This document shows positions 1 through 64,000 of a stretch of DNA of 64,000 nt, one piece after another. Position 1 is the stretch's first letter. Every line of letters begins with the position of its first letter. A program made the translations under genes and the position numbers. The notes beneath the pieces were generated by a model. It was not told the origin of the DNA. It saw nothing but the letters and a program-made list of their open reading frames with translations, and did no database searches. This DNA is from Metabacillus litoralis (GTDB taxonomy: Bacteria > Bacillota > Bacilli > Bacillales > Bacillaceae), in contig NZ_VOQF01000013.1 of the NCBI RefSeq assembly GCF_007994985.1, forward strand, positions 1 through 64,000, read 5' to 3'.

Positions 1-628
1 AGTAGTTTTGCAAGGGGTTTAGCAAGAACACGTATATATGCACTCTTTTACTATTAAAAACTATTTTTGGTTAAGTGAAAACTATAGGGGGTTTTTATTT
101 ATTCAAAAATCAAACGCAAGTGTTGAAGAGCTAAACATATTATTTTTAACTCTACTATGTTAGTTGCTTTTCCGTTGGATATAATAACGGTTAGGAATAG
201 AGGGAGGAAACTGACTCTTATTCTTAAAGTCTCAACTTCGTGTAAAATATCTATTAACACAACTAAATAAAAGTAGATTAACGCGTCTCAAATCCTTGGT
301 AATAATGGGGTTGAGACGTTTTTTATTAGATCAGGTACTTAAAGATAAGTGTTATTAACACGTCTTGGGATAGAAACACCAGAATCCTTATGAAGGTCTT
401 ATCCGACTAGGAGTTGAAGAAGGAATTTTAACAGACGTATTTTAAAACAGCTTATTCAACAATAAAACCGCTGTTCTGGAATAAGGATAGAGCTGATTCT
501 TATTCTAGGGCAGGGCAAATATAAAAAACCTTCAAACTCAAAATTGGATATATATGTTAAAATATAATGAGATAACAAAAGAATAAAAGTTCGTAGAGGG
601 TATCTTAAAAGAAGAAGGGAGATTTAAT
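1..628. other. Gene-poor left edge
   Basis: No convincing gene is visible in this stretch. It contains one intrinsic terminator (listed separately) and, at about 352-445, two short plus-strand reading frames that join across a frameshift. They read LLTRLGIETPES and then EGLIRLGVEEGILTDVF before a stop, which looks like the tail of a decayed gene whose family I cannot name. The rest is AT-rich without a long open frame. Confidence 0.4.
284..325 (+). terminator. Intrinsic terminator
   Basis: The arms CGTCTCAA (284-291) and TTGAGACG (311-318) are perfectly complementary and are followed by a run of seven T residues on the plus strand. It probably ends a transcript that starts before the window. 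Confidence 0.75.
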
Positions 629-1036
629 TTGAGGAAACTTATTTTTTTCGTTCTTATTCTACTAATATTACTAACAGGATATAGCTTTTTTAATAATGCT
701 CCCCATAATGTTGAGCTAGGGAAGTCCATATATTCTATAGTAGAAGATGTAAATAATACTGAAATCAGTATTAACACTTTAGCTGATTTTGACTGGGATA
801 AAGGTTTCCTTTATACACCTTATAGTACCCAAAAAGGTATAGATGAGCAATTAGGTGTTCATTTTAAAGATCCTAGTAATATTGATTGGAGAGACGATAT
901 ATATCTTTTGGTTTTCATGAAAGATGATAAAGTTGTTCAATATGCAGAGGTGGATCGTCAAGGTGCTGATTTTAAATTAGGGGAAAAGGAGTACCTTACT
1001 CCTTCCGATGATGTGATATTTATAGAAAGATATTAA
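629..1036 (+). CDS. Small exported or membrane-anchored protein, unknown function
   Basis: The 135-residue product starts with MRK and then a hydrophobic stretch (about residues 4-22), so it is probably secreted or anchored by an N-terminal helix. There is no lipobox cysteine. The remainder is hydrophilic and acidic, with aromatic clusters (FDWDKG, NIDWRDD), and resembles small extracytoplasmic proteins of Bacillus that lack a known role. The start is supported by AGAAGGGAG ten or so bases upstream. I do not recognise a named family. It stands alone, next to decayed genes, in what looks like an accessory region. Confidence 0.6.
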   Translation: MRKLIFFVLILLILLTGYSFFNNAPHNVELGKSIYSIVEDVNNTEISINTLADFDWDKGFLYTPYSTQKGIDEQLGVHFKDPSNIDWRDDIYLLVFMKDDKVVQYAEVDRQGADFKLGEKEYLTPSDDVIFIERY

Positions 1037-1385
1037 AATTATTATTCATTATACTCTTCAACAAACGAGCGCTTATCTTGAATAAAGGTAAGTTCTTGTT
1101 CATTTTAAGGGAGATAATGGAGAAGAACTCTTATTAAGCGTAGACAATTACTGTGCAGCAAGTATTGTCATTATTTTCGTGAATATAATCAACAATTCTC
1201 TATGTTCTGTAATGATTTAAGTTAGAAGATGTGTGATATTGTGAAGCTTTTCACTTAAACTAACGGGCAGGATAGTTGAAATAGAGAGATGTAATATCTA
1301 TCTCTCTATTAAGTCTTAATTGATGACCACCGTGATGTTTTGTTGATTGCTAACGAAGCCGGTATATATAGCAAGGGGGAATAAA
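1037..1385. other. Intergenic region with a hairpin
   Basis: No open frame of note. At 1281-1310 the arms ATAGAGAGAT and ATCTCTCTAT form a 10-bp stem with a 9-base loop. There is no clear T-run after it on the plus strand, so it may be a weak terminator or an mRNA structure. The truncated DUF4926-like gene starts just after this region. Confidence 0.35.
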
Positions 1386-1508
1386 ATGAAACTATTTGAT
1401 GTCGTTAGAATAACAAAAGACAACTCAATTGAAGCCATCACCAAAGGGCAAATTGGGACAATTTTAGAAGTTTATGATGATAACCATTGCTCTAATGGAT
1501 GCGTCTGA
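1386..1508 (+). pseudogene. Truncated DUF4926-like gene
   Basis: The frame reads MKLFDVVRITKDN, then KGQIGTILEVYDD, and then runs into unrelated residues and a stop after 40 codons. Family knowledge: DUF4926 proteins are about 60-80 residues and begin with a KLFDVV..T.D...KG..GTI.EVY pattern. AAGGGGGA upstream gives a good ribosome binding site, so the start is real. The conserved sequence ends near 1484, where the sequence becomes the 3' end of a convergent recombinase fragment. The gene was therefore cut by a rearrangement, probably an insertion or deletion involving that recombinase. Confidence 0.6.
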
Positions 1509-2113
1509 TGTTTTGGTAGGGAAGCTTTATACCTTTTTAATAAAGGAATCATGATGGAATGGAGGGGGAGAAGACGTTCTTTTTTCCCCTTTCCATAAAC
1601 CAGAACCGTTTCATTATATAAATCGATTTGCTCCCATGACAGGTCAATTAGTTCCTGACGCCTCATACCTGTTGTGGCCAGCAACTTGAAAATCGCTTCA
1701 TTCCGAAGTGAGAGAGAGCGCTCATCTTGTTCTAGGTAGGAGAAAAGCTTTTTAACTTCTTCTAAGTTCATATAAACAGGAAGCCTCGTATCCATCTTCG
1801 GTGATTTTATACCAGCCATAAAGTCAGCAGACATCATCTGTTCTTTCAAACAGAACTGACAGAACGACTTTAAACTCGAGATTCGCCGGCGCATGGTCCT
1901 AGGCTGGATATGTCGCTTTAGGGTTTGATTTTGGATAAAGCGACGCACGAGGGAGGGGGTTAAATCTTCCAATACAGTCGAGCGTTTATGATCCTGAAGG
2001 AAACCAAGAAAGATTATTAAATCACTTTCATAGCTACTAATAGTATTGTGCGAATAATTTTGTTCAACTTCGAGATACAGTAAAAAATCATCTAAAGCTT
2101 GTTGAAATTCCAT
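1472..2113 (-). pseudogene. C-terminally truncated tyrosine recombinase
   Basis: The product is similar to XerC-type phage integrase family proteins. The N-terminal SAM-like core-binding domain is present (about residues 1-85: FLLYLEVEQNYSHNTISSYESDL). The catalytic domain starts normally and keeps the first arginine (TGMRRQEL) and the beta-hairpin lysine region (GKGKKERLLPL). It then stops at 213 residues, before the H-x-x-R, H/W and tyrosine nucleophile motifs, whereas intact family members run to about 300. It cannot be catalytically active. ATG at 2113 follows GGAGGAAC, which fixes the start. The 3' end abuts the broken DUF4926 gene. Confidence 0.8.
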
Positions 2114-2424
2114 AAAAAAGTTCCTCCAAATAATAATTATTTGGACGTACCAACAACTTATATCCCATCCCAAGACATTATCAGAACGTGACCGAATGTT
2201 ATGAGGAAGTTCCCCGGTAGTTATGGGTTGAGATTATTGGGAAGTAGAGCTCCGAAACTTCTCAATAACAGTTATTATGGGAAGTATCTCATTTTACAAA
2301 AATTTTAAATTCGTCTCAATACATTGAGTTAACTAGGTTTTTGAGATAATTTCAGCGAAAATGAACTAACTTCCTATAATATATATTATGTTCGGGGCGT
2401 TATAGAAAATGAACAAAAACGGGT
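2114..2424. other. Intergenic, nothing recognised
   Basis: AT-rich spacer between two minus-strand genes. I see no gene and no clear promoter or terminator here. Confidence 0.4.
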
Positions 2425-2796
2425 CTATTCAACCCGATATTTATAACTACTGTTTTTGATTTTTTTATAGTCAATAAAATCTACACTGTATTCCAAAACA
2501 TCATTTATAAAAAGGTTATTTGCATTTGCAAACTCTTTGACAGCAGCTAATAGCTCCTTATCATATGTTGTTTTGTATTGGACTCGGTCTTTAGGTCGTA
2601 AAGCTTTATTAAACGTAATAGTTCCTTGTGATAACAAGTTTTGTAAGCCGTTTTCGAGTAAATAATTTGGGTGGCTATCATATTCATCAGCTAATTTACT
2701 TAAATGTTCGATTAGTGATTTACTGATATTTGTTCTAAATTTAACTCTGTTTTGATCTGTTTTTTGGACTAATTTACCATCGATTAATTTCCACAT
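2425..2796 (-). CDS. Conserved Bacillus protein of unknown function
   Basis: The product is about 123 residues if it starts at MWKLIDGKLVQKTD (ATG at 2796); an in-frame upstream ATG at 2811 is also possible. The sequence contains KFRTNISKSLIEHLSKLADEYDSHPNYLLENGLQNLL, a beta strand followed by two helices. This is reminiscent of a ribbon-helix-helix DNA-binding fold, and a second similar stretch (YKTTYDKELLAAVKEFANANNLFINDVLEYSVDFI) follows. Two RHH-like halves in one chain would suggest a DNA-binding protein. That is inference from pattern only, and no function is established here. Confidence 0.6.
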   Translation of the reverse strand: MWKLIDGKLVQKTDQNRVKFRTNISKSLIEHLSKLADEYDSHPNYLLENGLQNLLSQGTITFNKALRPKDRVQYKTTYDKELLAAVKEFANANNLFINDVLEYSVDFIDYKKIKNSSYKYRVE

Positions 2797-2923
2797 TGCT
2801 TTAATCACCATCTTAATTCGAATAATTCTATTGGTCTATATTTGATCTTTCTCCAATAGTTTATAAAAAGAGCCGTGTTTTTTTAGAAATGGCTCATTTT
2901 TATAATAAAGGAGACATTAAACT

Positions 2924-3142
2924 ATGGCTATTGTACATTTTATTGAAGAAGGATCCATTGTGTTGACTCAGCTTTTAACTAATATACCTAATATAGATGA
3001 GACGATAAAAATTAAAGGTCGTAAAGGTAAGGTATTAAGTATTAAGGAAGTTGAAGAAAATCATTTCCATGTACTTGTATCTTTAGATAAACATCTTAAA
3101 AATCAGATAATCGAAAAAGATCCTAAAAAGAAAAAGAGATAA
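2924..3142 (+). CDS. Small conserved protein, unknown function
   Basis: 72 residues, starting at ATG 2924 after AAAGGAGA. The middle (IKIKGRKGKVLSIKEVEENHFHVLVSL) looks like a small beta-barrel of KOW/SH3 type, and the tail is very basic (KKKKR). It is compatible with a small RNA- or DNA-binding protein, but I do not recognise a named family. It is divergent from the preceding gene and convergent with the xerS-like gene. Confidence 0.55.
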   Translation: MAIVHFIEEGSIVLTQLLTNIPNIDETIKIKGRKGKVLSIKEVEENHFHVLVSLDKHLKNQIIEKDPKKKKR

Positions 3143-3156
3143 AATGAATTTCTGAT

Positions 3157-4236
3157 TTATTCTTTTGGCATATCCATTTTATCCACAGCGCTTCTTAAAT
3201 CATCATTTCTAATATGTGTATAAATCATTGTTGTTTGAATGGATGAATGCCCTAACTGTCTTCTTAATTTAGGAACATCGTTTATTTCAGCGTGATATCT
3301 TGTTGCAAAAGAATGTCGTAATTTATGTACGGAAAGGGAAGGTTTACCGAATGCTGTAGCATATTTTTCAACTATTTTCTCAATCGATCTACCGGTTAAC
3401 CTTCTCGATTTACCTTTTGGACCCATGGTTGCAGCAACAAATAATGCTTTATTATTTTTCTCTACTTGGTAGCGAGTTTCGCGGATTTTTAAGTACTCCT
3501 GTAAATCATCCATTGCAATGTTACTGAAGTAGACGTATTGTTCTTTGTTACCTTTACGAATGACTCGTGCAGAGAACTTTTTGAAATCTATATCGTCTAA
3601 ATCAAGGTTTACAACCTCTGAAAGACGTAATCCAGAGCCTAAAATTAATGAAACGATCGATGTGTCACGCTCTTTATTTAACGTATAAAAGTTTACTAGT
3701 TTTTTATTATCTTTTATAAATTCTCCATAGTCATTGGCTATAAATCTTCTGAAATTCTCATATTCATCACCAAGCAAAATTTTGCCTTCCATTTTATTTG
3801 CGATTGTTTCCATGCTATCTTTTAGTTCATTAAATTCAATTTTTGCCATCACATTGCGGTTAAGATAGGGTTGTAGATCGCGAGTTTCAGCAATGTTTTG
3901 CAGGTAATTAAATAACGACTTTAATGCAGATAATTTACGATTAACTGTGATTTCTTTGTTATGTAATTGGCATTGTAGAGCATGTAAAAAACCTTCAACT
4001 TGCTGAACGGTTAGTTTTTCTAAAAGCTCTAATGGGATATCAGTTGCTTTTCCTTCATAAAGCTGCTCAGCCATAATCCAGTTAAAGAAAATTTTATAAT
4101 CATGGCAATAGTTGAGTAATGATGCAGCAGATAGCTTACGGCGTTTGTGATCGATATATTCTTCAACATACCACGGTAATTCCTTTAGTAGTGTTTGGAG
4201 TTTTTTATAATGTTGCTGTTGTGATTCATTTGCCAT
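3157..4236 (-). CDS. xerS: Tyrosine recombinase XerS-like
   Basis: 359-residue site-specific recombinase. All catalytic motifs are present: Arg in GSGLRLSEVVNL, Lys in RKGNKEQYVYF, HKLRHSFATR, and LGHSSIQTTMIYTHI with the tyrosine nucleophile. The long N-terminal part (WYVEEYIDHKRRKLSAASLLNYCHDYKIFFNWI) is typical of XerS, the single-recombinase dimer-resolution enzyme of streptococci, which also occurs in some Bacillus. ATG at 4236 has GAGGTG six bases upstream; the GTG at 4245 overlaps that binding site and is less likely. It may act in dimer resolution, or belong to a mobile region together with the broken recombinase nearby. Confidence 0.85.
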   Translation of the reverse strand: MANESQQQHYKKLQTLLKELPWYVEEYIDHKRRKLSAASLLNYCHDYKIFFNWIMAEQLYEGKATDIPLELLEKLTVQQVEGFLHALQCQLHNKEITVNRKLSALKSLFNYLQNIAETRDLQPYLNRNVMAKIEFNELKDSMETIANKMEGKILLGDEYENFRRFIANDYGEFIKDNKKLVNFYTLNKERDTSIVSLILGSGLRLSEVVNLDLDDIDFKKFSARVIRKGNKEQYVYFSNIAMDDLQEYLKIRETRYQVEKNNKALFVAATMGPKGKSRRLTGRSIEKIVEKYATAFGKPSLSVHKLRHSFATRYHAEINDVPKLRRQLGHSSIQTTMIYTHIRNDDLRSAVDKMDMPKE

Positions 4237-4288
4237 AATTTTCACCTCGATAATTCTATTGTACCTTAAAAAGTGAATTTTGTGTAAT

Positions 4289-4320
4289 TTATTACGTCAA
4301 ATTTATATTTTACGTAATAA
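4289..4320. promoter_or_regulatory. Inverted repeat upstream of xerS-like gene
   Basis: The arms TTATTACGT (4289-4297) and ACGTAATAA (4312-4320) are perfectly complementary with a 14-bp spacer, about 55-85 bp upstream of the recombinase start. It could be an operator or a recombinase binding site; its centre is very AT-rich. Function is inferred only from position and symmetry. Confidence 0.4.
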
Positions 4321-4379
4321 TGTATTTGTTTAATTGTACATACCTTTTGTCACACAAACATCTATTTTATTAAAAATCC

Positions 4380-4420
4380 TATGACACAAAAATTTAAACT
4401 AATAAATTCTTTGTGTCATA
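4380..4420 (-). terminator. Hairpin downstream of membrane protein gene
   Basis: Perfect 11-bp arms TATGACACAAA (4380-4390) and TTTGTGTCATA (4410-4420) with a 19-base loop lie 40 bases beyond the stop codon of the upstream minus-strand gene. Reading on the minus strand, GGATTTTTAAT follows, a weak T-run. It is a likely terminator, though the stem is also symmetrical enough to be a protein site. Confidence 0.5.
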
Positions 4421-4459
4421 TCAATCTTCTTTATAACTATGAATCGACAGTTAATGTAT

Positions 4460-5674
4460 TTAACGAAATTTCAATTCAAGAATTTCCCTTGTTTCTCCTT
4501 CTAATGTAAACTCCATTATGTGAGGAGCATCACCATAGGGATTTTCGACTGTTACCTCCCATAAATTATCATGTTCGTTTTGTGTGATAGTAGTTAAAGG
4601 TGTTTCTTTCAAAGTCATCATATATTCTGACTCCTGCACCTTCTCTTCAACACCATCTTTAATAAGAATAAATTCCCCATTTTCCTCGAACCCAATAAAA
4701 TCACCAATATGCTTCATGAGCCAATCATCAATCTCAGGTGATTTATGTCTAGCTGCATCTATAACTGAGGATTCAGTTAGTTCTACCTCATGTTTTAGCA
4801 TATCTAGCAAGAACCGTTCGTCATGTTTACAATCATATAGACTATGGTATTCGTCTATTTTATTACCTTTGCATAAATCTACCACAATTGCTTGTACTGG
4901 AAGTTGGTTGTTATCAATCTTATTTTTGCCTGCTGTGTTTATTTGGAAATTTTCATTTCCTTTATCATTATAGTTAACACGCCGACCGTCTGTTATAAGC
5001 TGAATATACTTGTACCCTTCAAAGTCAAGCATTGAATCTGTAACGATGTCAAGATTACCAAGCACGAGCTTTGCATCTGTATACATATAATTATTCTGGT
5101 ACTCGTCCTCTTTAACCTTTTGCCTTTTTACTTCAAGACGTCTCCTGTCATTAGAAAGATCAATGTTATAGTAGTTTACCGTTCCTTCATAATTTTGCTC
5201 TACAAGCTCTATCTTAAACCTTTCATACGTTCCATCTTCAACAATGGTTAAATCAAGCTCACTTAATTCAATGCTATTATCATTCATATTCAGCTGATCG
5301 CTTAGATTCTCTATTTCCTCTTCCAAGCTTCCACTATAAAAATTTGTATCTAATAAATCAACATGAAGAGTCCTTTCATAGATCATATTTTCAATTCGAG
5401 GAATAAATATACCGAGCATAAAAATGACTAATCCAACATAGGCTGCCAAATTTTTCGTCTTAGCATTAACTTTAGGTTGACGGAAAAACAATAGAAAAAC
5501 AGCAAAACCTAATGGTAGCTTAAGTCCATTTAAATCCAGCATAAAGGCTCCAAGAAAAGTAAATCCAAATAACTTTAGAAGTAAAAGTGATTCCTCCTCT
5601 TTTGATTTTCGATAAAATACCAGTATAAGGACGATGGTGGAAATGAAGATAATTAATTGTACTGTGTTGTTCAT
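4460..5674 (-). CDS. Membrane protein with large soluble C-terminal domain
   Basis: About 404 residues. Hydrophobic segments lie at roughly 6-22, 34-62 (probably two helices) and 78-95, and the remaining 300 residues are hydrophilic and acidic, probably outside the membrane. I do not recognise a family. It is flanked by copZ and the recombinase genes, and it appears to be transcribed alone. Two adjacent ATG codons (5677 and 5674) can start it. Confidence 0.6.
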   Translation of the reverse strand: MNNTVQLIIFISTIVLILVFYRKSKEEESLLLLKLFGFTFLGAFMLDLNGLKLPLGFAVFLLFFRQPKVNAKTKNLAAYVGLVIFMLGIFIPRIENMIYERTLHVDLLDTNFYSGSLEEEIENLSDQLNMNDNSIELSELDLTIVEDGTYERFKIELVEQNYEGTVNYYNIDLSNDRRRLEVKRQKVKEDEYQNNYMYTDAKLVLGNLDIVTDSMLDFEGYKYIQLITDGRRVNYNDKGNENFQINTAGKNKIDNNQLPVQAIVVDLCKGNKIDEYHSLYDCKHDERFLLDMLKHEVELTESSVIDAARHKSPEIDDWLMKHIGDFIGFEENGEFILIKDGVEEKVQESEYMMTLKETPLTTITQNEHDNLWEVTVENPYGDAPHIMEFTLEGETREILELKFR

Positions 5675-5800
5675 CATGCCCTCGCTTTTTATTCTTTTTT
5701 TCTAATTATTTCAAATCCTATGAAATATAACAATACTATTCTAATCGATCCTCAAGATTTGCTGTAGTTATTATACATTTGATAACAAACTTTCGATACA

Positions 5801-5846
5801 AAAAAGCCGTGAATTCAACTATCACTTGTTGAATTCACGGCTTTTT
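5801..5846. terminator. Bidirectional intrinsic terminator after copZ
   Basis: A nearly perfect 19-bp stem (5801-5819 with 5828-5846) built on AAAAAGCCGTGAATTCAAC, with an 8-base loop and poly-A/poly-T on the two sides. It lies 18 bases after the copZ stop codon and ends the minus-strand transcript. Confidence 0.9.
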
Positions 5847-5863
5847 AATGGTTTAAATATACA

Positions 5864-6073
5864 TTAACTTTCAACTTCATATCCTTGTTCTTCAATTGCC
5901 TCTTTCAGTTTATCTAGTGAAACACTATCAACATTATATTCAATAAAGACATTCTCTTTCTCTAAATCAACCAATAATCTTTCAACACCATTTAATGTTC
6001 CAACGTTTTCTTCAATGCTCTTTACACAATGATCACATGACATTCCCTTTACTTTTAACGAAACCTTTTCCAT
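5864..6073 (-). CDS. copZ: Copper chaperone CopZ
   Basis: 69-residue heavy-metal-associated domain protein. The Cu(I)-binding motif GMSCDHC (residues 10-16) and the beta-alpha-beta-beta-alpha-beta pattern ending EAIEEQGYEVE are typical of CopZ, which hands Cu(I) to the P-type ATPase CopA. The start follows GGGAGATGATGGT. Unusually, no copA or csoR is adjacent here. It is preceded at short distance by a small gene of unknown function that is probably co-transcribed. Confidence 0.9.
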   Translation of the reverse strand: MEKVSLKVKGMSCDHCVKSIEENVGTLNGVERLLVDLEKENVFIEYNVDSVSLDKLKEAIEEQGYEVES

Positions 6074-6092
6074 ACCATCATCTCCCTTTAAT

Positions 6093-6320
6093 TTATATGT
6101 TCTTCTTTACCTCTTCTCTAAGAAATTCAATCATATTTTCTGATAAATTAGCAGGCAAGGATGTTTCTTCTTCAAAAAGCCAGGTGTTTACTACTTCTAG
6201 ATCTGATTTTTTAAACGTAATACTATAATCTTTGTGGTTGTGAGTAAAATCTGTAGTGACAGATTCTTCACCATTAAAGTCATCATCAATAATCATGTGA
6301 GTTATTTCTAAATTGTCCAT
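6093..6320 (-). CDS. Small acidic protein upstream of copZ
   Basis: 75 residues from ATG 6320, which has AAAGGAG at nine bases; a closer in-frame ATG at 6326 is badly spaced. The sequence is acidic with a compact beta-rich start and an alpha tail (NMIEFLREEVKKNI). No metal motif or named domain is seen. It lies 19 bases upstream of copZ on the same strand, so they are probably one operon. Confidence 0.55.
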   Translation of the reverse strand: MDNLEITHMIIDDDFNGEESVTTDFTHNHKDYSITFKKSDLEVVNTWLFEEETSLPANLSENMIEFLREEVKKNI

Positions 6321-6453
6321 TATCATAATCTCCTTTTGTATTTCTTTTATATAGAATGGACGAATAGAAGATCTTTATTCAGTTTGAAAATAAAAAACAA
6401 ACCACATCATTTTGGGGTTGTTTTTTTATGTTACTATTTTCCTTATCTATAAG

Positions 6454-6613
6454 GGCTGTTTTCGTAAACTTTGTTGCTTTTAATAACCTAAAGGAAACCT
6501 CACTGTATGCAGTCTAGTGGCATCTTTTCTTCTTTAAATACCTTTTAGCGTTAAACACACAGTTTTAAACAGATTATTAGGGCATATTAGCAACAATCTT
6601 TGAGAAAAGAGCC
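6454..6613 (+). mobile_element. MITE-like element, copy A
   Basis: 160-bp non-coding element. It starts GGCTGTTTTCGTAAAC and ends AGAAAAGAGCC, so its two ends are imperfect inverted repeats of about 25 bp that both carry an internal TTGTTGCT/AGCAACAA. It is flanked by a perfect 8-bp duplication TCTATAAG (6446-6453 and 6614-6621), a direct sign of transposition. Related copies occur at about 27331, 45506 and 58867. An 8-bp duplication with GG..CC ends fits elements moved by transposases of the ISL3 or IS1595 families; no transposase is present in the window. Confidence 0.85.
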
Positions 6614-6784
6614 TCTATAAGAAACATTGTTGTATTGTGAGCAATGAAATTACCGTTTAATTTTTGGTATTTCATGTGGTAGGAACTTGTTATTTGTTAA
6701 AACTTCCACCCTTTAGAAACTACTTCAAAAGCTTCAGCATATTTTTTTTATCGTATTTATATTTTCCACTTCAGGATCAAGCGT

Positions 6785-6840
6785 AAAGTTGAACGATTAC
6801 CACTTAAAGTTGAATGATTATGATAAAAAGTTGAACGATT
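6785..6840. repeat. Three 21-bp-spaced direct repeats
   Basis: AAAGTTGAACGATT (6785), AAAGTTGAATGATT (6806) and AAAGTTGAACGATT (6827) recur with an exact period of 21 bp, about two helical turns. The intervening bases differ. No gene lies immediately downstream, so a protein-binding array or relic repeat are both possible. Confidence 0.7.
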
Positions 6841-6867
6841 CCAAAATGGATGCCTGAATACAAAGAA

Positions 6868-6904
6868 AAAAAGAGTCAATCTACATCATAGATTGACTCT
6901 TTTT
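6868..6904 (-). terminator. Terminator after MFS gene
   Basis: Perfect 14-bp arms around AAAAAGAGTCAATC (6868-6881 and 6891-6904) with a 9-base loop and flanking A/T runs. It lies 60 bases beyond the stop of the minus-strand transporter gene. Confidence 0.9.
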
Positions 6905-6964
6905 GGTTAGTTACTTATATTTCTTTTCAATAACAGATTCATTTTTGTTTGCTGCTTCTGTTTT

Positions 6965-8374
6965 TTAAAGTGATTGCTGCTTTTTTTCATTAGTTTGATT
7001 GCTTTTAATAAAAAATGCAAAAATCAATCCAATTAATGAAAGTACTGCGACAACAATAAAGGCGATGTTAGCTCCAAAAATGTCAGGGTGCAAAACATTG
7101 GGTTTTTGTTCAGCAAGAGTTTCTGTAGTTGTCATTACAGTTACAAGTATCGCTGTACCAACTGAAGCTGCGACCATTCTAATCGTGTTATCCATTGCAG
7201 CTCCATGTGGAATAAGTCGCTTTGGAAGCTGGTTTAAAGCTGCAGTTTGAACTGGCATTAAGACCATAGCTAAACCAAACATTCTTACACCATACATAAC
7301 AGTAATGTATGTGAAAGTTGTTTCTGTATCAAGACTTGAGAAGGCAAACGTTGAAATGGTTAAAATCGTTAAGCCAGAAATAACTAACCAGCGAGCCCCT
7401 ATTTTATCAAAAACACGACCTATAATCGGTGAAAGTATTCCCGTAACTAGAGCACCAGGCAATAAAGCTAGGCCTGCTTCAAATGCTGTAAAATCACGCA
7501 TATCCTGCATGAATAATGGAATAATCGTTTCAACGCCAATCAATCCCATAAAAGTAATCATCCCGATTATAACGGCAAAAGGGAAAATCGAGTATTTGAA
7601 CACTCTAAATTCAAGCATTGGATGCTCTAAATGTAGCTGTCTTGTTATAAACAAAATCAGTGATATGATACCAACACTAACAGTTACTAAGGTGATGGGA
7701 TTCAACCAACCGTTGTTTCCAGCAGATGTAAACCCATAAAGTAGACCTCCAAAACCTAAGGTTGAAAAGATAATTGATAAAATATCTAATTTTGGTTTTG
7801 TGATCTCTGTTACGTTTTTTAAGGCAAATATGGCAATTAGTATATCTATAATAGCAATAGGTAATATGATTAAAAATAAGACTCTCCAAGAATAATGTGA
7901 AGTGACCCAGCCTGACAGAGCAGGACCAATTGCTGGTGCAAAGGAGATAACAAGTCCGATAAGCCCCATTGCAGCTCCACGTTTATTTATCGGGAAAATC
8001 ATTAAAAATACAGTCGTCATAAGAGGAAGCATAACACCAGCTCCACTAGATTGAATCACTCTACCCAATAATAAAACCTCAAAATTCGGAGCAATCGCAG
8101 CAACTAAAGTTCCAAAAGCAAAAACACTCATAGCGGTGATAAAAAGCTGCCTTGTTGTAAATTTCTCTAATAAAAATGCGCTAATTGGAATCATAATCCC
8201 ATTCACACACATAAACACAGTTGTTAGCCACTGTGCACTATTTGCAGTAACACCCATCTCTTTCATAATTGGCGGAATAGCCGTTATCATTAATGTTTGA
8301 TTTAATATGGCAATAAATGAGCCTGCAAGAAGCAGTACGACAATTGTCGTTTTATTATAGCTTGATGATACCAT
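6965..8374 (-). CDS. MFS transporter, DHA2 (EmrB/QacA-like) family
   Basis: About 469 residues with roughly 14 hydrophobic segments, as in the 14-TM drug:H+ antiporter family. Visible family signatures are LNQTLMITAIPPIMKEMGV in TM1 and GRVIQSSGAGVMLPLMTTVFL. It probably exports drugs or other lipophilic compounds across the cytoplasmic membrane. ATG at 8374 with AAGGG eight bases upstream is preferred over the TTG at 8413. It is a single-gene unit with no adjacent regulator. The substrate cannot be read from sequence. Confidence 0.85.
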   Translation of the reverse strand: MVSSSYNKTTIVVLLLAGSFIAILNQTLMITAIPPIMKEMGVTANSAQWLTTVFMCVNGIMIPISAFLLEKFTTRQLFITAMSVFAFGTLVAAIAPNFEVLLLGRVIQSSGAGVMLPLMTTVFLMIFPINKRGAAMGLIGLVISFAPAIGPALSGWVTSHYSWRVLFLIILPIAIIDILIAIFALKNVTEITKPKLDILSIIFSTLGFGGLLYGFTSAGNNGWLNPITLVTVSVGIISLILFITRQLHLEHPMLEFRVFKYSIFPFAVIIGMITFMGLIGVETIIPLFMQDMRDFTAFEAGLALLPGALVTGILSPIIGRVFDKIGARWLVISGLTILTISTFAFSSLDTETTFTYITVMYGVRMFGLAMVLMPVQTAALNQLPKRLIPHGAAMDNTIRMVAASVGTAILVTVMTTTETLAEQKPNVLHPDIFGANIAFIVVAVLSLIGLIFAFFIKSNQTNEKKQQSL

Positions 8375-8615
8375 CCTAGATCCCTTCCCTATCTCTACTT
8401 TTTTTACAGACAAATTATTATAAACAATTAATGAAAGATATGAAAGTAATTAGCTTTCCGAAATAAATAGTTATTTCTTATATGCAAATCTTAAAAATTA
8501 ACCATAGCTAAAATTTACTATATTTAAATAAGTATTATGAAGTCATAAGTCGTTATTTTTAGCATAATGATGTTTTTTAACTATATTTATATAACGTTTT
8601 TGCGATTTATAACCG

Positions 8616-8647
8616 AAAAAAAACACCACTCTATAAAGAATAGTGCT
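8616..8647 (-). terminator. Terminator after dbpA
   Basis: On the minus strand AGCACTATTC pairs with GAGTGGTGTT (with G-U pairs) around a short loop and is followed by a T-run (A residues at 8616-8622). It lies 23 bases beyond the dbpA stop. Confidence 0.8.
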
Positions 8648-8669
8648 TCATCATTTGAGATAAAAAACA

Positions 8670-10115
8670 TTATTTAATTGCAATGCTTACCTTTAATTTC
8701 TTACCTTTTACCGTTGTATGCTCCATTGCTTGTAGAACGACTGATCCTTTTCCATTTAGAATATCAACATATGTTAACTGATCTTGAATGGTAATGATTC
8801 CGATGTCCTCTGATGTTACACCTGGGATATTTGAAATTGTACCAACGAAATCAACTGCTCTAAGCTTTTTCTTTTTTCCACCGCTAAAATGTAGCTTTGT
8901 AATATCTTTATTAATTCTTGCTGTTTTGTTATTTTTAACAATTCTGCGTCCACTTATCTTTTCATCGAAAGCTGCTTGCCCTTTTGTTACTTCTTCATTT
9001 GTAGGAGCCTCAATCGTTGGAATTTCAAAGTTGATGTATCTTTCGATAGCTCTAATGAATTTTTCTTCATACGGTGTGGCAAAAGTAATGGCTTTCCCTT
9101 TATTACCTGCACGACCTGTTCGACCTGTTCTATGAACATAACTTTCTTTTTCCATTGGAACATCATAGTTTATAACTAGTGTTACATTATCAATATCAAT
9201 TCCTCTTGCAGCAACATCAGTTGCAACGAGATAGCGGAAATTACCAATTTTGAAGCCGTCCATTACAGCGAATCGATCTTCCTGTTCTAAACCACCATGA
9301 AGTTTTTCTACAGAGTAGTTTGCATGATCTAATTGAGAGTAAACAGTATCAACATTTTCTTTTGTTCGGCAGAAAATGATACAGCTGTCAGGATTTTCGA
9401 CAACAGTTAAATCTTTAAGAAGTGATATTTTTCCTTGTTCCTTCACTTCAATTTTACTATGCTCAATTGTACTTGTTGTCATCTCTTTAGCTGCAATTTC
9501 AATATGTGATGGATTTTTCATGTACTTATGACAAAGATTTTCGACATCTTTAGGTAAAGTTGCAGAAAAGACCATTGTTACTCGATCAGTAGGTAGCTCT
9601 TTAATAATGGCTTCAACTTCATCAATAAAACCCATATTAAGCATTTCATCAGCTTCATCAATCACAAGAAAATCAATTTTTTCGAGTGATAAAGTTCCTC
9701 TTTCGATATGATCCATTACACGTCCAGGTGTACCAACAACAACATGAGTTTTTTGTTTCAATTCCTCTTTTTGTTTACTAAACGGTTCCTTACCATATAC
9801 AGCCATTGCTTTAATTCGTTTAAAACGTCCAATATTTGTTATATCTTCACGAACTTGTGCTGCAAGCTCTCGTGTAGGTGTTAAAATTAGTGCTTGTGGT
9901 TTTCTTTCTTCCCACTCGATCATTTCACAAAGTGGAATTCCAAAGGAAGCTGTCTTTCCGCTTCCAGTTTGTGACTTAACTACAAGGTCTTGTTTATTGA
10001 ATGCTTTTGGTAAAACTTCACGTTGAACCTCTGTAGGTGTTGAGTATTTTAATACCTTTAATGATCTGTTTATTTCATCACTTAATTGGAACTTTTCAAA
10101 ATTATCTTCTATCAT
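8670..10115 (-). CDS. dbpA: DEAD-box ATP-dependent RNA helicase DbpA (YxiN-like)
   Basis: 481 residues, the usual length of Bacillus YxiN/DbpA. The helicase core shows the Q motif ([10 protein letters not shown]), [25 protein letters not shown], the DEAD box ([13 protein letters not shown]), the FSATLP motif and [10 protein letters not shown]. The C-terminal part (about 405-481, [37 protein letters not shown]) is the RRM-like domain that in DbpA binds hairpin 92 of 23S rRNA, so it acts in 50S subunit assembly. It is a single-gene unit. Confidence 0.93.
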
Positions 10116-10319
10116 AGTTAAACCTCGTTTTTTTTTTGATTATTCGACTTTATAATAAGCTTATTTAAAAAATTCATTTTTATCATTTTTGTTGATAGAG
10201 TTAATGCTGTACAAACTGCATATATGCTTAGCTAAGTCATTTAACAAAAATATAAAAAAAGTCTTTAAAAAGGATCATATGAAAAATCTGAATATGTTTA
10301 TTATACGTTAAAATTCAAA

Positions 10320-10349
10320 GAAAAAGCAGGTAACCATAAAAGTTGCCTT
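10320..10349 (-). terminator. Hairpin after small ger-linked gene
   Basis: On the minus strand AAAAGGCAAC pairs imperfectly with GTTACCTGCTTTT and is followed by T residues. It immediately follows the small gene's stop codon. Confidence 0.6.
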
Positions 10350-10517
10350 TTAATTTCTATCATCTTGATCTTTTAAGCTTTCTTTTTTCCAGCTTGGATT
10401 TCCTTTTTCATATGTAATATGGCTTATGCTAAACATGATAAAAGGAATGAAAAAAGCTAATAAGCTATAAAGAACTTGCTTCCAGGTTGGTATGAGCACT
10501 TCTAGAAATTCTATCAT
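10350..10517 (-). CDS. Small membrane protein downstream of ger operon
   Basis: 55 residues from ATG 10517, which has AGGAG seven bases upstream. It contains one clear hydrophobic helix (about residues 13-32) and a charged tail. Longer open reading upstream is an artefact, because it runs through an inserted repeat. Family knowledge: some gerA-type operons carry a fourth small membrane-protein gene. Its position suggests it was the fourth gene of this operon before the 184-bp element (10546-10729) split it off. Function in germination is inference. Confidence 0.6.
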   Translation of the reverse strand: MIEFLEVLIPTWKQVLYSLLAFFIPFIMFSISHITYEKGNPSWKKESLKDQDDRN

Positions 10518-10545
10518 TTGTTTTCTCCTAATTCTCTTTTTGAAA

Positions 10546-10729
10546 GGCTCTGTTAAACTTTGTTGTTGATTTCCGTTACAGGCATTCGCTTTCCGCGGGC
10601 GGTCCGGGGGCCTCCTCGGCGCAAGCGCCCTGCGGGGTCTCCCTTTGACACGCTTCTCCCGCAGGAGTCTCATGCCTTTCACTCTAATCAACAATGTGCT
10701 AAAAATCAACATTAACCTTTAACATAGCC
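10546..10729. mobile_element. GC-rich MITE-like element with exact 8-bp duplication
   Basis: 184-bp non-coding element. The left end GGCTCTGTTAAACTTTG and the right end (complement) GGCTATGTTAAAGGTT form imperfect inverted repeats of about 27 bp that continue to TGTTGATTT. A perfect 8-bp duplication TTTTGAAA flanks it (10538-10545 and 10730-10737). The centre (about 10574-10676) is strikingly GC-rich with several short stems (GCGGGCGG, CTCCTCGGCGC, GCGCCCTGCGGGG). A similar GC-rich block is, from memory, a common dispersed repeat in Bacillus genomes. It lies between gerC and the small fourth gene. Confidence 0.85.
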
Positions 10730-10777
10730 TTTTGAAATAACGATTAAAAGTAAGTAGTAGTTGCTATATTAAACATA

Positions 10778-11944
10778 CTACTCTTCTAATGAAGATCGGA
10801 TAATTGTTCCGCTTCTATCGACAACCGTGTTCACATTTACTTCAATTTCACTTTGTTGAAAATAATTTTCACCAATATCCCAATCGTTTTTCATATCCTC
10901 CCATTCATTTGGATATTTCACCCGAAACTTTTGACTGAATCCAAAAATATCTGTTTTAAGATCATCACGCACTTTCTTTATTGCAAGTTTTGTAAATTCA
11001 TGAATTTTATCTTTTATTGCTTCCTCAGTCTGGTTAATTTCTTCTTCATCCAAAAGATCAAATGATTTATAAGATTCAGGAATTGTTCCGGTTGTTTTAA
11101 TAGTAACGTTAAATTTTATCTTTCCTTTTTCATAAACAGGCTCTATATCCGTTTTCACCTTGTCCATTTCATACACAACAATTTCGTCTTTAACTTTAGC
11201 TTCCAGTAAGCCACCTTTTAATTCTCCTGTAATAAAGTTTACCCCTTCTGTTGCGTCTTCCTCAATAAAACCTACAAGTTTGTCTGTATACCCATTAAAA
11301 ACAGCTTGACCAGATATTTTCACTTCTTCTGGATTTAATTTAACAATCATTTGAATCATATAACTATCATCACCAAGCAAATTTTCGTGGATTTTACCAA
11401 TTCTAGTTGGTGGTACCATACGTGCATTTTTATAATTATTTTTTGAGATCGATTTAATATAAATAGCTGGTAGCTTTTCATTTTTAGGGGTGATTTCTAG
11501 AATGTCTCCAGCTTTTTCAGGTGTAACCATAATTTGTGTTCCCCTACGCATTTCTGGATATCTAAGAAAGTAATCGAGAATATCGGGGAAATGATCGGAC
11601 TTTGCTAATTCTTCAGAAACAACAATGAGCTTAATGTGTTCATAAAAAGGTGAGCGGTTCGTTCGTGCAGCTACTCTTCGTACAGTTTCAAAGATTGTAT
11701 TTCCTGAAGACACAATGTTTTGGAAAGCATCCCCAGAACCTCCTTCACCACTTCCCCCCTGACTTGATTCAGTAGGTATAACAAATTGCTGTGATAATGA
11801 AAGTGGTCCTTCATCTTCAGTTTCTTCATTTAAATCAACCCCAACACCGATAACAAATCCACGTTCTTCAATCTCTATTGAATCCCAGCAGCCTGACGTA
11901 ATGAATAAGCAAAAAATTACTATAAAAAATTTCCATTTACGCAT
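10778..11944 (-). CDS. gerC: Spore germination lipoprotein, Ger(x)C family
   Basis: 388 residues. The N-terminus is a lipoprotein signal (KFFIVIFCLFITSGC) with the lipobox cysteine at residue 19, followed by WDSIEIEERGFVIGVGVD, the family hallmark. It is the C subunit of a GerA-type germinant receptor, anchored on the outer face of the spore inner membrane. It overlaps the upstream gerB gene by 8 bp, so translation is coupled. The length matches the family. The receptor's germinant cannot be deduced. Confidence 0.92.
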   Translation of the reverse strand: MRKWKFFIVIFCLFITSGCWDSIEIEERGFVIGVGVDLNEETEDEGPLSLSQQFVIPTESSQGGSGEGGSGDAFQNIVSSGNTIFETVRRVAARTNRSPFYEHIKLIVVSEELAKSDHFPDILDYFLRYPEMRRGTQIMVTPEKAGDILEITPKNEKLPAIYIKSISKNNYKNARMVPPTRIGKIHENLLGDDSYMIQMIVKLNPEEVKISGQAVFNGYTDKLVGFIEEDATEGVNFITGELKGGLLEAKVKDEIVVYEMDKVKTDIEPVYEKGKIKFNVTIKTTGTIPESYKSFDLLDEEEINQTEEAIKDKIHEFTKLAIKKVRDDLKTDIFGFSQKFRVKYPNEWEDMKNDWDIGENYFQQSEIEVNVNTVVDRSGTIIRSSLEE

Positions 11945-13049
11945 AATGCTTGACCCCTTTAATCCGTTTTATCCATATGATCATGAGTAAAATGAGTGGG
12001 AAGATCACTCCGTAAAAGAATCCAATTAAGGCAATTGTTTTACCTACTAATTGGATTTGAAATGCAGTATCAGGTGACATGGCAATTAAATAAGTAATCG
12101 GAGAAACCACTAAAATCAACGCTTTTCTCTGTACTTTAAACATTGTTTGAAATAAATGAATCGTAATATCTAGTGCCATTGATGCAGTATTAAATACAGT
12201 CATAATCCATACCGTGAAAAAAATCGACTCAAATCTTTCTACAAATCCCCCTGGTGCTTCAATTTCTTTTGCTACTTCAATTGTTGGATAGATGATTTCA
12301 GCTGTCGCTAAATTACCAAATACAGCGATAGTGACTGTATAAATGATCAAATAAAGGATAATAGGTATCCCAATACCGATAACAGTCATTTTTGGTGCTG
12401 TTTTAGGTGATCTCATGAATGAAATATAAACAAGGACAACAACATATCCAATAAAAGAAAAAACGGTTTCTTGGGCTGCCTGCCAATATCCACTAAATGA
12501 GCTAGTAAATGCTGGTCTTAGATTACTTAATTCAAATAATGGAATATTAAAAAATTGTACAAGTAGTGTCACAGCTAGAACAATTGGTAAAAACATTAAA
12601 TTAAGTCGCACTAAAGCGATTCTTGATCCTGATACTCCATAAATAACAACTAATAAAAACACGAGTGATATGGCTTCAATTGGTGTTTGATCAAACATAT
12701 ATAGCTTTGATATATTTGTAATCACTCGTGTTTCTAAAGAACAAGTTAATAAAAAAGCAATCGCTAATATAAATGTTAAAGCATAAGCCACAGGCTTGGT
12801 AAGAAGTGATGATGTATATTCTAAAAATGTCTTTTTAGGAAAAGTGGAAACGATCTTAGCTAATAACCAACCAAAAAAAAGAAAGAATATTCCGCTACCT
12901 AATATCGATATCCATCCATCAAAAGTATTTGTATGTTTTGCAATTAAACGAGGTAAAGTTAAAACTCCTACTCCGATCATCATCGAGGAAATAATATATG
13001 TTAGTTCTTTACCACCGATTTCTTGATCAGCGTAATCGAATGTTTTCAT
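11937..13049 (-). CDS. gerB: Spore germination permease-like protein, GerB family
   Basis: 370 residues with about ten hydrophobic segments, of the amino acid/polyamine/organocation transporter-like endospore family. The start (ELTYIISSMMIGVGVLTLPR) carries the TM1 unwound-helix pattern with which GerB subunits bind the germinant in the inner membrane. It sits three bases after gerA and overlaps gerC by 8 bp, the classic A-B-C order. Confidence 0.92.
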   Translation of the reverse strand: MKTFDYADQEIGGKELTYIISSMMIGVGVLTLPRLIAKHTNTFDGWISILGSGIFFLFFGWLLAKIVSTFPKKTFLEYTSSLLTKPVAYALTFILAIAFLLTCSLETRVITNISKLYMFDQTPIEAISLVFLLVVIYGVSGSRIALVRLNLMFLPIVLAVTLLVQFFNIPLFELSNLRPAFTSSFSGYWQAAQETVFSFIGYVVVLVYISFMRSPKTAPKMTVIGIGIPIILYLIIYTVTIAVFGNLATAEIIYPTIEVAKEIEAPGGFVERFESIFFTVWIMTVFNTASMALDITIHLFQTMFKVQRKALILVVSPITYLIAMSPDTAFQIQLVGKTIALIGFFYGVIFPLILLMIIWIKRIKGVKHYA

Positions 13050-13052
13050 AAA

Positions 13053-14612
13053 TTATTCCCCCATCCGTTTGTCATCTTGGGTTTGCATATATTTTGGTCT
13101 TTTTGTGAAAAAGGTTAACGGTGCCCTAAATACAAGGTCTTTCCAATCACTATATATGGATGGTGCAAAAGGTGTTGTATAAGGTACTCCCATTGATTTT
13201 AAATTTGCCATATGAATATTAATCATAATATAAGCTAGAATGATTCCGTAAAACCCAAAAACACTTGCCACAATCAAGAAAATAAACCGAAGCATTCTTA
13301 TGGTAATGGCAAATGAATAAAAAGGGATAGCAAATGTTGAAATAGCTGTTACTGCCACAACAATAACCATAATCGGACTTACAATCCCAGCACTAACTGC
13401 AGCTTCTCCAATAACCAAACCACCAACGATCCCAACTGTTTGCCCAATTGGTTTAGGTAAACGAACTCCTGCCTCTCGCAAGATTTCCATGGTAACTTCC
13501 ATAAATACAGCTTCAATAAATGATGGAAACGGGACACCCTCCCTTGTAGAGGATATCGAAAAAGCAAGATTAGAGGGAATCATACCTGGATGAAAGGATA
13601 CAAGAGCAACATATAAACTAGGTAAAAATAACGCAATAAAAGCACATAAGTATCTTAATGCTCTAATTAAAGATCCAATATACCAACGTTCATAATAATC
13701 TTCAGGGGATTGCAATGTTTCGGCAAAAGTTAAAGGTGCTAAAAGAACGAATGGTGTTCCATCTAAGAAAAGTGCGATCTTTCCTTGCATTAACGCAGCA
13801 GAAACTTTGTCAGGTCTTTCCGTATTTTGAAGTTGCGGAAATGGTGATAAAAAATCATCCTCTATCCATTGTTCAACATACCCTGTTTCAGGAACATCAT
13901 CTAAATCAATGGTCTTTACTCTTCTTCTAACCTCTTTAACAATTTCCGGGTGAGTAATTCCGTCAATATAAGATAAAACCAAACTCTTTTTAGATCTTCT
14001 TCCTACTCTATACTGTTCAAACCGCAAATTAGGATCTCGGATTCTTCTTCTTAAATGGACAAGATTTGTTCCAATATTTTCAGTAAATCCATCTCTTGGT
14101 CCTCGTACTAAGGATTCGGTAACGGGCTCTTCTACACTCCTACTTGTCCATCCCTTTGTTCCTATTATTAAAAGTTGTTTGGCATCATCAATCATCAGAG
14201 CGGTATCACCAGAAAGAATCGATATACTTAAATCATCTAATGTATCTACAACAGCTAATTCAGAAATTGATAGAATTTCATTTTTAAGCTTTTTAAGTAA
14301 TGCTTCTGGATTTGTTGCTGCTGATTCTAAATGAGACATTTCAGATTGAATGTTTTTTATGACAAAATCATTCACACTGTTTTTATCAATCAAGCCATCA
14401 AAATAAAAAAGGGCAATTTTTGTATGACCGATCATAAGTCGTCTTATCACTAAATCACTCGGTGAATTCATCATATTTTGGATGTTCTTTATATTTTCCT
14501 CTATGTCTAATACCAAATGTGGTGTGAAATCTTCTTTTTGTTCATCATGATTTGTTCGTTTTTTCTGTTCTTGATGTTGAAAATGAGCATTTCTCCGCAA
14601 AAAACCAAACAA
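13053..14612 (-). CDS. gerA: Spore germination receptor subunit, GerA family
   Basis: About 519 residues. The long soluble N-terminal domain (to about residue 295) is followed by membrane helices (LRALRYLCAFIALFLPSLYVALVSFHPGMIPSNLAFSI and several more) and a short C-terminal tail. The sequences LVRGPRDGFTENIGTNLVHLRRRIRDPNLR and EAGVRLPKPIGQTVGIVGGLVIGEAAV are signatures of the GerA family. TTG at 14612 has GAGG at eight bases; the GTG at 14621 overlaps that site. A sigma-G-like -35 (TGAATA) lies shortly upstream, but its -10 is poor, so forespore control is only likely from the family. Confidence 0.92.
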   Translation of the reverse strand: MFGFLRRNAHFQHQEQKKRTNHDEQKEDFTPHLVLDIEENIKNIQNMMNSPSDLVIRRLMIGHTKIALFYFDGLIDKNSVNDFVIKNIQSEMSHLESAATNPEALLKKLKNEILSISELAVVDTLDDLSISILSGDTALMIDDAKQLLIIGTKGWTSRSVEEPVTESLVRGPRDGFTENIGTNLVHLRRRIRDPNLRFEQYRVGRRSKKSLVLSYIDGITHPEIVKEVRRRVKTIDLDDVPETGYVEQWIEDDFLSPFPQLQNTERPDKVSAALMQGKIALFLDGTPFVLLAPLTFAETLQSPEDYYERWYIGSLIRALRYLCAFIALFLPSLYVALVSFHPGMIPSNLAFSISSTREGVPFPSFIEAVFMEVTMEILREAGVRLPKPIGQTVGIVGGLVIGEAAVSAGIVSPIMVIVVAVTAISTFAIPFYSFAITIRMLRFIFLIVASVFGFYGIILAYIMINIHMANLKSMGVPYTTPFAPSIYSDWKDLVFRAPLTFFTKRPKYMQTQDDKRMGE

Positions 14613-14816
14613 TCTAAACACCTCTTAACAAAGAATGGAAGGATAGCTTCTTCTATTCATTTTTTACCAAGGGTTTGTGGAATATACGCTTTGAAATAGG
14701 GAGATATAAAATGATTGACTTATGTGGTTTTGTTGTTGGGGGCAATTAATGAAAACCAAGAAAAATCTGAAAATCTAAGACTAATCAATAAACTTCAAAA
14801 TAATGACTTACCATAC

Positions 14817-14862
14817 AAAAAAAGAAACAGCACAAGAATGAGTTCTTTGGTACTGTTTCTTA
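14817..14862 (-). terminator. Terminator after SNF2 helicase gene
   Basis: Arms AAGAAACAG and CTGTTTCTT (9 bp) close a loop that has an additional short stem; on the minus strand it is followed by a T-run. It lies about 30 bases beyond the helicase stop. Confidence 0.85.
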
Positions 14863-14888
14863 GTGTTTAAATGGGAAATTGTTTTCGT

Positions 14889-17800
14889 TTAAATTGATAA
14901 TAGCTCTTTCAGATCTTCTTCTGATAATGTACTTTTACGTTTTTCCTCTGGATTAATGATTTCTTCTACTAAAAGCTTCTTTTTGTTCTGCAGTTCATTG
15001 ATTTTTTCTTCGATTGTACCTCGAGAAATTAGTTTAATCACCTGAACATCGTTTTTTTGACCGATTCGATGAGCACGATCTGCAGCTTGTTCTTCAACTG
15101 CTGGATTCCACCACGTATCATATAATATAACCGTATCTGCACTCATCAAGTTAAGACCTGTTCCGCCAGCTTTTAACGAAATAAGGAAAAAATCTCTTTC
15201 ACCTTTGTTGTATCGATTACATAACTCTAGTCTTTCATTTGAAGGTGTTTGTCCATCAAGGTAAAAATAGGACAAGCTTTCGGATGTAAGTTCTTTCCCG
15301 ATCAGCTGAAGCATTTTTGTGAACTGTGAGAAAATCAATACTCTTCTTCCTGAATGTTTTGCTTCATTTACTATTGTCATAAGCTGATCAAATTTTGCTG
15401 ATCGACCTTGATATCCGTCAATAAATAGCTGTGGATGACAACATATTTGTCTTAGTCGTGTTAAGCCAGCTAAAATTTTTATGCGATTTTTGTGAATGGT
15501 ATCTTTGTCTAAATGCTTTAATGTATCATGCCGCAGTTTTGCTAAATAAGCTGCATATATCTTTTTTTGTTCAGGATGTAGTTCAGATAATTCGAGTAGC
15601 TCCCTTTTTTCAGGAAACTCTGTTAATACATCCTCTTTCATTCTTCTAAGCAAAAATGGTTGGATTCTTCTGGCAACTGCTTTTTTCGATAATTTACTAA
15701 AATCCTTAAGACCGAGAAAAAGTTGTGGGAATATGACATGATAGATGGACCATATTTCTTCACGAGAATTTTCGATTGGTGTTCCAGTAAGGGCAAAACG
15801 ATAATTAGCTTGAAGTCTTTTTACCGCTCTTGCTGTTTGGGTTACTGGATTTTTAAAGGCTTGCGCTTCATCAAAAATGACTGTGTGAAATGTTTGTTGC
15901 TCAAACCAATTTATATCTTTTCGGATTAGAGGGTAGGAGGTAATAAAAACATCAATATTTTGCAATTCATTTTGAAGCTTTTCTCTTTCTTGCTTCGTTC
16001 CGTCAACAACAATAGCTTCAATTTCAGGAGCAAATTTCATCATTTCACTAAGCCAATTATATGTTAAAGAAGATGGACAAATAATTAAAACGGGTTGTTT
16101 TTGCTTCCGGAGCTCAGGTAACTCAGACAAGATAAAGCTAATACTTTGAATTGTTTTCCCAAGTCCCATATCATCTGCTAAAATACCACCAAATCCGTAA
16201 AATGCAAGAGTTTTCATCCATTGAAATCCGATCTTTTGATAATCTTTTAAAATTGGTGCAATGCTTTCTGGAAGCTCAAATTGAAGACTGCCAGGGTTTC
16301 GAAGCTGGTTTAAAAATTCTTGGAAAGAAGGCTCGAGCATAAAAGCTGAACTGCCTTCAACAGTGTCCAATAGCTGAAGACCTTGCTCGATTGGAAGACT
16401 TAATCCGTTTAATAAATCTTTCTTTTCAATTTGTGGTGATTGTAAAAATCGTTGGATTTCCTCGATTTCACTTGTTTCAAGAGAAAGAAGTGAGCCATTT
16501 CGTAAGCGGTAATACTTTCGCTTTTCCTCAATAGAGATTAAAATGTCTTTTATCTCTTCAGTTGGAATACCATCAATATCAAATTTGAATTCAAGCCAAT
16601 TTGTTCGCTCTTTATGAACCTTTACCCTTATCATAGGCTTTGAATTTCCTCTAAAGATTCTGTTCCGAATGGCTGTTGTCGCATAAATTTGGACAAGCTT
16701 TTGTAGCTTAGGTAGAACATGTGTCAAAAACTCATATTCTAATTCTTCATTGTGTAGAAAATAGCCACCGTCTGTTTTCGCAAAAGGTATTTCCTCCATT
16801 AAATCTAAAATCTTCGCTTCTTTTCCAACATCTCTTACTAAGTACATACCAGCAGGAGATTCTGTATTTTCCAAAGGAGAAATCATTATATGATCATAAT
16901 GAAATTCAAGTCCAGCAAGAAGACGATTTTTTACGCGATCCAAATAGAGCTTTGCCTTTAATGGTGTTCTCACAAGGAGCTGAGTTATTTCTTCAGATAT
17001 TGCCACGTCACCTAGCTTTTTTAATCCTGGTATCACTTTTTCTAAAAAGAAACCAAGCTGTTCTTGGAGAATTGGGATGCTCGTTGTATTTGATTTTAGG
17101 AGCATGTTATTTAGATCATTAAGGCGTTTACTATCTCTTTGATCAAGCTGATAGAGAATACCTTTACTTAAAACTGAGTGATAGGAATTTAATAAAATCA
17201 TTTGTTGAATACCTTCAACATTTAATTGAAAATGATTGTTTGTAGATTGTTGGAAATTAAATTGTAAAGGCAGTTTTGTTTTAGTAACATTCAAACCATG
17301 AAAAACAACATTGTGGTATTTTAGCTTAACAAATGGTGCCTTTACTAATAAATTCATGACATCTCCCCATGAAGTAGGAGGAATTTCTAGTAATCGTTGG
17401 TTTTTTTGTTGGTGAGTTCCTGAATAAATCGTTTCGTTTTGATATATTCCAATGAGTAGCTGGATCACGTCATTTGTTTCCTTATCAAAGCAATGTAGAG
17501 TTTGATTATATGTGAACGATTCTGAAAGAGAAAAGTTTGATCCTGTTTGTACACTACTTAGAAATTGTCGAATATTCTTAATTGTTATTCCATCTATTTC
17601 AATTTCAATTGCAAGTAATATATCATTTTCAGTAAAAGAAATCGGTTTACATATAAACTCAATATCAATAACCTTTCTAGTTTCAAAGTGTCGTTGATGT
17701 CCACTAGATGGTTTAGACTGTTGCTGAAATAATGTGAGTAAGTCATCATTGATTTCATTACCTGATGAATTTTGAGATGTAGAAACTTGCGGAGTATTTT

Positions 17801-18083
17801 GTTGATGATTCATCAAAGCTAATAAAACAGCAGCAATATGTTGACAATCCTTTGTAAATGAAGCTAATTTAGGACAACTGCAATTTGTATGAATTTCTTC
17901 ATGTAATCCTTTTTTTATGATCACATGAAAATACTCTGCTCCGCTAACTATAGCTTGACAATGATCTATTGTAAGTTCCTCAAAGTGGACTTTATTTGCT
18001 CGATAAAAAGAATCTCCTCTTTTGAAGGAAACTTCACCACACATCTCTTTTATTTTTTTGTGATTGATTGTCATGTTCAACAT
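14889..18083 (-). CDS. SWIM-domain SNF2-family helicase (YwqA-like)
   Basis: About 1064 residues. The N-terminal part has a SWIM zinc-binding motif (CSCPKLASFTKDCQHIAAVLLAL). The C-terminal half is a Swi2/Snf2 ATPase: DDMGLGKTIQSI (Walker A), VIFDEAQAFKNP (DExH-like box), ALTGTPIENS, and in the second lobe SLKAGGTGLNLMSADTVILYDTWWNPAVEEQAADRAHRIGQ. B. subtilis YwqA has the same design. It is predicted to translocate on double-stranded DNA in the cytoplasm; its role is not well established. ATG at 18083 has AGGAG at eight bases, better than the GTG at 18092. Confidence 0.9.
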   Translation of the reverse strand: MLNMTINHKKIKEMCGEVSFKRGDSFYRANKVHFEELTIDHCQAIVSGAEYFHVIIKKGLHEEIHTNCSCPKLASFTKDCQHIAAVLLALMNHQQNTPQVSTSQNSSGNEINDDLLTLFQQQSKPSSGHQRHFETRKVIDIEFICKPISFTENDILLAIEIEIDGITIKNIRQFLSSVQTGSNFSLSESFTYNQTLHCFDKETNDVIQLLIGIYQNETIYSGTHQQKNQRLLEIPPTSWGDVMNLLVKAPFVKLKYHNVVFHGLNVTKTKLPLQFNFQQSTNNHFQLNVEGIQQMILLNSYHSVLSKGILYQLDQRDSKRLNDLNNMLLKSNTTSIPILQEQLGFFLEKVIPGLKKLGDVAISEEITQLLVRTPLKAKLYLDRVKNRLLAGLEFHYDHIMISPLENTESPAGMYLVRDVGKEAKILDLMEEIPFAKTDGGYFLHNEELEYEFLTHVLPKLQKLVQIYATTAIRNRIFRGNSKPMIRVKVHKERTNWLEFKFDIDGIPTEEIKDILISIEEKRKYYRLRNGSLLSLETSEIEEIQRFLQSPQIEKKDLLNGLSLPIEQGLQLLDTVEGSSAFMLEPSFQEFLNQLRNPGSLQFELPESIAPILKDYQKIGFQWMKTLAFYGFGGILADDMGLGKTIQSISFILSELPELRKQKQPVLIICPSSLTYNWLSEMMKFAPEIEAIVVDGTKQEREKLQNELQNIDVFITSYPLIRKDINWFEQQTFHTVIFDEAQAFKNPVTQTARAVKRLQANYRFALTGTPIENSREEIWSIYHVIFPQLFLGLKDFSKLSKKAVARRIQPFLLRRMKEDVLTEFPEKRELLELSELHPEQKKIYAAYLAKLRHDTLKHLDKDTIHKNRIKILAGLTRLRQICCHPQLFIDGYQGRSAKFDQLMTIVNEAKHSGRRVLIFSQFTKMLQLIGKELTSESLSYFYLDGQTPSNERLELCNRYNKGERDFFLISLKAGGTGLNLMSADTVILYDTWWNPAVEEQAADRAHRIGQKNDVQVIKLISRGTIEEKINELQNKKKLLVEEIINPEEKRKSTLSEEDLKELLSI

Positions 18084-18256
18084 GTGTTCCACTCCTTCTC
18101 AGAAAAGATAAATTTGATCTAAACAATTTATACATTGTATCATATCTCGCTAGAATCAGCTCCTTTTTTCATTTGTGATGGAATAGATCATTTCATATTG
18201 TAGAATACTAAATAATGGCGTTAAGCAAATGCCAATTTCAATGTGGAGGGATAAAT

Positions 18257-18376
18257 TTGAATATTCTTTTTAGTTTATTTCCGACTTACATGTTAACGGG
18301 GTATCGTATAGCACGTTTAATAAGTAGAATTATCTATCGTTTAAGTGTTCTATTAAAAGTGCCTTCGTTCGCATAA
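18257..18376 (+). CDS. Possible 39-residue amphipathic peptide gene
   Basis: A TTG start at 18257 has a strong GGAGGG six bases upstream and reads MNILFSLFPTYMLTGYRIARL, then ISRIIYRLSVLLKVPSFA, then stop. The peptide is hydrophobic and basic and could be membrane-associated. A symmetric terminator (18419-18450) follows in the right place for the plus strand too. It is below usual gene-calling length and I know no homologue, so it remains a candidate. Confidence 0.4.
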   Translation: MNILFSLFPTYMLTGYRIARLISRIIYRLSVLLKVPSFA

Positions 18377-18418
18377 GCTGTTTAGATTATTCACTATCCA
18401 TGATCGCATTGATACATG

Positions 18419-18450
18419 AAAAAGGTGAGCAGTTTCTGCTCACCTTTTTT
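18419..18450. terminator. Bidirectional terminator
   Basis: Perfect 14-bp arms around AAAAAGGTGAGCAG with a three-base TTT loop and T-runs on both sides. It ends the DUF3231 gene on the minus strand, five bases past its stop, and could also end the small plus-strand candidate gene. Confidence 0.9.
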
Positions 18451-18454
18451 CGAA

Positions 18455-19468
18455 TTATGAATTTTGCTTTGCTATATTAGCTCGATCATCTGCGCCAGGT
18501 GGCTGTTCCATCCATTTATTTTTAATTAAAATATTAATTCCATCTTCTGCATATATCCCGATTTCACCCATTAGCCGTAAATACTGAGCAATAATATCTC
18601 TCCGTTGTGATACCGATAATGCAGATCCGTAATACCCAACACTCACAGCTATTAGTGAAGCTACGTGAAATAACATGAGCTTATTTGAAAAAGGCGATAC
18701 CGTTGAATTGGATACTTCTGACGTCCAATTTCTCGGTGAGGGCAAATCACTTTCCATTAAGATCGAGGAGAAAATTCGAATGTGTTTTTTACATATTTTT
18801 GCTCCTCTTAGAAAATATTCACGAAGTTCCTTTGATTGTGTAACTTGCGCAAACGCAATTTCTAGATCTACCTTAACGATCGTTTTTTGCATATTATAAT
18901 AAATATTCCCCATTTCAATCCCATTTAGAGGTCTTCTTTTTCCAAACCATCCTGTTAAATAGCTTTGATTATCGATAACCTCTTGATCATGAGGAGCATT
19001 TATAAACGGAGGACGGCTAAAAATTCCTTTATCTAACATGACATCTACTAATTTGTCATATAATTCCATGGCCTCTTTGCCACATTCGGTAAAATACTTT
19101 CTTTGATCTTTCCTAACAGCTGAACCAACAGATAAAGAATATCCATTCATACCATGGAGAGTCATAACATACAGATATTGCATCCAAAAAGTTTCTGAAA
19201 ATAATGGTGGTGCATTAAGATTTACATCATCCATTGTAAATCCAGTTGGAAGTGGATAATTTTCTTCTTTTAATGTATCTGTAATTTTGCTTATATGAGA
19301 CTTTGATAGTGAGAGAGCATATTCAATTATTGTATAAATATCCTTATCCTTACATGACTCTAAAGCATATGTAAGAACACAAATAGCCATGCTGTCATTC
19401 AAATACTGTGTCCATAGTGCAGAGAGTTCTGGACCAGTTAAGCGTACATTGTGCTTCATATCTTCCAT
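18455..19468 (-). CDS. DUF3231 family protein
   Basis: 337 residues made of two related all-helical halves (about 10-165 and 180-325), each starting with a pattern like LTGPELSALWTQYLNDSMAICVLTYAL. This is the DUF3231 arrangement; the family resembles ferritin-like/coat-associated four-helix bundles and is common in spore formers. No enzymatic activity is established. ATG at 19468 has GGAGGT seven bases upstream. It is the last gene before a strong terminator. Confidence 0.8.
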   Translation of the reverse strand: MEDMKHNVRLTGPELSALWTQYLNDSMAICVLTYALESCKDKDIYTIIEYALSLSKSHISKITDTLKEENYPLPTGFTMDDVNLNAPPLFSETFWMQYLYVMTLHGMNGYSLSVGSAVRKDQRKYFTECGKEAMELYDKLVDVMLDKGIFSRPPFINAPHDQEVIDNQSYLTGWFGKRRPLNGIEMGNIYYNMQKTIVKVDLEIAFAQVTQSKELREYFLRGAKICKKHIRIFSSILMESDLPSPRNWTSEVSNSTVSPFSNKLMLFHVASLIAVSVGYYGSALSVSQRRDIIAQYLRLMGEIGIYAEDGINILIKNKWMEQPPGADDRANIAKQNS

Positions 19469-19550
19469 AATAGACCTCCAACTATGTGCTCTTGACTCCC
19501 TTTGTCTTTGTATAGTTTTTCAAATGATCATTAAATTATACTTTAAAAGG

Positions 19551-20546
19551 TTAGTTGGAATTTTCAGCTATTAAAGAATAAGATGTTATACGATCTTCTA
19601 GCCAATGAGTAATGGTGTTTATCATGATTTCATCTGCTTTGTAATATTGTTGAATTTTTGTAAGCTTCTGAATGACAGCTGAGGGATCACCTATGATCAT
19701 TTTACTTTTTAATTTTTCTAGTTGCTCCTCTTCTTCGTTTGTTAATTGATATTTTTTTGCCTCTTCTATAGATGGAACTCCTTCATTATCTTCTCCCTTT
19801 GCTCGTTGTATAGACCAAATGAGTGAGCTTAATGCGATATCTTCCGCTTTTTGGTTTGTATCAGCACAAACTGCTGAAACAGTTATAATCACTTGTGGTT
19901 GCTCTGCATGATTTTCTTGGGAATAAGAATCTAAATAAGCTTGGATAATTTCTTTACTATCATTATTGCTCATAAAGTATCCGAATGCATAAGGTAGTCC
20001 ATTTTCAGCTGCAAGCTTTGCACTTTTACTACTTGTTCCTAGTAACCATGGTTTAGGTGGAATCTCAGGTAAAGGTGATGCGGTGATTTTGCTATACTCA
20101 TGATCCACAGGAAAGGACTGTGAAATAAACTGAAGTAGCTCTTTTATATGCTCAGGCATTTTCCATACTTGTTCAAGATAGCGTTCATGTAAAGCATTTG
20201 TAGCTTCTGCAGAGCCTCCAGGAGCTCGACCAATTCCTATATCTATCCGATTAGGAAATAATGTTGCCAGCATATTGTATGTTTCTGCAACTTTATAAGG
20301 TCTGTAAAAAGGTAATAATACAGCTCCAGAGCCAACTCTAATATGAGAGGTTTTTGCGCAAATATAAGGAATCATTATTTCTGGAGCTGAACAAGCGAGT
20401 CCAGGTAAATCATGGTGTTCCGCAATCCAGTAGCGCATATAACCTAATTTTTCGGCAGCTTGAGCTAATCTAACTGAATTGTTTAATGCATCCCTAGCGG
20501 ATTGGTTACTGGATATAAGTGCTTGATCTATAATACTTAACTTCAT
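19551..20546 (-). CDS. Luciferase-like (LLM class) flavin-dependent oxidoreductase
   Basis: 331 residues, the usual length of the bacterial luciferase-like monooxygenase family (TIM barrel using reduced FMN). Visible family segments are YMRYWIAEHHDLPGLACSAPEI, RVGSGAVLLPFYRPYKVAETYNML and PNRIDIGIGRAPGG. It probably oxidises an unknown small organic molecule in the cytoplasm. ATG at 20546 has AGGTGG at seven bases. It follows the ykvR-like gene at 26 bases, so the two are likely co-transcribed. Confidence 0.88.
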   Translation of the reverse strand: MKLSIIDQALISSNQSARDALNNSVRLAQAAEKLGYMRYWIAEHHDLPGLACSAPEIMIPYICAKTSHIRVGSGAVLLPFYRPYKVAETYNMLATLFPNRIDIGIGRAPGGSAEATNALHERYLEQVWKMPEHIKELLQFISQSFPVDHEYSKITASPLPEIPPKPWLLGTSSKSAKLAAENGLPYAFGYFMSNNDSKEIIQAYLDSYSQENHAEQPQVIITVSAVCADTNQKAEDIALSSLIWSIQRAKGEDNEGVPSIEEAKKYQLTNEEEEQLEKLKSKMIIGDPSAVIQKLTKIQQYYKADEIMINTITHWLEDRITSYSLIAENSN

Positions 20547-20572
20547 ACTATGACCACCTTCTTTCATCTTCC

Positions 20573-20851
20573 TTAGCGTTCTGTAAACGTAACTTTAAAA
20601 ACACCAACTTGTTCTTTTTTATATAAATTAGTGATTGATGTAGCGTATTGAGTGATTTTTGCTTCAAATAAGAGATTTTTTTGTGGTACTTTAATACTAA
20701 ACTTATCTTTGTAAAGCATTGTTGTCATATCGTGATATTGATCACTTGATACATTAAATTTGACCGATATTTGCAGCTTTCCAGCTTTTCCATCTTGTTT
20801 ATAATCTTTTATAGGAAGAATAGTATCGTTTATTATTATTTCATTTATCAT
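20573..20851 (-). CDS. ykvR: DUF3219 (YkvR-like) protein
   Basis: 92 residues from the ATG at 20851 (AAGGAG at seven bases; the ATG at 20857 is too close). The beta-rich sequence NEIIINDTILPIKDYKQD...KLQISVKFNVSSDQYHDMTTMLYKDKFSIKVP matches the YkvR/DUF3219 family of Bacillus. Function is unknown. It leads a probable two-gene transcript with the luciferase-like gene. Confidence 0.75.
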   Translation of the reverse strand: MINEIIINDTILPIKDYKQDGKAGKLQISVKFNVSSDQYHDMTTMLYKDKFSIKVPQKNLLFEAKITQYATSITNLYKKEQVGVFKVTFTER

Positions 20852-21012
20852 TTTCATGCTCCTTTTGTTAAGATTCTATCTACATGATAAAACATCTTTC
20901 TTAACAATTAAAATTTGACGAAGTCCAATGTGCGTTTTGGTGTAATTATTTTGGTTGTTTCGCACATAATAAAGATGATTTATAATCTTAGGACACAATG
21001 AGGCAGTATATC

Positions 21013-21537
21013 ATGCATACATTAACACACTTAGCTTGTATCTTTTTTGTTTATAAATATGCAAATTTACAGAAATGGAGACTTTATCATTCAACTCTTC
21101 TGTATATTTGTGCAGTAAATCTTTTATATAATTTCTTATGTGCTAACTATGACTTATGGAAATATAAACCGGACATCTATTCTAATCATACAATAACAGA
21201 AGTAGGAAATAGTGTTATATTACTCCCAGCCATTGCGTTTATCTTTTTATCACATTATCCAGAAAAACAAGGAAATAAGAAGGTATTGTTCTATTTTTTG
21301 AAATGGATTGTGTGGTCACTATTAATTGAATCGGTATATGTGTATTTTGGTAAAATAACATTTCATCATGGATATGAATTTTGGATGGAACCTTTTTTTT
21401 ATTTAATTATGTATACTTTCATTCGCTTACATTATAAAAGACCTTTATTAACATATATTCTTTCTACATTTGTTGTAATTATTTTGTTATTGATTTTTAA
21501 AATCCCTGTTAACACGCCGATTGACAATAGACATTAA
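21013..21537 (+). CDS. CBO0543-like integral membrane protein
   Basis: About 174 residues with five or six hydrophobic segments and the pattern YNFLCANYDLWKYKPDIYSNHTITEVGNSVILLPAIAFIF, which I associate with the CBO0543 family of Bacillaceae and Clostridium membrane proteins. ATG at 21013 is favoured because GAGG lies nine bases upstream; the ATG at 20998 lacks a good site. Function unknown. It is a monocistronic plus-strand gene with its own terminator. Confidence 0.65.
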   Translation: MHTLTHLACIFFVYKYANLQKWRLYHSTLLYICAVNLLYNFLCANYDLWKYKPDIYSNHTITEVGNSVILLPAIAFIFLSHYPEKQGNKKVLFYFLKWIVWSLLIESVYVYFGKITFHHGYEFWMEPFFYLIMYTFIRLHYKRPLLTYILSTFVVIILLLIFKIPVNTPIDNRH

Positions 21538-21543
21538 GCTAAT

Positions 21544-21580
21544 AATAGGGTCAGACCCCATCAAGGAGTCTGACCCTATT
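21544..21580. terminator. Shared terminator between convergent genes
   Basis: The arms AATAGGGTCAGAC and GTCTGACCCTATT are perfectly complementary with an 11-base loop, followed by TTT. It separates the plus-strand membrane gene and the minus-strand MFS gene. The core GGGTCAGACCCC is, from memory, a widespread short motif in Bacillus genomes. Confidence 0.88.
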
Positions 21581-21593
21581 TTCGATCTTAATT

Positions 21594-22907
21594 TTATTTT
21601 TTTCTAAAAAAGATTTCTGATTCCCAGCTATTAATTGGATGTGTTCGGTGTTGAGAAGGTTCACTTGTTAACTTTGGAGCACTTTTAGGCTTGTTCGTTT
21701 TTTGGGCTGCTTTTTGTAAGGAATCTCTCAGGGGCTGCCATTTTTTTAGAAGTAAAATGCTAATGAATAGAACCGAGCCTAGAGAACCATAAATAAGTAC
21801 TGGTAGAAACGCTGATTCTTGTGCTAAACCAAGAATTCTTCCACCAGCTGATTTTCCACCTGCCTCACCTAATCCATAAACAACATTAGATAAGGCGAAG
21901 AAAAGTCCTATTAATTCAGCCTTGGATAATTGAGAAATTGTGCTATCAATTGTTGGAAGAATCAACATTTCTCCAATAACAAATATAGCTCCACTAAAAA
22001 TCAAATGTAGAAAAGATTGAGTGAAAAATAAAGAGACAATACCGGCCGTTATAAATACGATGCCAATACTTAGTGCTGAAAGTGGCTCAATTTTGCGAAT
22101 GATTTTTTTCGTGATGAAGCTTTGTAAAGTGATCACAATTAAGCTGTTAAAAGTCCATATCAAGGCAACATTTTTAGGTTCTGGCAAAATGAATGTTGCT
22201 CTTATTGGTAAAGCAATTGAAAGCTGAGCATACAATGACCATATAAATATACTGACAGCACTAAATACAATAAAAGGTTTATTTTGAAAAGCTTCTCGAT
22301 AAGCACCAACTGGAAGTCCTGGACAAGGAGCATTTCCACACCCCTTAGGAAGGAAAATCCAGCTTTGGATTGCTAAAATGACGTAAATTCCTCCAGCAAT
22401 CCAAAAAATCATTTTAGATGTTCCAGTTAATAGAAAAAACACAACCAAACCTGCTGAGCCAGTACCTATATTAGCTGCAATTCCTCTTATAGAAAAAGCG
22501 GTTGTTTGATTTTCGCTAGAAGCTAAAGCGGCAATTGCTGCTTTCGTGGACGGTGCATTTAAGCCTGTACCTAATCCCATAGTAATAGCTGTTAAGCAGA
22601 GAAAGATAAAGTCAGTAAAAAAGCTAAATCCGACAATTCCAAAGGCAGTTATAAGTGCTCCTAATCCAATGATAAAGCCTCTTCCCACTCGATCTGCTAA
22701 GATTCCTCCAATAATACTTCCTAGCTGAAAAGCTATAGCGATGCTTGCTAAAATAATCCCGATTTGTCCTACCGTTAAGTCTGCATCAGTTTTTAAAATA
22801 ATTGGCAGCATTGGTGTCACAATATAAGTACCTAAATGAGAAAGCAAAACACCAAACAAAAGGATTTGTAAAGGGCGTTCAAGCTTTACTAGTTCTTTTA
22901 ACCCCAA
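21594..22907 (-). CDS. MFS transporter (12-TM drug efflux type)
   Basis: About 437 residues with 12 hydrophobic segments. The loop GGILADRVGRGFIIGLGALITAFG is the MFS A-motif, and LGTYIVTPMLPIIL resembles the multidrug-resistance TM1. A cysteine-containing loop GCGNAPCPGLPVGAYREAF joins the two halves. TTG at 22907 with AAAGGTGAT upstream is the best start; the GTG at 22949 has no binding site. Substrate unknown; it is a single-gene unit facing a shared terminator. Confidence 0.82.
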   Translation of the reverse strand: MGLKELVKLERPLQILLFGVLLSHLGTYIVTPMLPIILKTDADLTVGQIGIILASIAIAFQLGSIIGGILADRVGRGFIIGLGALITAFGIVGFSFFTDFIFLCLTAITMGLGTGLNAPSTKAAIAALASSENQTTAFSIRGIAANIGTGSAGLVVFFLLTGTSKMIFWIAGGIYVILAIQSWIFLPKGCGNAPCPGLPVGAYREAFQNKPFIVFSAVSIFIWSLYAQLSIALPIRATFILPEPKNVALIWTFNSLIVITLQSFITKKIIRKIEPLSALSIGIVFITAGIVSLFFTQSFLHLIFSGAIFVIGEMLILPTIDSTISQLSKAELIGLFFALSNVVYGLGEAGGKSAGGRILGLAQESAFLPVLIYGSLGSVLFISILLLKKWQPLRDSLQKAAQKTNKPKSAPKLTSEPSQHRTHPINSWESEIFFRKK

Positions 22908-23691
22908 AAGAATCACCTTTTCATTGTTTTTGTACGATGTGATAAACACTATATATACTTAACGTCTCCAAATGAAATATTGATATTCAATATTTCATCG
23001 TAGAAACCAATCTACATAACTAATGAAAGTCTATATAAAAAAACAACAGTAATAAACTAACGGGTTCCGTTATGGGAGAGAAAACATAATAATTTCTCCT
23101 TAAAAAGTAAAGCAACTAGCACGCTATTTATCACATTAACAGAAAATAAAAAAGCATCGGTCACAATAACCTATTTTCTTCTTATTTTCTGTTAATTTTC
23201 TATTCGAATATGTAATTTCCACTAATACCTCGAGTGAAGCTTTCTCAGAGATTCTTTTGTCTACACTCAATACATATTGAAATCCATCCTATTCAATTAC
23301 TAAGTGGTTAATCCATTTACGGGTTGCGTACTATAAAATGCTTTTTTCGTTATCCAATTTAATTTTTTGATCGATAAGGTTTTCCCTTAAGTTAATCCCA
23401 TATTTAAGAGGTTGGATAAAAATCTTATAGTGAATTTGAGGTCAGAGGACAATAATTATTGCCCTCTTGTTATTTAGGTTGTTAAAACCGCAATTTCTCC
23501 ACAAACGCAATAAAAACTCATAGAACGTCGATATAACAATAAAAAGTAAGGACCAAATCGCTATCCGAAATGATCTGTTAAACGAATTACTATGTAATGT
23601 TTTATCTCGAATAACGGAACTCGTTAGTAATAAACTGTTTTTTTGTACAAGAAAAAAATGTCGTTTGTGAACGTATGATGGACTTTCATTC
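22908..23691. other. Large intergenic region, no supported gene
   Basis: About 780 bp without a credible gene. A 91-codon minus-strand frame (23442-23717) overlaps the end of the TetR-like gene, has no ribosome binding site and resembles nothing I know; a shorter frame starting MKVHHTFTNDIFFLYKK lies in the same stretch, so it may be a decayed membrane protein. A near-perfect palindrome AGAGGACAATAA/TTATTGCCCTCT lies at 23444-23467. Confidence 0.4.
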
Positions 23692-24108
23692 TTAACCTTC
23701 TGGATATGATAAATCAAGAACTAGCAATGCATCCTTTATTCTTTCTTTAACCATCTTAATTTGTTCAGCTATCCATTCCTTATCAGAGTATTGATATATA
23801 ATATTCGTTCTTAAGCCTTCTAACATTGAAATTATAAAATCGCGAACGATATGTAATGGATATTGAGGATCAAATTCTCCGTTTTCTACTCCTAAATAAA
23901 GGTATTCTGTAAGTGAATTTTTCGTTTGAGAATACTGATTTATACTCACATGATGACTGGTTGTTGGTAACATATTATTATTTTCATCTATCAATTTGTA
24001 CATGTCACTTTTATAATTATTTAATATTTCATTGATTTTGTTCCAATAGCTGATATCTTTTTTTACATAAATGTCTTCTATATGTTCTTCAAAAAAGATG
24101 TTAGTCAT
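23692..24108 (-). CDS. TetR-like C-terminal domain protein without HTH
   Basis: 138 residues, all-helical. Segments such as YLYLGVENGEFDPQYPLHIVRDFIISMLEGLRTNI resemble the ligand-binding C-terminal domain of TetR/AcrR regulators, but the N-terminal helix-turn-helix is missing. Its ATG overlaps the stop of the upstream complete TetR gene by 4 bp (ATGA), so the two are translationally coupled. It may be a dimerisation or ligand-sensing partner, or a remnant of a duplicated regulator; these are inferences. Confidence 0.6.
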   Translation of the reverse strand: MTNIFFEEHIEDIYVKKDISYWNKINEILNNYKSDMYKLIDENNNMLPTTSHHVSINQYSQTKNSLTEYLYLGVENGEFDPQYPLHIVRDFIISMLEGLRTNIIYQYSDKEWIAEQIKMVKERIKDALLVLDLSYPEG

Positions 24109-24722
24109 TGTGTAAACTCCTCATTATTTTGATTGGTCAATCCATCTGCGATCATATTAATTAAGCTATCAACAACTTTTGGAAAGATGTCTGCTCCAAC
24201 TTCTTTTTTTAACAGTGGTAGATAGCTTAAGCAACGATGAATACCCATAATAATTTCTGGGTCAATTTTTTTTAACTTACCTTCATTCTGTAATTCTTCT
24301 AATAAAGGCAGGAAAGTAAAAAGATCTTGATCAACTAATTTTTTATATTGATCAGCAGGAAGTTTGCGAAATAAATAATCAATTTCATTTCGTTCAATTA
24401 AATTTTTATGAAATGGATTCAATTCTAAGTAATCAAAAGTAGCACGGCATATATTAATAATCATCTTTTTTGTATCTTTTGTTGTCATCATTATATCTTT
24501 TAGATATAGATTGTATTTTTTCTCTTCAGCTAACCAAATTTCTGAAAATAATTCTTCCTTTGAAGAAAAAAAAGTATAAAAAGACCCTTTTGCAATTGAG
24601 CACTCCTCGGTAATATTATCAATACTTGTTTTTCTAAGACCGTTAAGTAAAAATAGTTCTTTCCCTTTACTCATTAATTCTTTTTTTATATTTTCTTTTT
24701 CAATATCGTTGAATTTTGGCAT
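24105..24722 (-). CDS. TetR/AcrR family transcriptional regulator
   Basis: 205 residues from ATG 24722, which follows AGGTGAGGATT. The N-terminal HTH is clear: KGKELFLLNGLRKTSIDNITEECSIAKGSFYTFFSSKEELFSEIW. The rest is the helical ligand-binding domain. A perfect inverted repeat just upstream is its likely operator. Such regulators usually control an efflux pump, but no pump gene is adjacent on the same side: the next 780 bp downstream of the pair are empty. Confidence 0.9.
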   Translation of the reverse strand: MPKFNDIEKENIKKELMSKGKELFLLNGLRKTSIDNITEECSIAKGSFYTFFSSKEELFSEIWLAEEKKYNLYLKDIMMTTKDTKKMIINICRATFDYLELNPFHKNLIERNEIDYLFRKLPADQYKKLVDQDLFTFLPLLEELQNEGKLKKIDPEIIMGIHRCLSYLPLLKKEVGADIFPKVVDSLINMIADGLTNQNNEEFTQ

Positions 24723-24740
24723 AATCCTCACCTTTACTAT

Positions 24741-24772
24741 TATATGACTAAAAATACTATTTTGGTCATATA
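24741..24772. promoter_or_regulatory. Probable TetR operator
   Basis: TATATGAC (24741-24748) and GTCATATA (24765-24772) form perfect 8-bp arms with a 16-bp AT-rich centre that continues the symmetry with few mismatches. The centre lies about 35 bp upstream of the TetR start codon, the usual place for an autoregulatory operator. Confidence 0.7.
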
Positions 24773-24984
24773 AATAAAATATCACAATTATCTATTTTTT
24801 GTAAATTGTTTTTTTATCTATTTCACTCTATCCGCTTCAAATTAATATTTTTTAAAGATCTCTTGCCAATTATAAAAAGCATAGTGAGAATATTTGATTT
24901 ATAAAAAATTCATTCCATGAAGATGATTGCGAAAAGTAAGAAAATGGTGATTGATTCGAGGTGTCATTTAAAACCAGCCTATAA

Positions 24985-25024
24985 AAAAGTGCTAAGATGA
25001 ATAATTTTCACCTTAGCACTTTTA
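24985..25024 (-). terminator. Terminator after GIY-YIG gene
   Basis: Arms AAAAAGTGCTAAG and CTTAGCACTTTT around a 15-base loop, with a T-run on the minus strand (and on the plus). It lies 12 bases beyond the stop of the minus-strand gene. Confidence 0.88.
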
Positions 25025-25035
25025 TGTAATCTTTA

Positions 25036-25410
25036 TTATTTATAAAACACTTTGTCCACATTATATTTTGCTTGTAATTTATTAATGAGGTATGTTTCAT
25101 AAATTTCTCTTTCCATTGGATCCTCTACAAAGCAAACATCGATTCTATTTACTTCATTACGGTGGTCCTTAAGAGGAGATACTGTGTCTTCAAGATGTTT
25201 CTTAACTCTTTGTCTAAGTTTCCTAGCTTTACCTACTAAAAGAAGCTCGTCCTTTTTGTTGTAGAAAAGGATGATGCCCCCCTTATCTCTTGGGATTTCA
25301 TGTAGATCAATAAATCCTTCAATAGACTTTATCTCTGGAGCATTATCATCTTGTGGTTGTTTTCTTTCACTAATAGAAACATCTACTTTTGGTAAATCAA
25401 TTTTAATCAT
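25036..25410 (-). CDS. GIY-YIG-like protein (YurQ-like)
   Basis: 124 residues. The segment GGIILFYNKKDELLLVGKARKLRQRVKKHL matches the GIY-YIG nuclease core as found in UvrC N-terminal domains and in B. subtilis YurQ, followed by YETYLINKLQAKYN with the conserved Glu/Asn region. The hallmark itself is degenerate: GIY reads GII and YIG reads LVG, while the catalytic-type arginine (LRQRVKKHL) is kept. Nuclease activity is therefore uncertain. It is monocistronic with a strong terminator. Confidence 0.75.
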   Translation of the reverse strand: MIKIDLPKVDVSISERKQPQDDNAPEIKSIEGFIDLHEIPRDKGGIILFYNKKDELLLVGKARKLRQRVKKHLEDTVSPLKDHRNEVNRIDVCFVEDPMEREIYETYLINKLQAKYNVDKVFYK

Positions 25411-25712
25411 ATATTTTCACATCCTTCTTCCTATCAAGTAAATGTATCAATGATAAAAACAATAGTCAATGGTATCATGTTTATTTATCAGTTTCTTGCT
25501 TATAGTTTTTTATTTATCATTTGTTTTTGTATTTCGAAAGAATCCTTTGTAAATTGTCATTATCTTATTACTTCTATATGTTTTCCATTACTATGAAGCG
25601 GTTATACACCATTTTGATAAACTTATGAGGTAAAACTTCATTTCCTTTTGAACAATTAGGCACTACCTAGAATAGTCTAGAGTAGCATGTTTAGGAAAGG
25701 ATTGAATTTTTT
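25411..25712. other. Divergent intergenic region
   Basis: 302 bp between the divergent GIY-YIG gene and the spore-protein gene. I find no gene and no convincing sigma-K or sigma-A promoter by eye. Confidence 0.35.
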
Positions 25713-26222
25713 ATGAATCCAATGGATTTTTTTAATAACAAAAATGGCTTTCCATTTCAAGAAGCACTATCACAACCGCACGTAAATCCTGAGAGCCTTC
25801 AAGGGATCAAAAATATGGTGAAGCAATATCAAACCATTTTGAATGATGATTTCTGGGGAGAAATCAATGGATTAAGAAAACATAAAATAAAAAAAGAACC
25901 GGTTTTACCTATTGAGTTATGGGAAAACGTTGAACATATATACCTATTGATTGTCTGTCCAGGTTTACCTGATTTACAACATGCACATATTCTGTTTCAA
26001 AATGACCAAGAATGTACATTAAAAATTAAAACGAACTCATTAATGCCAGCAAATGATGTAGCTTTATTATCTACTGAGCTGCCACAACAATATGTTGAAA
26101 GAGAAATATCCATTGGTAAATCTGTTAATACTTCAGATTATTCATCAAGCTATGAAGATGGTCTTTTAACATATAAGTTTCAAAAAGCAAAAAACACAAT
26201 AGATATTCCTATTGACTTTTAA
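25713..26222 (+). CDS. GerT/CotM-like small heat-shock-fold spore protein
   Basis: 169 residues. The C-terminal half has a degenerate alpha-crystallin pattern (VEHIYLLIVCPGLPDLQHAHILFQND...LKIKTNSLMPANDV) and the N-terminus has MNPMDFFNNKNGFPF, typical of Bacillus spore proteins such as GerT, which is related to coat protein CotM and the Hsp20 family. It probably belongs to the coat and affects germinant access. It is followed five bases later (to the next GTG) by a GerP-like gene, so the two form a pair. Confidence 0.65.
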   Translation: MNPMDFFNNKNGFPFQEALSQPHVNPESLQGIKNMVKQYQTILNDDFWGEINGLRKHKIKKEPVLPIELWENVEHIYLLIVCPGLPDLQHAHILFQNDQECTLKIKTNSLMPANDVALLSTELPQQYVEREISIGKSVNTSDYSSSYEDGLLTYKFQKAKNTIDIPIDF

Positions 26223-26236
26223 AAGGAGTGAATACT

Positions 26237-26548
26237 ATGCCGAAGATTGAAATCAATATCGGGAATTTTAAAGTGTATAGTATAGCAAGTACTTCTTCAT
26301 TAGTCGTTGGTAAAGGTAATTTTGAGCAATTATCAAGTCAATCGAAAACGACAAACGGAGTTGGAAGTGCTTATGGAGATGGCTCCTATATAAATATGAG
26401 CCCTTATCAATCATCAGTAAATGATCCAGACACTATAGATACAACGAAAAATACAGTGCAGAAGTCACAGCCAGCATACTGGTATTATCCTTTATTATAT
26501 TATCCCGTTACTTATGCTCAACCATTATATCCGATTTATCGTATTTAA
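26237..26548 (+). CDS. GerP-like small spore protein
   Basis: 103 residues from ATG 26237, which has AAGGAG eight bases upstream; the GTG at 26228 overlaps that site. The sequence INIGNFKVYSIASTSSLVVG, followed by G..YGDGSYIN and DPDTID, follows the pattern of the short GerPA/PB/PD/PF-type proteins (V..I.V..I...S.....G, then a DPD.(V/I)D). The tail is Tyr/Pro-rich (PAYWYYPLLYYPV), as is common in coat proteins. GerP proteins let germinants cross the coat. The exact role is inference. Confidence 0.6.
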   Translation: MPKIEINIGNFKVYSIASTSSLVVGKGNFEQLSSQSKTTNGVGSAYGDGSYINMSPYQSSVNDPDTIDTTKNTVQKSQPAYWYYPLLYYPVTYAQPLYPIYRI

Positions 26549-26565
26549 TTCTGCGAATAGTGGGC

Positions 26566-26604
26566 AAAAAAAAGCACCCAAGATTGTCTTGAGGTGTACT
26601 TTTT
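26566..26604. terminator. Terminator between convergent spore-protein pairs
   Basis: AAAAAAGCACCCAAGA pairs with TCTTGAGGTGTACTTTTT, with two mismatches and a three-base loop. The flanks are A-rich and T-rich, so it works in both directions and separates the two convergent gene pairs. Confidence 0.8.
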
Positions 26605-26869
26605 AATCTTCTAAACCGAGTGACGATTGTGCGATAGGCATTAACATATCAACACCGTCTGGGTCGAATACATTAGAAGCAACAGGCTGGAAATTGTTGA
26701 AATCAAAATCACCAAATGTTTGGCCTGCTATTAGGTTGTTTTTTACTTGACTTTCTAATGATTGAAAAAGAGATTCTCCAACGGCAAAAGCAGCGTTTGT
26801 TTCCATTTGATTAATTTTAACTCCGCCAAAAAACACTATTCCTAATGGTTCATTATCTCCAAAAACCAT
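26603..26869 (-). CDS. GerPA/GerPF-like spore protein
   Basis: 88 residues. The order GGVKINQMETNAAFAVGESLFQ, SQVKNN, GQTFGDFDF and NVFDPDGVD follows the GerPA/GerPF pattern (hydrophobic strand, S/N-rich turn, VG-D/E, K.N.G..FGD, then DPD.(V/I)D). GerPA and GerPF are needed for coat permeability to germinants. It lies 15 bases after the Hsp20-like gene on the same strand, mirroring the plus-strand pair. ATG at 26869 has AAGGATG upstream. Confidence 0.6.
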   Translation of the reverse strand: MVFGDNEPLGIVFFGGVKINQMETNAAFAVGESLFQSLESQVKNNLIAGQTFGDFDFNNFQPVASNVFDPDGVDMLMPIAQSSLGLED

Positions 26870-26884
26870 ATAAACACATCCTTC

Positions 26885-27256
26885 TTATTTTTTAATATAA
26901 ATTTCTAAAATGCCATTATTATAGTTAAACTTGATACTCTGCTTGTCAACTCTGCTATTTAATCTTATTTTTCTGTAAAAAGGTCCTTGATAGATTTCCT
27001 GCTGAATAATATTTTTTGTATGTTCTGGTATGTTAGTGAATACTCTCCCCTTAATTTCCAGCATTCCTTTTTCGTCAATAACAATATTTAAATTTTCCTT
27101 TTTTACACCTGGAAGACTAAGACGAATATAATAGTGATCATTTGTCTCAAAAAGGTCAGCCCGGGGAGTTCTAACATCTTTTTGTTTGTTGTTGCTTCGC
27201 TGATTTCCTTGAGGTTTTCTCTGTATCTCATTTCGACCTTTTTTATCGTAATACAT
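26885..27256 (-). CDS. Hsp20/alpha-crystallin family protein
   Basis: 123 residues from ATG 27256, which has GGAGGT at seven bases. The alpha-crystallin domain is clear: PRADLFETNDHYYIRLSLPGVKKENLNIVIDEKGMLEIKG, then FYRKIRLNSRVDKQSIKFNYNNGILEIYI, with the usual G-(I/V)-L near the end. Basic N-terminal region (RNEIQRKPQGNQRSNNKQKD). It could be a coat protein (CotM-like) or a cytoplasmic chaperone; the adjacent GerPF-like gene supports the first. Confidence 0.82.
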   Translation of the reverse strand: MYYDKKGRNEIQRKPQGNQRSNNKQKDVRTPRADLFETNDHYYIRLSLPGVKKENLNIVIDEKGMLEIKGRVFTNIPEHTKNIIQQEIYQGPFYRKIRLNSRVDKQSIKFNYNNGILEIYIKK

Positions 27257-27330
27257 ACTAGTACCTCCAATGGAATAAGTATTATATAGAGTATTCATAT
27301 TTGATGATATATGTGAAGAGTTTTTAGTTT

Positions 27331-27459
27331 AAGATATTCTCGTGAACTTTGTTGCTGTGACTATCTTGAAAGAAGCATAGAGTTATTTCCTTTTATGCGC
27401 AGCATCATGGTTTTAATAGATAACTTGGTCAATTAGGAACAATATCTCAGAAAAGAGCT
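27331..27459 (+). mobile_element. MITE-like element, copy B (degenerate)
   Basis: The left part (TTCTCGTGAACTTTGTTGCT) and the right part (AGGAACAATATCTCAGAAAA followed by GAGCT) match the ends of copy A (6454-6613), but the interior is shorter and diverged. No target duplication is recognisable. Its right end stops 7 bases before the AAGGAG ribosome binding site of the plus-strand gene at 27481, so any transcript of that gene begins in or crosses the element. Confidence 0.55.
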
Positions 27460-27480
27460 TTCGTTTAAGGAGTGTTATTG

Positions 27481-28518
27481 ATGCATTCCAATCAATCTAA
27501 CAATGAACAAATGAAACTTATGCAACAACAGATTGAATTTTTAAAGCAACAAATACAAAATTTAAACTGTAATTCTGATTTCTCCACTATTTATGAGTAT
27601 TATATAAATGGTATTCAGATTGACAAGGTTAAAGGATCACTTCAATTAGGGCAACTAATTAGTGAGGAGATTCGGGACAGTGAAGGTGTACACAGATTTT
27701 ATATTGGAGATATAAAGATCACTGAAATTGAAGATTCTGGTACAGTTGGATTAGGTGTTACGGAGAAAATGTCTAATAGAGAAAATAGTGTTTCTGCTGA
27801 TGACGCTGTTGAAGAAATTGCACAAATTTATCAAAAGATAACTCAGCTTTTGGCAATAGAAGAGCTGCCGAGTTTTTTTGAGAAGTTAAGCAGTAAAAAG
27901 TCTGTATTAGTTGCGGTATCGGATAGTTTGGATGAAACTTGGCAATCTAGTGAGAAGTTTTCCCTCTTTTATGAGAAAATATTATCATTATTAAATGACA
28001 CAATTCATTCTAAATTCAAGCAGGTGGATCAAAAATTAGATGATCGCTTATACTTGGCTTTTGCAGATAGTATTGAAGAAAAGGTTAAAACGTTAGTTGT
28101 TATTTCAGCTTTACTACAAGCAGCATTACCAGGTTATTTTAAAAAATACGAAATGGATCTGATGATAAATCAATCCTTTATAAAATCAAAAGTTGATACA
28201 ATTCACCAAATTTTAGAATTCATCAAAAAGACCTTTCAATTAGAAGAACTTCCAGAGGCTTTTGAAGAATTAGAAGAAGATTCTAAAGTGTTACGATACT
28301 ATTTTCATTTTGTATTAGCTCCTTTAGTGGATAATAAAGATGTTATTGCTTATTTTCAAAGTTTAAGAGAATATTTAGAGGAAATTGATCCAGTAATCAA
28401 GCTATCGATGAAAAACTTGAACTCAGAAGAACGAGCATTTCTTTTCAGTACATTAATCGAATTTATCGATATTTATCAAAAGCATATTGTACTTGAATAT
28501 TCAATGTTATTGGTGTAA
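27481..28518 (+). CDS. GerPC-like N-terminus fused to a helical domain
   Basis: 345 residues from ATG 27481 (AAGGAG at eight bases). The N-terminal coiled coil (MKLMQQQIEFLKQQIQNL) and IYEYYINGIQIDKVKGSLQLG match the GerPC pattern (coiled coil, then IEY.FD.LKIERLDGTLNIG). FYIGDIKITEIEDSGTVGLG then resembles the core of GerPB/PD/PE. The remaining 250 residues are helical and acidic, with two similar segments around LLAIEELPSFFEKLSS and FQLEELPEAFEELEED, suggesting an internal repeat. GerPC itself is about 200 residues, so this is a larger relative. Spore role is inferred from the GerP-like start and neighbours. Confidence 0.55.
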   Translation: MHSNQSNNEQMKLMQQQIEFLKQQIQNLNCNSDFSTIYEYYINGIQIDKVKGSLQLGQLISEEIRDSEGVHRFYIGDIKITEIEDSGTVGLGVTEKMSNRENSVSADDAVEEIAQIYQKITQLLAIEELPSFFEKLSSKKSVLVAVSDSLDETWQSSEKFSLFYEKILSLLNDTIHSKFKQVDQKLDDRLYLAFADSIEEKVKTLVVISALLQAALPGYFKKYEMDLMINQSFIKSKVDTIHQILEFIKKTFQLEELPEAFEELEEDSKVLRYYFHFVLAPLVDNKDVIAYFQSLREYLEEIDPVIKLSMKNLNSEERAFLFSTLIEFIDIYQKHIVLEYSMLLV

Positions 28519-28583
28519 ATGATTCGCCCCGCTCATTTACTTAAGAATAATTATTTCATTTAAGAAAAAGGAAAAATTTAGGG

Positions 28584-29417
28584 TTATATCTTTTTATTCC
28601 TAAGAAAACTATATGAAGAAAAAAGCAACAAAGTTAATACTTGGCTTCCTGCTAAGATGCTTCCACCGATTTTCTGTTCTTGTAAAGGTGGATATGGATT
28701 AAGAACGTCAAAAAATTCTACCGGAATATCTTCTATCGTTTCTTCTGCAGGTAGACATACGTTTAGAGCTGATTGCAGTAATTCTAGATCATTGTAGATT
28801 CCAAATAATTGTTTCTTTGTGATTAGTAGAAAAACGGAGAAACCTAGTAAAATGATCATATTTAATGCTACATAGGTTCTCTTATATTGAATTGAAAATA
28901 AATTATCATCATTATACGTGAAAAGAGAAGAATATAATAAGATCGCTGCCAGAAATAATCCTATTAAATATAAATAATTAAGCATGTTACTCATTCTTAT
29001 CTCATCAAACACACTTGGAATATGGTACATCAAAAATAGCCCATGAAAAAATAGAATGGAAATAATAGGACGTTTTATAATCATGTTCCAATTGTTTATA
29101 AAAGGTCTTGTTAGTTTAGATGATAAAATCCCTCTCTTCGCCCCTAAAACAAGCATAGGTGCAACAATGAAAAATAAAATCACCATTTGTATAATATGAG
29201 CGCGAAAAATCATCCTAGCTAATATATTTAGAGGCCCTCCTAATGTGAAAGCTAATAAAAGAATCGCAATCACAAACACCACAGACTTTCCTTTTGGATG
29301 ATTCTTCGGAGTAGGAAGAATAAATAAATAACAAACAATTGTTAACAAAACAAAATAAAAAACTCCCCCGTTCCACTGTGCCGAAAAACTGAAATTGCTC
29401 AATAAATCTCCTACCAT
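28584..29417 (-). CDS. ctaG: Cytochrome c oxidase assembly factor CtaG
   Basis: 277 residues with about seven transmembrane segments. Features of the caa3-type CtaG family are visible: FTLGGPLNILARMIFRAHIIQMVILFFIVAPMLVLGA, the HGLFLMYHIP helix and the AGSQVLTLLLF end. It helps assemble the CuA/CuB centres of the caa3 oxidase in the cytoplasmic membrane. ATG at 29417 has AAAGG nine bases upstream, better than 29426. Other cta genes are not in the window, so it is an isolated copy. Confidence 0.88.
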   Translation of the reverse strand: MVGDLLSNFSFSAQWNGGVFYFVLLTIVCYLFILPTPKNHPKGKSVVFVIAILLLAFTLGGPLNILARMIFRAHIIQMVILFFIVAPMLVLGAKRGILSSKLTRPFINNWNMIIKRPIISILFFHGLFLMYHIPSVFDEIRMSNMLNYLYLIGLFLAAILLYSSLFTYNDDNLFSIQYKRTYVALNMIILLGFSVFLLITKKQLFGIYNDLELLQSALNVCLPAEETIEDIPVEFFDVLNPYPPLQEQKIGGSILAGSQVLTLLLFSSYSFLRNKKI

Positions 29418-29433
29418 TACAATCATCCTTTCA

Positions 29434-29446
29434 GGTGCCTGTCACC
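29434..29446. repeat. Short motif GGTGCCTGTCACC
   Basis: A 13-base motif with complementary ends (GGTG...CACC). From memory, GGTGACAGGCACC is repeated across many Bacillus genomes, often between genes; this is one such copy, just upstream of ctaG. I cannot count copies here. Confidence 0.4.
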
Positions 29447-29614
29447 ACCCGATTTTTCTTGTTTCACAACAAGTTCCACGGGTATAAATAAGTCTCTTAT
29501 TAAAAGGATAAAGTAAGTTTAGGAAGGCTGGATGTGAGGAATATCACGATTGTGGAGAAAAGGTACTGTTTAAGAGGTAGCTAATTGATAGTAAGTTAAT
29601 ATATTTTATAAAAA

Positions 29615-29648
29615 AAACCATTCCTAGGATCTATCTAGGAGTGGTTTT
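29615..29648 (-). terminator. Terminator at end of cbi operon
   Basis: AAACCATTCCTAG pairs with CTAGGAGTGGTTT around a short loop and is followed by a T-run on the minus strand. It overlaps the end of cbiO and closes the long B12 operon. Confidence 0.88.
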
Positions 29649-30489
29649 ATATTGGTAATAAAGAGGACAGCTTTTCTATTAGCTGTTTTTTAGAGATCGG
29701 GTATTCGCAAGCTATTGCAGCATGGTGTTTATCTAGTAATTGTTGATAAATTTCTAGAATCATAGGTTGTTCTAAATGACTTTGTTTCAATAACTCTTTA
29801 TTTTGAAATACTTCAACAGGTGTACCTTGAGCCATTATCGTTCCATTATGTAAGACAATGATTTCATCTGCCCATTCGTATGCTAAATCAACATTGTGAG
29901 TGGACAATAAAATTGTTCTATTTTCGTGGTGAATATCCTTTAAAATCCGCATAATTTTCTTTGCATAATAAGGATCAAGACCTGCTGTAGGTTCATCTAA
30001 AATCATAAGCTCTGGATTCATTGCAATAATTCCAGCAATCGCAACCCGCTTCTTTTGACCTAAGCTAAGAAAATGTGGTGGTTTTTCCTTTAGATCACCT
30101 GTTTCAGTTAACCTAACAGCTTCATTTACAGCCAACTGAATTTCTTCAGCAGATAATCCAAGATTTTTCGGTCCGAATTTAATGTCTTCATAAACACTTG
30201 ATGAAAATAATTGAGAATCAGGCTGTTGAAAAACAATTCCTACCTTTTGACGAAGTTTTTTTAAATCTGTTCGTGTATATGTTAATTTTGTTTCGTTAAA
30301 AAATAAATCTCCGTTTGTTGGCTTTAAAATGCCATTTAATAATAAAAACAAGGTAGATTTCCCCGCACCATTATTACCAATTAATGCAATCTTTTTTCCT
30401 TTATCAATACGCAATGATAGATTTTTTAACGCTAGTGTTTTATCTGGATATTCATATGTTATGTTTTCCATTGAAATAATTGTTTTCAT
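29647..30489 (-). CDS. cbiO: Cobalt ECF transporter ATPase CbiO
   Basis: 280-residue ABC ATPase: GNNGAGKST (Walker A), LSLGQKKRVAIAG (signature), ELMILDEPTAGLD (Walker B), LLSTHN (switch His). It energises Co2+ uptake with CbiM, CbiN and CbiQ in the membrane. It is the last gene of cbiMNQO, three bases after cbiQ, and follows the corrin pathway genes, so imported cobalt feeds CbiX. ATG at 30489 with GGAGG is the start rather than the TTG at 30501. Confidence 0.93.
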   Translation of the reverse strand: MKTIISMENITYEYPDKTLALKNLSLRIDKGKKIALIGNNGAGKSTLFLLLNGILKPTNGDLFFNETKLTYTRTDLKKLRQKVGIVFQQPDSQLFSSSVYEDIKFGPKNLGLSAEEIQLAVNEAVRLTETGDLKEKPPHFLSLGQKKRVAIAGIIAMNPELMILDEPTAGLDPYYAKKIMRILKDIHHENRTILLSTHNVDLAYEWADEIIVLHNGTIMAQGTPVEVFQNKELLKQSHLEQPMILEIYQQLLDKHHAAIACEYPISKKQLIEKLSSLLPI

Positions 30490-30504
30490 GTGCGCCTCCA
30501 AAGT

Positions 30505-31296
30505 TTACCTTGTGAAAATTGAAATGAAAGTAAGAAGTGTGATGCAAAAAACAATAACAAGCGCATGATCTTTTCGATAATTTAAGTTAATTTCTACATC
30601 ATACAACCCTTCGTCTCCTCCTCGACTATCAATTGCAATTTGAGTTTCCTTTGCAGAACGAAGTGATTTTATTAATAAATTCACAACAAGCATGCTTATA
30701 GAAGATAATGATGAACGATAAGTACGGTATCCTAATCGGCTTGTTTGTGCAATATAGATTTCTTGGATATTTGCTAATAGCACAAAAATAAACTGATAAG
30801 TAAGCCCTATTAATTCAATAAAAAGCACAGGTAGTTTCATTTTTCGTAATACCCATATTAGTTGATGTAAAGGTGTTGTGATAATTAGAAAATATAAACA
30901 ACTAACACTGGCTAAAACGGTTGTTATCAGTTGATATGCTTGAGTAAGACTATAAGGACTAATATAAACAATCCACGAGGAGAAGTTCATACTCCAAAAG
31001 AAGGTATTTGGCTCGTTAGTAGCGGGCGCAAATGAAAGAATGATTGTGATCATACTTGTTAGTAAAAAGATTGCAGGAATGAACAATAACTTGATATATT
31101 GCCTAAATGGTAGTTTAGCAGCAAAAATGATTAACAAGCTCATAGTAAGAAAGGAAAAACCTGTAATGTAAAGATTTTTAGATAAAATAGAAAAAAATAA
31201 GAAACTAATTGCCATAATACATTTCTCAGCAGGATGAACATTCTTTAGAGCATTAGTATAGGCGTACTGATCAATCCGTAGCATTGAACTGCTCAT
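30505..31296 (-). CDS. cbiQ: Cobalt ECF transporter T component CbiQ
   Basis: 263 residues with five or six hydrophobic segments and the T-component signature SLRSAKETQIAIDSRGG near the C-terminus (the Ala-Arg-Gly-type coupling helix that contacts CbiO). It links the substrate-binding CbiM/N to the ATPase. Overlaps cbiN by 4 bp (ATGA-type), so translation is coupled. Confidence 0.92.
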   Translation of the reverse strand: MSSSMLRIDQYAYTNALKNVHPAEKCIMAISFLFFSILSKNLYITGFSFLTMSLLIIFAAKLPFRQYIKLLFIPAIFLLTSMITIILSFAPATNEPNTFFWSMNFSSWIVYISPYSLTQAYQLITTVLASVSCLYFLIITTPLHQLIWVLRKMKLPVLFIELIGLTYQFIFVLLANIQEIYIAQTSRLGYRTYRSSLSSISMLVVNLLIKSLRSAKETQIAIDSRGGDEGLYDVEINLNYRKDHALVIVFCITLLTFISIFTR

Positions 31297-31571
31297 GGTT
31301 TAGAGGTATATTTCTTTCTAGCTCTTCCAAAGCCAATGACATAGCCAATAATGATGGCTCCTATTGCCGCTTGTAAAGAAAAGAGTAAGCTTTCTGTTTC
31401 ACCACCTGGAGGTGACCAGAAAGGTTCAAACCATGGTTCATATTCAGGTGCAAGTTCAGTGATAGCTTCCTCTGCCTGTCCATCTGCTCCACCAAATTCA
31501 GTGTCCTTTTGAATGAAAAATGGAAATACAGCTAAGATAATGACACATAAAAACAGAAACAGATTTTTCAT
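31293..31571 (-). CDS. cbiN: Cobalt transport protein CbiN
   Basis: 92 residues with two membrane helices (about 4-20 and 62-80) joined by an external loop DTEFGGADGQAEEAITELAPEYEPWFEPFWSPPG, typical of CbiN, which is needed together with CbiM for cobalt capture. It starts two bases after the cbiM stop. Confidence 0.92.
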   Translation of the reverse strand: MKNLFLFLCVIILAVFPFFIQKDTEFGGADGQAEEAITELAPEYEPWFEPFWSPPGGETESLLFSLQAAIGAIIIGYVIGFGRARKKYTSKP

Positions 31572-31572
31572 A

Positions 31573-32334
31573 TTAACTAGCTCCTTTCAAAATCTTAAGC
31601 TGATGTAATTCAGGTGAATTATATTTCGTTAAAAGATTCATCACAATGACAGTTAATAAGCCTTCACTAATGGCGATCGGAATTTGTGTTAAGGCAAAAA
31701 TGCTAGCGAATTTAGTAAATGATCCAAGAAATCCCCCTACTTCAGCAGGAAAAGCTAAAGCTAACTGCATTGACGTTACAAGATAGGTACCTAGATCTCC
31801 AAACATTGCAGCAAGAAACACAGCAATGGAAAAAGAAACACCAAGCTTGCGAGTTATGATAAATACTCCAAATACGATAAATGGTCCGATAACAGCCATT
31901 GAAAATGCATTTGCCCCTAAAGTCGTAATACCACCGTGTGCTAATAACAATGATTGAAATAATAGTACAATTGTTCCAATAACAGTCATAACAGTTGGAC
32001 CAAATAAAATGGTTCCTAATCCGACTCCTGTAGGATGTGATGAGCTTCCTGTAACAGAAGGAATTTTTAATGCCGATAACACAAAAGCAAAAGCTGCTGA
32101 TAATCCAAGCATGACTTTTAATTCTGGATTTTCCTTTAGCTTCTTTTTTATACTTTGCAAACCGAAGAAAATAAATGGAAGTGTTAAACACCACCAAAAA
32201 ATAGCCCATCCTAACGGTAAAAAACCTTCCATAATATGCATCGCAGCAGCTTCTTTGTACGAATTAAGCCAAAAATAATTTGTTAAGCTAAAAAGTATAA
32301 GAAGTGCCGGTAGTTTTATAGTTCTTTTTATCAT
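31573..32334 (-). CDS. cbiM: Cobalt ECF transporter substrate component CbiM
   Basis: 253 residues. After a signal-like first helix comes [17 protein letters not shown], whose MHIMEG start provides the N-terminal metal ligands (Met/His) in the mature protein. Further signatures are [36 protein letters not shown] and [10 protein letters not shown]. It binds Co2+ in the membrane. One base separates it from bluB, in the same operon. Confidence 0.94.
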
Positions 32335-32335
32335 C

Positions 32336-32998
32336 TTATTCCTCCGTATTCAGGGTAGGTACTCCCCATGTTTCATAAGAAATCAACCCAGAAAGGTTTC
32401 TTCTCTTTTCCCAATTTTCTGTTTCTAAAATGGGTGCTTTAGGGTAGTTTTCTGTATAGCCGATCGAAAGTAATGCTACAGGATCAATATGTGGTGGAAT
32501 GTTCAAAATATCTCGTATATCTGCTTTCTTATAAAAGCTCACCCATCCCATTGCAACACCCTCAGCACAAGCGGCTAACATCATATTTTGAATCGCACAG
32601 GCTGTTGACATGATATCTGTTTCAGGTATCGAGTTCCGCCCAAGAACATGTGAACCACCTCTTGTAGGGTCACATGTCACACAAATGGTATATGGTGCTT
32701 CTTTAAGTCCTTCAATCTTTAATGACAAAAACTTTTCTGCTCGGTCATCATTTTCATAATGAATACTAAGTGCTCTTCTTTCCTTTTCAGCTGCCCATGC
32801 TAGCTTTTTCTTTACCTTGTCTGATGATATGATAATAAAATTCCATGGCTGCATAAAACCAACAGACGGTGCATGATGAGCTGCTTCAATTAGTTGAAAG
32901 AGAATTTTTTCAGGTACTGGAGTTTTTAGAAAACTTCTTATATCTCTTCTCGTTTTAATTACTCGATGAACTACTTCTTTTTCTTCTTTGCTAAACAT
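32336..32998 (-). CDS. bluB: 5,6-dimethylbenzimidazole synthase BluB
   Basis: 220 residues of the flavin-destructase branch of the nitroreductase fold. RDIRSFL near the start, [14 protein letters not shown] (flavin and DMB-binding segment) and [21 protein letters not shown] are BluB signatures. It converts FMNH2 and O2 to 5,6-dimethylbenzimidazole, the cobalamin lower ligand, which CobT activates. An O2-requiring step alongside an early-cobalt (anaerobic-type) corrin pathway is normal in aerobic Bacillus. Confidence 0.9.
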
Positions 32999-33010
32999 TC
33001 TTTATGACTC

Positions 33011-33904
33011 CTATACAACAGGTGTTGTAAGATTTTTTAGTTTACTAGAAGTATTTGAGTAAAATCTAGGTGTTAATTGATTTCTAACAGTAAAGGTTTC
33101 TAGCTTTTGATAAAAATGCTGAAGGCTTGTCCCATCCACTTCTTTCGGTTCATACAAAATGCCTAAAATTGTTCCACTATGCGCAGTTACTATACCGCCT
33201 TGACATAATGAAGATAGGTAATCAATTTCGTTGAACAAAGGTTTTGGAAGGAATTGTTCATTTATTCTTGCACTGATCGTTGCTGCACTTATTATCGAAG
33301 GTAAATGTTGATGTTTAATACCAACTTTGACAAGATCATAGGCATTTTTTAAATCTTGAAGCTGTTGTGATGTATACTGAATTTGTTGCTGATTATATAA
33401 AACTGTATCAACTGTTCCTCCTAGGTCAAGGCCTATTAAGTGATAAGGTGGGAGCTTACCGAGCTTTTCAATAAGTGTTCCACCTAGATAATCATACGCA
33501 ACTACATTTTCGTACATCACACCATCTGTTGGTTCTATTTCACTAGCAATCTTTGACATCATTTCCTCTGAAATTAATAGTGAATAACTATCCGCAACAG
33601 CTCTCATGCCTGCAACAATATCAGCAGAGCTACTAGCCATTCCTTTGCCTCTTGGTATTGACGAATACATTCGTAAATAGCCACCACTTGGTAAATTAAA
33701 CATTGTTAATAGCTTCTGACAAGCTACTATCGCTTTTGTAAACAGTTCGTGTCCAATTATTTTATTTTCGTTAAATTGGGGGATAAAGACTGCCTTCGTT
33801 TTTAGTTCAGTTATTGGTAACGTTAATAAAAAAGGTTTCTTCTCATAGATTCCTTGAACTAATTCACCAAATGTACCATTGCAATCTCCATAGCCAACTT
33901 TCAT
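33011..33904 (-). CDS. pduX: L-threonine kinase PduX-like (GHMP kinase)
   Basis: 297 residues. The GHMP ATP-binding motif PRGKGMASSSADI and the family segments GTFGELVQG and EPTDGVMY are visible. PduX phosphorylates L-threonine; the product is decarboxylated by CobD to aminopropanol phosphate, the linker of cobalamin. CobD lies in the neighbouring operon, so the linker arm is complete in this window. It is 13 bases upstream of bluB. Confidence 0.87.
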   Translation of the reverse strand: MKVGYGDCNGTFGELVQGIYEKKPFLLTLPITELKTKAVFIPQFNENKIIGHELFTKAIVACQKLLTMFNLPSGGYLRMYSSIPRGKGMASSSADIVAGMRAVADSYSLLISEEMMSKIASEIEPTDGVMYENVVAYDYLGGTLIEKLGKLPPYHLIGLDLGGTVDTVLYNQQQIQYTSQQLQDLKNAYDLVKVGIKHQHLPSIISAATISARINEQFLPKPLFNEIDYLSSLCQGGIVTAHSGTILGILYEPKEVDGTSLQHFYQKLETFTVRNQLTPRFYSNTSSKLKNLTTPVV

Positions 33905-33934
33905 ACCTTATCCCTCAATTTCTATTGATCATAC

Positions 33935-34504
33935 TTATAACCAAGTTGTTTTTTCTTCATAAGAAGTTCGTTTAGGGTCTTTCATATTACTTCGTTTTTC
34001 TTCATCTGGATAACCAATAAATAGATTACCAACAACCTGTTTATTTTCTGGTGAACCGATAAATTGAAATAGTCTTTCATCATGAACAAGACCTACACCT
34101 CTTGTTCGCCAAACAAATCCAAGTCCAAGCTCTTTTGCAGCAAGCCACATAGAATGGATCGCACAGCAAACGGCGTATTCATTGTCTTTTGTCGCTTCTT
34201 GATCATTCGGTACGATATCAGAAGTAACAATAATATGTACAGGTGTTGTTGTTAATACCTTTAGAGAACTTTCTACTAAATGCGGCTTTGTTGGAAATCG
34301 CTCTAGTAAGTATTGTTCTGCAAGATTTTCGTAACGCTTTTTTGCTTCACCCTTTAATACATAAAATCTCCAAGGCTCTCTCATTTTATCATTTGGAGCC
34401 CATGTTGCAGCATCAAGTAAAGTCTTGATTTTTTCGTCCTCTACATCTTGTTTGCGGTAATCTCGAATAGCTCTCCGGCTTTTAAGCTCTTTTATAATTG
34501 ACAT
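33935..34504 (-). CDS. cbiY: Nitroreductase family protein (CbiY-like)
   Basis: 189 residues; SRRAIRDYRKQDV (FMN-binding arginines), PNDKMREPWRFYVL and AAKELGLGFVWRTRGVGL mark the nitroreductase fold. In the B. megaterium cbi operon a nitroreductase-like gene called cbiY follows the methyltransferase cysG(A), the same place as here. Its role is not established; a flavin-dependent reductase for the cobalt ion is one idea. It overlaps cobA by 13 bp. The symbol rests on order and family. Confidence 0.75.
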   Translation of the reverse strand: MSIIKELKSRRAIRDYRKQDVEDEKIKTLLDAATWAPNDKMREPWRFYVLKGEAKKRYENLAEQYLLERFPTKPHLVESSLKVLTTTPVHIIVTSDIVPNDQEATKDNEYAVCCAIHSMWLAAKELGLGFVWRTRGVGLVHDERLFQFIGSPENKQVVGNLFIGYPDEEKRSNMKDPKRTSYEEKTTWL

Positions 34505-35283
34505 AATTCCTCTACCTCACGTTCATTTTTTTCTTGAAACCATTTTATTTTTTCACGTAATGAAACTACTTCCCCAACAATGATAATCGAGGGATGCTCA
34601 ATTTTTGCATCGATGACGATTTGTTCGATTGTTTCAAGTGTTCCAGTAACAGTTCGTTGTTTATTTGTTGTTCCCCATTGAATAACAGCAACTGGTGTTT
34701 GACTTTTTCGACCATTTTCAATTAACTTTGTGCATATATAATGAATATTGCCCACACCCATGTAAAAGGCTAATGTATCAATTCCTTGAGCAAGAGCAGG
34801 CCAATTTAGTGTATCTTGTTTTTTATCTGCACGACCATGACCTGTAACAATTGCGAATGATGACGCATGATCTCGATGTGTAACGGTGATACCTGCATAA
34901 GCGGGAGCTGCAATTCCTGATGTAATACCTGGAACAATTTCAAAAGGAATGTTTCTTTCTGCAAGTACTTCAGCCTCTTCACCTACACGACCGAATACAC
35001 AAGGATCTCCTCCTTTTAACCGTGTGACTACTTTTCCTTCCATAGCTTTACAGATTAATAGCTCGTGAATTTGTTCTTGAATTAATTCATGCTTACCTGG
35101 AAGCTTTCCACAAAAAATCAGCTCTGCATCAGATTTTGCATGTGTTAATAATTGTTCATTTACTAAACGATCATATAAAATAACATCTGCTTTTTGGATA
35201 CATTCTAATCCATAAACAGTGATTAACTTAGGATCTCCAGGTCCGGCACCAACTAAATAAACTTGTCCTTTTGTCATGTCCAT
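34492..35283 (-). CDS. cobA: Uroporphyrinogen-III C-methyltransferase
   Basis: 263 residues, SUMT family. Visible motifs are VGAGPGDPKLITVYG (SAM loop), RLKGGDPCVFGRVGEEAE and GITSGIAAPAYAGITVTHR. It methylates uroporphyrinogen III twice to give precorrin-2, which is then oxidised to sirohydrochlorin. No precorrin-2 dehydrogenase gene is in the window, so that step must be encoded elsewhere. ATG 35283 and 35277 are both possible starts. Confidence 0.93.
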   Translation of the reverse strand: MDMTKGQVYLVGAGPGDPKLITVYGLECIQKADVILYDRLVNEQLLTHAKSDAELIFCGKLPGKHELIQEQIHELLICKAMEGKVVTRLKGGDPCVFGRVGEEAEVLAERNIPFEIVPGITSGIAAPAYAGITVTHRDHASSFAIVTGHGRADKKQDTLNWPALAQGIDTLAFYMGVGNIHYICTKLIENGRKSQTPVAVIQWGTTNKQRTVTGTLETIEQIVIDAKIEHPSIIIVGEVVSLREKIKWFQEKNEREVEELCQL

Positions 35284-35304
35284 CCATCCCTCTCTTTCTT
35301 TCTT

Positions 35305-36822
35305 TTAATTGGTTACTGATTTTTGTTGAAATTCTGCCATTTTGGTTTCGATGTACTCTACATCAACATGCTTTCTTACATGATCAGCTAATCTGTCATA
35401 TGCTTCTTCTCGAATTTGGTTAAATGAGCTTCTGTTCATAATAGGAGGTAACCCTTTTTCCTGACGAACATTGTTTAGCAGTGCTTCACGAAAAGCATCA
35501 TTATGAAAAATTCCATGAAAATACGTTCCGATCACTCTTTCATCAGAAGTTTTGCATCCATCTAAGCTTGTAGCTAGCTTAATAAGTGGAGCATTGTAGT
35601 TCTCCAGCTTTGTTTCACCCATATGAATTTCATAGCCATTAACATGAAAGCTTTGCTGCTGATACGTTAACACACCCTCAGATAATGTGGTTGTTTTTTC
35701 TTGAGTAATGGTTGTATGTAAAGGTAAAAACCCTAAACCTTCTGTTGAATAATGTGGTGATTCAATAGCAAATGGATCATTAACCTGCAAGCCGAGCATT
35801 TGATAGCCACCACAAATTCCAAAGAAGCGTGTTTGTCCTTTTTGCTGAAGTTGAGCTAGCTTTTGAGCAATACCACTGCTTTTTAAAAACTGTAAATCTT
35901 CAATGGTGTTTTTACTTCCTGGTAAGATGACGATATCAGGATTTTTTAGTTGATTTGCTTTTGTAATAAAGCGAATATGACAGTCAGGTTCAATTGTAAA
36001 AGGATCAACATCAGTAAAATTAGAGATTTTTGGATACTGGATTACAGCAATATCGAGCTCTTTTTCTTCATCGAAAAGGGCTGTGTACGAATTTAAAATG
36101 ACAGAATCCTCTGCATCAATATTTAAATGTGGAAGATAGGGTATGACTCCTAGTACTTTTTTTCCTGTGTAGTTCTCAAACCAATCAAGACCTGGCTGCA
36201 AAAGACTAATGTCGCCTCTGAATTTATTAATAATTACACCAACAACACGATCACGATCTTCTTTTTCTAGTAATTGTAGAGTGCCTACTAAACTAGCAAA
36301 TACACCGCCTTTTTCAATATCACCTATTAACACTACTGGTGCATTAGCCATTTTTGCGACACGCATATTAACTAACTCACGATCATTTAAGTTCACTTCT
36401 GCTGGACTGCCTGCACCCTCAATGACAATTCGTTCATAGGATTTCTTTAAAGCTGTAAGTGAATGTTGAATTAGCGATAACCCTGTATGAAAGAACTCTC
36501 TCCGATAAGCACCAGCTTCCATGTTTTTATAAGGCTTACCATGAACAACAATTTGCGATTCATTCATGCGGTTTGGTTTAATTAAAATCGGATTCATATC
36601 TGTTGTTGCTTGTATGTTCGCAGCCTCTGCTTGTACACCTTGCGCACGGCCAATTTCTTTACCATCAAAGGTTATATATGAATTTAAGGCCATATTTTGT
36701 GATTTAAATGGAGCTGTTTTATAGCCATCTTGAACAAAAATACGGCAAAAAGCGGTGACAATCACACTTTTACCAGCATCTGAGTGTGTTCCTTGAAACA
36801 TAATTGGAAGTGATTTAGACAT
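35305..36822 (-). CDS. cbiP: Cobyric acid synthase CbiP (CobQ)
   Basis: 505 residues. The N-terminal ATPase has MFQGTHSDAGKSVIVTAFCR (P-loop), and the C-terminal class I glutaminase domain has GICGGYQMLG (nucleophile Cys) and YFHGIFHND (His). It amidates side chains b, d, e and g of adenosylcobyrinate diamide with ATP and glutamine. ATG at 36822 follows AGGAACG and overlaps cbiA by 8 bp; reading further upstream would run into cbiA. Confidence 0.93.
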   Translation of the reverse strand: MSKSLPIMFQGTHSDAGKSVIVTAFCRIFVQDGYKTAPFKSQNMALNSYITFDGKEIGRAQGVQAEAANIQATTDMNPILIKPNRMNESQIVVHGKPYKNMEAGAYRREFFHTGLSLIQHSLTALKKSYERIVIEGAGSPAEVNLNDRELVNMRVAKMANAPVVLIGDIEKGGVFASLVGTLQLLEKEDRDRVVGVIINKFRGDISLLQPGLDWFENYTGKKVLGVIPYLPHLNIDAEDSVILNSYTALFDEEKELDIAVIQYPKISNFTDVDPFTIEPDCHIRFITKANQLKNPDIVILPGSKNTIEDLQFLKSSGIAQKLAQLQQKGQTRFFGICGGYQMLGLQVNDPFAIESPHYSTEGLGFLPLHTTITQEKTTTLSEGVLTYQQQSFHVNGYEIHMGETKLENYNAPLIKLATSLDGCKTSDERVIGTYFHGIFHNDAFREALLNNVRQEKGLPPIMNRSSFNQIREEAYDRLADHVRKHVDVEYIETKMAEFQQKSVTN

Positions 36823-38191
36823 GGGCTTTTCGTTCCTGACAAGTGATGATCCACTTTTCAACCATATCGACACAAGAAGCAAAATGAAAATGAGTATAAC
36901 CCGCTACAAGGTAATCCTTTAGATAACCCTCTTGTTTCATACCACGCATTCCTTTTGTTTCGTAAGCATAATCAAAATCACTTTCAGAGTGAAACGTACT
37001 ATAATGAAATTCATGACCTCTTGCTTGCTGTTGATCGTTAAGTAGAAAATTATCTTTATTTCCTGTTATTTCACGATAACCTAATGCAGCAAGCTTTGAT
37101 TGCATTTTCACATTTCCAGGAATGATTCCGACCATATTATAAAGATGATCTTCTGTTGTAGAAATGGATTCTGTTAAATACATAAACCCACCACATTCAG
37201 CTAGTGTTGGTATGTTTTCATTAATTTTTTTCTTGATAGAAGAAAGCATTGTTGTATTTTCTGAAAGATCTTTCGCATACTCCTCTGGAAATCCCCCACC
37301 AAGATAAAGTCCGTCAATATCTTCTGGTAGATGCTTATCTGTTAATGGTGAAAAATAGACAAGCCTGGCACCATAAGATTCCAAGATTTCGAGATTTTCT
37401 GGATAATAAAAGTTGAATGCTGCATCCTTTGCAACGGCGATTTTTACTGTAGCTTCTTTTTTCTGACGGAAAATAGAATACCTGCTTTCTTCTGGAAGAT
37501 CTGGAGCAACTGCTAAAGCTAATAATTTATCAAGGTCAATCGTTTCAAGTACTAACTCACCTAATTTATCAAAAAAGGGATCTAGCTCTCCTCTTTCAAT
37601 AGAAGGGATTAGTCCTAGGTGACGTTCAGGTATTTCAATATCCAGCTCTCGTTTCATATAGCCTACAACGGGAATACCACATTCCTGCTCAATTGCTGTT
37701 TTGACAATTTTATAGTGACCTTCACTTCCTACTCGGTTTGCAATAACCCCAATAATATTAGGACCTTCTGCTAAAAGCTGAAATCCTTTCACAATGGCTG
37801 CAGCACTGCGCGCCATACTTGCGCAGTTTACAACAAGTAATACAGGGCTTTGTGTGATCATGCTAATATCTGCTGTACTACCTTCATTATTTTTTGGGTT
37901 TTTTCCATCAAAAAAGCCCATTACACCCTCGATAATTGAAAGATCTGCTCCTTTACTTCCATGAGAAAAAATATCAAGTACCGTTTCTTTAGGCAGCATC
38001 CAGCTATCTAAATTACGAGATGGTCTCTTTGTTACAGCAGTGTGATAGGAAGGATCAATATAGTCAGGTCCACATTTAAATCCTTGAACTGTTAAGCCTT
38101 TTTTCATAAAAGCTGACATTAACCCGATTGTTAGCGTTGTTTTACCAACACCACTTCCTGTACCAGCAATAACGAGTCGATTTTGAGACAA
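36815..38191 (-). CDS. cbiA: Cobyrinate a,c-diamide synthase CbiA
   Basis: 458 residues: GTGSGVGKTTLTIGL (P-loop) near the N-terminus, AECGGFMYL with the glutaminase nucleophile near residue 334 and GYTHFHFAS near the end. It amidates the a and c carboxyls of cobyrinate before adenosylation. It is part of the operon, 15 bases after cbiG and overlapping cbiP. Confidence 0.94.
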   Translation of the reverse strand: MSQNRLVIAGTGSGVGKTTLTIGLMSAFMKKGLTVQGFKCGPDYIDPSYHTAVTKRPSRNLDSWMLPKETVLDIFSHGSKGADLSIIEGVMGFFDGKNPKNNEGSTADISMITQSPVLLVVNCASMARSAAAIVKGFQLLAEGPNIIGVIANRVGSEGHYKIVKTAIEQECGIPVVGYMKRELDIEIPERHLGLIPSIERGELDPFFDKLGELVLETIDLDKLLALAVAPDLPEESRYSIFRQKKEATVKIAVAKDAAFNFYYPENLEILESYGARLVYFSPLTDKHLPEDIDGLYLGGGFPEEYAKDLSENTTMLSSIKKKINENIPTLAECGGFMYLTESISTTEDHLYNMVGIIPGNVKMQSKLAALGYREITGNKDNFLLNDQQQARGHEFHYSTFHSESDFDYAYETKGMRGMKQEGYLKDYLVAGYTHFHFASCVDMVEKWIITCQERKAHV

Positions 38192-38206
38192 ATGAATTCC
38201 TCCTTT

Positions 38207-39331
38207 CTAATGAGAAATAAGTGCGACTGACAATGTCACATTTCCTGATTTTTTCTTCGTGATGACTAAAGAATCAGCACCACTATAAAGGCGTGCTGCA
38301 GGTTCACTTACAGCATAAGCACCAGTATATTTGAAAACGGTGTCTGACGGAGTTTCGATGTTAACTGAATTTAACTGTTCTGGTGTGTAATATGTAAAAT
38401 CCCATTGATATTTTTTCGCTAAAGCTACTAATCCTTCTTCGTCTTTTTTTAGATCAATAGAACAAATGGCTTTAACGCTTTTGATTGAAAATTTAAGTTC
38501 CTCTAAGGTTTTCTGTATCACTTGTTCAATCTCATCTAAAGAAGTTCCGCGATTACAGCCGATTCCTAGAGCGATAACTTTAGGACGATACAGGACACCG
38601 TTATGTAAAAGCTGTTGTTCTTCATTTGATAATAGACGATGTGTTACAAGGAGAGCCGCTTTTGGTTTTGCATGTATCGCTTCTTCCATCGTTTCATAAA
38701 CTGTTAAATGAGAAGGAAGTGGTTTGTTATAATTCCACCAGTTTCTTTCGCCGGATTCTTGGACAATTGCTACAGGTTCCTCGTTGACTACAGACGCGCT
38801 AACAGGTGTTAACTTTTCAGCACTATCCCACACCCAACCAAATTTACGACCAAATAAATCAACAGGTATCGTTTTTTGAACATCTGAAGCTGTTGTGATT
38901 ACAGGTGTTGCATTAAGATGATCAGCAAGCTCTTTTGTTAATTCATTTGCACCACCAAGATGACCAGATAAAACACTAATCACATGGTTACCTTTATCAT
39001 CAATTACAACAACTGCTGGATCTGTTTTTTTATCTTTTAACAAAGGAGCAATCATCCGAACAACGGCTCCAAGTGAGATAATCATGACAATGCCTTTATA
39101 AGATTGAAATAGTGAAGGCAAAAGCATACGTACATTTCCTTCGAAAAGAGTAATATTGCGCTCAGTTTCGTCACCACGTTCAAATTTAGTCATATAAAAC
39201 AAATCAGTTTGTGGAAAAGTTGAATGTAAGTTGCGAGCAAGCTCAACACCATGCTTTGTAATCGCGACAACTGCGTAGCTTCCAGTTGGTTGTAAAGAAA
39301 ACTGTTTTCCTTCGGCTAAAACAAGTGTCAT
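38207..39331 (-). CDS. cbiG: Cobalt-precorrin-5A hydrolase CbiG
   Basis: 374 residues with the three CbiG parts: the N-terminal YAVVAITKHGVELARNL, the central GNHVISVLSGHLGGANELT, and the C-terminal ALGIGCNRGTSLDEIEQVI (CobE-like). It opens the delta-lactone and removes acetaldehyde, the early-cobalt route's ring-contraction step. ATG is coupled to the preceding cbiF by 4-bp overlap. Confidence 0.93.
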   Translation of the reverse strand: MTLVLAEGKQFSLQPTGSYAVVAITKHGVELARNLHSTFPQTDLFYMTKFERGDETERNITLFEGNVRMLLPSLFQSYKGIVMIISLGAVVRMIAPLLKDKKTDPAVVVIDDKGNHVISVLSGHLGGANELTKELADHLNATPVITTASDVQKTIPVDLFGRKFGWVWDSAEKLTPVSASVVNEEPVAIVQESGERNWWNYNKPLPSHLTVYETMEEAIHAKPKAALLVTHRLLSNEEQQLLHNGVLYRPKVIALGIGCNRGTSLDEIEQVIQKTLEELKFSIKSVKAICSIDLKKDEEGLVALAKKYQWDFTYYTPEQLNSVNIETPSDTVFKYTGAYAVSEPAARLYSGADSLVITKKKSGNVTLSVALISH

Positions 39332-40101
39332 GATTTCACTCCTTTTCGAAAGCCGTGTGTAAACTCTTTATCATAAAGCTTAGATCGAAAATCCTTTTCA
39401 TGAATGTCCTTGTCCAATGCCCAACCAGCTAAGATCATCGCTTGTTTACGAATACCATTCACACGCATATCTTCATCAAGATTTTCTAATGTTGAGCGAA
39501 CAATCTTTTGGTCTGGCCATGTTGCTTTATAGACAACACCTACAGGAGTATCCTTGCTCCAGCCAGCATCAAGAAATTCTTTTACTATTTTTTTTGTAAG
39601 TGTTGCACTTAAAAATAGAGCAACAGTACAATGATGCTTTGCAAGATCTCTTAGCTTTTCTTTATCAGGTACAGGTGTACGACCTTCAGCACGAGTTAAA
39701 ATTACGGTTTGTGTTAAATCTGGAATCGTAAGTTCAGCACCTAAAGCAGCGGCCGAAGCAAAAACAGAGCTAACACCTGGAATAATCTCTACTGTTACAT
39801 CTTGTTTATTCAAAATAGAGATTTGCTCCATTATCGCTCCGTAAACAGCTGGATCTCCAGTATGAACACGTACAACTTTTTTTCCAGATGTAACACGATC
39901 AACCATAAGCTCGACCATTTCTTCTAAATGCATACCAGCTGTTTTAATGATTTCAGCTTCTGGCTTTGCTTTAGCTATTAACTCAGCACTTACTAATGAA
40001 TCTGCATATAACACAACATCGGCTTGCTGTAATAAAGTTAAGCCTTTTACTGTGATTAAATCTGGATCTCCAGGACCAGCACCTATAATTGTGATTTTCA
40101 T
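39328..40101 (-). CDS. cbiF: Cobalt-precorrin-4 C11-methyltransferase CbiF
   Basis: 257 residues, tetrapyrrole methylase fold: IIGAGPGDPDLITVKG, VRVHTGDPAVYGAIMEQ and PGVSSVFASAAALGAELTIP. This last segment distinguishes CbiF/CobM from other methylases. It adds the C-11 methyl using SAM. It overlaps cbiL by one base and cbiG by four. Confidence 0.94.
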   Translation of the reverse strand: MKITIIGAGPGDPDLITVKGLTLLQQADVVLYADSLVSAELIAKAKPEAEIIKTAGMHLEEMVELMVDRVTSGKKVVRVHTGDPAVYGAIMEQISILNKQDVTVEIIPGVSSVFASAAALGAELTIPDLTQTVILTRAEGRTPVPDKEKLRDLAKHHCTVALFLSATLTKKIVKEFLDAGWSKDTPVGVVYKATWPDQKIVRSTLENLDEDMRVNGIRKQAMILAGWALDKDIHEKDFRSKLYDKEFTHGFRKGVKS

Positions 40102-40802
40102 TATTTTCTCACCACCATTAATGTTAAATATTCTAATTCGACACGATCTAGCTCATGAATATCCCAGATGATTTCTTCATCTGAAGTCACTTTTGTTACT
40201 ACCGACGCTTTATCAAGTAAATCTAAATCTCGAAGAACGTGAAGTATTAAATCAATCACCTTTGCTACTTTGATAAAAATAACACAATCATGATCTACTA
40301 AGGCCTTTTTCATAGCTTCATAATCATCTTGTGCAGGAATAATCGCAACATGATCATCACCCTCAGCTAGAGCAATTCCTAGTCTTGATGCAGCTCCATT
40401 TATTGAAGAAATCCCAGGTACAGTTTGGATAGTCACTTCAGGATAACGTTCCTTCATTAAATTCATCATATGAATAAATGTGCTATATAAAAGAGGATCT
40501 CCCTCTGTTACAAACGCAACATCTTTCCCAAGCTTTAATTTTTCCCACACTAGCTCAACAGTTTGTGACCACTCTCGTTCCAAAATATCAGGATCTTTTG
40601 TCATTGGAAAAACAAGTCCAAGCATTTCCTTTTCACCTGGTGTGATATACACATCAATAATTCGATGGGCATAGCTTTTACTACCTTTTCTTTTCTTTGG
40701 GTAGGCAATAACAGGTGATTCCTTTAGTTTACGAAAAGCCTTCACCGTAAGAAGTTCAGGATCCCCTGGTCCAACCCCTAATCCGTATAAAGTTCCAATC
40801 AT
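40101..40802 (-). CDS. cbiL: Cobalt-factor II C20-methyltransferase CbiL
   Basis: 233 residues: [39 protein letters not shown] and [21 protein letters not shown] are CbiL/CobI signatures. It methylates C-20 of cobalt-factor II, the step after cobalt insertion by CbiX. Overlaps the cbiET fusion by 4 bp. Confidence 0.94.
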
Positions 40803-42022
40803 GTTCTTTCTCCTTTCGGATGCTTTGCTGTAATGATATAAATCGGATTTAATGCGTCAAATCTTGTTAAGTTTAATATTGGCTTACTTCTAGAAACTTG
40901 AGCTAAAGTAATTGTTGTTTCAAGACCATTCTCTTTAAATAGTTCAACAGCTTGTGCAAGATTTTCAATTGTCACAGCGTTTAGTACTATTCGTCCGTTT
41001 TCATTTAACCGATGACAACAAACAGATAAGATATCTGCCATACTACCTGCCGTACCACCAATAAATATTGCATCTGGATTTGGAAATTCATCTAATCGTT
41101 CAGGTGCTTTTCCTTGAACAATTGTAAAATCGGTTCGGAATTTCACCATATTTGCGCGACAGTTTTCAAGGTCATGATCATTTTTTTCAATCGCAAATAC
41201 TTGTCCTTCCTTCGCTATTAAGCAAGCTTCAATTGCTACAGAGCCTGTGCACGTTCCAATATCCCATACAACGCTATTTTCCTTTAGCTTTAATTCACTA
41301 AGACTAAGGGTGCGAATTTCTTTTTTGGTTAATAAGCCTTTTTCAGGTTTTCTTTGGTGAAATTCTTCATCATCTATTCCAAAAGAGTAGGTGATTGGCT
41401 GTGAAGTTTGTTTTAAAATCACAACATTAAGCGGAGAAAACTCAGCGTTCTCCAATTCTTCTAACTCAAAATATTGACATCTTTCGTTTTCCCCACCGAG
41501 ATTCTCTGCTACAAATGCTCTGTACTCATTTATCTGAAATGAGCGTAAATAACGAGCAATCTTAGCTGGTGTGTTTTCTGCATCTGTCAAAATTGCAATC
41601 TTTTTTTTATCATTTATTTTTTGCGCAAGACCCTTCATGCAACGACCATGAACACTAACAACATATGCGTCTTGCCAGCTTTCATTCATTTTTGCAAAGG
41701 CCTGCTGAATGGAGCTTATGTAAGGGTAAATTTCAACATCGAGCTTTGTGGCTAAATATCGTCCAATGCCATAAAATAATGGATCACCAGAAGCTAAAAC
41801 TACAATTACTTTGTTACTTTCTTGATGCTGTTGAAGTGATGTGACAAGTGTAGATAGAGCTCCTTTGATCACAATTTTATCTCCATCATAGTCCGGGAAA
41901 AATGCTAATTGCCTTTCTCCACCAACTAAGATTTCGCTATCAGAAATCCATGATTCATAGATTGGTAGAAGACTGTGTTTTCCATCATCACCAATGCCAA
42001 TTACTTTAATGTTAGTTGTCAT
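40799..42022 (-). CDS. cbiET: CbiE-CbiT fusion, cobalt-precorrin-7/6B methyltransferase
   Basis: 407 residues. The N-terminal CbiE part (to about 205; [36 protein letters not shown]) methylates C-5. The C-terminal CbiT part (about 215-400; [20 protein letters not shown] loop, [11 protein letters not shown]) methylates C-15 and decarboxylates. B. megaterium and Pseudomonas-type CobL have the same fusion. ATG at 42022 follows AGGAAAAG and overlaps cbiD by 11 bp. Confidence 0.93.
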
Positions 42023-43124
42023 CTTTTCCTGCCTTTCCAAGCAACAAGCCTTTCATTGTATACAGACTTGTTTCTATTGATAGTCCACCTTTTATTTCCT
42101 TTAAGCCTGATTCACAGCAATATGTACATAATTGTGTGAAAAAAGAGTGATAGCCATGTTCATAAAGGATGTCACCAACTTGAGAGGCTGTGTTGGCTTG
42201 TTTTATCTGTTCAAGGAGCTGCTCATCAGTCACACCAATTTCCTTGGCAACTTCAGCTAAAAAGCCAAAGTCAACAGGTGCACTTTTTGAATGAACCATC
42301 ATAACTCCTTGAGCAACCTTTGAAAATTTCCCCATCATTCCGACTAATGAAACCCTTTTGATTCCTTGACGTTTGCATTGCTTTAATGTAAAACCTACAA
42401 AATCTCCCATTTCAATAAATGCTTCCTCTGGGAGCTCAGGGTATTGCTGCATGGCGTATTTTTCACTTCGTCCACCAGTGGTAATCACCACATGCTCACA
42501 ATTACTAGCTCTTGCTACACTTATTGCTTGTACAATACTTGCCATATAAGCAGAGCTAGAAAAAGGAATAACAGTACCTCGTGTACCTAAGATCGATATC
42601 CCACCGATAATACCAAGTCGTTTATTAAGCGTCTTTTCAGCCATTTTTTCTCCGTCTGGTACAGAAATAACGATCGAAATCCCTTTTGTTACACCATATT
42701 CAGCAAGAACACTTTCAGCTGTTTCAAGGATCATTTTTCGTGGAACAGGGTTGATCGCCGCTTCACCGACAGGAACTGGTAGACCTTCTTTGGTCACACG
42801 ACCAACACCAATTCCACCATCAAGTGTGATACAGGTTTCTTTTTGCCAAGAAACAGTTGCTTTAATAAGTGCACCATGTGTAGCATCAGGATCATCACCA
42901 GCATCTTTTATTGTGCCAGCTTCAGCAGCTGTATGCTCAACCACACAGCTTTCCATCTCAAAGGTGACAAATTTTCCAACAGGCAAATAAATCGTTGCTT
43001 CAAACTGAGGTTCACCTGTAATTAAGGCAATTAGAGCGGCTTTTGTCGTCGCTGTCGCACAGGCTCCTGTTGTATAGCCTGTACGCATTTCTTTTTTATC
43101 CTTCTTTTTCGTTTTTTCTTCCAT
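42012..43124 (-). CDS. cbiD: Cobalt-precorrin-5B C1-methyltransferase CbiD
   Basis: 370 residues. [18 protein letters not shown] near the N-terminus and [13 protein letters not shown]-like and GGRSEKYAM segments are typical of CbiD, which methylates C-1 with SAM in the early-cobalt route. Its presence with CbiG and CbiX shows that this cluster uses the oxygen-independent pathway. It starts three bases after cbiC. Confidence 0.94.
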
Positions 43125-43127
43125 TTT

Positions 43128-43775
43128 TTATTCCTTTTCAGCTAAAAGAGAGATTGCATTTAATGCTGCAACCGTAACAGTACTACCACCTTTTCTGCCC
43201 ACATTTGTAATAAATGGAATATCTAGTTTTGCTAATTCTTCCTTTGATTCTGGTGCTGAAACAAAGCCAACTGGTAGTCCAATAACTAGACTAGGCTTAG
43301 CTATTCCTGCTTTAACAAGGCGAATAAGCTCTAATAAAGCAGTCGGAGCATTTCCAATCGCGAAAATTCCTCCATCAAACTGTTGAATGGCTTTTCTTAC
43401 TGAGATAATGGCTCGAGTGGTGTTTAAGCTTTTAGCTTCCTTCATCACATCAGGATCAGAAATATACACATTTACACTACCGCCATGCTTTTCAATACGA
43501 GCTTTGCTTACTCCAGCTAAAATCATTTGTACATCAGCATACACTTGTTCTCCGTTACGTATCGCATCAATTCCAGCTTGAATGGCTTTTTCATGGATAA
43601 TCATACTATGACCTAATTCAAAATCAGCTGATGCGTGAACAACACGTTGAACAACTTTGTATTGTTCCTCTGTAAAGGAATGTTCACCAAATTCAGAGTC
43701 AATCATCTCAAAGCTCATTCCTTCGATTTCTTGAGGTTGAACTGTTAAAGGTTTAAAATCTGTCAGAAAGTCCAT
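43128..43775 (-). CDS. cbiC: Cobalt-precorrin-8 methylmutase CbiC
   Basis: 215 residues; VVQRVVHASADFELGHSMII holds the catalytic histidine, and GNAPTALLELIRLV and PVGFVSAPESKEEL are family signatures. It moves the methyl from C-11 to C-12, giving cobyrinate. It lies between cbiJ and cbiD with gaps of a few bases. Confidence 0.94.
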   Translation of the reverse strand: MDFLTDFKPLTVQPQEIEGMSFEMIDSEFGEHSFTEEQYKVVQRVVHASADFELGHSMIIHEKAIQAGIDAIRNGEQVYADVQMILAGVSKARIEKHGGSVNVYISDPDVMKEAKSLNTTRAIISVRKAIQQFDGGIFAIGNAPTALLELIRLVKAGIAKPSLVIGLPVGFVSAPESKEELAKLDIPFITNVGRKGGSTVTVAALNAISLLAEKE

Positions 43776-43787
43776 TTTATTTTCCTC

Positions 43788-44567
43788 CTAATTAGGTAGT
43801 GGTTTTGGTAGTAGTTCATCGATTTTATGTAAAACATCTGAAAACGTTGAAAAAGATTGTCCATAATCTACTTTCGGTCGTTTAATCATAATGACTTTAA
43901 TTCCTAACTCAATTGCTGCATCAAGCTTCTCATCAACAGAGCCTGCTTTTCCGCTTTCTTTCGTAATCATTGTTGTTACACCAAATTGTTTATAAAGAGC
44001 GGTATTAAAGTCCTTAGTAAAAGGCCCTTGAATCGCTACAATATCTTTTTGGGGGAAACCTAATTCCGCGCATTTTTCCATATTATCTTTTCGTGGTAAC
44101 ATTCTTGCAATCACACGTGTGTTGTCAAGTGGAAGTAGCTTTTCTGTGAAAACCTGTAATGTTTTACTTCCAGTTGTTAACATAATGACACCTTGTTTTT
44201 CGGCTGCTTTTTCAGCTGCATCCGCATAGCTATCAACAAGTGTAATTAAAGGATGAAGAAAATCCTGTGATTCTCTTTCATAGCGAATATACGGAACATT
44301 GGCATCATGTGCACCCTTTCTTGCTTGAATACTTGCTTCCTCTGCAAAAGGATGAGATGCATCAACAACTAATGTGAATTCTTGCTGAGTAATAATTCTA
44401 GTAAAATCTTCACTTGTAAGTCTTCCAACGATCACTTTCAGTCCTACTTTTTCCATTTCACTTCCTGCGTTTTCAGTCACAACTGTTGTGACAATATTGT
44501 ATCCTACGCTTTGTATTTGAAGTGCTAGCTCTCTTGCATCACTAGTTCCGGCCAAAAACAAAATCAT
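43788..44567 (-). CDS. cbiJ: Cobalt-precorrin-6A reductase CbiJ
   Basis: 259 residues; LFLAGTSDARELALQIQ at the start, VVDASHPFAEEASIQA, TTGSKTLQVF and AIQGPFTKDFNTALYKQF are CbiJ/CobK signatures. It reduces cobalt-precorrin-6A with a nicotinamide cofactor. Overlaps cbiX by 4 bp. Confidence 0.93.
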   Translation of the reverse strand: MILFLAGTSDARELALQIQSVGYNIVTTVVTENAGSEMEKVGLKVIVGRLTSEDFTRIITQQEFTLVVDASHPFAEEASIQARKGAHDANVPYIRYERESQDFLHPLITLVDSYADAAEKAAEKQGVIMLTTGSKTLQVFTEKLLPLDNTRVIARMLPRKDNMEKCAELGFPQKDIVAIQGPFTKDFNTALYKQFGVTTMITKESGKAGSVDEKLDAAIELGIKVIMIKRPKVDYGQSFSTFSDVLHKIDELLPKPLPN

Positions 44568-45481
44568 ATTTTTTGAACCTCATGATGATGTTCATGTTTG
44601 TGATCATGGTTATGATGATCGTGTTCGTGTTCGTGATGATGGTCGTGGTCATGATCATGGTGGTGATGGTGATCAATATGCTGCATGGCATCAATTCGAT
44701 AAACACATGTATCACAATTCATTTTCACTTCACCTTGCAGTGCTTCTTGTATTCGATCAGAAATAATCTTCTTTAAACGATCGTGAAAACCGAAATAACC
44801 CGCTAGCTTAAACTCAACTTCTGGATAGCTTTGCTGAAATTCTTCGATTAAAGTTTCTAGTCGTTTAATTAATACACCTGTAAACAAGAAATAAGGAAGA
44901 ATCACGATTTTCTTTGCTCCTAATTTTACACAGCGATCAACACCCTCTTTTATAAGTGGATCTGTTACACCCATAAAAGCAGGCTCTACAAATTTATAGG
45001 AAAGCTTTTCCCATAATAATCTAGTAATCTTGTATAAATCACTATTTGCATCAGGATCACTTCCACCACGACCTAATAAAATCACAGCTGTGTCTGGGTC
45101 ATGTTCATTAATCGTTTCGCCAACTTCTTCTAAACGACTTTTGCAAATTTCTAAAGTTTCTTCATGAATACCGAATGGTCTACCATATGTAAAGCTAACA
45201 TGTGGGTATTTTTCCTTTGCTTCATCGATTGCCGCTGGAATATGAATCTTGGAATGTCCTGCTGCTAAAAGCATAAGAGGAATCACGAAAATACTTGTTG
45301 CTCCCTTTTCAACACACATTTGAATTCCTTGGTTAATTGTGGGTCTTTCAAATTCTAAAAAGCATGTTTCAATCAGTAATTCGCTATCAAGATAAGGTAC
45401 TAGTTCTTCAATTGTTTGGCGCACTTGCTCATTTCCTTGGGGATCACGACTACCATGGCCAACTAGTAATACAGCTTTCAT
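44564..45481 (-). CDS. cbiX: Sirohydrochlorin cobaltochelatase CbiX, long form
   Basis: 305 residues. Two chelatase halves are present (LVGHGSRDPQGNEQ and VILLGRGGSDPDANSD), then a CxxC element (MNCDTCVYRIDAM) and a long His/Asp/Glu-rich tail (about 30 residues). In B. megaterium long CbiX the CxxC carries a [4Fe-4S] cluster; the tail probably stores or delivers cobalt. It inserts Co2+ into sirohydrochlorin. ATG at 45481 has GGAG at eight bases. A mobile repeat sits 12 bases upstream of its binding site. Confidence 0.93.
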   Translation of the reverse strand: MKAVLLVGHGSRDPQGNEQVRQTIEELVPYLDSELLIETCFLEFERPTINQGIQMCVEKGATSIFVIPLMLLAAGHSKIHIPAAIDEAKEKYPHVSFTYGRPFGIHEETLEICKSRLEEVGETINEHDPDTAVILLGRGGSDPDANSDLYKITRLLWEKLSYKFVEPAFMGVTDPLIKEGVDRCVKLGAKKIVILPYFLFTGVLIKRLETLIEEFQQSYPEVEFKLAGYFGFHDRLKKIISDRIQEALQGEVKMNCDTCVYRIDAMQHIDHHHHHDHDHDHHHEHEHDHHNHDHKHEHHHEVQKI

Positions 45482-45505
45482 TTTCATCTCTCCGATCTTT
45501 TTTTA

Positions 45506-45667
45506 GGCTGTTTTCGTAAACTTTTTAGTGTTTTGAATCCTATTGGAAACAACTCTGTATAAAGTCTATTGGCATCCTTTGTTCTACAAATTGTAATTTT
45601 TATGCGATGAAACACTTGTTACAACAGTTAAAGATGTCAATTAGCAACAATCTTTCAGAAAAGAGCT
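45506..45667 (+). mobile_element. MITE-like element, copy C, inside the cbi operon
   Basis: 162-bp non-coding copy: left end GGCTGTTTTCGTAAACTTT, right end AGCAACAATCTTTCAGAAAA then GAGCT. Sequence flanking it is a T-rich imperfect 8-bp duplication (TTTTTTTA left, CTTTTTAA right), the right copy containing the cbiH stop codon. The element therefore sits exactly between cbiH and cbiX and must be transcribed through. Its inverted ends could fold into a long mRNA hairpin. Confidence 0.8.
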
Positions 45668-45671
45668 CTTT

Positions 45672-47312
45672 TTAATCTCCACATGGAGCTGGTTCTATTT
45701 CGATCTTTGGTGTCATGTCTTTATATTGGAAGTTTTGAATTTTACCAACACGTTTGAAATATTTAAAAAAACGTTCATTTGGATGTCCTTTTTCTTTGTA
45801 CTCTAATACGATATTTTCAATCAATTCAACAATGTCATCAGGCTCAATTCCTTCTGCAACAGGCTGCCCAGCGTGAGCGGTTCTACCTACAGTTTTTGCT
45901 CCTAAAAACAAATCGAATTTCCCTTTTCTAAAAACAATACCAATATCTTCATTAACAGCCCCAAAGCAAGCCATTCCACAACCATTAAAACCGAGCTTTA
46001 ATTCCTTTGGTAAATCAAGACCACTTAGTTTTTGATGGATTTTTTCAGCATGAGGTATGGAATCTTTTTTCTCACCTTCACAAAAGTCACAGGCTTTTAT
46101 TTGAAAAACATCACCAATTGGTTCTAAAATAAAGCCGACATCTGTTAATTTTTTTGTTACATCTTCTGGCTCAGCTGTTGGAACCTTTACATAAATTTGA
46201 TGATGTGGTGTATATTCCATTGATCCTTTTTTACCAACAACTTCTGCTAATGTAATAAGTTGTGTTGGTGTGAACTTTTTGTTTGCAATACCAGGACTAA
46301 CAGCAAATTCGAAGATAGATTCAACAGGATGATGAACAGCAGCAGGAGTGGTATCATAAGTCTGCTTCTTTTCAACTTTAGTAAGAGCTTCAATGGCTAA
46401 CTCTAAGGAAGAACCTGTTGCTGCTGTAGCTAGTCTTCTTTTTTCCTTAACTGCAACATTTGTTACTGAATCATTTTTCCCTTGATGAAGGGCCCATGGT
46501 TCGTTTTCATGGCGCAATCTTTCATGTGGTCTTAATCTCTGCTCTGTTGTATTTAACGTATATTTCCGTTGATATCCTCTTGGTGTGATAATTTTATTGT
46601 CATATAAGAACGTGGAAGAATTTCCAATGACGACTGTTGTTAACATCCCAATATCAAAATCAAGCATATGTTCAAGATCTGTAATTTCAACATGCTGACG
46701 ATCACGGTAAGCACTTTTTACAAGACCTACCGGTGTACTTGGTGAACGATATTTTAGTAAAATTCGTTGCGCCTCTTGAATTTGTCTTGTACGACGACCG
46801 CTTTTCGGATTATAGAAAGTAACAACAAAATCAGCTTGTGCTGCAGCTTCTATTCGTTTTTCAATTAAATTCCATGGTGTTAAATGATCACTTAAACTAA
46901 TTGTGCAGGCATCATGCATAACAGGAGCACCAAGCAAAGATGCACAAGAATTGATCGCAGATATTCCTGGAATTACCTCTACTGAAACACCTGTTGCTTC
47001 TTTCCAGCCCTTTTCTATAAGTACCTCGTAAACAAGACCTGCCATCCCATAAACTCCAGCATCACCACTAGAGATCACCGCTACTGTTTTCCCTTCTTCT
47101 GCGTAACGAACAGCTGCTTGGGCACGACTTACTTCCTCAGACATACCTGTACTAATGATTTTTTGATTTGTGAGGTAATCTTTAATCAAATCAACATATG
47201 TTTTATAGCCGATAATATAATCGCTTTCTTTAATTGCTTCCATTGCTCGATTTGTCATATGTTCAAAGCTTCCTGGACCAAAGCCAATGACAAGTAACTT
47301 TCCTCGCAACAT
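45672..47312 (-). CDS. cbiH: Precorrin-3B C17-methyltransferase CbiH60 with Fe-S domain
   Basis: 546 residues, about twice a normal CbiH. Residues 1-about 245 are the methylase (IGFGPGSFEHMTNRA, ISSGDAGVYGMAG, GISAINSCASLLGAPVMHD). The C-terminal half resembles a nitrite/sulfite reductase ferredoxin-like half domain, with cysteines CDFC and NGCGMACFGA. This is the CbiH60 design described for B. megaterium, where the [4Fe-4S] centre is needed for ring contraction. The linker (about 260-330) is variable. ATG at 47312 has AAAGG eight bases upstream. Confidence 0.94.
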   Translation of the reverse strand: MLRGKLLVIGFGPGSFEHMTNRAMEAIKESDYIIGYKTYVDLIKDYLTNQKIISTGMSEEVSRAQAAVRYAEEGKTVAVISSGDAGVYGMAGLVYEVLIEKGWKEATGVSVEVIPGISAINSCASLLGAPVMHDACTISLSDHLTPWNLIEKRIEAAAQADFVVTFYNPKSGRRTRQIQEAQRILLKYRSPSTPVGLVKSAYRDRQHVEITDLEHMLDFDIGMLTTVVIGNSSTFLYDNKIITPRGYQRKYTLNTTEQRLRPHERLRHENEPWALHQGKNDSVTNVAVKEKRRLATAATGSSLELAIEALTKVEKKQTYDTTPAAVHHPVESIFEFAVSPGIANKKFTPTQLITLAEVVGKKGSMEYTPHHQIYVKVPTAEPEDVTKKLTDVGFILEPIGDVFQIKACDFCEGEKKDSIPHAEKIHQKLSGLDLPKELKLGFNGCGMACFGAVNEDIGIVFRKGKFDLFLGAKTVGRTAHAGQPVAEGIEPDDIVELIENIVLEYKEKGHPNERFFKYFKRVGKIQNFQYKDMTPKIEIEPAPCGD

Positions 47313-47365
47313 ACGATCATCCTTTCATAGGTTACTAGCTTTTAATCACGTTTACGAAGTGTAAA

Positions 47366-47749
47366 TTACACACTCTCTTTAATAGGCTTTTGGATCCCTT
47401 TAATCGATTTACTAGTTTCAGGTGCAACGAATGATTCATCTTCATAATGATAGATCACTGCTTCTTCTAAAACTTCTCCACCTGCTAAGTGAGTTTGAAC
47501 AATTTTCCTACCTAAATCAGGTGATAACGCTTTGTACCAAGTCCCCTCAGGATAAACAATGGCAACACATGCATCTTTACATCTTCCATTACAGCGCGTT
47601 CGTGTTGTATGAATTTTCGTATCTAAATCTAGTCTTGTAATTTCATCACGAATGGCTTGTGTTACTTCTTCTCCATCTTTTCTCATACAGCTACTACCAT
47701 TACAAATAAGTACATGATGCTTTGTTTCCGATAAATTCCAAGTTGTCAT
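47366..47749 (-). CDS. cbiW: Thioredoxin-like [2Fe-2S] ferredoxin CbiW
   Basis: 127 residues. Cysteines at VLICNGSSCMRKDG and TRTRCNGRCKDACVAIVYPEG give the thioredoxin-like [2Fe-2S] ferredoxin pattern. In B. megaterium cbiW heads the same operon. It may deliver electrons to CbiH60 or CbiX; this is inference. AAAGGA is about 11 bases from the ATG. It is the first gene after the riboswitch-controlled terminator. Confidence 0.88.
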   Translation of the reverse strand: MTTWNLSETKHHVLICNGSSCMRKDGEEVTQAIRDEITRLDLDTKIHTTRTRCNGRCKDACVAIVYPEGTWYKALSPDLGRKIVQTHLAGGEVLEEAVIYHYEDESFVAPETSKSIKGIQKPIKESV

Positions 47750-47812
47750 GCTTTGACACGTCCTTTTCTCATGAATTGAAAGATATTTTTAGAAATTTAG
47801 TAGATTCTCAAT

Positions 47813-47838
47813 AAAAAAAACCTCTACTTAGGTAGAGG
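47813..47838 (-). terminator. Riboswitch-controlled terminator before cbiW
   Basis: CCTCTAC pairs with GTAGAGG around a 4-base loop, followed on the minus strand by eight T residues. It lies between the cobalamin aptamer and cbiW and is probably the expression platform that stops transcription when cobalamin is bound. Confidence 0.88.
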
Positions 47839-47921
47839 TGTACAAATACGCATAAACATACAAATTGCGATATTTATAACACATCTACCTATTTTCCCGT
47901 AGGTATGTGTATACAATAAAT

Positions 47922-48087
47922 TAGGCAGGTTTCCTGACTTAGGATCATAGATTACATGCGTCTTCCCGATTTTGTTAAATCAGTGACGGTTAGCATGCAA
48001 GCTCCCCATAACAGTGGCGGGTACCGTGACGGTTTTTCACCGTGCTTCCCTTTTAACCAAGCAAATCAATGCTATGGCACCTAATTT
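47922..48087 (-). ncRNA. Cobalamin riboswitch, proximal copy of cbiW operon
   Basis: On the minus strand the aptamer shows its conserved blocks in order: AGGTGCC near the 5' end, AAAGGGAAG, the GGTGAAAAACCG region, CCCGCCACTGT, and AAGTCAGGAAACCTGCC at the 3' end. It binds adenosylcobalamin and should repress the 20-gene cbi operon. A possible own promoter (TTGGAC/TAATAA) lies upstream at 48115-48144. Confidence 0.95.
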
Positions 48088-48114
48088 GATTTTTTCGTTT
48101 AGCTAGTTTAATGG

Positions 48115-48144
48115 TTATTACAAATTAATAGAGTATATGTCCAA
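48115..48144 (-). promoter_or_regulatory. Possible sigma-A promoter of proximal riboswitch
   Basis: TTGGAC (48139-48144) and TAATAA (48115-48120) on the minus strand with an 18-base spacer. The transcript would start just before the proximal aptamer. The match to consensus is moderate. Confidence 0.4.
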
Positions 48145-48309
48145 AAGCGAAATGATAGTAAAACTTTTTTGGGTTATCAATCAACATAGATGACACGAAC
48201 CTCTTATGTACCTTAGGTCTAGTTGTGCATCATCCATTTATGCATTAGTTTCACTTTTTTTCGTCCAAAATGAGTTGTAATACATCATGCTTAGAACATA
48301 AACCAATAT

Positions 48310-48339
48310 AAAAAATCCGCACACAATTGTGAGCGGATG
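48310..48339 (-). terminator. Terminator of distal riboswitch
   Basis: ATCCGC and GCGGAT with an inner palindrome ACAATTGT, followed by T residues on the minus strand. It lies about 100 bases after the distal aptamer and before the proximal one. Confidence 0.85.
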
Positions 48340-48437
48340 AAAACGACAGCAGCATGAAACAAGAGTAATACTTGTTATATGAATTGCGATCGTTTCACCT
48401 TCTCACCTCCCGAAGAAACTGAAACTTGATAAATTAA

Positions 48438-48611
48438 GACAGGTCTCCTGACTTGTGCTTCAATCTACTTTAAGACCTTCCCATTTAAAACCTTTATACT
48501 AGAAAAGGATTTCAAACAGTGGTTATCTTATTTCGTCCACACTTACAGTTGCGGGAACAGCTCTGGAGTTTCACCAGATTCCCTTTTAAGCCGATAGGCA
48601 TCTTAACTTAT
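48438..48611 (-). ncRNA. Cobalamin riboswitch, distal tandem copy
   Basis: Conserved blocks on the minus strand: GATGCC near the 5' end, AAAAGGGAATCTGGTGAAAC, CCCGCAACTGT (one base differs from CCCGCCACTGT, an allowed position), and AAGTCAGGAGACCTGTC at the 3' end. It is followed by a terminator but by no real gene: only a 7-codon frame (48375-48398, MKRSQFI) with a good binding site. It has a strong promoter of its own. Confidence 0.93.
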
Positions 48612-48647
48612 TGCTTCTATTTAATTATGTATGAATGTCTATTTGCT

Positions 48648-48676
48648 ATAATATATGAATATTCGATGTATTTCAA
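48648..48676 (-). promoter_or_regulatory. Sigma-A promoter of distal riboswitch
   Basis: TTGAAA (48671-48676) and TATTAT (48648-48653) with a 17-base spacer on the minus strand, ideally placed to start the leader RNA about 30 bases before the aptamer. Confidence 0.75.
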
Positions 48677-48802
48677 TAACATTTTTACATCTATCATTGA
48701 TAAAAGGTAAATACAATTAAGATTCATTGATTGAATTTGCTGAAATTTATGTTTTTTTTAGATGATTTGCTTACTATGATTTAGTTATATCTAAATAATG
48801 AT

Positions 48803-49231
48803 TCATTTAATTTTTCTAGCTAATCCATGCCAGCAATAATAAACTTCTTCAGCCTTATTTGCAGCATATTGTAAGATCCAGCCACATACATCACGAATGT
48901 TCCTGTTTTTTTCTAGCATCGGAACAATTCCTCTTCCCATTTCTAACATAATAAAATAAAAGGGAAATTGTAATGATTTTTCGGCTTCACATAGCTTATC
49001 AATTTCTTCAATAAAAAAGCTTTTAACTTCGTCAATTGATTTTCCACTTATTAATTGTTCTTCAACCCACTTTTCCCAGCCTTCCATAACGAAAGTTGAA
49101 TTCTGTTTGAGGGAAGTTTGCCATTTACTGAATTCATCGCCATTGTAGGCACTATGCAAAATAAGGTTCTCACAACTTTGTTTTACGATTTTTCTTTTTC
49201 CTGAATAGGCACCACCGACCACGAGCTGCAT
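48803..49231 (-). CDS. Second CobU-like protein (short, divergent)
   Basis: 142 residues from ATG 49231 (AAGGGGG at seven bases). It starts MQLVVGGAYSGKRKIV, a CobU-type P-loop, and has MLEMGRGIVP, matching the CobU segment NEVGMGIVP. It is shorter than CobU (about 180) and lacks the RI..H...R guanylylated-histidine region. It overlaps cobC by about 50 bp and ends the operon. It could be a specialised or regulatory relative of CobU; its function is not known. Confidence 0.7.
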   Translation of the reverse strand: MQLVVGGAYSGKRKIVKQSCENLILHSAYNGDEFSKWQTSLKQNSTFVMEGWEKWVEEQLISGKSIDEVKSFFIEEIDKLCEAEKSLQFPFYFIMLEMGRGIVPMLEKNRNIRDVCGWILQYAANKAEEVYYCWHGLARKIK

Positions 49232-49809
49232 ATCCATTCCCCCTTACTTTGTATTAAAGTTACCTTATAGCCATTTCCATGATTAACAGGTAATTCCCAT
49301 AGGTTGTTTGTAATCTTAAATTTAAGTAAACAAGAACGTATTGTCCCTCCATGTGTGACTATTAAAATGTTTTTGCTTTCTTGGTAATTTAGCGACAAAA
49401 GATCATTAAAAAAGTCATCAATTCGTGCTTGTAATTGTGTTAGTTTTTCACCGTTTGGAGGGGAAAGGTTATGCATATCATCAAGCCAAGCGCGGTACTC
49501 AGCATCATTTTTTAATAAATTATAAGTTTTACCTTCCCACTCACCAAAATTCAATTCTCTTAATCTAGTATCTAAACAAACAGGTGCATTCTTTATTAGA
49601 AGTTTAGTTGTTTGGACACAACGTTTAAGATCACTTGAGAAGCAATAGTGGAATTTTATTCGTTTTAATCCTGATTTTAAAACAGTAAATTGCTCTTCAT
49701 GATGATTAATTAAAGGCTCATTAGTATGACCTAAGTATCGCTTTTCAAGATTGGATTTTGTCACACCATGACGAATGAGATATATATCCAAACAATTGCC
49801 AGTCCACAT
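49183..49809 (-). CDS. cobC: Alpha-ribazole phosphatase CobC (histidine phosphatase)
   Basis: 208 residues. IYLIRHGVTKSN holds the catalytic RHG, with FSSDLKRCVQT, LNFGEWEGKTY and IVTHGGTIRSCL. It removes the 5' phosphate from alpha-ribazole phosphate or from cobalamin phosphate in the last step of nucleotide-loop assembly. The strong GGGAGGAG site confirms the start at 49809 although it lies 49 bp inside cobS. Confidence 0.88.
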   Translation of the reverse strand: MWTGNCLDIYLIRHGVTKSNLEKRYLGHTNEPLINHHEEQFTVLKSGLKRIKFHYCFSSDLKRCVQTTKLLIKNAPVCLDTRLRELNFGEWEGKTYNLLKNDAEYRAWLDDMHNLSPPNGEKLTQLQARIDDFFNDLLSLNYQESKNILIVTHGGTIRSCLLKFKITNNLWELPVNHGNGYKVTLIQSKGEWICSSWSVVPIQEKEKS

Positions 49810-50534
49810 AGTTCTCCTCCCTCTATAGAAGTACCGACTAAGTCTCCATTAATTCCATGAAAGGTGTTTTTGATCCATTTTCGTCCTATAAAAAAAAGAA
49901 TTAAATAAGCTATTAAAAGAAGTAACATAATCGGAGCAATGATAATAATAATACTTATTGGTAAGAACGCAAGAATCATCTCTTTATGTGTAAGGTATTT
50001 CTTCCATTCAAAAGCAAGTCCTTCTCTTTTCATCACTGGTACATTAAATAAAAGGAGAAGTGCTAGTAAACGACTACATGCAGGAATGAATAATAGAATG
50101 ATTGAAAGTTGATCAAACTCTACCGATTTAGCATTGAGCAAACCATAAATAAACGCAGTTTTCCAACCAATATGAAAGATAACAGCAAGAACTGAAAAGC
50201 TCCCAACATGAGGGTCTTTCATAATTTCCCGTTGCTTCTCAGGAGAACCATTTGAGCCTAATGCATCTGCAACATCCATTAACCCGTCAAGGTGTAAACC
50301 ACCAGTTAAAAATACCCATAATGAAATTAAGGCAAAAGCAGTCATCCAATGTGGTAAAACGGGATAGAAAAGATAAAGAAAGGAAATTAAAAGTCCACCT
50401 ATCACAAATCCAACAAGCGCAAACGAGACAAGTGCCCCTTTAATTGTTCCTTTTTCCCAAGAAAGTGTAAGCGGAATCGGTATCCTTGTTAAAAATTGTA
50501 GAGCTAGTAAAAAGCCATGAAAAAAGGCAATCAC
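49761..50534 (-). CDS. cobS: Cobalamin synthase CobS
   Basis: 257 residues, seven or so membrane helices. FLTRIPIP near the start, GGLHLDGLMDVADALGS and RDPHVGSF-like (KDPHVGSFSVLAV) are CobS signatures. It joins adenosylcobinamide-GDP with alpha-ribazole in the membrane. The GTG start follows GGAGGGGGAATGA, part of which is the end of cobU. Confidence 0.93.
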   Translation of the reverse strand: MIAFFHGFLLALQFLTRIPIPLTLSWEKGTIKGALVSFALVGFVIGGLLISFLYLFYPVLPHWMTAFALISLWVFLTGGLHLDGLMDVADALGSNGSPEKQREIMKDPHVGSFSVLAVIFHIGWKTAFIYGLLNAKSVEFDQLSIILLFIPACSRLLALLLLFNVPVMKREGLAFEWKKYLTHKEMILAFLPISIIIIIAPIMLLLLIAYLILFFIGRKWIKNTFHGINGDLVGTSIEGGELCGLAIVWIYISFVMV

Positions 50535-51086
50535 TCATTCCCCCTCCTTCCACTGAATCGGAATTCCGGCAATGACTTGATAAGCAGCATCACATTCACT
50601 AATAAGAAAGTGATGGACATTTTCGAGTGCATACATATATTGATGAGTAAAATAATCCTTCACTAGCATGCCTTCATTTAAATCATTTGAAACAATAAAA
50701 AGATTTAGTTGTTTTCGTATGCTAATATCAATCCAACTCGTCACTTCTTCAATTAATTGAGTTAAGTCTGCTTGTTTTTTGTACATCATATTGTTTAACC
50801 ATAGTGTTAAACAGTCGATTAGTAGCACATCCTGATTATGTAGATTTTCTAGTAAAGTTGATAAGTTCATCGGTGCTTCAAGTGTATCCCATAAATTTGA
50901 TCGTTCGTGAACATGCCTATTAATACGATCCTTCATTTCACCGTCAGAACGCTCTGCCGTTGCGATATAATAAAGTTTGTTATTTATAGATGTGTTGTTT
51001 AAATTTTGGTGATATGTTTCCAAAGCAAGTTTTTCTGCATAGGAGCTTTTACCAGATCTTGCTCCACCTGATATAAACGTAATCAT
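50535..51086 (-). CDS. cobU: Adenosylcobinamide kinase/guanylyltransferase CobU
   Basis: 183 residues. SGGARSGKSSYAE is the P-loop, and ATAERSDGEMKDRINRHVHERSNLW holds the histidine that forms the GMP intermediate. The usual NEVG.GIVP segment reads NDLNEGMLVKD here. It phosphorylates adenosylcobinamide and attaches GMP. ATG at 51086 follows GGAGGGAG and overlaps cobD by 4 bp. Confidence 0.9.
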   Translation of the reverse strand: MITFISGGARSGKSSYAEKLALETYHQNLNNTSINNKLYYIATAERSDGEMKDRINRHVHERSNLWDTLEAPMNLSTLLENLHNQDVLLIDCLTLWLNNMMYKKQADLTQLIEEVTSWIDISIRKQLNLFIVSNDLNEGMLVKDYFTHQYMYALENVHHFLISECDAAYQVIAGIPIQWKEGE

Positions 51087-52168
51087 TGTTGCTCCCTCCA
51101 CAAACGTAACACATTAAGTAGATATTTGTTTTCCTCTTCATTACGAACAGCCAGCCTTAAATAACGACCCTCTAGTTCTTTAAATGTTTGAGTATGACGA
51201 GGAATTAGTTGATGGTTTAATAAAAAACGAAATAACTCTTCTGTATTTTTATGATCATCTTGAAGTAAATAAAAATTTACAACTGTTGGAGAAACATAAA
51301 AACCTAGACTAGTAAGTTCAGCTTTCATATATATTAATTGTTTTTTAAGCCAGTTTTTTGTATGTTCAATAAAAGTTTCATCTGCAAATAAATAAGGCAA
51401 AAGACTAGTTACAACTCCATTTATACTCCAAGGAATTTGTTTTGAGCGCAATTTGTTAACTTTGTGTTGATTAGCAATAATATATCCAAGTCTTAAACCG
51501 GGTACTGAATAGATTTTTGTTAAAGAACGTAGCAAAATTAAATTGTGGTTGGTTTCTACTAAAGATGTTAAATCTTCATACTCGCTTGGAGCAAAATGAA
51601 TAAAAGCTTCATCAACAATAATTGTTGTTCCATACTTAGAAGCATTTTCGATGATTATTTTCATTTCGTCTATAGATGTCATTGTCCCAGTTGGGTTATT
51701 TGGTCGACATATAAAAACAATATCTACTTCATGAAGCTTTTCTACTATGGATTCAAGTGGAAGTGTAAAATGATTATCATCAGAAAGTGATAGTGACGAA
51801 ACATCTATGTTATAAACCTCACAAGCGCGTTTATATTCAGAAAAAGTTGGTTCAATTACTAATGCTTTTTGTCCTGAAAAAAGATGTGCAATAAGGAAGA
51901 TTGCTTCAGCGCCTCCATTTGTAAGAAGAACATGATCTTCTGGTAAATTCTCATGTTTAGATACTAGTTTTGTTGCCTCCATGTAATCTGGATCTGGATA
52001 GTTTTGGATTTGTTTGAAAGATTGCAAAAATTCCTGTTTTATTTTTCGTGGTGGTCCCAATGGATTGAGATTTGCACTAAAATCGTATATTTTTTCGTTT
52101 TGATTAATACCAGTTAATTCGAAAATTTTAGATGGTTGACCACCATGTGCGGGCCACTTCATGTACAT
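51083..52168 (-). CDS. cobD: L-threonine-O-3-phosphate decarboxylase CobD
   Basis: 361 residues, class I PLP-dependent fold. HGG near the N-terminus, DFSANLNPLGPP, NPTGTMTSIDEM, VDEAFIHFAP and SLTKIYSVPGLRLGY (with the PLP lysine) are visible. It makes (R)-1-amino-2-propanol phosphate from the product of PduX for attachment by CbiB. The start could be 52168 or 52162. Confidence 0.92.
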   Translation of the reverse strand: MYMKWPAHGGQPSKIFELTGINQNEKIYDFSANLNPLGPPRKIKQEFLQSFKQIQNYPDPDYMEATKLVSKHENLPEDHVLLTNGGAEAIFLIAHLFSGQKALVIEPTFSEYKRACEVYNIDVSSLSLSDDNHFTLPLESIVEKLHEVDIVFICRPNNPTGTMTSIDEMKIIIENASKYGTTIIVDEAFIHFAPSEYEDLTSLVETNHNLILLRSLTKIYSVPGLRLGYIIANQHKVNKLRSKQIPWSINGVVTSLLPYLFADETFIEHTKNWLKKQLIYMKAELTSLGFYVSPTVVNFYLLQDDHKNTEELFRFLLNHQLIPRHTQTFKELEGRYLRLAVRNEEENKYLLNVLRLWREQQ

Positions 52169-52222
52169 CAAGCCTTTCTTGTTTGATTAGAGGCTATCAT
52201 TGTGAACAAATAGATAAAAATC

Positions 52223-53179
52223 TTATATCAGGGTAATACAAAAAAGAAGGATTATAAATACGATCCAAGCTCCATGCATAAATAAAACTGTACTCGTTAT
52301 ATCCCCTACATGTAGCTTTCGATAAAAATGACCCATTTCAGCTCGATAGGAAACAATTCCTTCATACTTGTTTTGCCCACCTAAAACCACACCTAATAAG
52401 CCTGCTGTCATGGCTTCAGGCCAACCGCCGTTTGGACTTGGGTGTTTTTTCGCATCACGAAATGTAACTTTAAGAGCATTCCATCGTCTTAATTTTGGGA
52501 CAAATAATGAAAAAATCCACATGCACAATGCAGTAAGACGGGCTGGAACATAGTTTGCCAGATCATCACAACGAGCTGATGCCCATCCGAAATCTATGAA
52601 TTTTTCATTTTTGTAACCGACCATAGAATCTAGTGTATTGATTGCACGATAAGCCATTGCTAAAGGTGCCCCACCGATTAAGGCCCAAAATAATGGGGAA
52701 ATCACTCCGTCAACTGTGTTTTCAGCCACTGTTTCTACAGTACCGCGAACAATTTCAGATGCTGGTAAATCATGTGTATCACGTCCAACAATATACCCGA
52801 GTTTTTTTCTAGCCGTTATCAAGTCATTATTTTTCAATGGTTTTTGAACATCTGTTGCTGCCTGCTGTAAGCCTTTTATCGCAACTGTGGAAGAAATAAA
52901 GTAAATCTCAAATAATAGCGAAAGAATTGGATGAATTAGTGCTAGTACCTCTAAAACGAAATAAACAAAAAGATAGGTTCCACCAACAATGCTAATCAGT
53001 AATAACAAACCTTTACATTTACGATATCTATCTTTATTCCATGCTTCTTCAAGAGTGCTAATTCCTTTTCCAATGATAATAACAGGATGTGGAGTCCATT
53101 TAGGATCACCAATTAAGCCGTCGAGTAAAACAGCGAGTAAAATAAGATAGACATGAAGATCAAAGACACTCATTATCAT
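52223..53179 (-). CDS. cbiB: Adenosylcobinamide-phosphate synthase CbiB
   Basis: 318 residues with several membrane helices. DGLIGDPKWTPHPVIIIGK, GRDTHDLPASEIVRGTVETVAENTVDGVISPLFWALIGGAP and GGWPEAMTAGLLGVVLGG are CbiB signatures. It couples aminopropanol phosphate to adenosylcobyric acid. Overlaps the btuD-cbiZ stop by four bases (ATGA). Confidence 0.94.
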   Translation of the reverse strand: MIMSVFDLHVYLILLAVLLDGLIGDPKWTPHPVIIIGKGISTLEEAWNKDRYRKCKGLLLLISIVGGTYLFVYFVLEVLALIHPILSLLFEIYFISSTVAIKGLQQAATDVQKPLKNNDLITARKKLGYIVGRDTHDLPASEIVRGTVETVAENTVDGVISPLFWALIGGAPLAMAYRAINTLDSMVGYKNEKFIDFGWASARCDDLANYVPARLTALCMWIFSLFVPKLRRWNALKVTFRDAKKHPSPNGGWPEAMTAGLLGVVLGGQNKYEGIVSYRAEMGHFYRKLHVGDITSTVLFMHGAWIVFIILLFCITLI

Positions 53180-54636
53180 ATCTTTTTCTTCCGTTTTTCA
53201 TAGTTATGTAGTGCCTCAATTAAACCATTGTAGACAACCTTTCCTATGGCTTTTCCAAGCTTTGTTCCTGAACCAGCATATGTTGTTGATTCACCATTTT
53301 GTGTTGATGCTATTAATGTGGAATCTGTAGATGTACCAGTGGCAATCGTTTGGGTGTTGGGATCTTTTATTTGTAGATCTGTAAATACTTTTGTTTTAGC
53401 TTCTGTTGCAGATTGGATACTATTAACTAGTGCTCCATCTGTTAAATGTGCATCAAGAAATATCATGATATTAACAGTTCCAATTTTATCGCTAGAATTT
53501 TGGTGCTGCTGTGTGATGTCAACAGCATTTCCAACACCTGCTGTAATGACTGATAAAATTTCAATGCCTTCTATATTCTCTTTAATAACACTTTTATCCT
53601 CTAAAATAACAGCTGTCATCATCCCAACTGTATCATAAGTCGAAATCTTTGCTTGTTGTAGCCAATTTAGAATATCTTGCTTTGGATTTGAACAATTGTA
53701 ATTGTAGTGAACATGAAAATTACAGAAATTTCTACTCCAATAAAGTCCTTCACCTAATACAGCGTTTGAAATTGTTCGCATAGGATGTGGGAAATGAATA
53801 TGGATAAAGTTCTTTGTTGTGTTAATTTGATAATCAAGATTTGTATGTAGTTGTTTCGTTTTATTCGGTATTAAGGAAATTTGCGGTTTTGCAATCACAG
53901 GGTGAAAGTTTGTTTTGATAGCTACTTCATAAACTTGTTGTAGTTTTTCTTCTTTTTGTAATAAAGATAGATCACCTGTTTCAACTAAAAGACCATGATG
54001 TAATAAACCTATTTTATTTGCAAATAGTGAAGCGATATTTAAATCATGTAAAATCGCAATAATCGTTAATTCATGATTTTTTTGATACTCTTGTAAATGT
54101 TGAAGCATTTCAAGAGTATGCCTCATATCCAAATGATTGGTTGGTTCGTCTAATATCAATATCTTAGGCTCTTGTGCTAATGCTTTCGCAAGCAAAACAC
54201 GTTGTTTTTCTCCACCACTTAACTGTTTAAATAGCTTATTTCTATATTGATCTACATATGTTTTTTCCATTACATCTTTGACAATCTCTTTATCATAATT
54301 TGATATAGACTTAAAAAATCCCTTTTGATGTGGATAGCGACCAAGGCTGACAATCTCTTCAACAGAAAAGTCGAATTCTACAGCTGCTTCTTGTGATAAA
54401 ACAGCCATCATTTCCGCTCTTTCTATAGAGGAATACTGTTGCAATAGCTTATTCATAATTGTGATTGAACCTAATTGTAATGGCAATACACCTGTGATTA
54501 ATTTACTTAGGGTGGTTTTTCCGCTGCCATTTGGACCAATTAATGCATAAAAGTGCCCCTTATCAATTGTAAGGCTGATATTTTTAACAATGCTCTTTTT
54601 CAAATAGCCACCTGAAACATTTTGAAGTGTTATCAT
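53176..54636 (-). CDS. BtuD-CbiZ fusion: corrinoid ABC ATPase with amidohydrolase
   Basis: 486 residues. Residues 1-about 250 are an ABC ATPase (GPNGSGKTT, LSGGEKQRVLLAK, ILILDEPTNHLD, AILHDLN) of the FecCD/BtuD type. Residues about 275-480 are a CbiZ domain (HPMRTISNAVLGEGLYWSRNF, GMMTAVILEDKS, SVITAGVGNAVDIT, LTDGALVNSIQSATEAKTKVFTDL, ATGTSTDST). CbiZ removes the aminopropanol-nucleotide loop of foreign corrinoids. The fusion therefore couples uptake with remodelling; B. subtilis YvrA is, from memory, organised alike. Confidence 0.9.
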   Translation of the reverse strand: MITLQNVSGGYLKKSIVKNISLTIDKGHFYALIGPNGSGKTTLSKLITGVLPLQLGSITIMNKLLQQYSSIERAEMMAVLSQEAAVEFDFSVEEIVSLGRYPHQKGFFKSISNYDKEIVKDVMEKTYVDQYRNKLFKQLSGGEKQRVLLAKALAQEPKILILDEPTNHLDMRHTLEMLQHLQEYQKNHELTIIAILHDLNIASLFANKIGLLHHGLLVETGDLSLLQKEEKLQQVYEVAIKTNFHPVIAKPQISLIPNKTKQLHTNLDYQINTTKNFIHIHFPHPMRTISNAVLGEGLYWSRNFCNFHVHYNYNCSNPKQDILNWLQQAKISTYDTVGMMTAVILEDKSVIKENIEGIEILSVITAGVGNAVDITQQHQNSSDKIGTVNIMIFLDAHLTDGALVNSIQSATEAKTKVFTDLQIKDPNTQTIATGTSTDSTLIASTQNGESTTYAGSGTKLGKAIGKVVYNGLIEALHNYEKRKKKI

Positions 54637-54642
54637 AACTCT

Positions 54643-55686
54643 CTACCCCCTTCCAAGTCGCTCCCTAATTAGCAATAATGCAAATACAGGAGCTCCAATT
54701 AAAGCTGTAATAACACCTATAGGTAACTCGCTAGGTGCGATAATTGTACGAGCAAACAAATCTGCAAGAACCAGGTAACCTCCTCCTAATAACAATGATA
54801 GAGGTAGAACTTGTTTATGATTTGGTCCGATTAATAATCTCGTAAAATGAGGAATAACTAATCCAACAAAGCCAATTGAACCAGAAACTGATACAGCAGC
54901 TCCTGTTAATAAAGATGCACCCACAATAATGAGTATTTTTCCTTTTCGAACATTCACACCTAAATGCTCTGCTGCTTCTTCTCCTAATGCAAAAGCATTG
55001 AGTTCGCGTGCACGGAAAAGTAAAAAACATGCACCTATAATAAAAAATGGTATTAGTAATTTTACATGGCTCCAGCCTCTCATCCCAATATTCCCCATCA
55101 ACCAATACAAGATGGCACGTGCATCTTCTTGAGGACTTAACGCGATTATTAGTGAAACAACTGCACTTATAAAAGAACTCACTATAATGCCAGCTAATAT
55201 AATCGTTTCAATGGAAAGTGTCTTGTTTGCTAAAGCGGTAACGCTAAATACAATAAACATTGCAATAAATCCTGAGATAATGGAGATGATTGGTAATGTA
55301 TAAACTCCCAAAAAAGATATGGAAATTTGAAAATATAAAACTATTACAGCACCTAGAGCTGCACCAGATGATACACCAATAGTGAAAGGATCAGCGAGTG
55401 GATTTCGTAAAAGTCCTTGAAAAGCTGCACCTGCTAATGCTAACGCGGCACCAACAAAGAAAGCTAATAATACTCGTGGAAAGCGAATTTCCCAAATGAT
55501 TCGTTCAGCAATTAGTGGAATGTTTTCACCAAATAGTTGTGTTTCTATTATTTTGCTTGATAAAATGTCGAGAATTACAGTTATTGGATAATGTACACTA
55601 CTAATGAACAAACCTAGGAGAGCTGCCAAAATGACAAACACTCCTGTTAGTAAGTACATCCAAGCTAGTTTATTTTTCAAAAACAT
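54643..55686 (-). CDS. btuC: Corrinoid ABC transporter permease BtuC
   Basis: 347 residues with about nine or ten membrane helices of the FecCD family. Signatures: RFPRVLLAFFVGAALALAGAAFQGLLRNPLADPFTIGVSSGAALGAV, GFVGLVIPHFTRLLIG and ELPIGVITALIGAPVFALLL. It forms the membrane channel for corrinoids. ATG at 55686 lies inside btuF (17-bp overlap), so translation is coupled. Confidence 0.9.
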   Translation of the reverse strand: MFLKNKLAWMYLLTGVFVILAALLGLFISSVHYPITVILDILSSKIIETQLFGENIPLIAERIIWEIRFPRVLLAFFVGAALALAGAAFQGLLRNPLADPFTIGVSSGAALGAVIVLYFQISISFLGVYTLPIISIISGFIAMFIVFSVTALANKTLSIETIILAGIIVSSFISAVVSLIIALSPQEDARAILYWLMGNIGMRGWSHVKLLIPFFIIGACFLLFRARELNAFALGEEAAEHLGVNVRKGKILIIVGASLLTGAAVSVSGSIGFVGLVIPHFTRLLIGPNHKQVLPLSLLLGGGYLVLADLFARTIIAPSELPIGVITALIGAPVFALLLIRERLGRG

Positions 55687-56668
55687 CTGGATATATGAGC
55701 TTCGCAAGAGTCTCAACTCCATCAATTAATCTTGGACCTGGTCTTGTGACGGTATCATTATTTACATCAAATACTTGCTCTTGTTTTATTGCTGGCACTT
55801 CATCCCAACCAGCACGGCTTAATACGCCTTCAGTTGGATTTTCAACATAGTAACCATAAGTAGTTATGATAACATCTGGATTTAATGTGACGATTTCTTC
55901 TTCTGTCATTTTCACCCAACCTGTTTGATCACCTGCTGTATTAATGGCATTAATGGACTCTAGCATTTCATGCATAAATGTGTTTTTACCTGTTGTAAAA
56001 ATGTCAGGAGATGGTGACACTTCTACCCATACCTTTTTCTTTTCTGTTACTGCTTTTGCTTTTTCTCTTATTTCTTCAAGACTTTCTTTCATTTCTGTAA
56101 CAACTTGTTCCGCTTCTTCTGATGCACCAGTTACCTTACCAATTAAAGCGATGGATTGGTATACTTGATCAAAGGATTCCGCACTATTAATCACAATGAC
56201 GTCTGTTCCAGCTTCTTTAAATTGTGTTAACACATCTCGATTATTATCATGTTGATATTCTGTAACTAATGCAAGATCTGGCTGTAATGCTAATATTTTT
56301 TCAACATTTAATTGCTGACCACCGATTTTTTCAAGCTCAGCTGTTTCTTCAGGATAATTACTATACTCATCTACAGCAACTAGTTTTTCGCCTTGTCCAA
56401 TTGCATATGTAATTTCTGTATTACTTGGGATTACTGAAACAATTGTTTTAGGTTCTGATTCGATCGTTACTTCCTCACCAGTACCATCTGTAACTGTAAC
56501 AGGAAATGGAGCATCCACTTCTGTTGTGCTAGCATCCTCAGTATTTTCTGTTGTTGTTGAAGAATCTTTTTCTTGTTGAACAGAATCAGTTCCACAACCA
56601 ATTGTGAACATCATCAGAAGTACAAAGATTAAGCTAAATAATGTCCACTTTTTTCTACTTGTTGTCAA
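55670..56668 (-). CDS. btuF: Corrinoid ABC transporter binding lipoprotein BtuF
   Basis: 332 residues. A lipoprotein signal (TLFSLIFVLLMMFTIGC) is followed by a Ser/Thr-rich linker and the class III binding-protein domain (PKTIVSVIPSNTEITYAIGQGEKLVAVDEYSNYPEE, NPDVIITTYG). It captures cobalamin or cobinamide outside the membrane. TTG at 56668 has AAGGAG eight bases upstream; the GTG at 56677 overlaps it. First gene of a riboswitch-controlled operon. Confidence 0.92.
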   Translation of the reverse strand: MTTSRKKWTLFSLIFVLLMMFTIGCGTDSVQQEKDSSTTTENTEDASTTEVDAPFPVTVTDGTGEEVTIESEPKTIVSVIPSNTEITYAIGQGEKLVAVDEYSNYPEETAELEKIGGQQLNVEKILALQPDLALVTEYQHDNNRDVLTQFKEAGTDVIVINSAESFDQVYQSIALIGKVTGASEEAEQVVTEMKESLEEIREKAKAVTEKKKVWVEVSPSPDIFTTGKNTFMHEMLESINAINTAGDQTGWVKMTEEEIVTLNPDVIITTYGYYVENPTEGVLSRAGWDEVPAIKQEQVFDVNNDTVTRPGPRLIDGVETLAKLIYPDVFEK

Positions 56669-56698
56669 TGCAAACACTCCTTATCATTTTTAGCCAAC

Positions 56699-56727
56699 AA
56701 AAAACGCCTATTCCATAGGAAAAGGCG
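56699..56727 (-). terminator. Riboswitch-controlled terminator before btuF
   Basis: On the minus strand CGCCTTTTCC pairs with GGAATAGGCG around TAT, followed by TTTTTTG. It lies between the cobalamin aptamer and btuF, so it is the probable expression platform. Confidence 0.85.
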
Positions 56728-56880
56728 ATAAATGCAGAAAAATTGTGGTTTTTTTTAGGCCTTGTTAGATAAAAAGAATGCTCAAATTCCTTTAATTAAC
56801 GTCATTGTTTTCAGAAGCCTCTAATTAAACACCGCATTATAAAGCCATTCTTTTCCTCGAAGAATACTTACTGTTACAAT

Positions 56881-57030
56881 AGGCAGGTCTCCTGGCTTAT
56901 GCGTCATAATAAAATCTTCCCCTTCCCATACAAAGCGTACAGTGGCTATTTAGAAGATCACTCAGCAATTACAGTGGCGGGACCGCGTTGGATTATAACC
57001 AAACTTCCCTATTATCCTAAAGCTTAAAGA
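56881..57030 (-). ncRNA. Cobalamin riboswitch of btuF operon
   Basis: Minus-strand blocks: AATAGGGAAGTTTGGTTATA, AATCCAACGCGGTCCCGCCA then CTGT, and AAGCCAGGAGACCTGCC at the 3' end. It lacks the extended 5' stem of some classes. It should turn off uptake and late-pathway genes when adenosylcobalamin is plentiful. Confidence 0.94.
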
Positions 57031-57084
57031 AGTCTTTTCTTTGAAAAATGAATGCTACCGATCTTTCACCGAGTGATAAGATCA

Positions 57085-57112
57085 ATAGTAGCAATCTATC
57101 AAAAAAAGCCTT
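57085..57112. repeat. Remnant of MITE end
   Basis: AGTAGCAATCTATC followed by AAAAAAAGCC resembles the right end of the MITE copies (AGCAACAATCTTTGAGAAAA, GAGCC). No partner end is clear, so it is a remnant, lying in the leader between promoter and riboswitch. Confidence 0.4.
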
Positions 57113-57158
57113 TAATTAGGACCTATTGTCGAAATATTTGTTTTTTGTGACATTGACA

Positions 57159-57187
57159 ATTATAAATGAAGTTATATAGTGTGTAAA
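57159..57187 (-). promoter_or_regulatory. Sigma-A promoter of btuF operon
   Basis: TTTACA (57182-57187) and a perfect TATAAT (57159-57164) with a 17-base spacer on the minus strand. The leader of about 120 nt before the aptamer contains a MITE remnant. It overlaps the end of cobT by no more than a few tens of bases. Confidence 0.8.
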
Positions 57188-57212
57188 TAAAGAATAGTTA
57201 TCATTTTCTAGT

Positions 57213-58274
57213 TTAACTTTTTTCTGATACACCCGCTGATTCGAAGGTTGCCATCTCATTCATCATATTCGATGCAGCTTGAATAAGTGGAAACGCAAGA
57301 GCCGCTCCAGTACCTTCGCCTAATCTTAAATCCAACTGTAATAATGGTTGTTTTTGTAGAAATGACAATGCATGACCATGACCTTTTTCCTGTGATTGAT
57401 GCCCGGCAATCAAATAGCCACTTACTTTTTCATCCATGAGTACAGCTAATAGCGCAGATGCGGTACATATAAAACCATCAATAATAACAGGTACTTTTTG
57501 TTCAGCGGCTTTAAGTATTGCACCAGTCATACCAGCTATTTCTAAACCACCAACCTTTGATAAAATATCAAATGGGTCATTTGGGTTCGGTTTTCGGACT
57601 AAAAGTGCATTTGTTATAATTTCAATCTTTTTTTCTCTCATGTGTTCAGAAATACCAGTTCCATAACCAACAGCATCTTCTACTGAACATCCAGTAATTA
57701 GAGCGGTGATCGCACTTGCTGATGTTGTATTTCCAATACCCATTTCACCAACGATAATCGTTTTAGCTCCTTCATTAATAAGCATCATCGCTGTTTCTAT
57801 GCCAACTTGTAATGCCTGATTAACCTCATTATTATTCATAGCATTTTCAAGGGCGAAATTATTTGTTCCGTTCATGACTTTCTTTTCTTCTAACTTATTA
57901 TGTTTTAATTCTTCTGCAACACCAATATCTACAATTTTTAACACAGCCTGTATTTGCTTAGCAAACACATTAATTGCTGCTCCACCATTTAGAAAATTAT
58001 AAACCATTTGTGCTGTTACATTCTTTGGATAAGCTGAAACACCCATTTCTGTAATACCATGATCTGCTGCAAACACAGCAATTCCAGGTGGTGATACTTC
58101 AGGTAAGGGGTCATTTGTTATTCCAGCTAGTTGAATCGCAAGGTCTTCTAGTTTCCCTAAACTTCCGAGTGGCTTTGTTAGTGAATTGATATGTGTTTTA
58201 GCAGTAGTCATCGACTCTGCATTTAGTTTTTCTATTCCTTTTATTGTGTCCACAATAGCTTTCGAAAAAATCAT
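57213..58274 (-). CDS. cobT: Nicotinate-nucleotide:DMB phosphoribosyltransferase CobT
   Basis: 353 residues. LTKPLGSLGKLEDLAIQLAGI, FAADHGITEMGVSAYP, VGEMGIGNTTSASAI and RLGEGTGAALAFPLIQAA (catalytic Glu) are CobT signatures. It makes alpha-ribazole phosphate from the DMB produced by BluB. ATG at 58274 follows GTGAG; a TTG at 58277 is adjacent. Second gene after btuR, 18-20 bases downstream. Confidence 0.94.
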   Translation of the reverse strand: MIFSKAIVDTIKGIEKLNAESMTTAKTHINSLTKPLGSLGKLEDLAIQLAGITNDPLPEVSPPGIAVFAADHGITEMGVSAYPKNVTAQMVYNFLNGGAAINVFAKQIQAVLKIVDIGVAEELKHNKLEEKKVMNGTNNFALENAMNNNEVNQALQVGIETAMMLINEGAKTIIVGEMGIGNTTSASAITALITGCSVEDAVGYGTGISEHMREKKIEIITNALLVRKPNPNDPFDILSKVGGLEIAGMTGAILKAAEQKVPVIIDGFICTASALLAVLMDEKVSGYLIAGHQSQEKGHGHALSFLQKQPLLQLDLRLGEGTGAALAFPLIQAASNMMNEMATFESAGVSEKS

Positions 58275-58294
58275 CAATGTAATCTCACTTTCTA

Positions 58295-58837
58295 TTAATA
58301 TTCAATACCCTTAACAGCAGGAATTCCTTCATCATAATAATGCTTCTCGACATTGACAACAGACACAAGATCTGCGAGTTCTATAATTTCATCCTTAGCA
58401 TGTCTTCCGGTAATAATTAAATTAACATGGCTAGGTTTCGTGCGAATAAGTTCTTTCACTTCTTCAATTGGTAATACATCATCGATTGGAAACGAATCGA
58501 TTGCCAAGGCATTATTTAATTCATCTAATACAACAACATCATATTGACCAGACATAACGGTATCTTTCGCAATTTTCCACGCTGATTTTAAAGCTGTTCG
58601 ATGAATCTCAGGTGTTTTCGTCCATGTAAACCCTTCTCCAAGCTGAATCATTTCAACTCCTAGTTTTTCTAATGATATTTTCTCACCATATGTACGTTTA
58701 TTTGATTTAATAAATTGTAAAACCTTTACTGAAAGTCCTTGACCCACAGCTCGAACTGTTAATCCAATTGATGCTGTAGTTTTACCTTTTCCTTCTCCTG
58801 TATAAACAAGAGTTAATCCTTTTTGTTTTTCGCTCAT
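58295..58837 (-). CDS. btuR: Corrinoid adenosyltransferase (CobO/BtuR type)
   Basis: 180 residues. YTGEGKGKTTASIGLTVRAVGQG is the P-loop, with VLQFIKSNKRTYGE, YDVVVLDELNNAL and PSHVNLIITGRHA typical of the CobA/CobO/BtuR family. It adenosylates cob(I)yrinate diamide and scavenged corrinoids with ATP. GAGGAGA is well spaced from ATG 58837. First gene of its operon, behind a riboswitch and an inserted repeat. Confidence 0.94.
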   Translation of the reverse strand: MSEKQKGLTLVYTGEGKGKTTASIGLTVRAVGQGLSVKVLQFIKSNKRTYGEKISLEKLGVEMIQLGEGFTWTKTPEIHRTALKSAWKIAKDTVMSGQYDVVVLDELNNALAIDSFPIDDVLPIEEVKELIRTKPSHVNLIITGRHAKDEIIELADLVSVVNVEKHYYDEGIPAVKGIEY

Positions 58838-58866
58838 TTAGATCTCCTCATTTCTTTTTAAAACAA

Positions 58867-59027
58867 AGCTTTATTTTGAAAGTTTGTTGCTAATTGCCCT
58901 AATTACATACTGAAAATCGTTTTTTTATCGTATTTAAGTACAATCTTTAGAAGAAAAGATACCTCTAGACTGTATACGGTGCTGTAGCCATCAATTTACT
59001 AAAAGCACAATGTTTACGGAAACAGCC
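58867..59027 (-). mobile_element. MITE-like element, copy D, in btuR leader
   Basis: 161-bp copy on the minus strand: it starts GGCTGTTTCCGTAAACATTG, has GTATACAGTCTAGAGGTATC in the middle (copy A has GTATGCAGTCTAGTGGCATC), and ends AGCAACAAACTTTCAAAATA then AAGCT. The flanks are an imperfect 8-bp duplication (TAAAACAA, TACAAAAA; 6 of 8). It lies between the riboswitch terminator and the btuR ribosome binding site. Confidence 0.8.
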
Positions 59028-59030
59028 TAC

Positions 59031-59059
59031 AAAAAAACGCCTAACCAAATGGAAAGACG
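59031..59059 (-). terminator. Riboswitch-controlled terminator before btuR
   Basis: On the minus strand CGTCT pairs with AGGCG (one G-U), with a further CC/GG pair inside, followed by seven T residues. It is the likely expression platform; the MITE starts only 3 bases after the T-run. Confidence 0.65.
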
Positions 59060-59151
59060 GAAACTTAAAAGCATAAAAGTTTTTTGTTGAATATAAATAG
59101 ACTCTTATTCTTCCAAATCTCCTTTCCGCGAAGGATCTTTGATCACCCAAA

Positions 59152-59305
59152 TAGGCAGGTCTCCTGGCTTACACCTCAAGGCATAACACATCCTTCCCAT
59201 AAAATAATTACAGTGGATTATTATTTGTTTGCTCAGTGTTTACAGTGGCGGGACCGCGTTGGATTTAAACCAACTTCCCTATTAATCTTAAAAAAATTAA
59301 GAACC
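59152..59305 (-). ncRNA. Cobalamin riboswitch of btuR-cobT operon
   Basis: Minus-strand blocks: AATAGGGAAGTTGGTTTAAA, TCCAACGCGGTCCCGCCACT then GT, and AAGCCAGGAGACCTGCC at the 3' end. It closely resembles the btuF riboswitch, suggesting a duplication. Confidence 0.94.
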
Positions 59306-59338
59306 TATTTGTGTATATTCGATTACATCACTAATGAT

Positions 59339-59367
59339 ATTATATGAGAGATAGAAAAACTTGTAAA
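59339..59367 (-). promoter_or_regulatory. Sigma-A promoter of btuR operon
   Basis: TTTACA (59362-59367) and a perfect TATAAT (59339-59344) with a 17-base spacer on the minus strand, immediately next to a fragment of a MITE end (59370-59390). Confidence 0.8.
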
Positions 59368-59369
59368 TG

Positions 59370-59390
59370 GCAACAAATTTACGAAAAGCT
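59370..59390. repeat. MITE end fragment
   Basis: GCAACAAATTTACGAAAAGC is the complement of a MITE left end (copy A: GGCTGTTTTCGTAAAC followed by TTTGTTGC). No full element remains. It separates the btuR promoter from the decayed metalloprotease gene. Confidence 0.55.
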
Positions 59391-59616
59391 TATTTATGTC
59401 GCATTAGCTTTATTATTTTATAACCATCACTTGAGAATCCGCTATATGAACCAAAAAAAGCTGGATACTTAAATGGAATGATTATTATAACAAATTGAAC
59501 GAGTGAGGCATTCATACACTAAGGCATGACCAAGTTCATGGACAAAGGTTGTAAAAGGGAGAATAATAGCGATAAACAATAAAAAAGTTAACAATGATTC
59601 TACAATTGTCCTTCAT
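59390..59616 (-). pseudogene. Frameshifted M50-like metalloprotease gene
   Basis: The minus-strand frame starting near ATG 59616 (AAGGAGG upstream) soon stops. The next frame reads VESLLTFLLFIAIILPFTTF then VHELGHALVYECLTRS, an HELGH zinc-binding site within a membrane helix. A second frameshift near 59505 continues as FVIIIIPFKYPAFFGSYSGF then SSDGYKIIKLMRHK and a stop at 59390-59392; the DGYKI recalls the second metal-binding motif region of site-2-type proteases. The assembled protein is only about 75 residues and has two frameshifts, so it is a decayed remnant. Confidence 0.6.
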
Positions 59617-60066
59617 CCTCCTTTATACTTGAAGTAAAATTTCAGAAGAGTAGTTATTTATTACTGTGATTGCACTTAGTTGATTGATAGAGATGTTAGA
59701 CTCTTATCTAGAGAAGTGCTATAGAGAGACTAATAAAAGGACGGTAATTAAAAGAGTCTATTTGAAAGGTTGTTTATTAAATGTCATTTGTTAATTATCG
59801 CAACTGTATAAAGAGAAATATGGAAATACTAACACTATAAATTCCTTAATTTGCATTAATTATCCTAATTTACAAAACGGTGCATTCCTATTTAAAGGTA
59901 TGCACCGTTTTGTGTTTTAATATTGTTGCTTTTAATAAGAATTCAATAACGCAGAGAATTGTACCATTAAGTTTTGGTTATTTCTTCTAGATTGTTTCTG
60001 ATTACACAACGCGAAGATGAACAATTTAGACGCTTATTCCTGTTAAGATTAAACCTAGTAAACTAA
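59617..60066. other. Intergenic region with terminator
   Basis: 450 bp with no credible gene. It holds a strong terminator (59872-59913) and, at about 59925-59990, a fragment starting ATTGTTGCTTTTAATAA that resembles the left part of MITE copy A. Confidence 0.45.
59872..59913. terminator. Terminator after aldo/keto reductase
   Basis: ACAAAACGGTGCAT pairs perfectly with ATGCACCGTTTTGT, with a further CCT/AGG inside. A T-rich tract follows on the plus strand; on the minus strand the tail is AAATTAGG, a weaker run. It lies about 150 bases past the minus-strand gene. Confidence 0.75.
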
Positions 60067-61041
60067 TTATCTTAACGGTGCAAATCCTTTTATTTCTTCA
60101 AGAATTTCATCAATTTCTTGCAAAGTTTCTTTGCTAAGTTCAATATCAACAGCTTTTACATTTTCTTCAATCTGCTGTGGCCTGCTTGCTCCTATAATTG
60201 CTGAACTTATCCCTTCATGACTAAGAATCCATGCTAGTGATAATTGACTTAGTGATAAATCCAAATCAGTTGCAAGTGTGTTTAATTTTTCAACACACTG
60301 TAATACATCATTACGAAGATAGCTATTGATAACAAAATTAGTAGAATCATTTGCAGCACGACTATCACTAGGCTTCTCTGCATTCGGTTTATACTTCCCA
60401 GTTAGAACACCTTGTGCTAATGGAGAAAACACAACTTGTCCCATTCCATTTTCGTTAGATACTTGTAATACATCTTCTTCAATATATCTTTCTAGCATAT
60501 TATATATAGGCTGGTTTGAAATAATTGGTCTTAAATGAAGATCTTTTCTTATTCCTACTGCTTTCTCTATTTGAGCAGCACTCCATTCACTTACTCCCGC
60601 ATATAAAATCTTTCCTTGTCTAACCAAGTCATCCAAAGCATACAGTGTTTCTTCCATTGGCACTTCTGGATCAAAACGGTGACATTGATATAAATCAATA
60701 TAATCTAATCCTAGTCGTTTTAAGCTAGCATCACATTGTTCGATAATATGTTTTCTTGACAAACCACGTTCATTCGGACCTTGACCCATTGGGAAAAATA
60801 GTTTTGTTGCAACAACATAACTACTTCTCTCATATCTTTGCAAAGCTTCGCCTAGGACGATCTCTGCTTTTCCTTCTTCATATGCATTTGCTGTATCAAA
60901 AAAGTTAATTCCCAACTCATATGCTCTATGTATACAATCATGTGCAGTATGATCATTTACTGCCTTACCATACGTTAACCAACTACCTAAACCAATTTCA
61001 CTAACCTTTAGTCCACTATTACCTAATTTTCTATATTTCAT
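60067..61041 (-). CDS. Aldo/keto reductase
   Basis: 324 residues from ATG 61041 (AAGGAG ten bases upstream). The TIM-barrel family markers are MKYRKLGNSGLKVSEIGLGSW, FFDTANAYEEGKAEIVLGEAL (with catalytic Asp and Tyr), YVVATKLFFPMG (catalytic Lys), YQCHRFDP (His) and SAIIGASRPQQIEENVKA (NADPH binding). It resembles the branch that includes potassium-channel beta subunits and B. subtilis YhdN/IolS. Substrate unknown. Monocistronic. Confidence 0.88.
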   Translation of the reverse strand: MKYRKLGNSGLKVSEIGLGSWLTYGKAVNDHTAHDCIHRAYELGINFFDTANAYEEGKAEIVLGEALQRYERSSYVVATKLFFPMGQGPNERGLSRKHIIEQCDASLKRLGLDYIDLYQCHRFDPEVPMEETLYALDDLVRQGKILYAGVSEWSAAQIEKAVGIRKDLHLRPIISNQPIYNMLERYIEEDVLQVSNENGMGQVVFSPLAQGVLTGKYKPNAEKPSDSRAANDSTNFVINSYLRNDVLQCVEKLNTLATDLDLSLSQLSLAWILSHEGISSAIIGASRPQQIEENVKAVDIELSKETLQEIDEILEEIKGFAPLR

Positions 61042-61417
61042 ATTTACCATTCTCCTTAAAGTTTTTTCATTCTTAAGTGAATTTCGCTTATAACGTCCGC
61101 TCCATTTAATAAGGAAAACTTGCCTTGGTTGAATGTAAAGAGAGAATAATGGAGTGGATTTATTCTGCAACACCTGTATTTGCCTTCATTGGCTAAAGAA
61201 TATGCATATTATCTATTTTATTTCAAATAAATAATAACTCAAGCAAAAGATACTTTTTTTCTAGGAAAGGTAAAGAATGCTTATTTATTCCTTTAAAATG
61301 ATTTCTTGCTGTCGCTGTCATTGTGATATAAACTGGGACTATATGATGATAAAATGTAGAAAATTGTCGTCTAATACTTCTGGATAATTGTTGAGTTTAA
61401 ACGGAAGGAACATATTT
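61042..61417. other. Divergent intergenic region
   Basis: 376 bp between the divergent reductase and diguanylate cyclase genes. A 15-codon frame MEWIYSATPVFAFIG near 61148 has a weak binding site and is probably fortuitous. I find no other feature. Confidence 0.35.
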
Positions 61418-62455
61418 ATGAGAGTTAATATAGATTCATTGGCTAAGATAAAGAAAACAATTTACTTTTATTCAAGTATGTTCATATTAATATATCTATT
61501 TGGTTATTTATTTCTAATAGGAGATTCCAAAATAACGTATTTTATCTCAATTTTATTAATTATTTACTTCTTGGCTAGCTTGTTTTTACTAAAGAATTCT
61601 GTTTTTGTCCATTATCATGAATTAACCAATCTTGTCTTAACTAGTATTTATTTAATCGGAAAATTCTTCGAAAGTATGAGTGTAGACTTTGCAAAAATGG
61701 ACAGTCAATCTCTTGGTGATTTTATTATTTGGATGCCGCTATATACTATTTATTTGTTTCTTGTATTAGGTAAAAGGTTTGGTTTAATTGTATCCTTCTT
61801 GATTTTAGTTCTTAATTTATTAATAGGTCTACCATATTTCACTGATTTATCAGGACAACAATTAGACTCTGTTATCCGTTATTATATAGCACACCTAATC
61901 TATATCTTAGTGATTTATTCTTTTCAATATATTGTTTCAATACATGCAGAATATCATGCACTTAAAAGAAATGCATATTATGATGATTTAACAGAAATTC
62001 CTAATCGTAGAAAGAGTTCGATCGTTTTTGATGAAATGATTGAAGTTGCAAATAAGAGGAATACATCATTTTCTGTTTTATTTTTTGATATTGACTACTT
62101 TAAAAAGATAAATGACAACTTTGGACATGATGTTGGAGATACTATATTACAAGAGTTCGCTTCACTTATCGAACAAAAGCTTTCTAAAAACGAGTTTTTA
62201 GGCAGATGGGGAGGAGAAGAATTTATTGCCTATACACCTCTAACAATACAAGAAGCGGTCAATCATGCCGATAATATTCGTATAGCTATTGAATTAAATC
62301 AATTTTCCGTTATCGGTGTTACTTCTAGTGTGGGCGTAGCTAGTTATTGTAAGGGAGATACGGTTGATTCACTACTTAAGCGTGCTGATTTAGCTTTATA
62401 CGAAGCAAAGAAGATGGGTAGAAATTGTGTAATCAAAAATGAAGTTGTGCTGTAG
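61418..62455 (+). CDS. Membrane-bound diguanylate cyclase (GGDEF)
   Basis: 345 residues. Six hydrophobic segments fill residues 10-180, and the GGDEF domain follows (YYDDLTEIPNRRKSSIVFDEM, FFDIDYFKKINDNFGHDVGD, GRWGGEEFIAYTP). GGEEF is an active-site form, so it should make c-di-GMP from GTP in response to a signal sensed in the membrane. The product-inhibition I-site (RxxD five residues before the motif) reads SKNE, so feedback inhibition is probably lost. ATG at 61418 has GGAAGGA upstream. Monocistronic. Confidence 0.9.
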   Translation: MRVNIDSLAKIKKTIYFYSSMFILIYLFGYLFLIGDSKITYFISILLIIYFLASLFLLKNSVFVHYHELTNLVLTSIYLIGKFFESMSVDFAKMDSQSLGDFIIWMPLYTIYLFLVLGKRFGLIVSFLILVLNLLIGLPYFTDLSGQQLDSVIRYYIAHLIYILVIYSFQYIVSIHAEYHALKRNAYYDDLTEIPNRRKSSIVFDEMIEVANKRNTSFSVLFFDIDYFKKINDNFGHDVGDTILQEFASLIEQKLSKNEFLGRWGGEEFIAYTPLTIQEAVNHADNIRIAIELNQFSVIGVTSSVGVASYCKGDTVDSLLKRADLALYEAKKMGRNCVIKNEVVL

Positions 62456-62498
62456 TTATGAGTTTTTTCCATATCCCCTGAGTGAACTGTACAAACTG

Positions 62499-62524
62499 AG
62501 AGGGTATTGACTACCCTCTTTCCC
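62499..62524. terminator. Terminator between convergent genes
   Basis: AGAGGGTA pairs with TACCCTCT around a 5-base loop and is followed by TTTCCCTATTT. It lies between the plus-strand cyclase gene and the minus-strand membrane protein gene. Confidence 0.78.
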
Positions 62525-62527
62525 TAT

Positions 62528-62965
62528 TTATTTCAACCTCAAAAAAGATCTTAATAAAACTACACCACTGATGAATATACTAAGGGTGAAGAAATTAATG
62601 AAAAGAGTATTTGTATATTGATTTAGCCATGAGTAGCGATAAATTTTTGAGGTTTCTATTTCTGGTGTACCACCTAAACTGTCAATTAATTGAAGCACAA
62701 ACGTATATTCTAAATAACAAAAAAGCAGCAGTAGGAAAAATGCTCCGAAAGATATAAACATCCATGTCTTTGTTGGTAATTGTAAATTGCCCAAGCAGAT
62801 CCAAATACTGTATGCAAAAAGCAAGAAAATAATAAGTCCTGGAAACATAAACAAAAGTCCTAAATTACCGTTTCCAGAAATAACATTGTGATTAATTGTA
62901 AATAAATCTACTAAGTATATGAAAAGGATACATAGTATTAACAGGAAAACTGTGTTTCTTAACAT
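62528..62965 (-). CDS. Four-helix membrane protein, unknown function
   Basis: 145 residues with four hydrophobic helices (about 4-20, 33-58, 67-92, 122-140). The loop between helices 3 and 4 (DSLGGTPEIETSKIYRYSW) is probably outside. No family recognised. The start has AAAGGTATG upstream. Single gene. Confidence 0.55.
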   Translation of the reverse strand: MLRNTVFLLILCILFIYLVDLFTINHNVISGNGNLGLLFMFPGLIIFLLFAYSIWICLGNLQLPTKTWMFISFGAFFLLLLFCYLEYTFVLQLIDSLGGTPEIETSKIYRYSWLNQYTNTLFINFFTLSIFISGVVLLRSFLRLK

Positions 62966-63029
62966 ACCTTTCAGGTTAAATCCTCCAATTTGTTTTGTTT
63001 TATTTAGAAATGGTAGGAGAAACAGTCGC

Positions 63030-63209
63030 TTAAATTCTCTTATTATTCTTATCTTTCAGGACTGAAACTATATTTGCATCATCTCCGTATTCTAAACGAA
63101 TCGTTTTTCTTGCTTCAGCTGGTGTTCTTGCGGTGATTGCCTTCATTCTTGTTTCACCTTCAACTTCCAATTCAACATAAAAGCATTTGGATCCACATTT
63201 CATATTCAT
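63030..63209 (-). CDS. Small conserved Bacillus-type protein (59 aa)
   Basis: The frame reads MNMKCGSKCFYVELEVEGET, then RMKAITARTPAEARKTIRLEYGDDANIVSVL, then KDKNNKRI and stop. The start has AGAGG upstream (ATG 63209, or 63203). The two cysteines near the N-terminus (KCGSKC) could bind metal, and the PAEARKTIR...GDDANIVSV part looks like a folded alpha/beta element. I have seen similar short proteins in Bacillus but know no function. Confidence 0.6.
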   Translation of the reverse strand: MNMKCGSKCFYVELEVEGETRMKAITARTPAEARKTIRLEYGDDANIVSVLKDKNNKRI

Positions 63210-63360
63210 TCATCCTCTGTGTTACTCCCAGACAGAAAGGGATGTATTCTGTTGTTTCTAACGTCAATTTTTAAATATAAACCTAAATTAACCTGAAAAT
63301 TAACGTGTATTTGCATTAACTGAAATAAATTAGGTATGTTTGATTTTGTTCAATTTTTGT

Positions 63361-63720
63361 TTAGTGTTTTGTTGGATGAGATAATAGATAAAAAATCATA
63401 AAAATACTAAAACTCAAAACTAAGACCATAGTAATCAAAAATAACTTTCTTCCGATTTTTCTTAGACCGTATACATTCACGGAAAAGAAATAGATAATCC
63501 CAGAAGAAAAAATAAAGGATAAATATTTCTTTATCTTTGTTATTTCCATCTTGTTTCGGGTCAACTCTAATTCTTCATTAATTGTTAAAGGAACAGTAAA
63601 AATTGATACTATTAATCCTAGAAAGATAAAGATACCATATAGGTTTAAAACGCTTTTTATACGGAATTTTTTCTTTGTAACGATGTTAATACTATGTGAT
63701 GAATGTGGCTTTAGTTCCAA
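63361..63720 (-). CDS. Three-helix membrane protein, unknown function
   Basis: 119 residues with hydrophobic segments at about 26-46, 67-84 and 92-114. Basic N-terminus (KKKFRIKSV). No family recognised. Single gene; the start codon at 63720 has AGGTG upstream. Confidence 0.5.
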   Translation of the reverse strand: MELKPHSSHSINIVTKKKFRIKSVLNLYGIFIFLGLIVSIFTVPLTINEELELTRNKMEITKIKKYLSFIFSSGIIYFFSVNVYGLRKIGRKLFLITMVLVLSFSIFMIFYLLSHPTKH

Positions 63721-63919
63721 AATTACACCTCCATACGTCTACATACTATTACGAATAACAAGAGCGATAGTTTCGGACTATTAATTGTTTCACATAGGTA
63801 AGATTGAATTTATTATCATCTTCCTCTTGTATAGTTAATCTAGTGATAATTATTTTCTTATATTAGTGCTTGATGAGAAATATGATATAATTATCCAAAA
63901 CATGTAAAAAGGGGCAATT

Positions 63920-64000
63920 ATGAATACTGGTGATGTGATTTTTTAAATTATAATGTTTATTATTTTGATTGGTATTTTTGCTGTTGTATTTTTCCTTGTG
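63920..64000 (+). pseudogene. DUF4083-like small membrane protein with an early stop, cut by window end
   Basis: ATG at 63920 has AAAAGGGG upstream. The frame reads MNTGDVIF, a TAA stop (63944-63946), and then continues open in the same frame as IIMFIILIGIFAVVFFLV up to the window end. Family knowledge: DUF4083 proteins start with (M)N.GD.IFQL followed by one membrane helix, so the stop replaces a glutamine codon (CAA to TAA). The gene is either inactivated or restarted downstream. Confidence 0.55.

Follow-up and report, generated by a model that had tools for sequence, protein, structure and literature searches.

Short dispersed intergenic repeats are known in Bacillaceae, as exemplified by the bcr repeats of the Bacillus cereus group. 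Insertion sequences of the IS1595 family generate a target-site duplication (TSD) of 8 bp, and a terminal GG is stated, in the parts of the source used here, for the related eukaryotic Merlin elements and not as a rule for IS1595 (PMC8101967). A MITE derived from this family, with ISHwa6 as its putative parent, is listed for Haloquadratum walsbyi with a length of 165 bp, inverted repeats (IR) of 25 bp, direct repeats (DR) of 8 bp and seven copies (PMC3852290). Correia elements, in the excerpt on which we draw, are described as situated for the most part directly upstream of genes, and are associated with promoters, an IHF site and cleavage by RNase III (PMC10969869).

The window (the whole 64,000-nt stretch of Metabacillus litoralis DNA analysed here) holds five repeats of 128-184 bp, too short for a transposase gene, which an earlier note had described as mobile, non-coding and placed a few nucleotides upstream of ribosome binding sites (RBS). 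The repeats proved to be real and to lie where they had been located, and their mobile, non-coding nature was borne out by 8-bp duplications, by copy-free sites in relatives and by ends like those of IS1595-family insertion sequences. Because such ends are those of the IS1595-family insertion sequences of relatives, we conclude that four of the repeats (copies A-D) are non-autonomous MITEs of the IS1595 family, and that the fifth, a GC-rich element, belongs to a second family of IS1595-type MITEs. These MITEs have very probably been inserted at AT-rich sites and persist as tolerated passengers, their closeness to the RBS being a result of short gaps between genes.

Copies A-D form one family: their four-copy alignment has a mean column identity of 72%, and the profile built from the own genome recovers all four. 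The element is ~160 bp long, with imperfect terminal inverted repeats of ~24 bp (GGCTGTTTTCG.. / GGCTCTTTTCT..). Copy A (6454-6613, forward strand) is a full-length member flanked by an 8/8 TSD (TCTATAAG/TCTATAAG), and copy B (27332-27459, forward strand) is shortened to 128 bp, with 7/8 matches in the register used (TTAGTTTA/TTCGTTTA). Copy C (45506-45667, forward strand; TSD 6/8) is antisense to cbiX (start 45481) and sits between the cbiX RBS and the stop codon of the gene at 45672-47312. Copy D (58867-59027, reverse strand; TSD 6/8) is sense to btuR (start 58837), between the btuR RBS and the T-tract of a cobalamin riboswitch terminator (59031-59060); the riboswitch itself (59137-59323, reverse strand; Rfam RF00174, 128 bits) lies outside the copy. 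The GC-rich element (10546-10729, forward strand) belongs to a separate family with other ends (GGCTCTGTTAAA.. / GGCTATGTTAAA..), and is flanked by a TSD (TTTTGAAA/TTTTGAAA); it precedes a 55-aa ORF (start 10517).

Several features of the neighbouring genes were recorded along the way. The gene at 45672-47312 is a single gene whose product is a fusion of a tetrapyrrole methylase domain with a nitrite/sulphite reductase 4Fe-4S domain, and the minus strand carries four cobalamin riboswitches in less than 12 kb (47907-48099, 48421-48620, 56865-57052 and 59137-59323). The gene next to copy B (27481-28518), read as GerPC-like in the earlier note, had no Pfam match at E 0.001.

Both families are abundant. 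The profile of the 160-bp family gave 104 matches, 62 of them near-complete, in 2.06 Mb of the 4.88-Mb genome, and a pattern search of the whole genome found 93 left ends with at most three mismatches. The sampled DNA (2.064 Mb in total) comprised sample one (C1:1-800000, C45:100001-500000 and the window) and sample two (C56:1-400000 and C23:1-400000); 42 of the 104 matches, which were incomplete, and one copy overlapping a called gene were left out before counting. For the GC-rich family, the profile had 69 matches in sample one, among them repeats with other ends, and 34 near-complete members were kept over both samples. An 8-bp TSD with 7-8 matches flanks 35 of the 62 near-complete copies of the 160-bp family; in the 44 copies of sample one the mean match was 6.2/8, against 4.07 (sd 0.18) for re-dealt flanks. 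In the GC-rich family, scored at whichever of 25 registers matched best, 18/34 members have an 8/8 TSD. The targets of the 160-bp family are AT-rich, with the consensus TTWWWWAA, so the target preference suggested earlier does exist for this sequence, but the placement data below do not support one for the zone 5-20 nt before an RBS.

Copy A belongs to a young subfamily with four more copies in the own genome at 94-99% identity and one 100% identical copy in the relative G003; the 160-bp family has therefore moved recently. This twin lies near an ORF which, as labelled from its sequence, reads like a single-strand binding protein. At least 10 of 30 relatives have a match to the family at E 1e-6, with at most 27 candidates scored per genome; among the matches listed, those in three relatives (G003, G011, G014) are full-length and those in the other seven cover ends only. 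Four plasmid records match, over 27-33 nt at the element ends only. Neither family was recognised among the matches listed when the literature on repeats and MITEs of Bacillus or Metabacillus, and on MITEs of IS1595 type, was searched, and a search with the element end sequences gave no match.

The parent type could be named from elements in relatives. An IS1595 element of 1698 bp in G001 has a 343-aa open frame and an 8/8 TSD in both copies examined, one of 1612 bp in G023 has a 341-aa open frame and a 7/8 TSD, and a shortened element of 1200 bp in G003 has an 8/8 TSD. The left end of the MITE is identical to the two ends of the G001 element at 23/28 and 26/28 positions, to those of the G023 element at 23/28 and 24/28, and to the better end of the shortened G003 element at 24/28, whereas the best chance match in the control, ISL3 and IS1182 loci amounting to 229,474 nt when both strands are counted, with one MITE (locus L223) masked, was 20/28. 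Ends of the GC-rich family's type were found on another G003 element, which measures 1690 bp, is flanked by a TSD (ATATAATT/ATATAATT) and has a 342-aa transposase, for which NF033547, PF12762 and the N-terminal zinc ribbon PF12760 all scored above cut-off. Three proteins from G000 and G003 were tested, and all are IS1595 transposases by NF033547 (NCBIfam) and PF12762 (Pfam), and the DDE_Tnp_IS1595 domain was detected with PF12762 in the G001 and G023 loci. An intact IS1595 element was not found in the own genome, a draft of 75 contigs, whose single IS1595 match is a truncated 234-aa transposase without recognised ends. ISL3 (PF01610) and IS1182 (PF13751) were also considered as parents; the own genome had no match to either, and the ends seen in the loci retrieved did not fit.

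Three MITEs in other relatives (L135, L136 and L147, in G008 and G013) carry A-type IS1595 ends around a GC-rich core, which is identical to window positions 10576-10700 at 82/103, 92/109 and 97/116 positions; six elements were compared, of which these three were similar and a fourth only weakly so. Judging from these alignments, MITE cores and ends seem to be exchanged.

Turning to placement, genes were called by a custom script combining a coding score and a Shine-Dalgarno score (65 genes in the window), and the called starts of the four element-adjacent genes agreed with those given earlier. The distance from element end to called Shine-Dalgarno site is 7 nt for copy B, 12 nt for copy C and 16 nt for the GC-rich element, just as the earlier note had it; for copy D it is 18 nt instead of the 17 nt claimed. 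Copy A is 117 nt from the nearest called RBS. We compared the distance between element end and called RBS with that of every intergenic site, after taking out the repeats and weighting the sites by the target profile. Three of the four copies of the window fall in the zone of 5-20 nt (P = 0.0026), this being the sample that prompted the hypothesis. Outside the window the figures are 5/39 in sample one (expected 8.5%, P = 0.23) and 2/18 in sample two, which was fetched after the test had been fixed (expected 9.7%, P = 0.53), or 7/57 combined (95% CI 5-24%), for an expectation of 8.9% or 5.1 copies (P = 0.24). Without target weighting the expectation is 7.1% (P = 0.11), and with each copy's own gap held fixed it is 7.0 copies, against the 7 observed. 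The GC-rich family has 2/33 in this zone, and 400 kb of the relative G011 has 2/9 (P = 0.19).

A general placement 5-20 nt before the RBS is thus not borne out by the 57 copies outside the window (2.0 Mb of the 4.88-Mb genome; 5.1-7.0 expected) or by the GC-rich family. The earlier note had named the lack of an excess in this zone as what would refute it, and the comparison, run on 2.0 Mb, came out against the claim. There may be a weak excess near the RBS, because 9/57 copies lie in the wider zone of 0-20 nt (9.2% expected, P = 0.076; sample one 7/39, P = 0.052) and 17/57 in that of 0-50 nt (21.9% expected, P = 0.10).

The short distances within the window can be read from the gaps themselves. 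Before insertion, the gap measured 88 nt for copy B (between divergent genes), 20 nt for copy C and 68 nt for the GC-rich element, and in gaps of these sizes an insertion would fall 5-20 nt from the RBS with a probability of 0.42, 1.00 and 0.49, respectively. At copy D the gap upstream of btuR extends over 1060 nt as far as the next gene, the modelled chance of the copy's placement being 0.09, and here the argument requires the riboswitch and its terminator to be counted as occupied; because these fill the gene-proximal part of the gap (59137-59323 and 59031-59060), some 20 nt between T-tract and RBS would have been free for an insertion that leaves the riboswitch unbroken.

The history of the sites was followed in relatives. 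At cbiX, nine genomes (L167-L175) have a short gap without the element, the profile finding no match in the seven given to it. The gap is often 16-23 nt in further genomes (e.g., 20-23 nt in L291-L295), and its range is 11 to 501 nt (26 of 80 loci examined); as far as can be told, another gene order precedes cbiX where it is larger. By eye, ~20 nt of one end remains at the spot of copy C in G003 and G011, where the profile gave no match. At btuR, G011 has a decayed copy at the position of copy D and G003 one in opposite orientation, ~22 nt upstream of the start. The element is absent from six other genomes (L202-L207), one of which (L203, from G012) shows by eye a different-looking insertion of ~170 nt, apparently between riboswitch terminator and RBS. 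Next to the gene at 27481, there is a decayed copy in G011 and none in G015.

We therefore propose the following course of events. A transposase supplied in trans would recognise the inverted ends of ~24 bp and insert the element at an AT-rich TTWWWWAA site, where the 8 bp are seen to be duplicated. Insertions would survive where gene, start signal and terminator stay unbroken; in a compact operon region, the free gaps would measure only ~20-90 nt, so that a surviving copy would end near a stop codon, a terminator or an RBS. Copies once inserted would then be tolerated and decay.

The alternative that survives best, unlikely as we consider it, is that the preferred context is the stop codon, a TAA within the AT-rich target, the copies thus marking gene ends. 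Outside the window 13/57 copies are no more than 8 nt away from a stop (6.7% expected, P = 8.5e-5), or 13 against 7.1 expected with own gaps fixed (P = 0.003). However, this pattern was noticed post hoc in sample one (10/39), and it fades in the later data: 3/18 in the sample fetched after the test had been fixed (P = 0.14), 0/9 in G011, 3/27 for the later samples pooled (P = 0.29) and 1/33 in the GC-rich family. Among the 57 placed own-genome copies outside the window, 1/50 stop-facing ends lies 9-30 nt from the stop.

It is a good deal less probable that the repeats are regulatory, kept by the RBS (compare the neisserial Correia element) as hairpins or processing sites that tune translation or mRNA stability. 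The cluster of 3/4 in the window points that way, and MITE-mediated effects of this kind are reported for Correia elements in the part of the source used (PMC10969869); outside the window, as seen above, there is no clear excess (7/57, and 2/33 for the GC-rich family). Folding was compared with that of shuffled sequences. The 62 copies of the 160-bp family fold better on average (mean z -1.84 on one strand and -1.90 on the other, with z below -2 in 30/62 and 31/62 copies), yet the transcribed strands of copies B, C and D, the ones near translation starts, do little or no better than shuffled sequence (z -0.03, -1.08 and -1.06). Copy A, which is not near a start, has z values of -2.2 and -2.7. 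The GC-rich element reaches -3.3 in the direction in which its downstream ORF is transcribed and -4.8 in the other, which slightly raises the odds of the regulatory reading. The hairpin that had been predicted is therefore present in the family at large and in the GC-rich element, but hardly in the three 160-bp copies near starts. Orientation to the downstream gene, window included, is evenly divided, with 10 sense and 10 antisense copies at gaps of 0-50 nt and 33:36 over all start-facing sides, and that only ~20 nt of copy C are left in G003 and G011, with the cbiX RBS retained, also speaks against such a role. Nothing in placement, fold or orientation shows a common regulatory role, although single genes may be affected.

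The 160-bp family has one further conserved feature, a central block of 22 bp (AGTCTAGTGGCATCTTTTCTTC; consensus ~57-79, 6511-6532 in copy A). In the 27 copies with at most six TSD matches, identity to the consensus is 86% in the block, 85% at the ends and 67% in the other interior, and in the one-third of copies whose interiors have diverged most it is 75% in the block and 85-87% at the ends. Copy B retains little of the block (30%), and one other copy none of it. With at most four mismatches it occurs 57 times within or close to family members in 2.06 Mb and once elsewhere; at this threshold the IS1595 loci L250-L260 gave no match, and L281-L283 gave one, ~1 kb outside that IS1595 element (L282:4626). 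The block may serve transposition. It could instead be a signal that acts through a host factor or in RNA processing, the family then being a dispersed cis-acting element used by some genes, btuR included; we regard this as highly doubtful, its odds being lowered because the block is lost in diverged copies. This second idea points to btuR, where copies are seen in both orientations across related species.

That the transposase targets the RBS context itself, or structures near it, is the least credible reading. In its favour, the same btuR start has two opposite copies (copy D in G000 and G011, another in G003), so that the element was either inserted twice or inserted once and inverted. Against it, the counts equal the expectation from gap size and an AT-rich target, the 57 own-genome copies showing no such preference beyond gap size, and the TSD consensus TTWWWWAA is without a Shine-Dalgarno-like sequence.

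Insertion at AT-rich sites followed by survival in tight gaps thus remains the reading we strongly favour, and it settles a plausible but misleading pattern: a short distance to an RBS is by itself no evidence of regulation. Moreover, the parent type, IS1595, is now named for two abundant repeat families of a Metabacillus lineage, and both are therefore easy to annotate and usable as insertion markers.

Compared with the known systems, copies A-D share the 8-bp TSD and the ends of IS1595 insertion sequences, which unlike them carry a transposase gene. The bcr repeats of the Bacillus cereus group resemble the 160-bp family in being short dispersed intergenic repeats of Bacillaceae, a likeness of description. 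Like this family, the Correia/NEMIS elements of Neisseria, as far as they are portrayed in the source excerpt, are MITEs of similar size, intergenic and present in many copies, but their placement immediately upstream of genes is not shared (7/57 copies at 5-20 nt and 17/57 at 0-50 nt). A close counterpart by published description is the Haloquadratum walsbyi MITE, which is alike in size, length of the ends, 8-bp duplication and IS1595 parent; it belongs to an archaeon and has seven copies in the entry consulted, whereas the 160-bp family has 62 near-complete copies in 2.06 Mb and a conserved central block.
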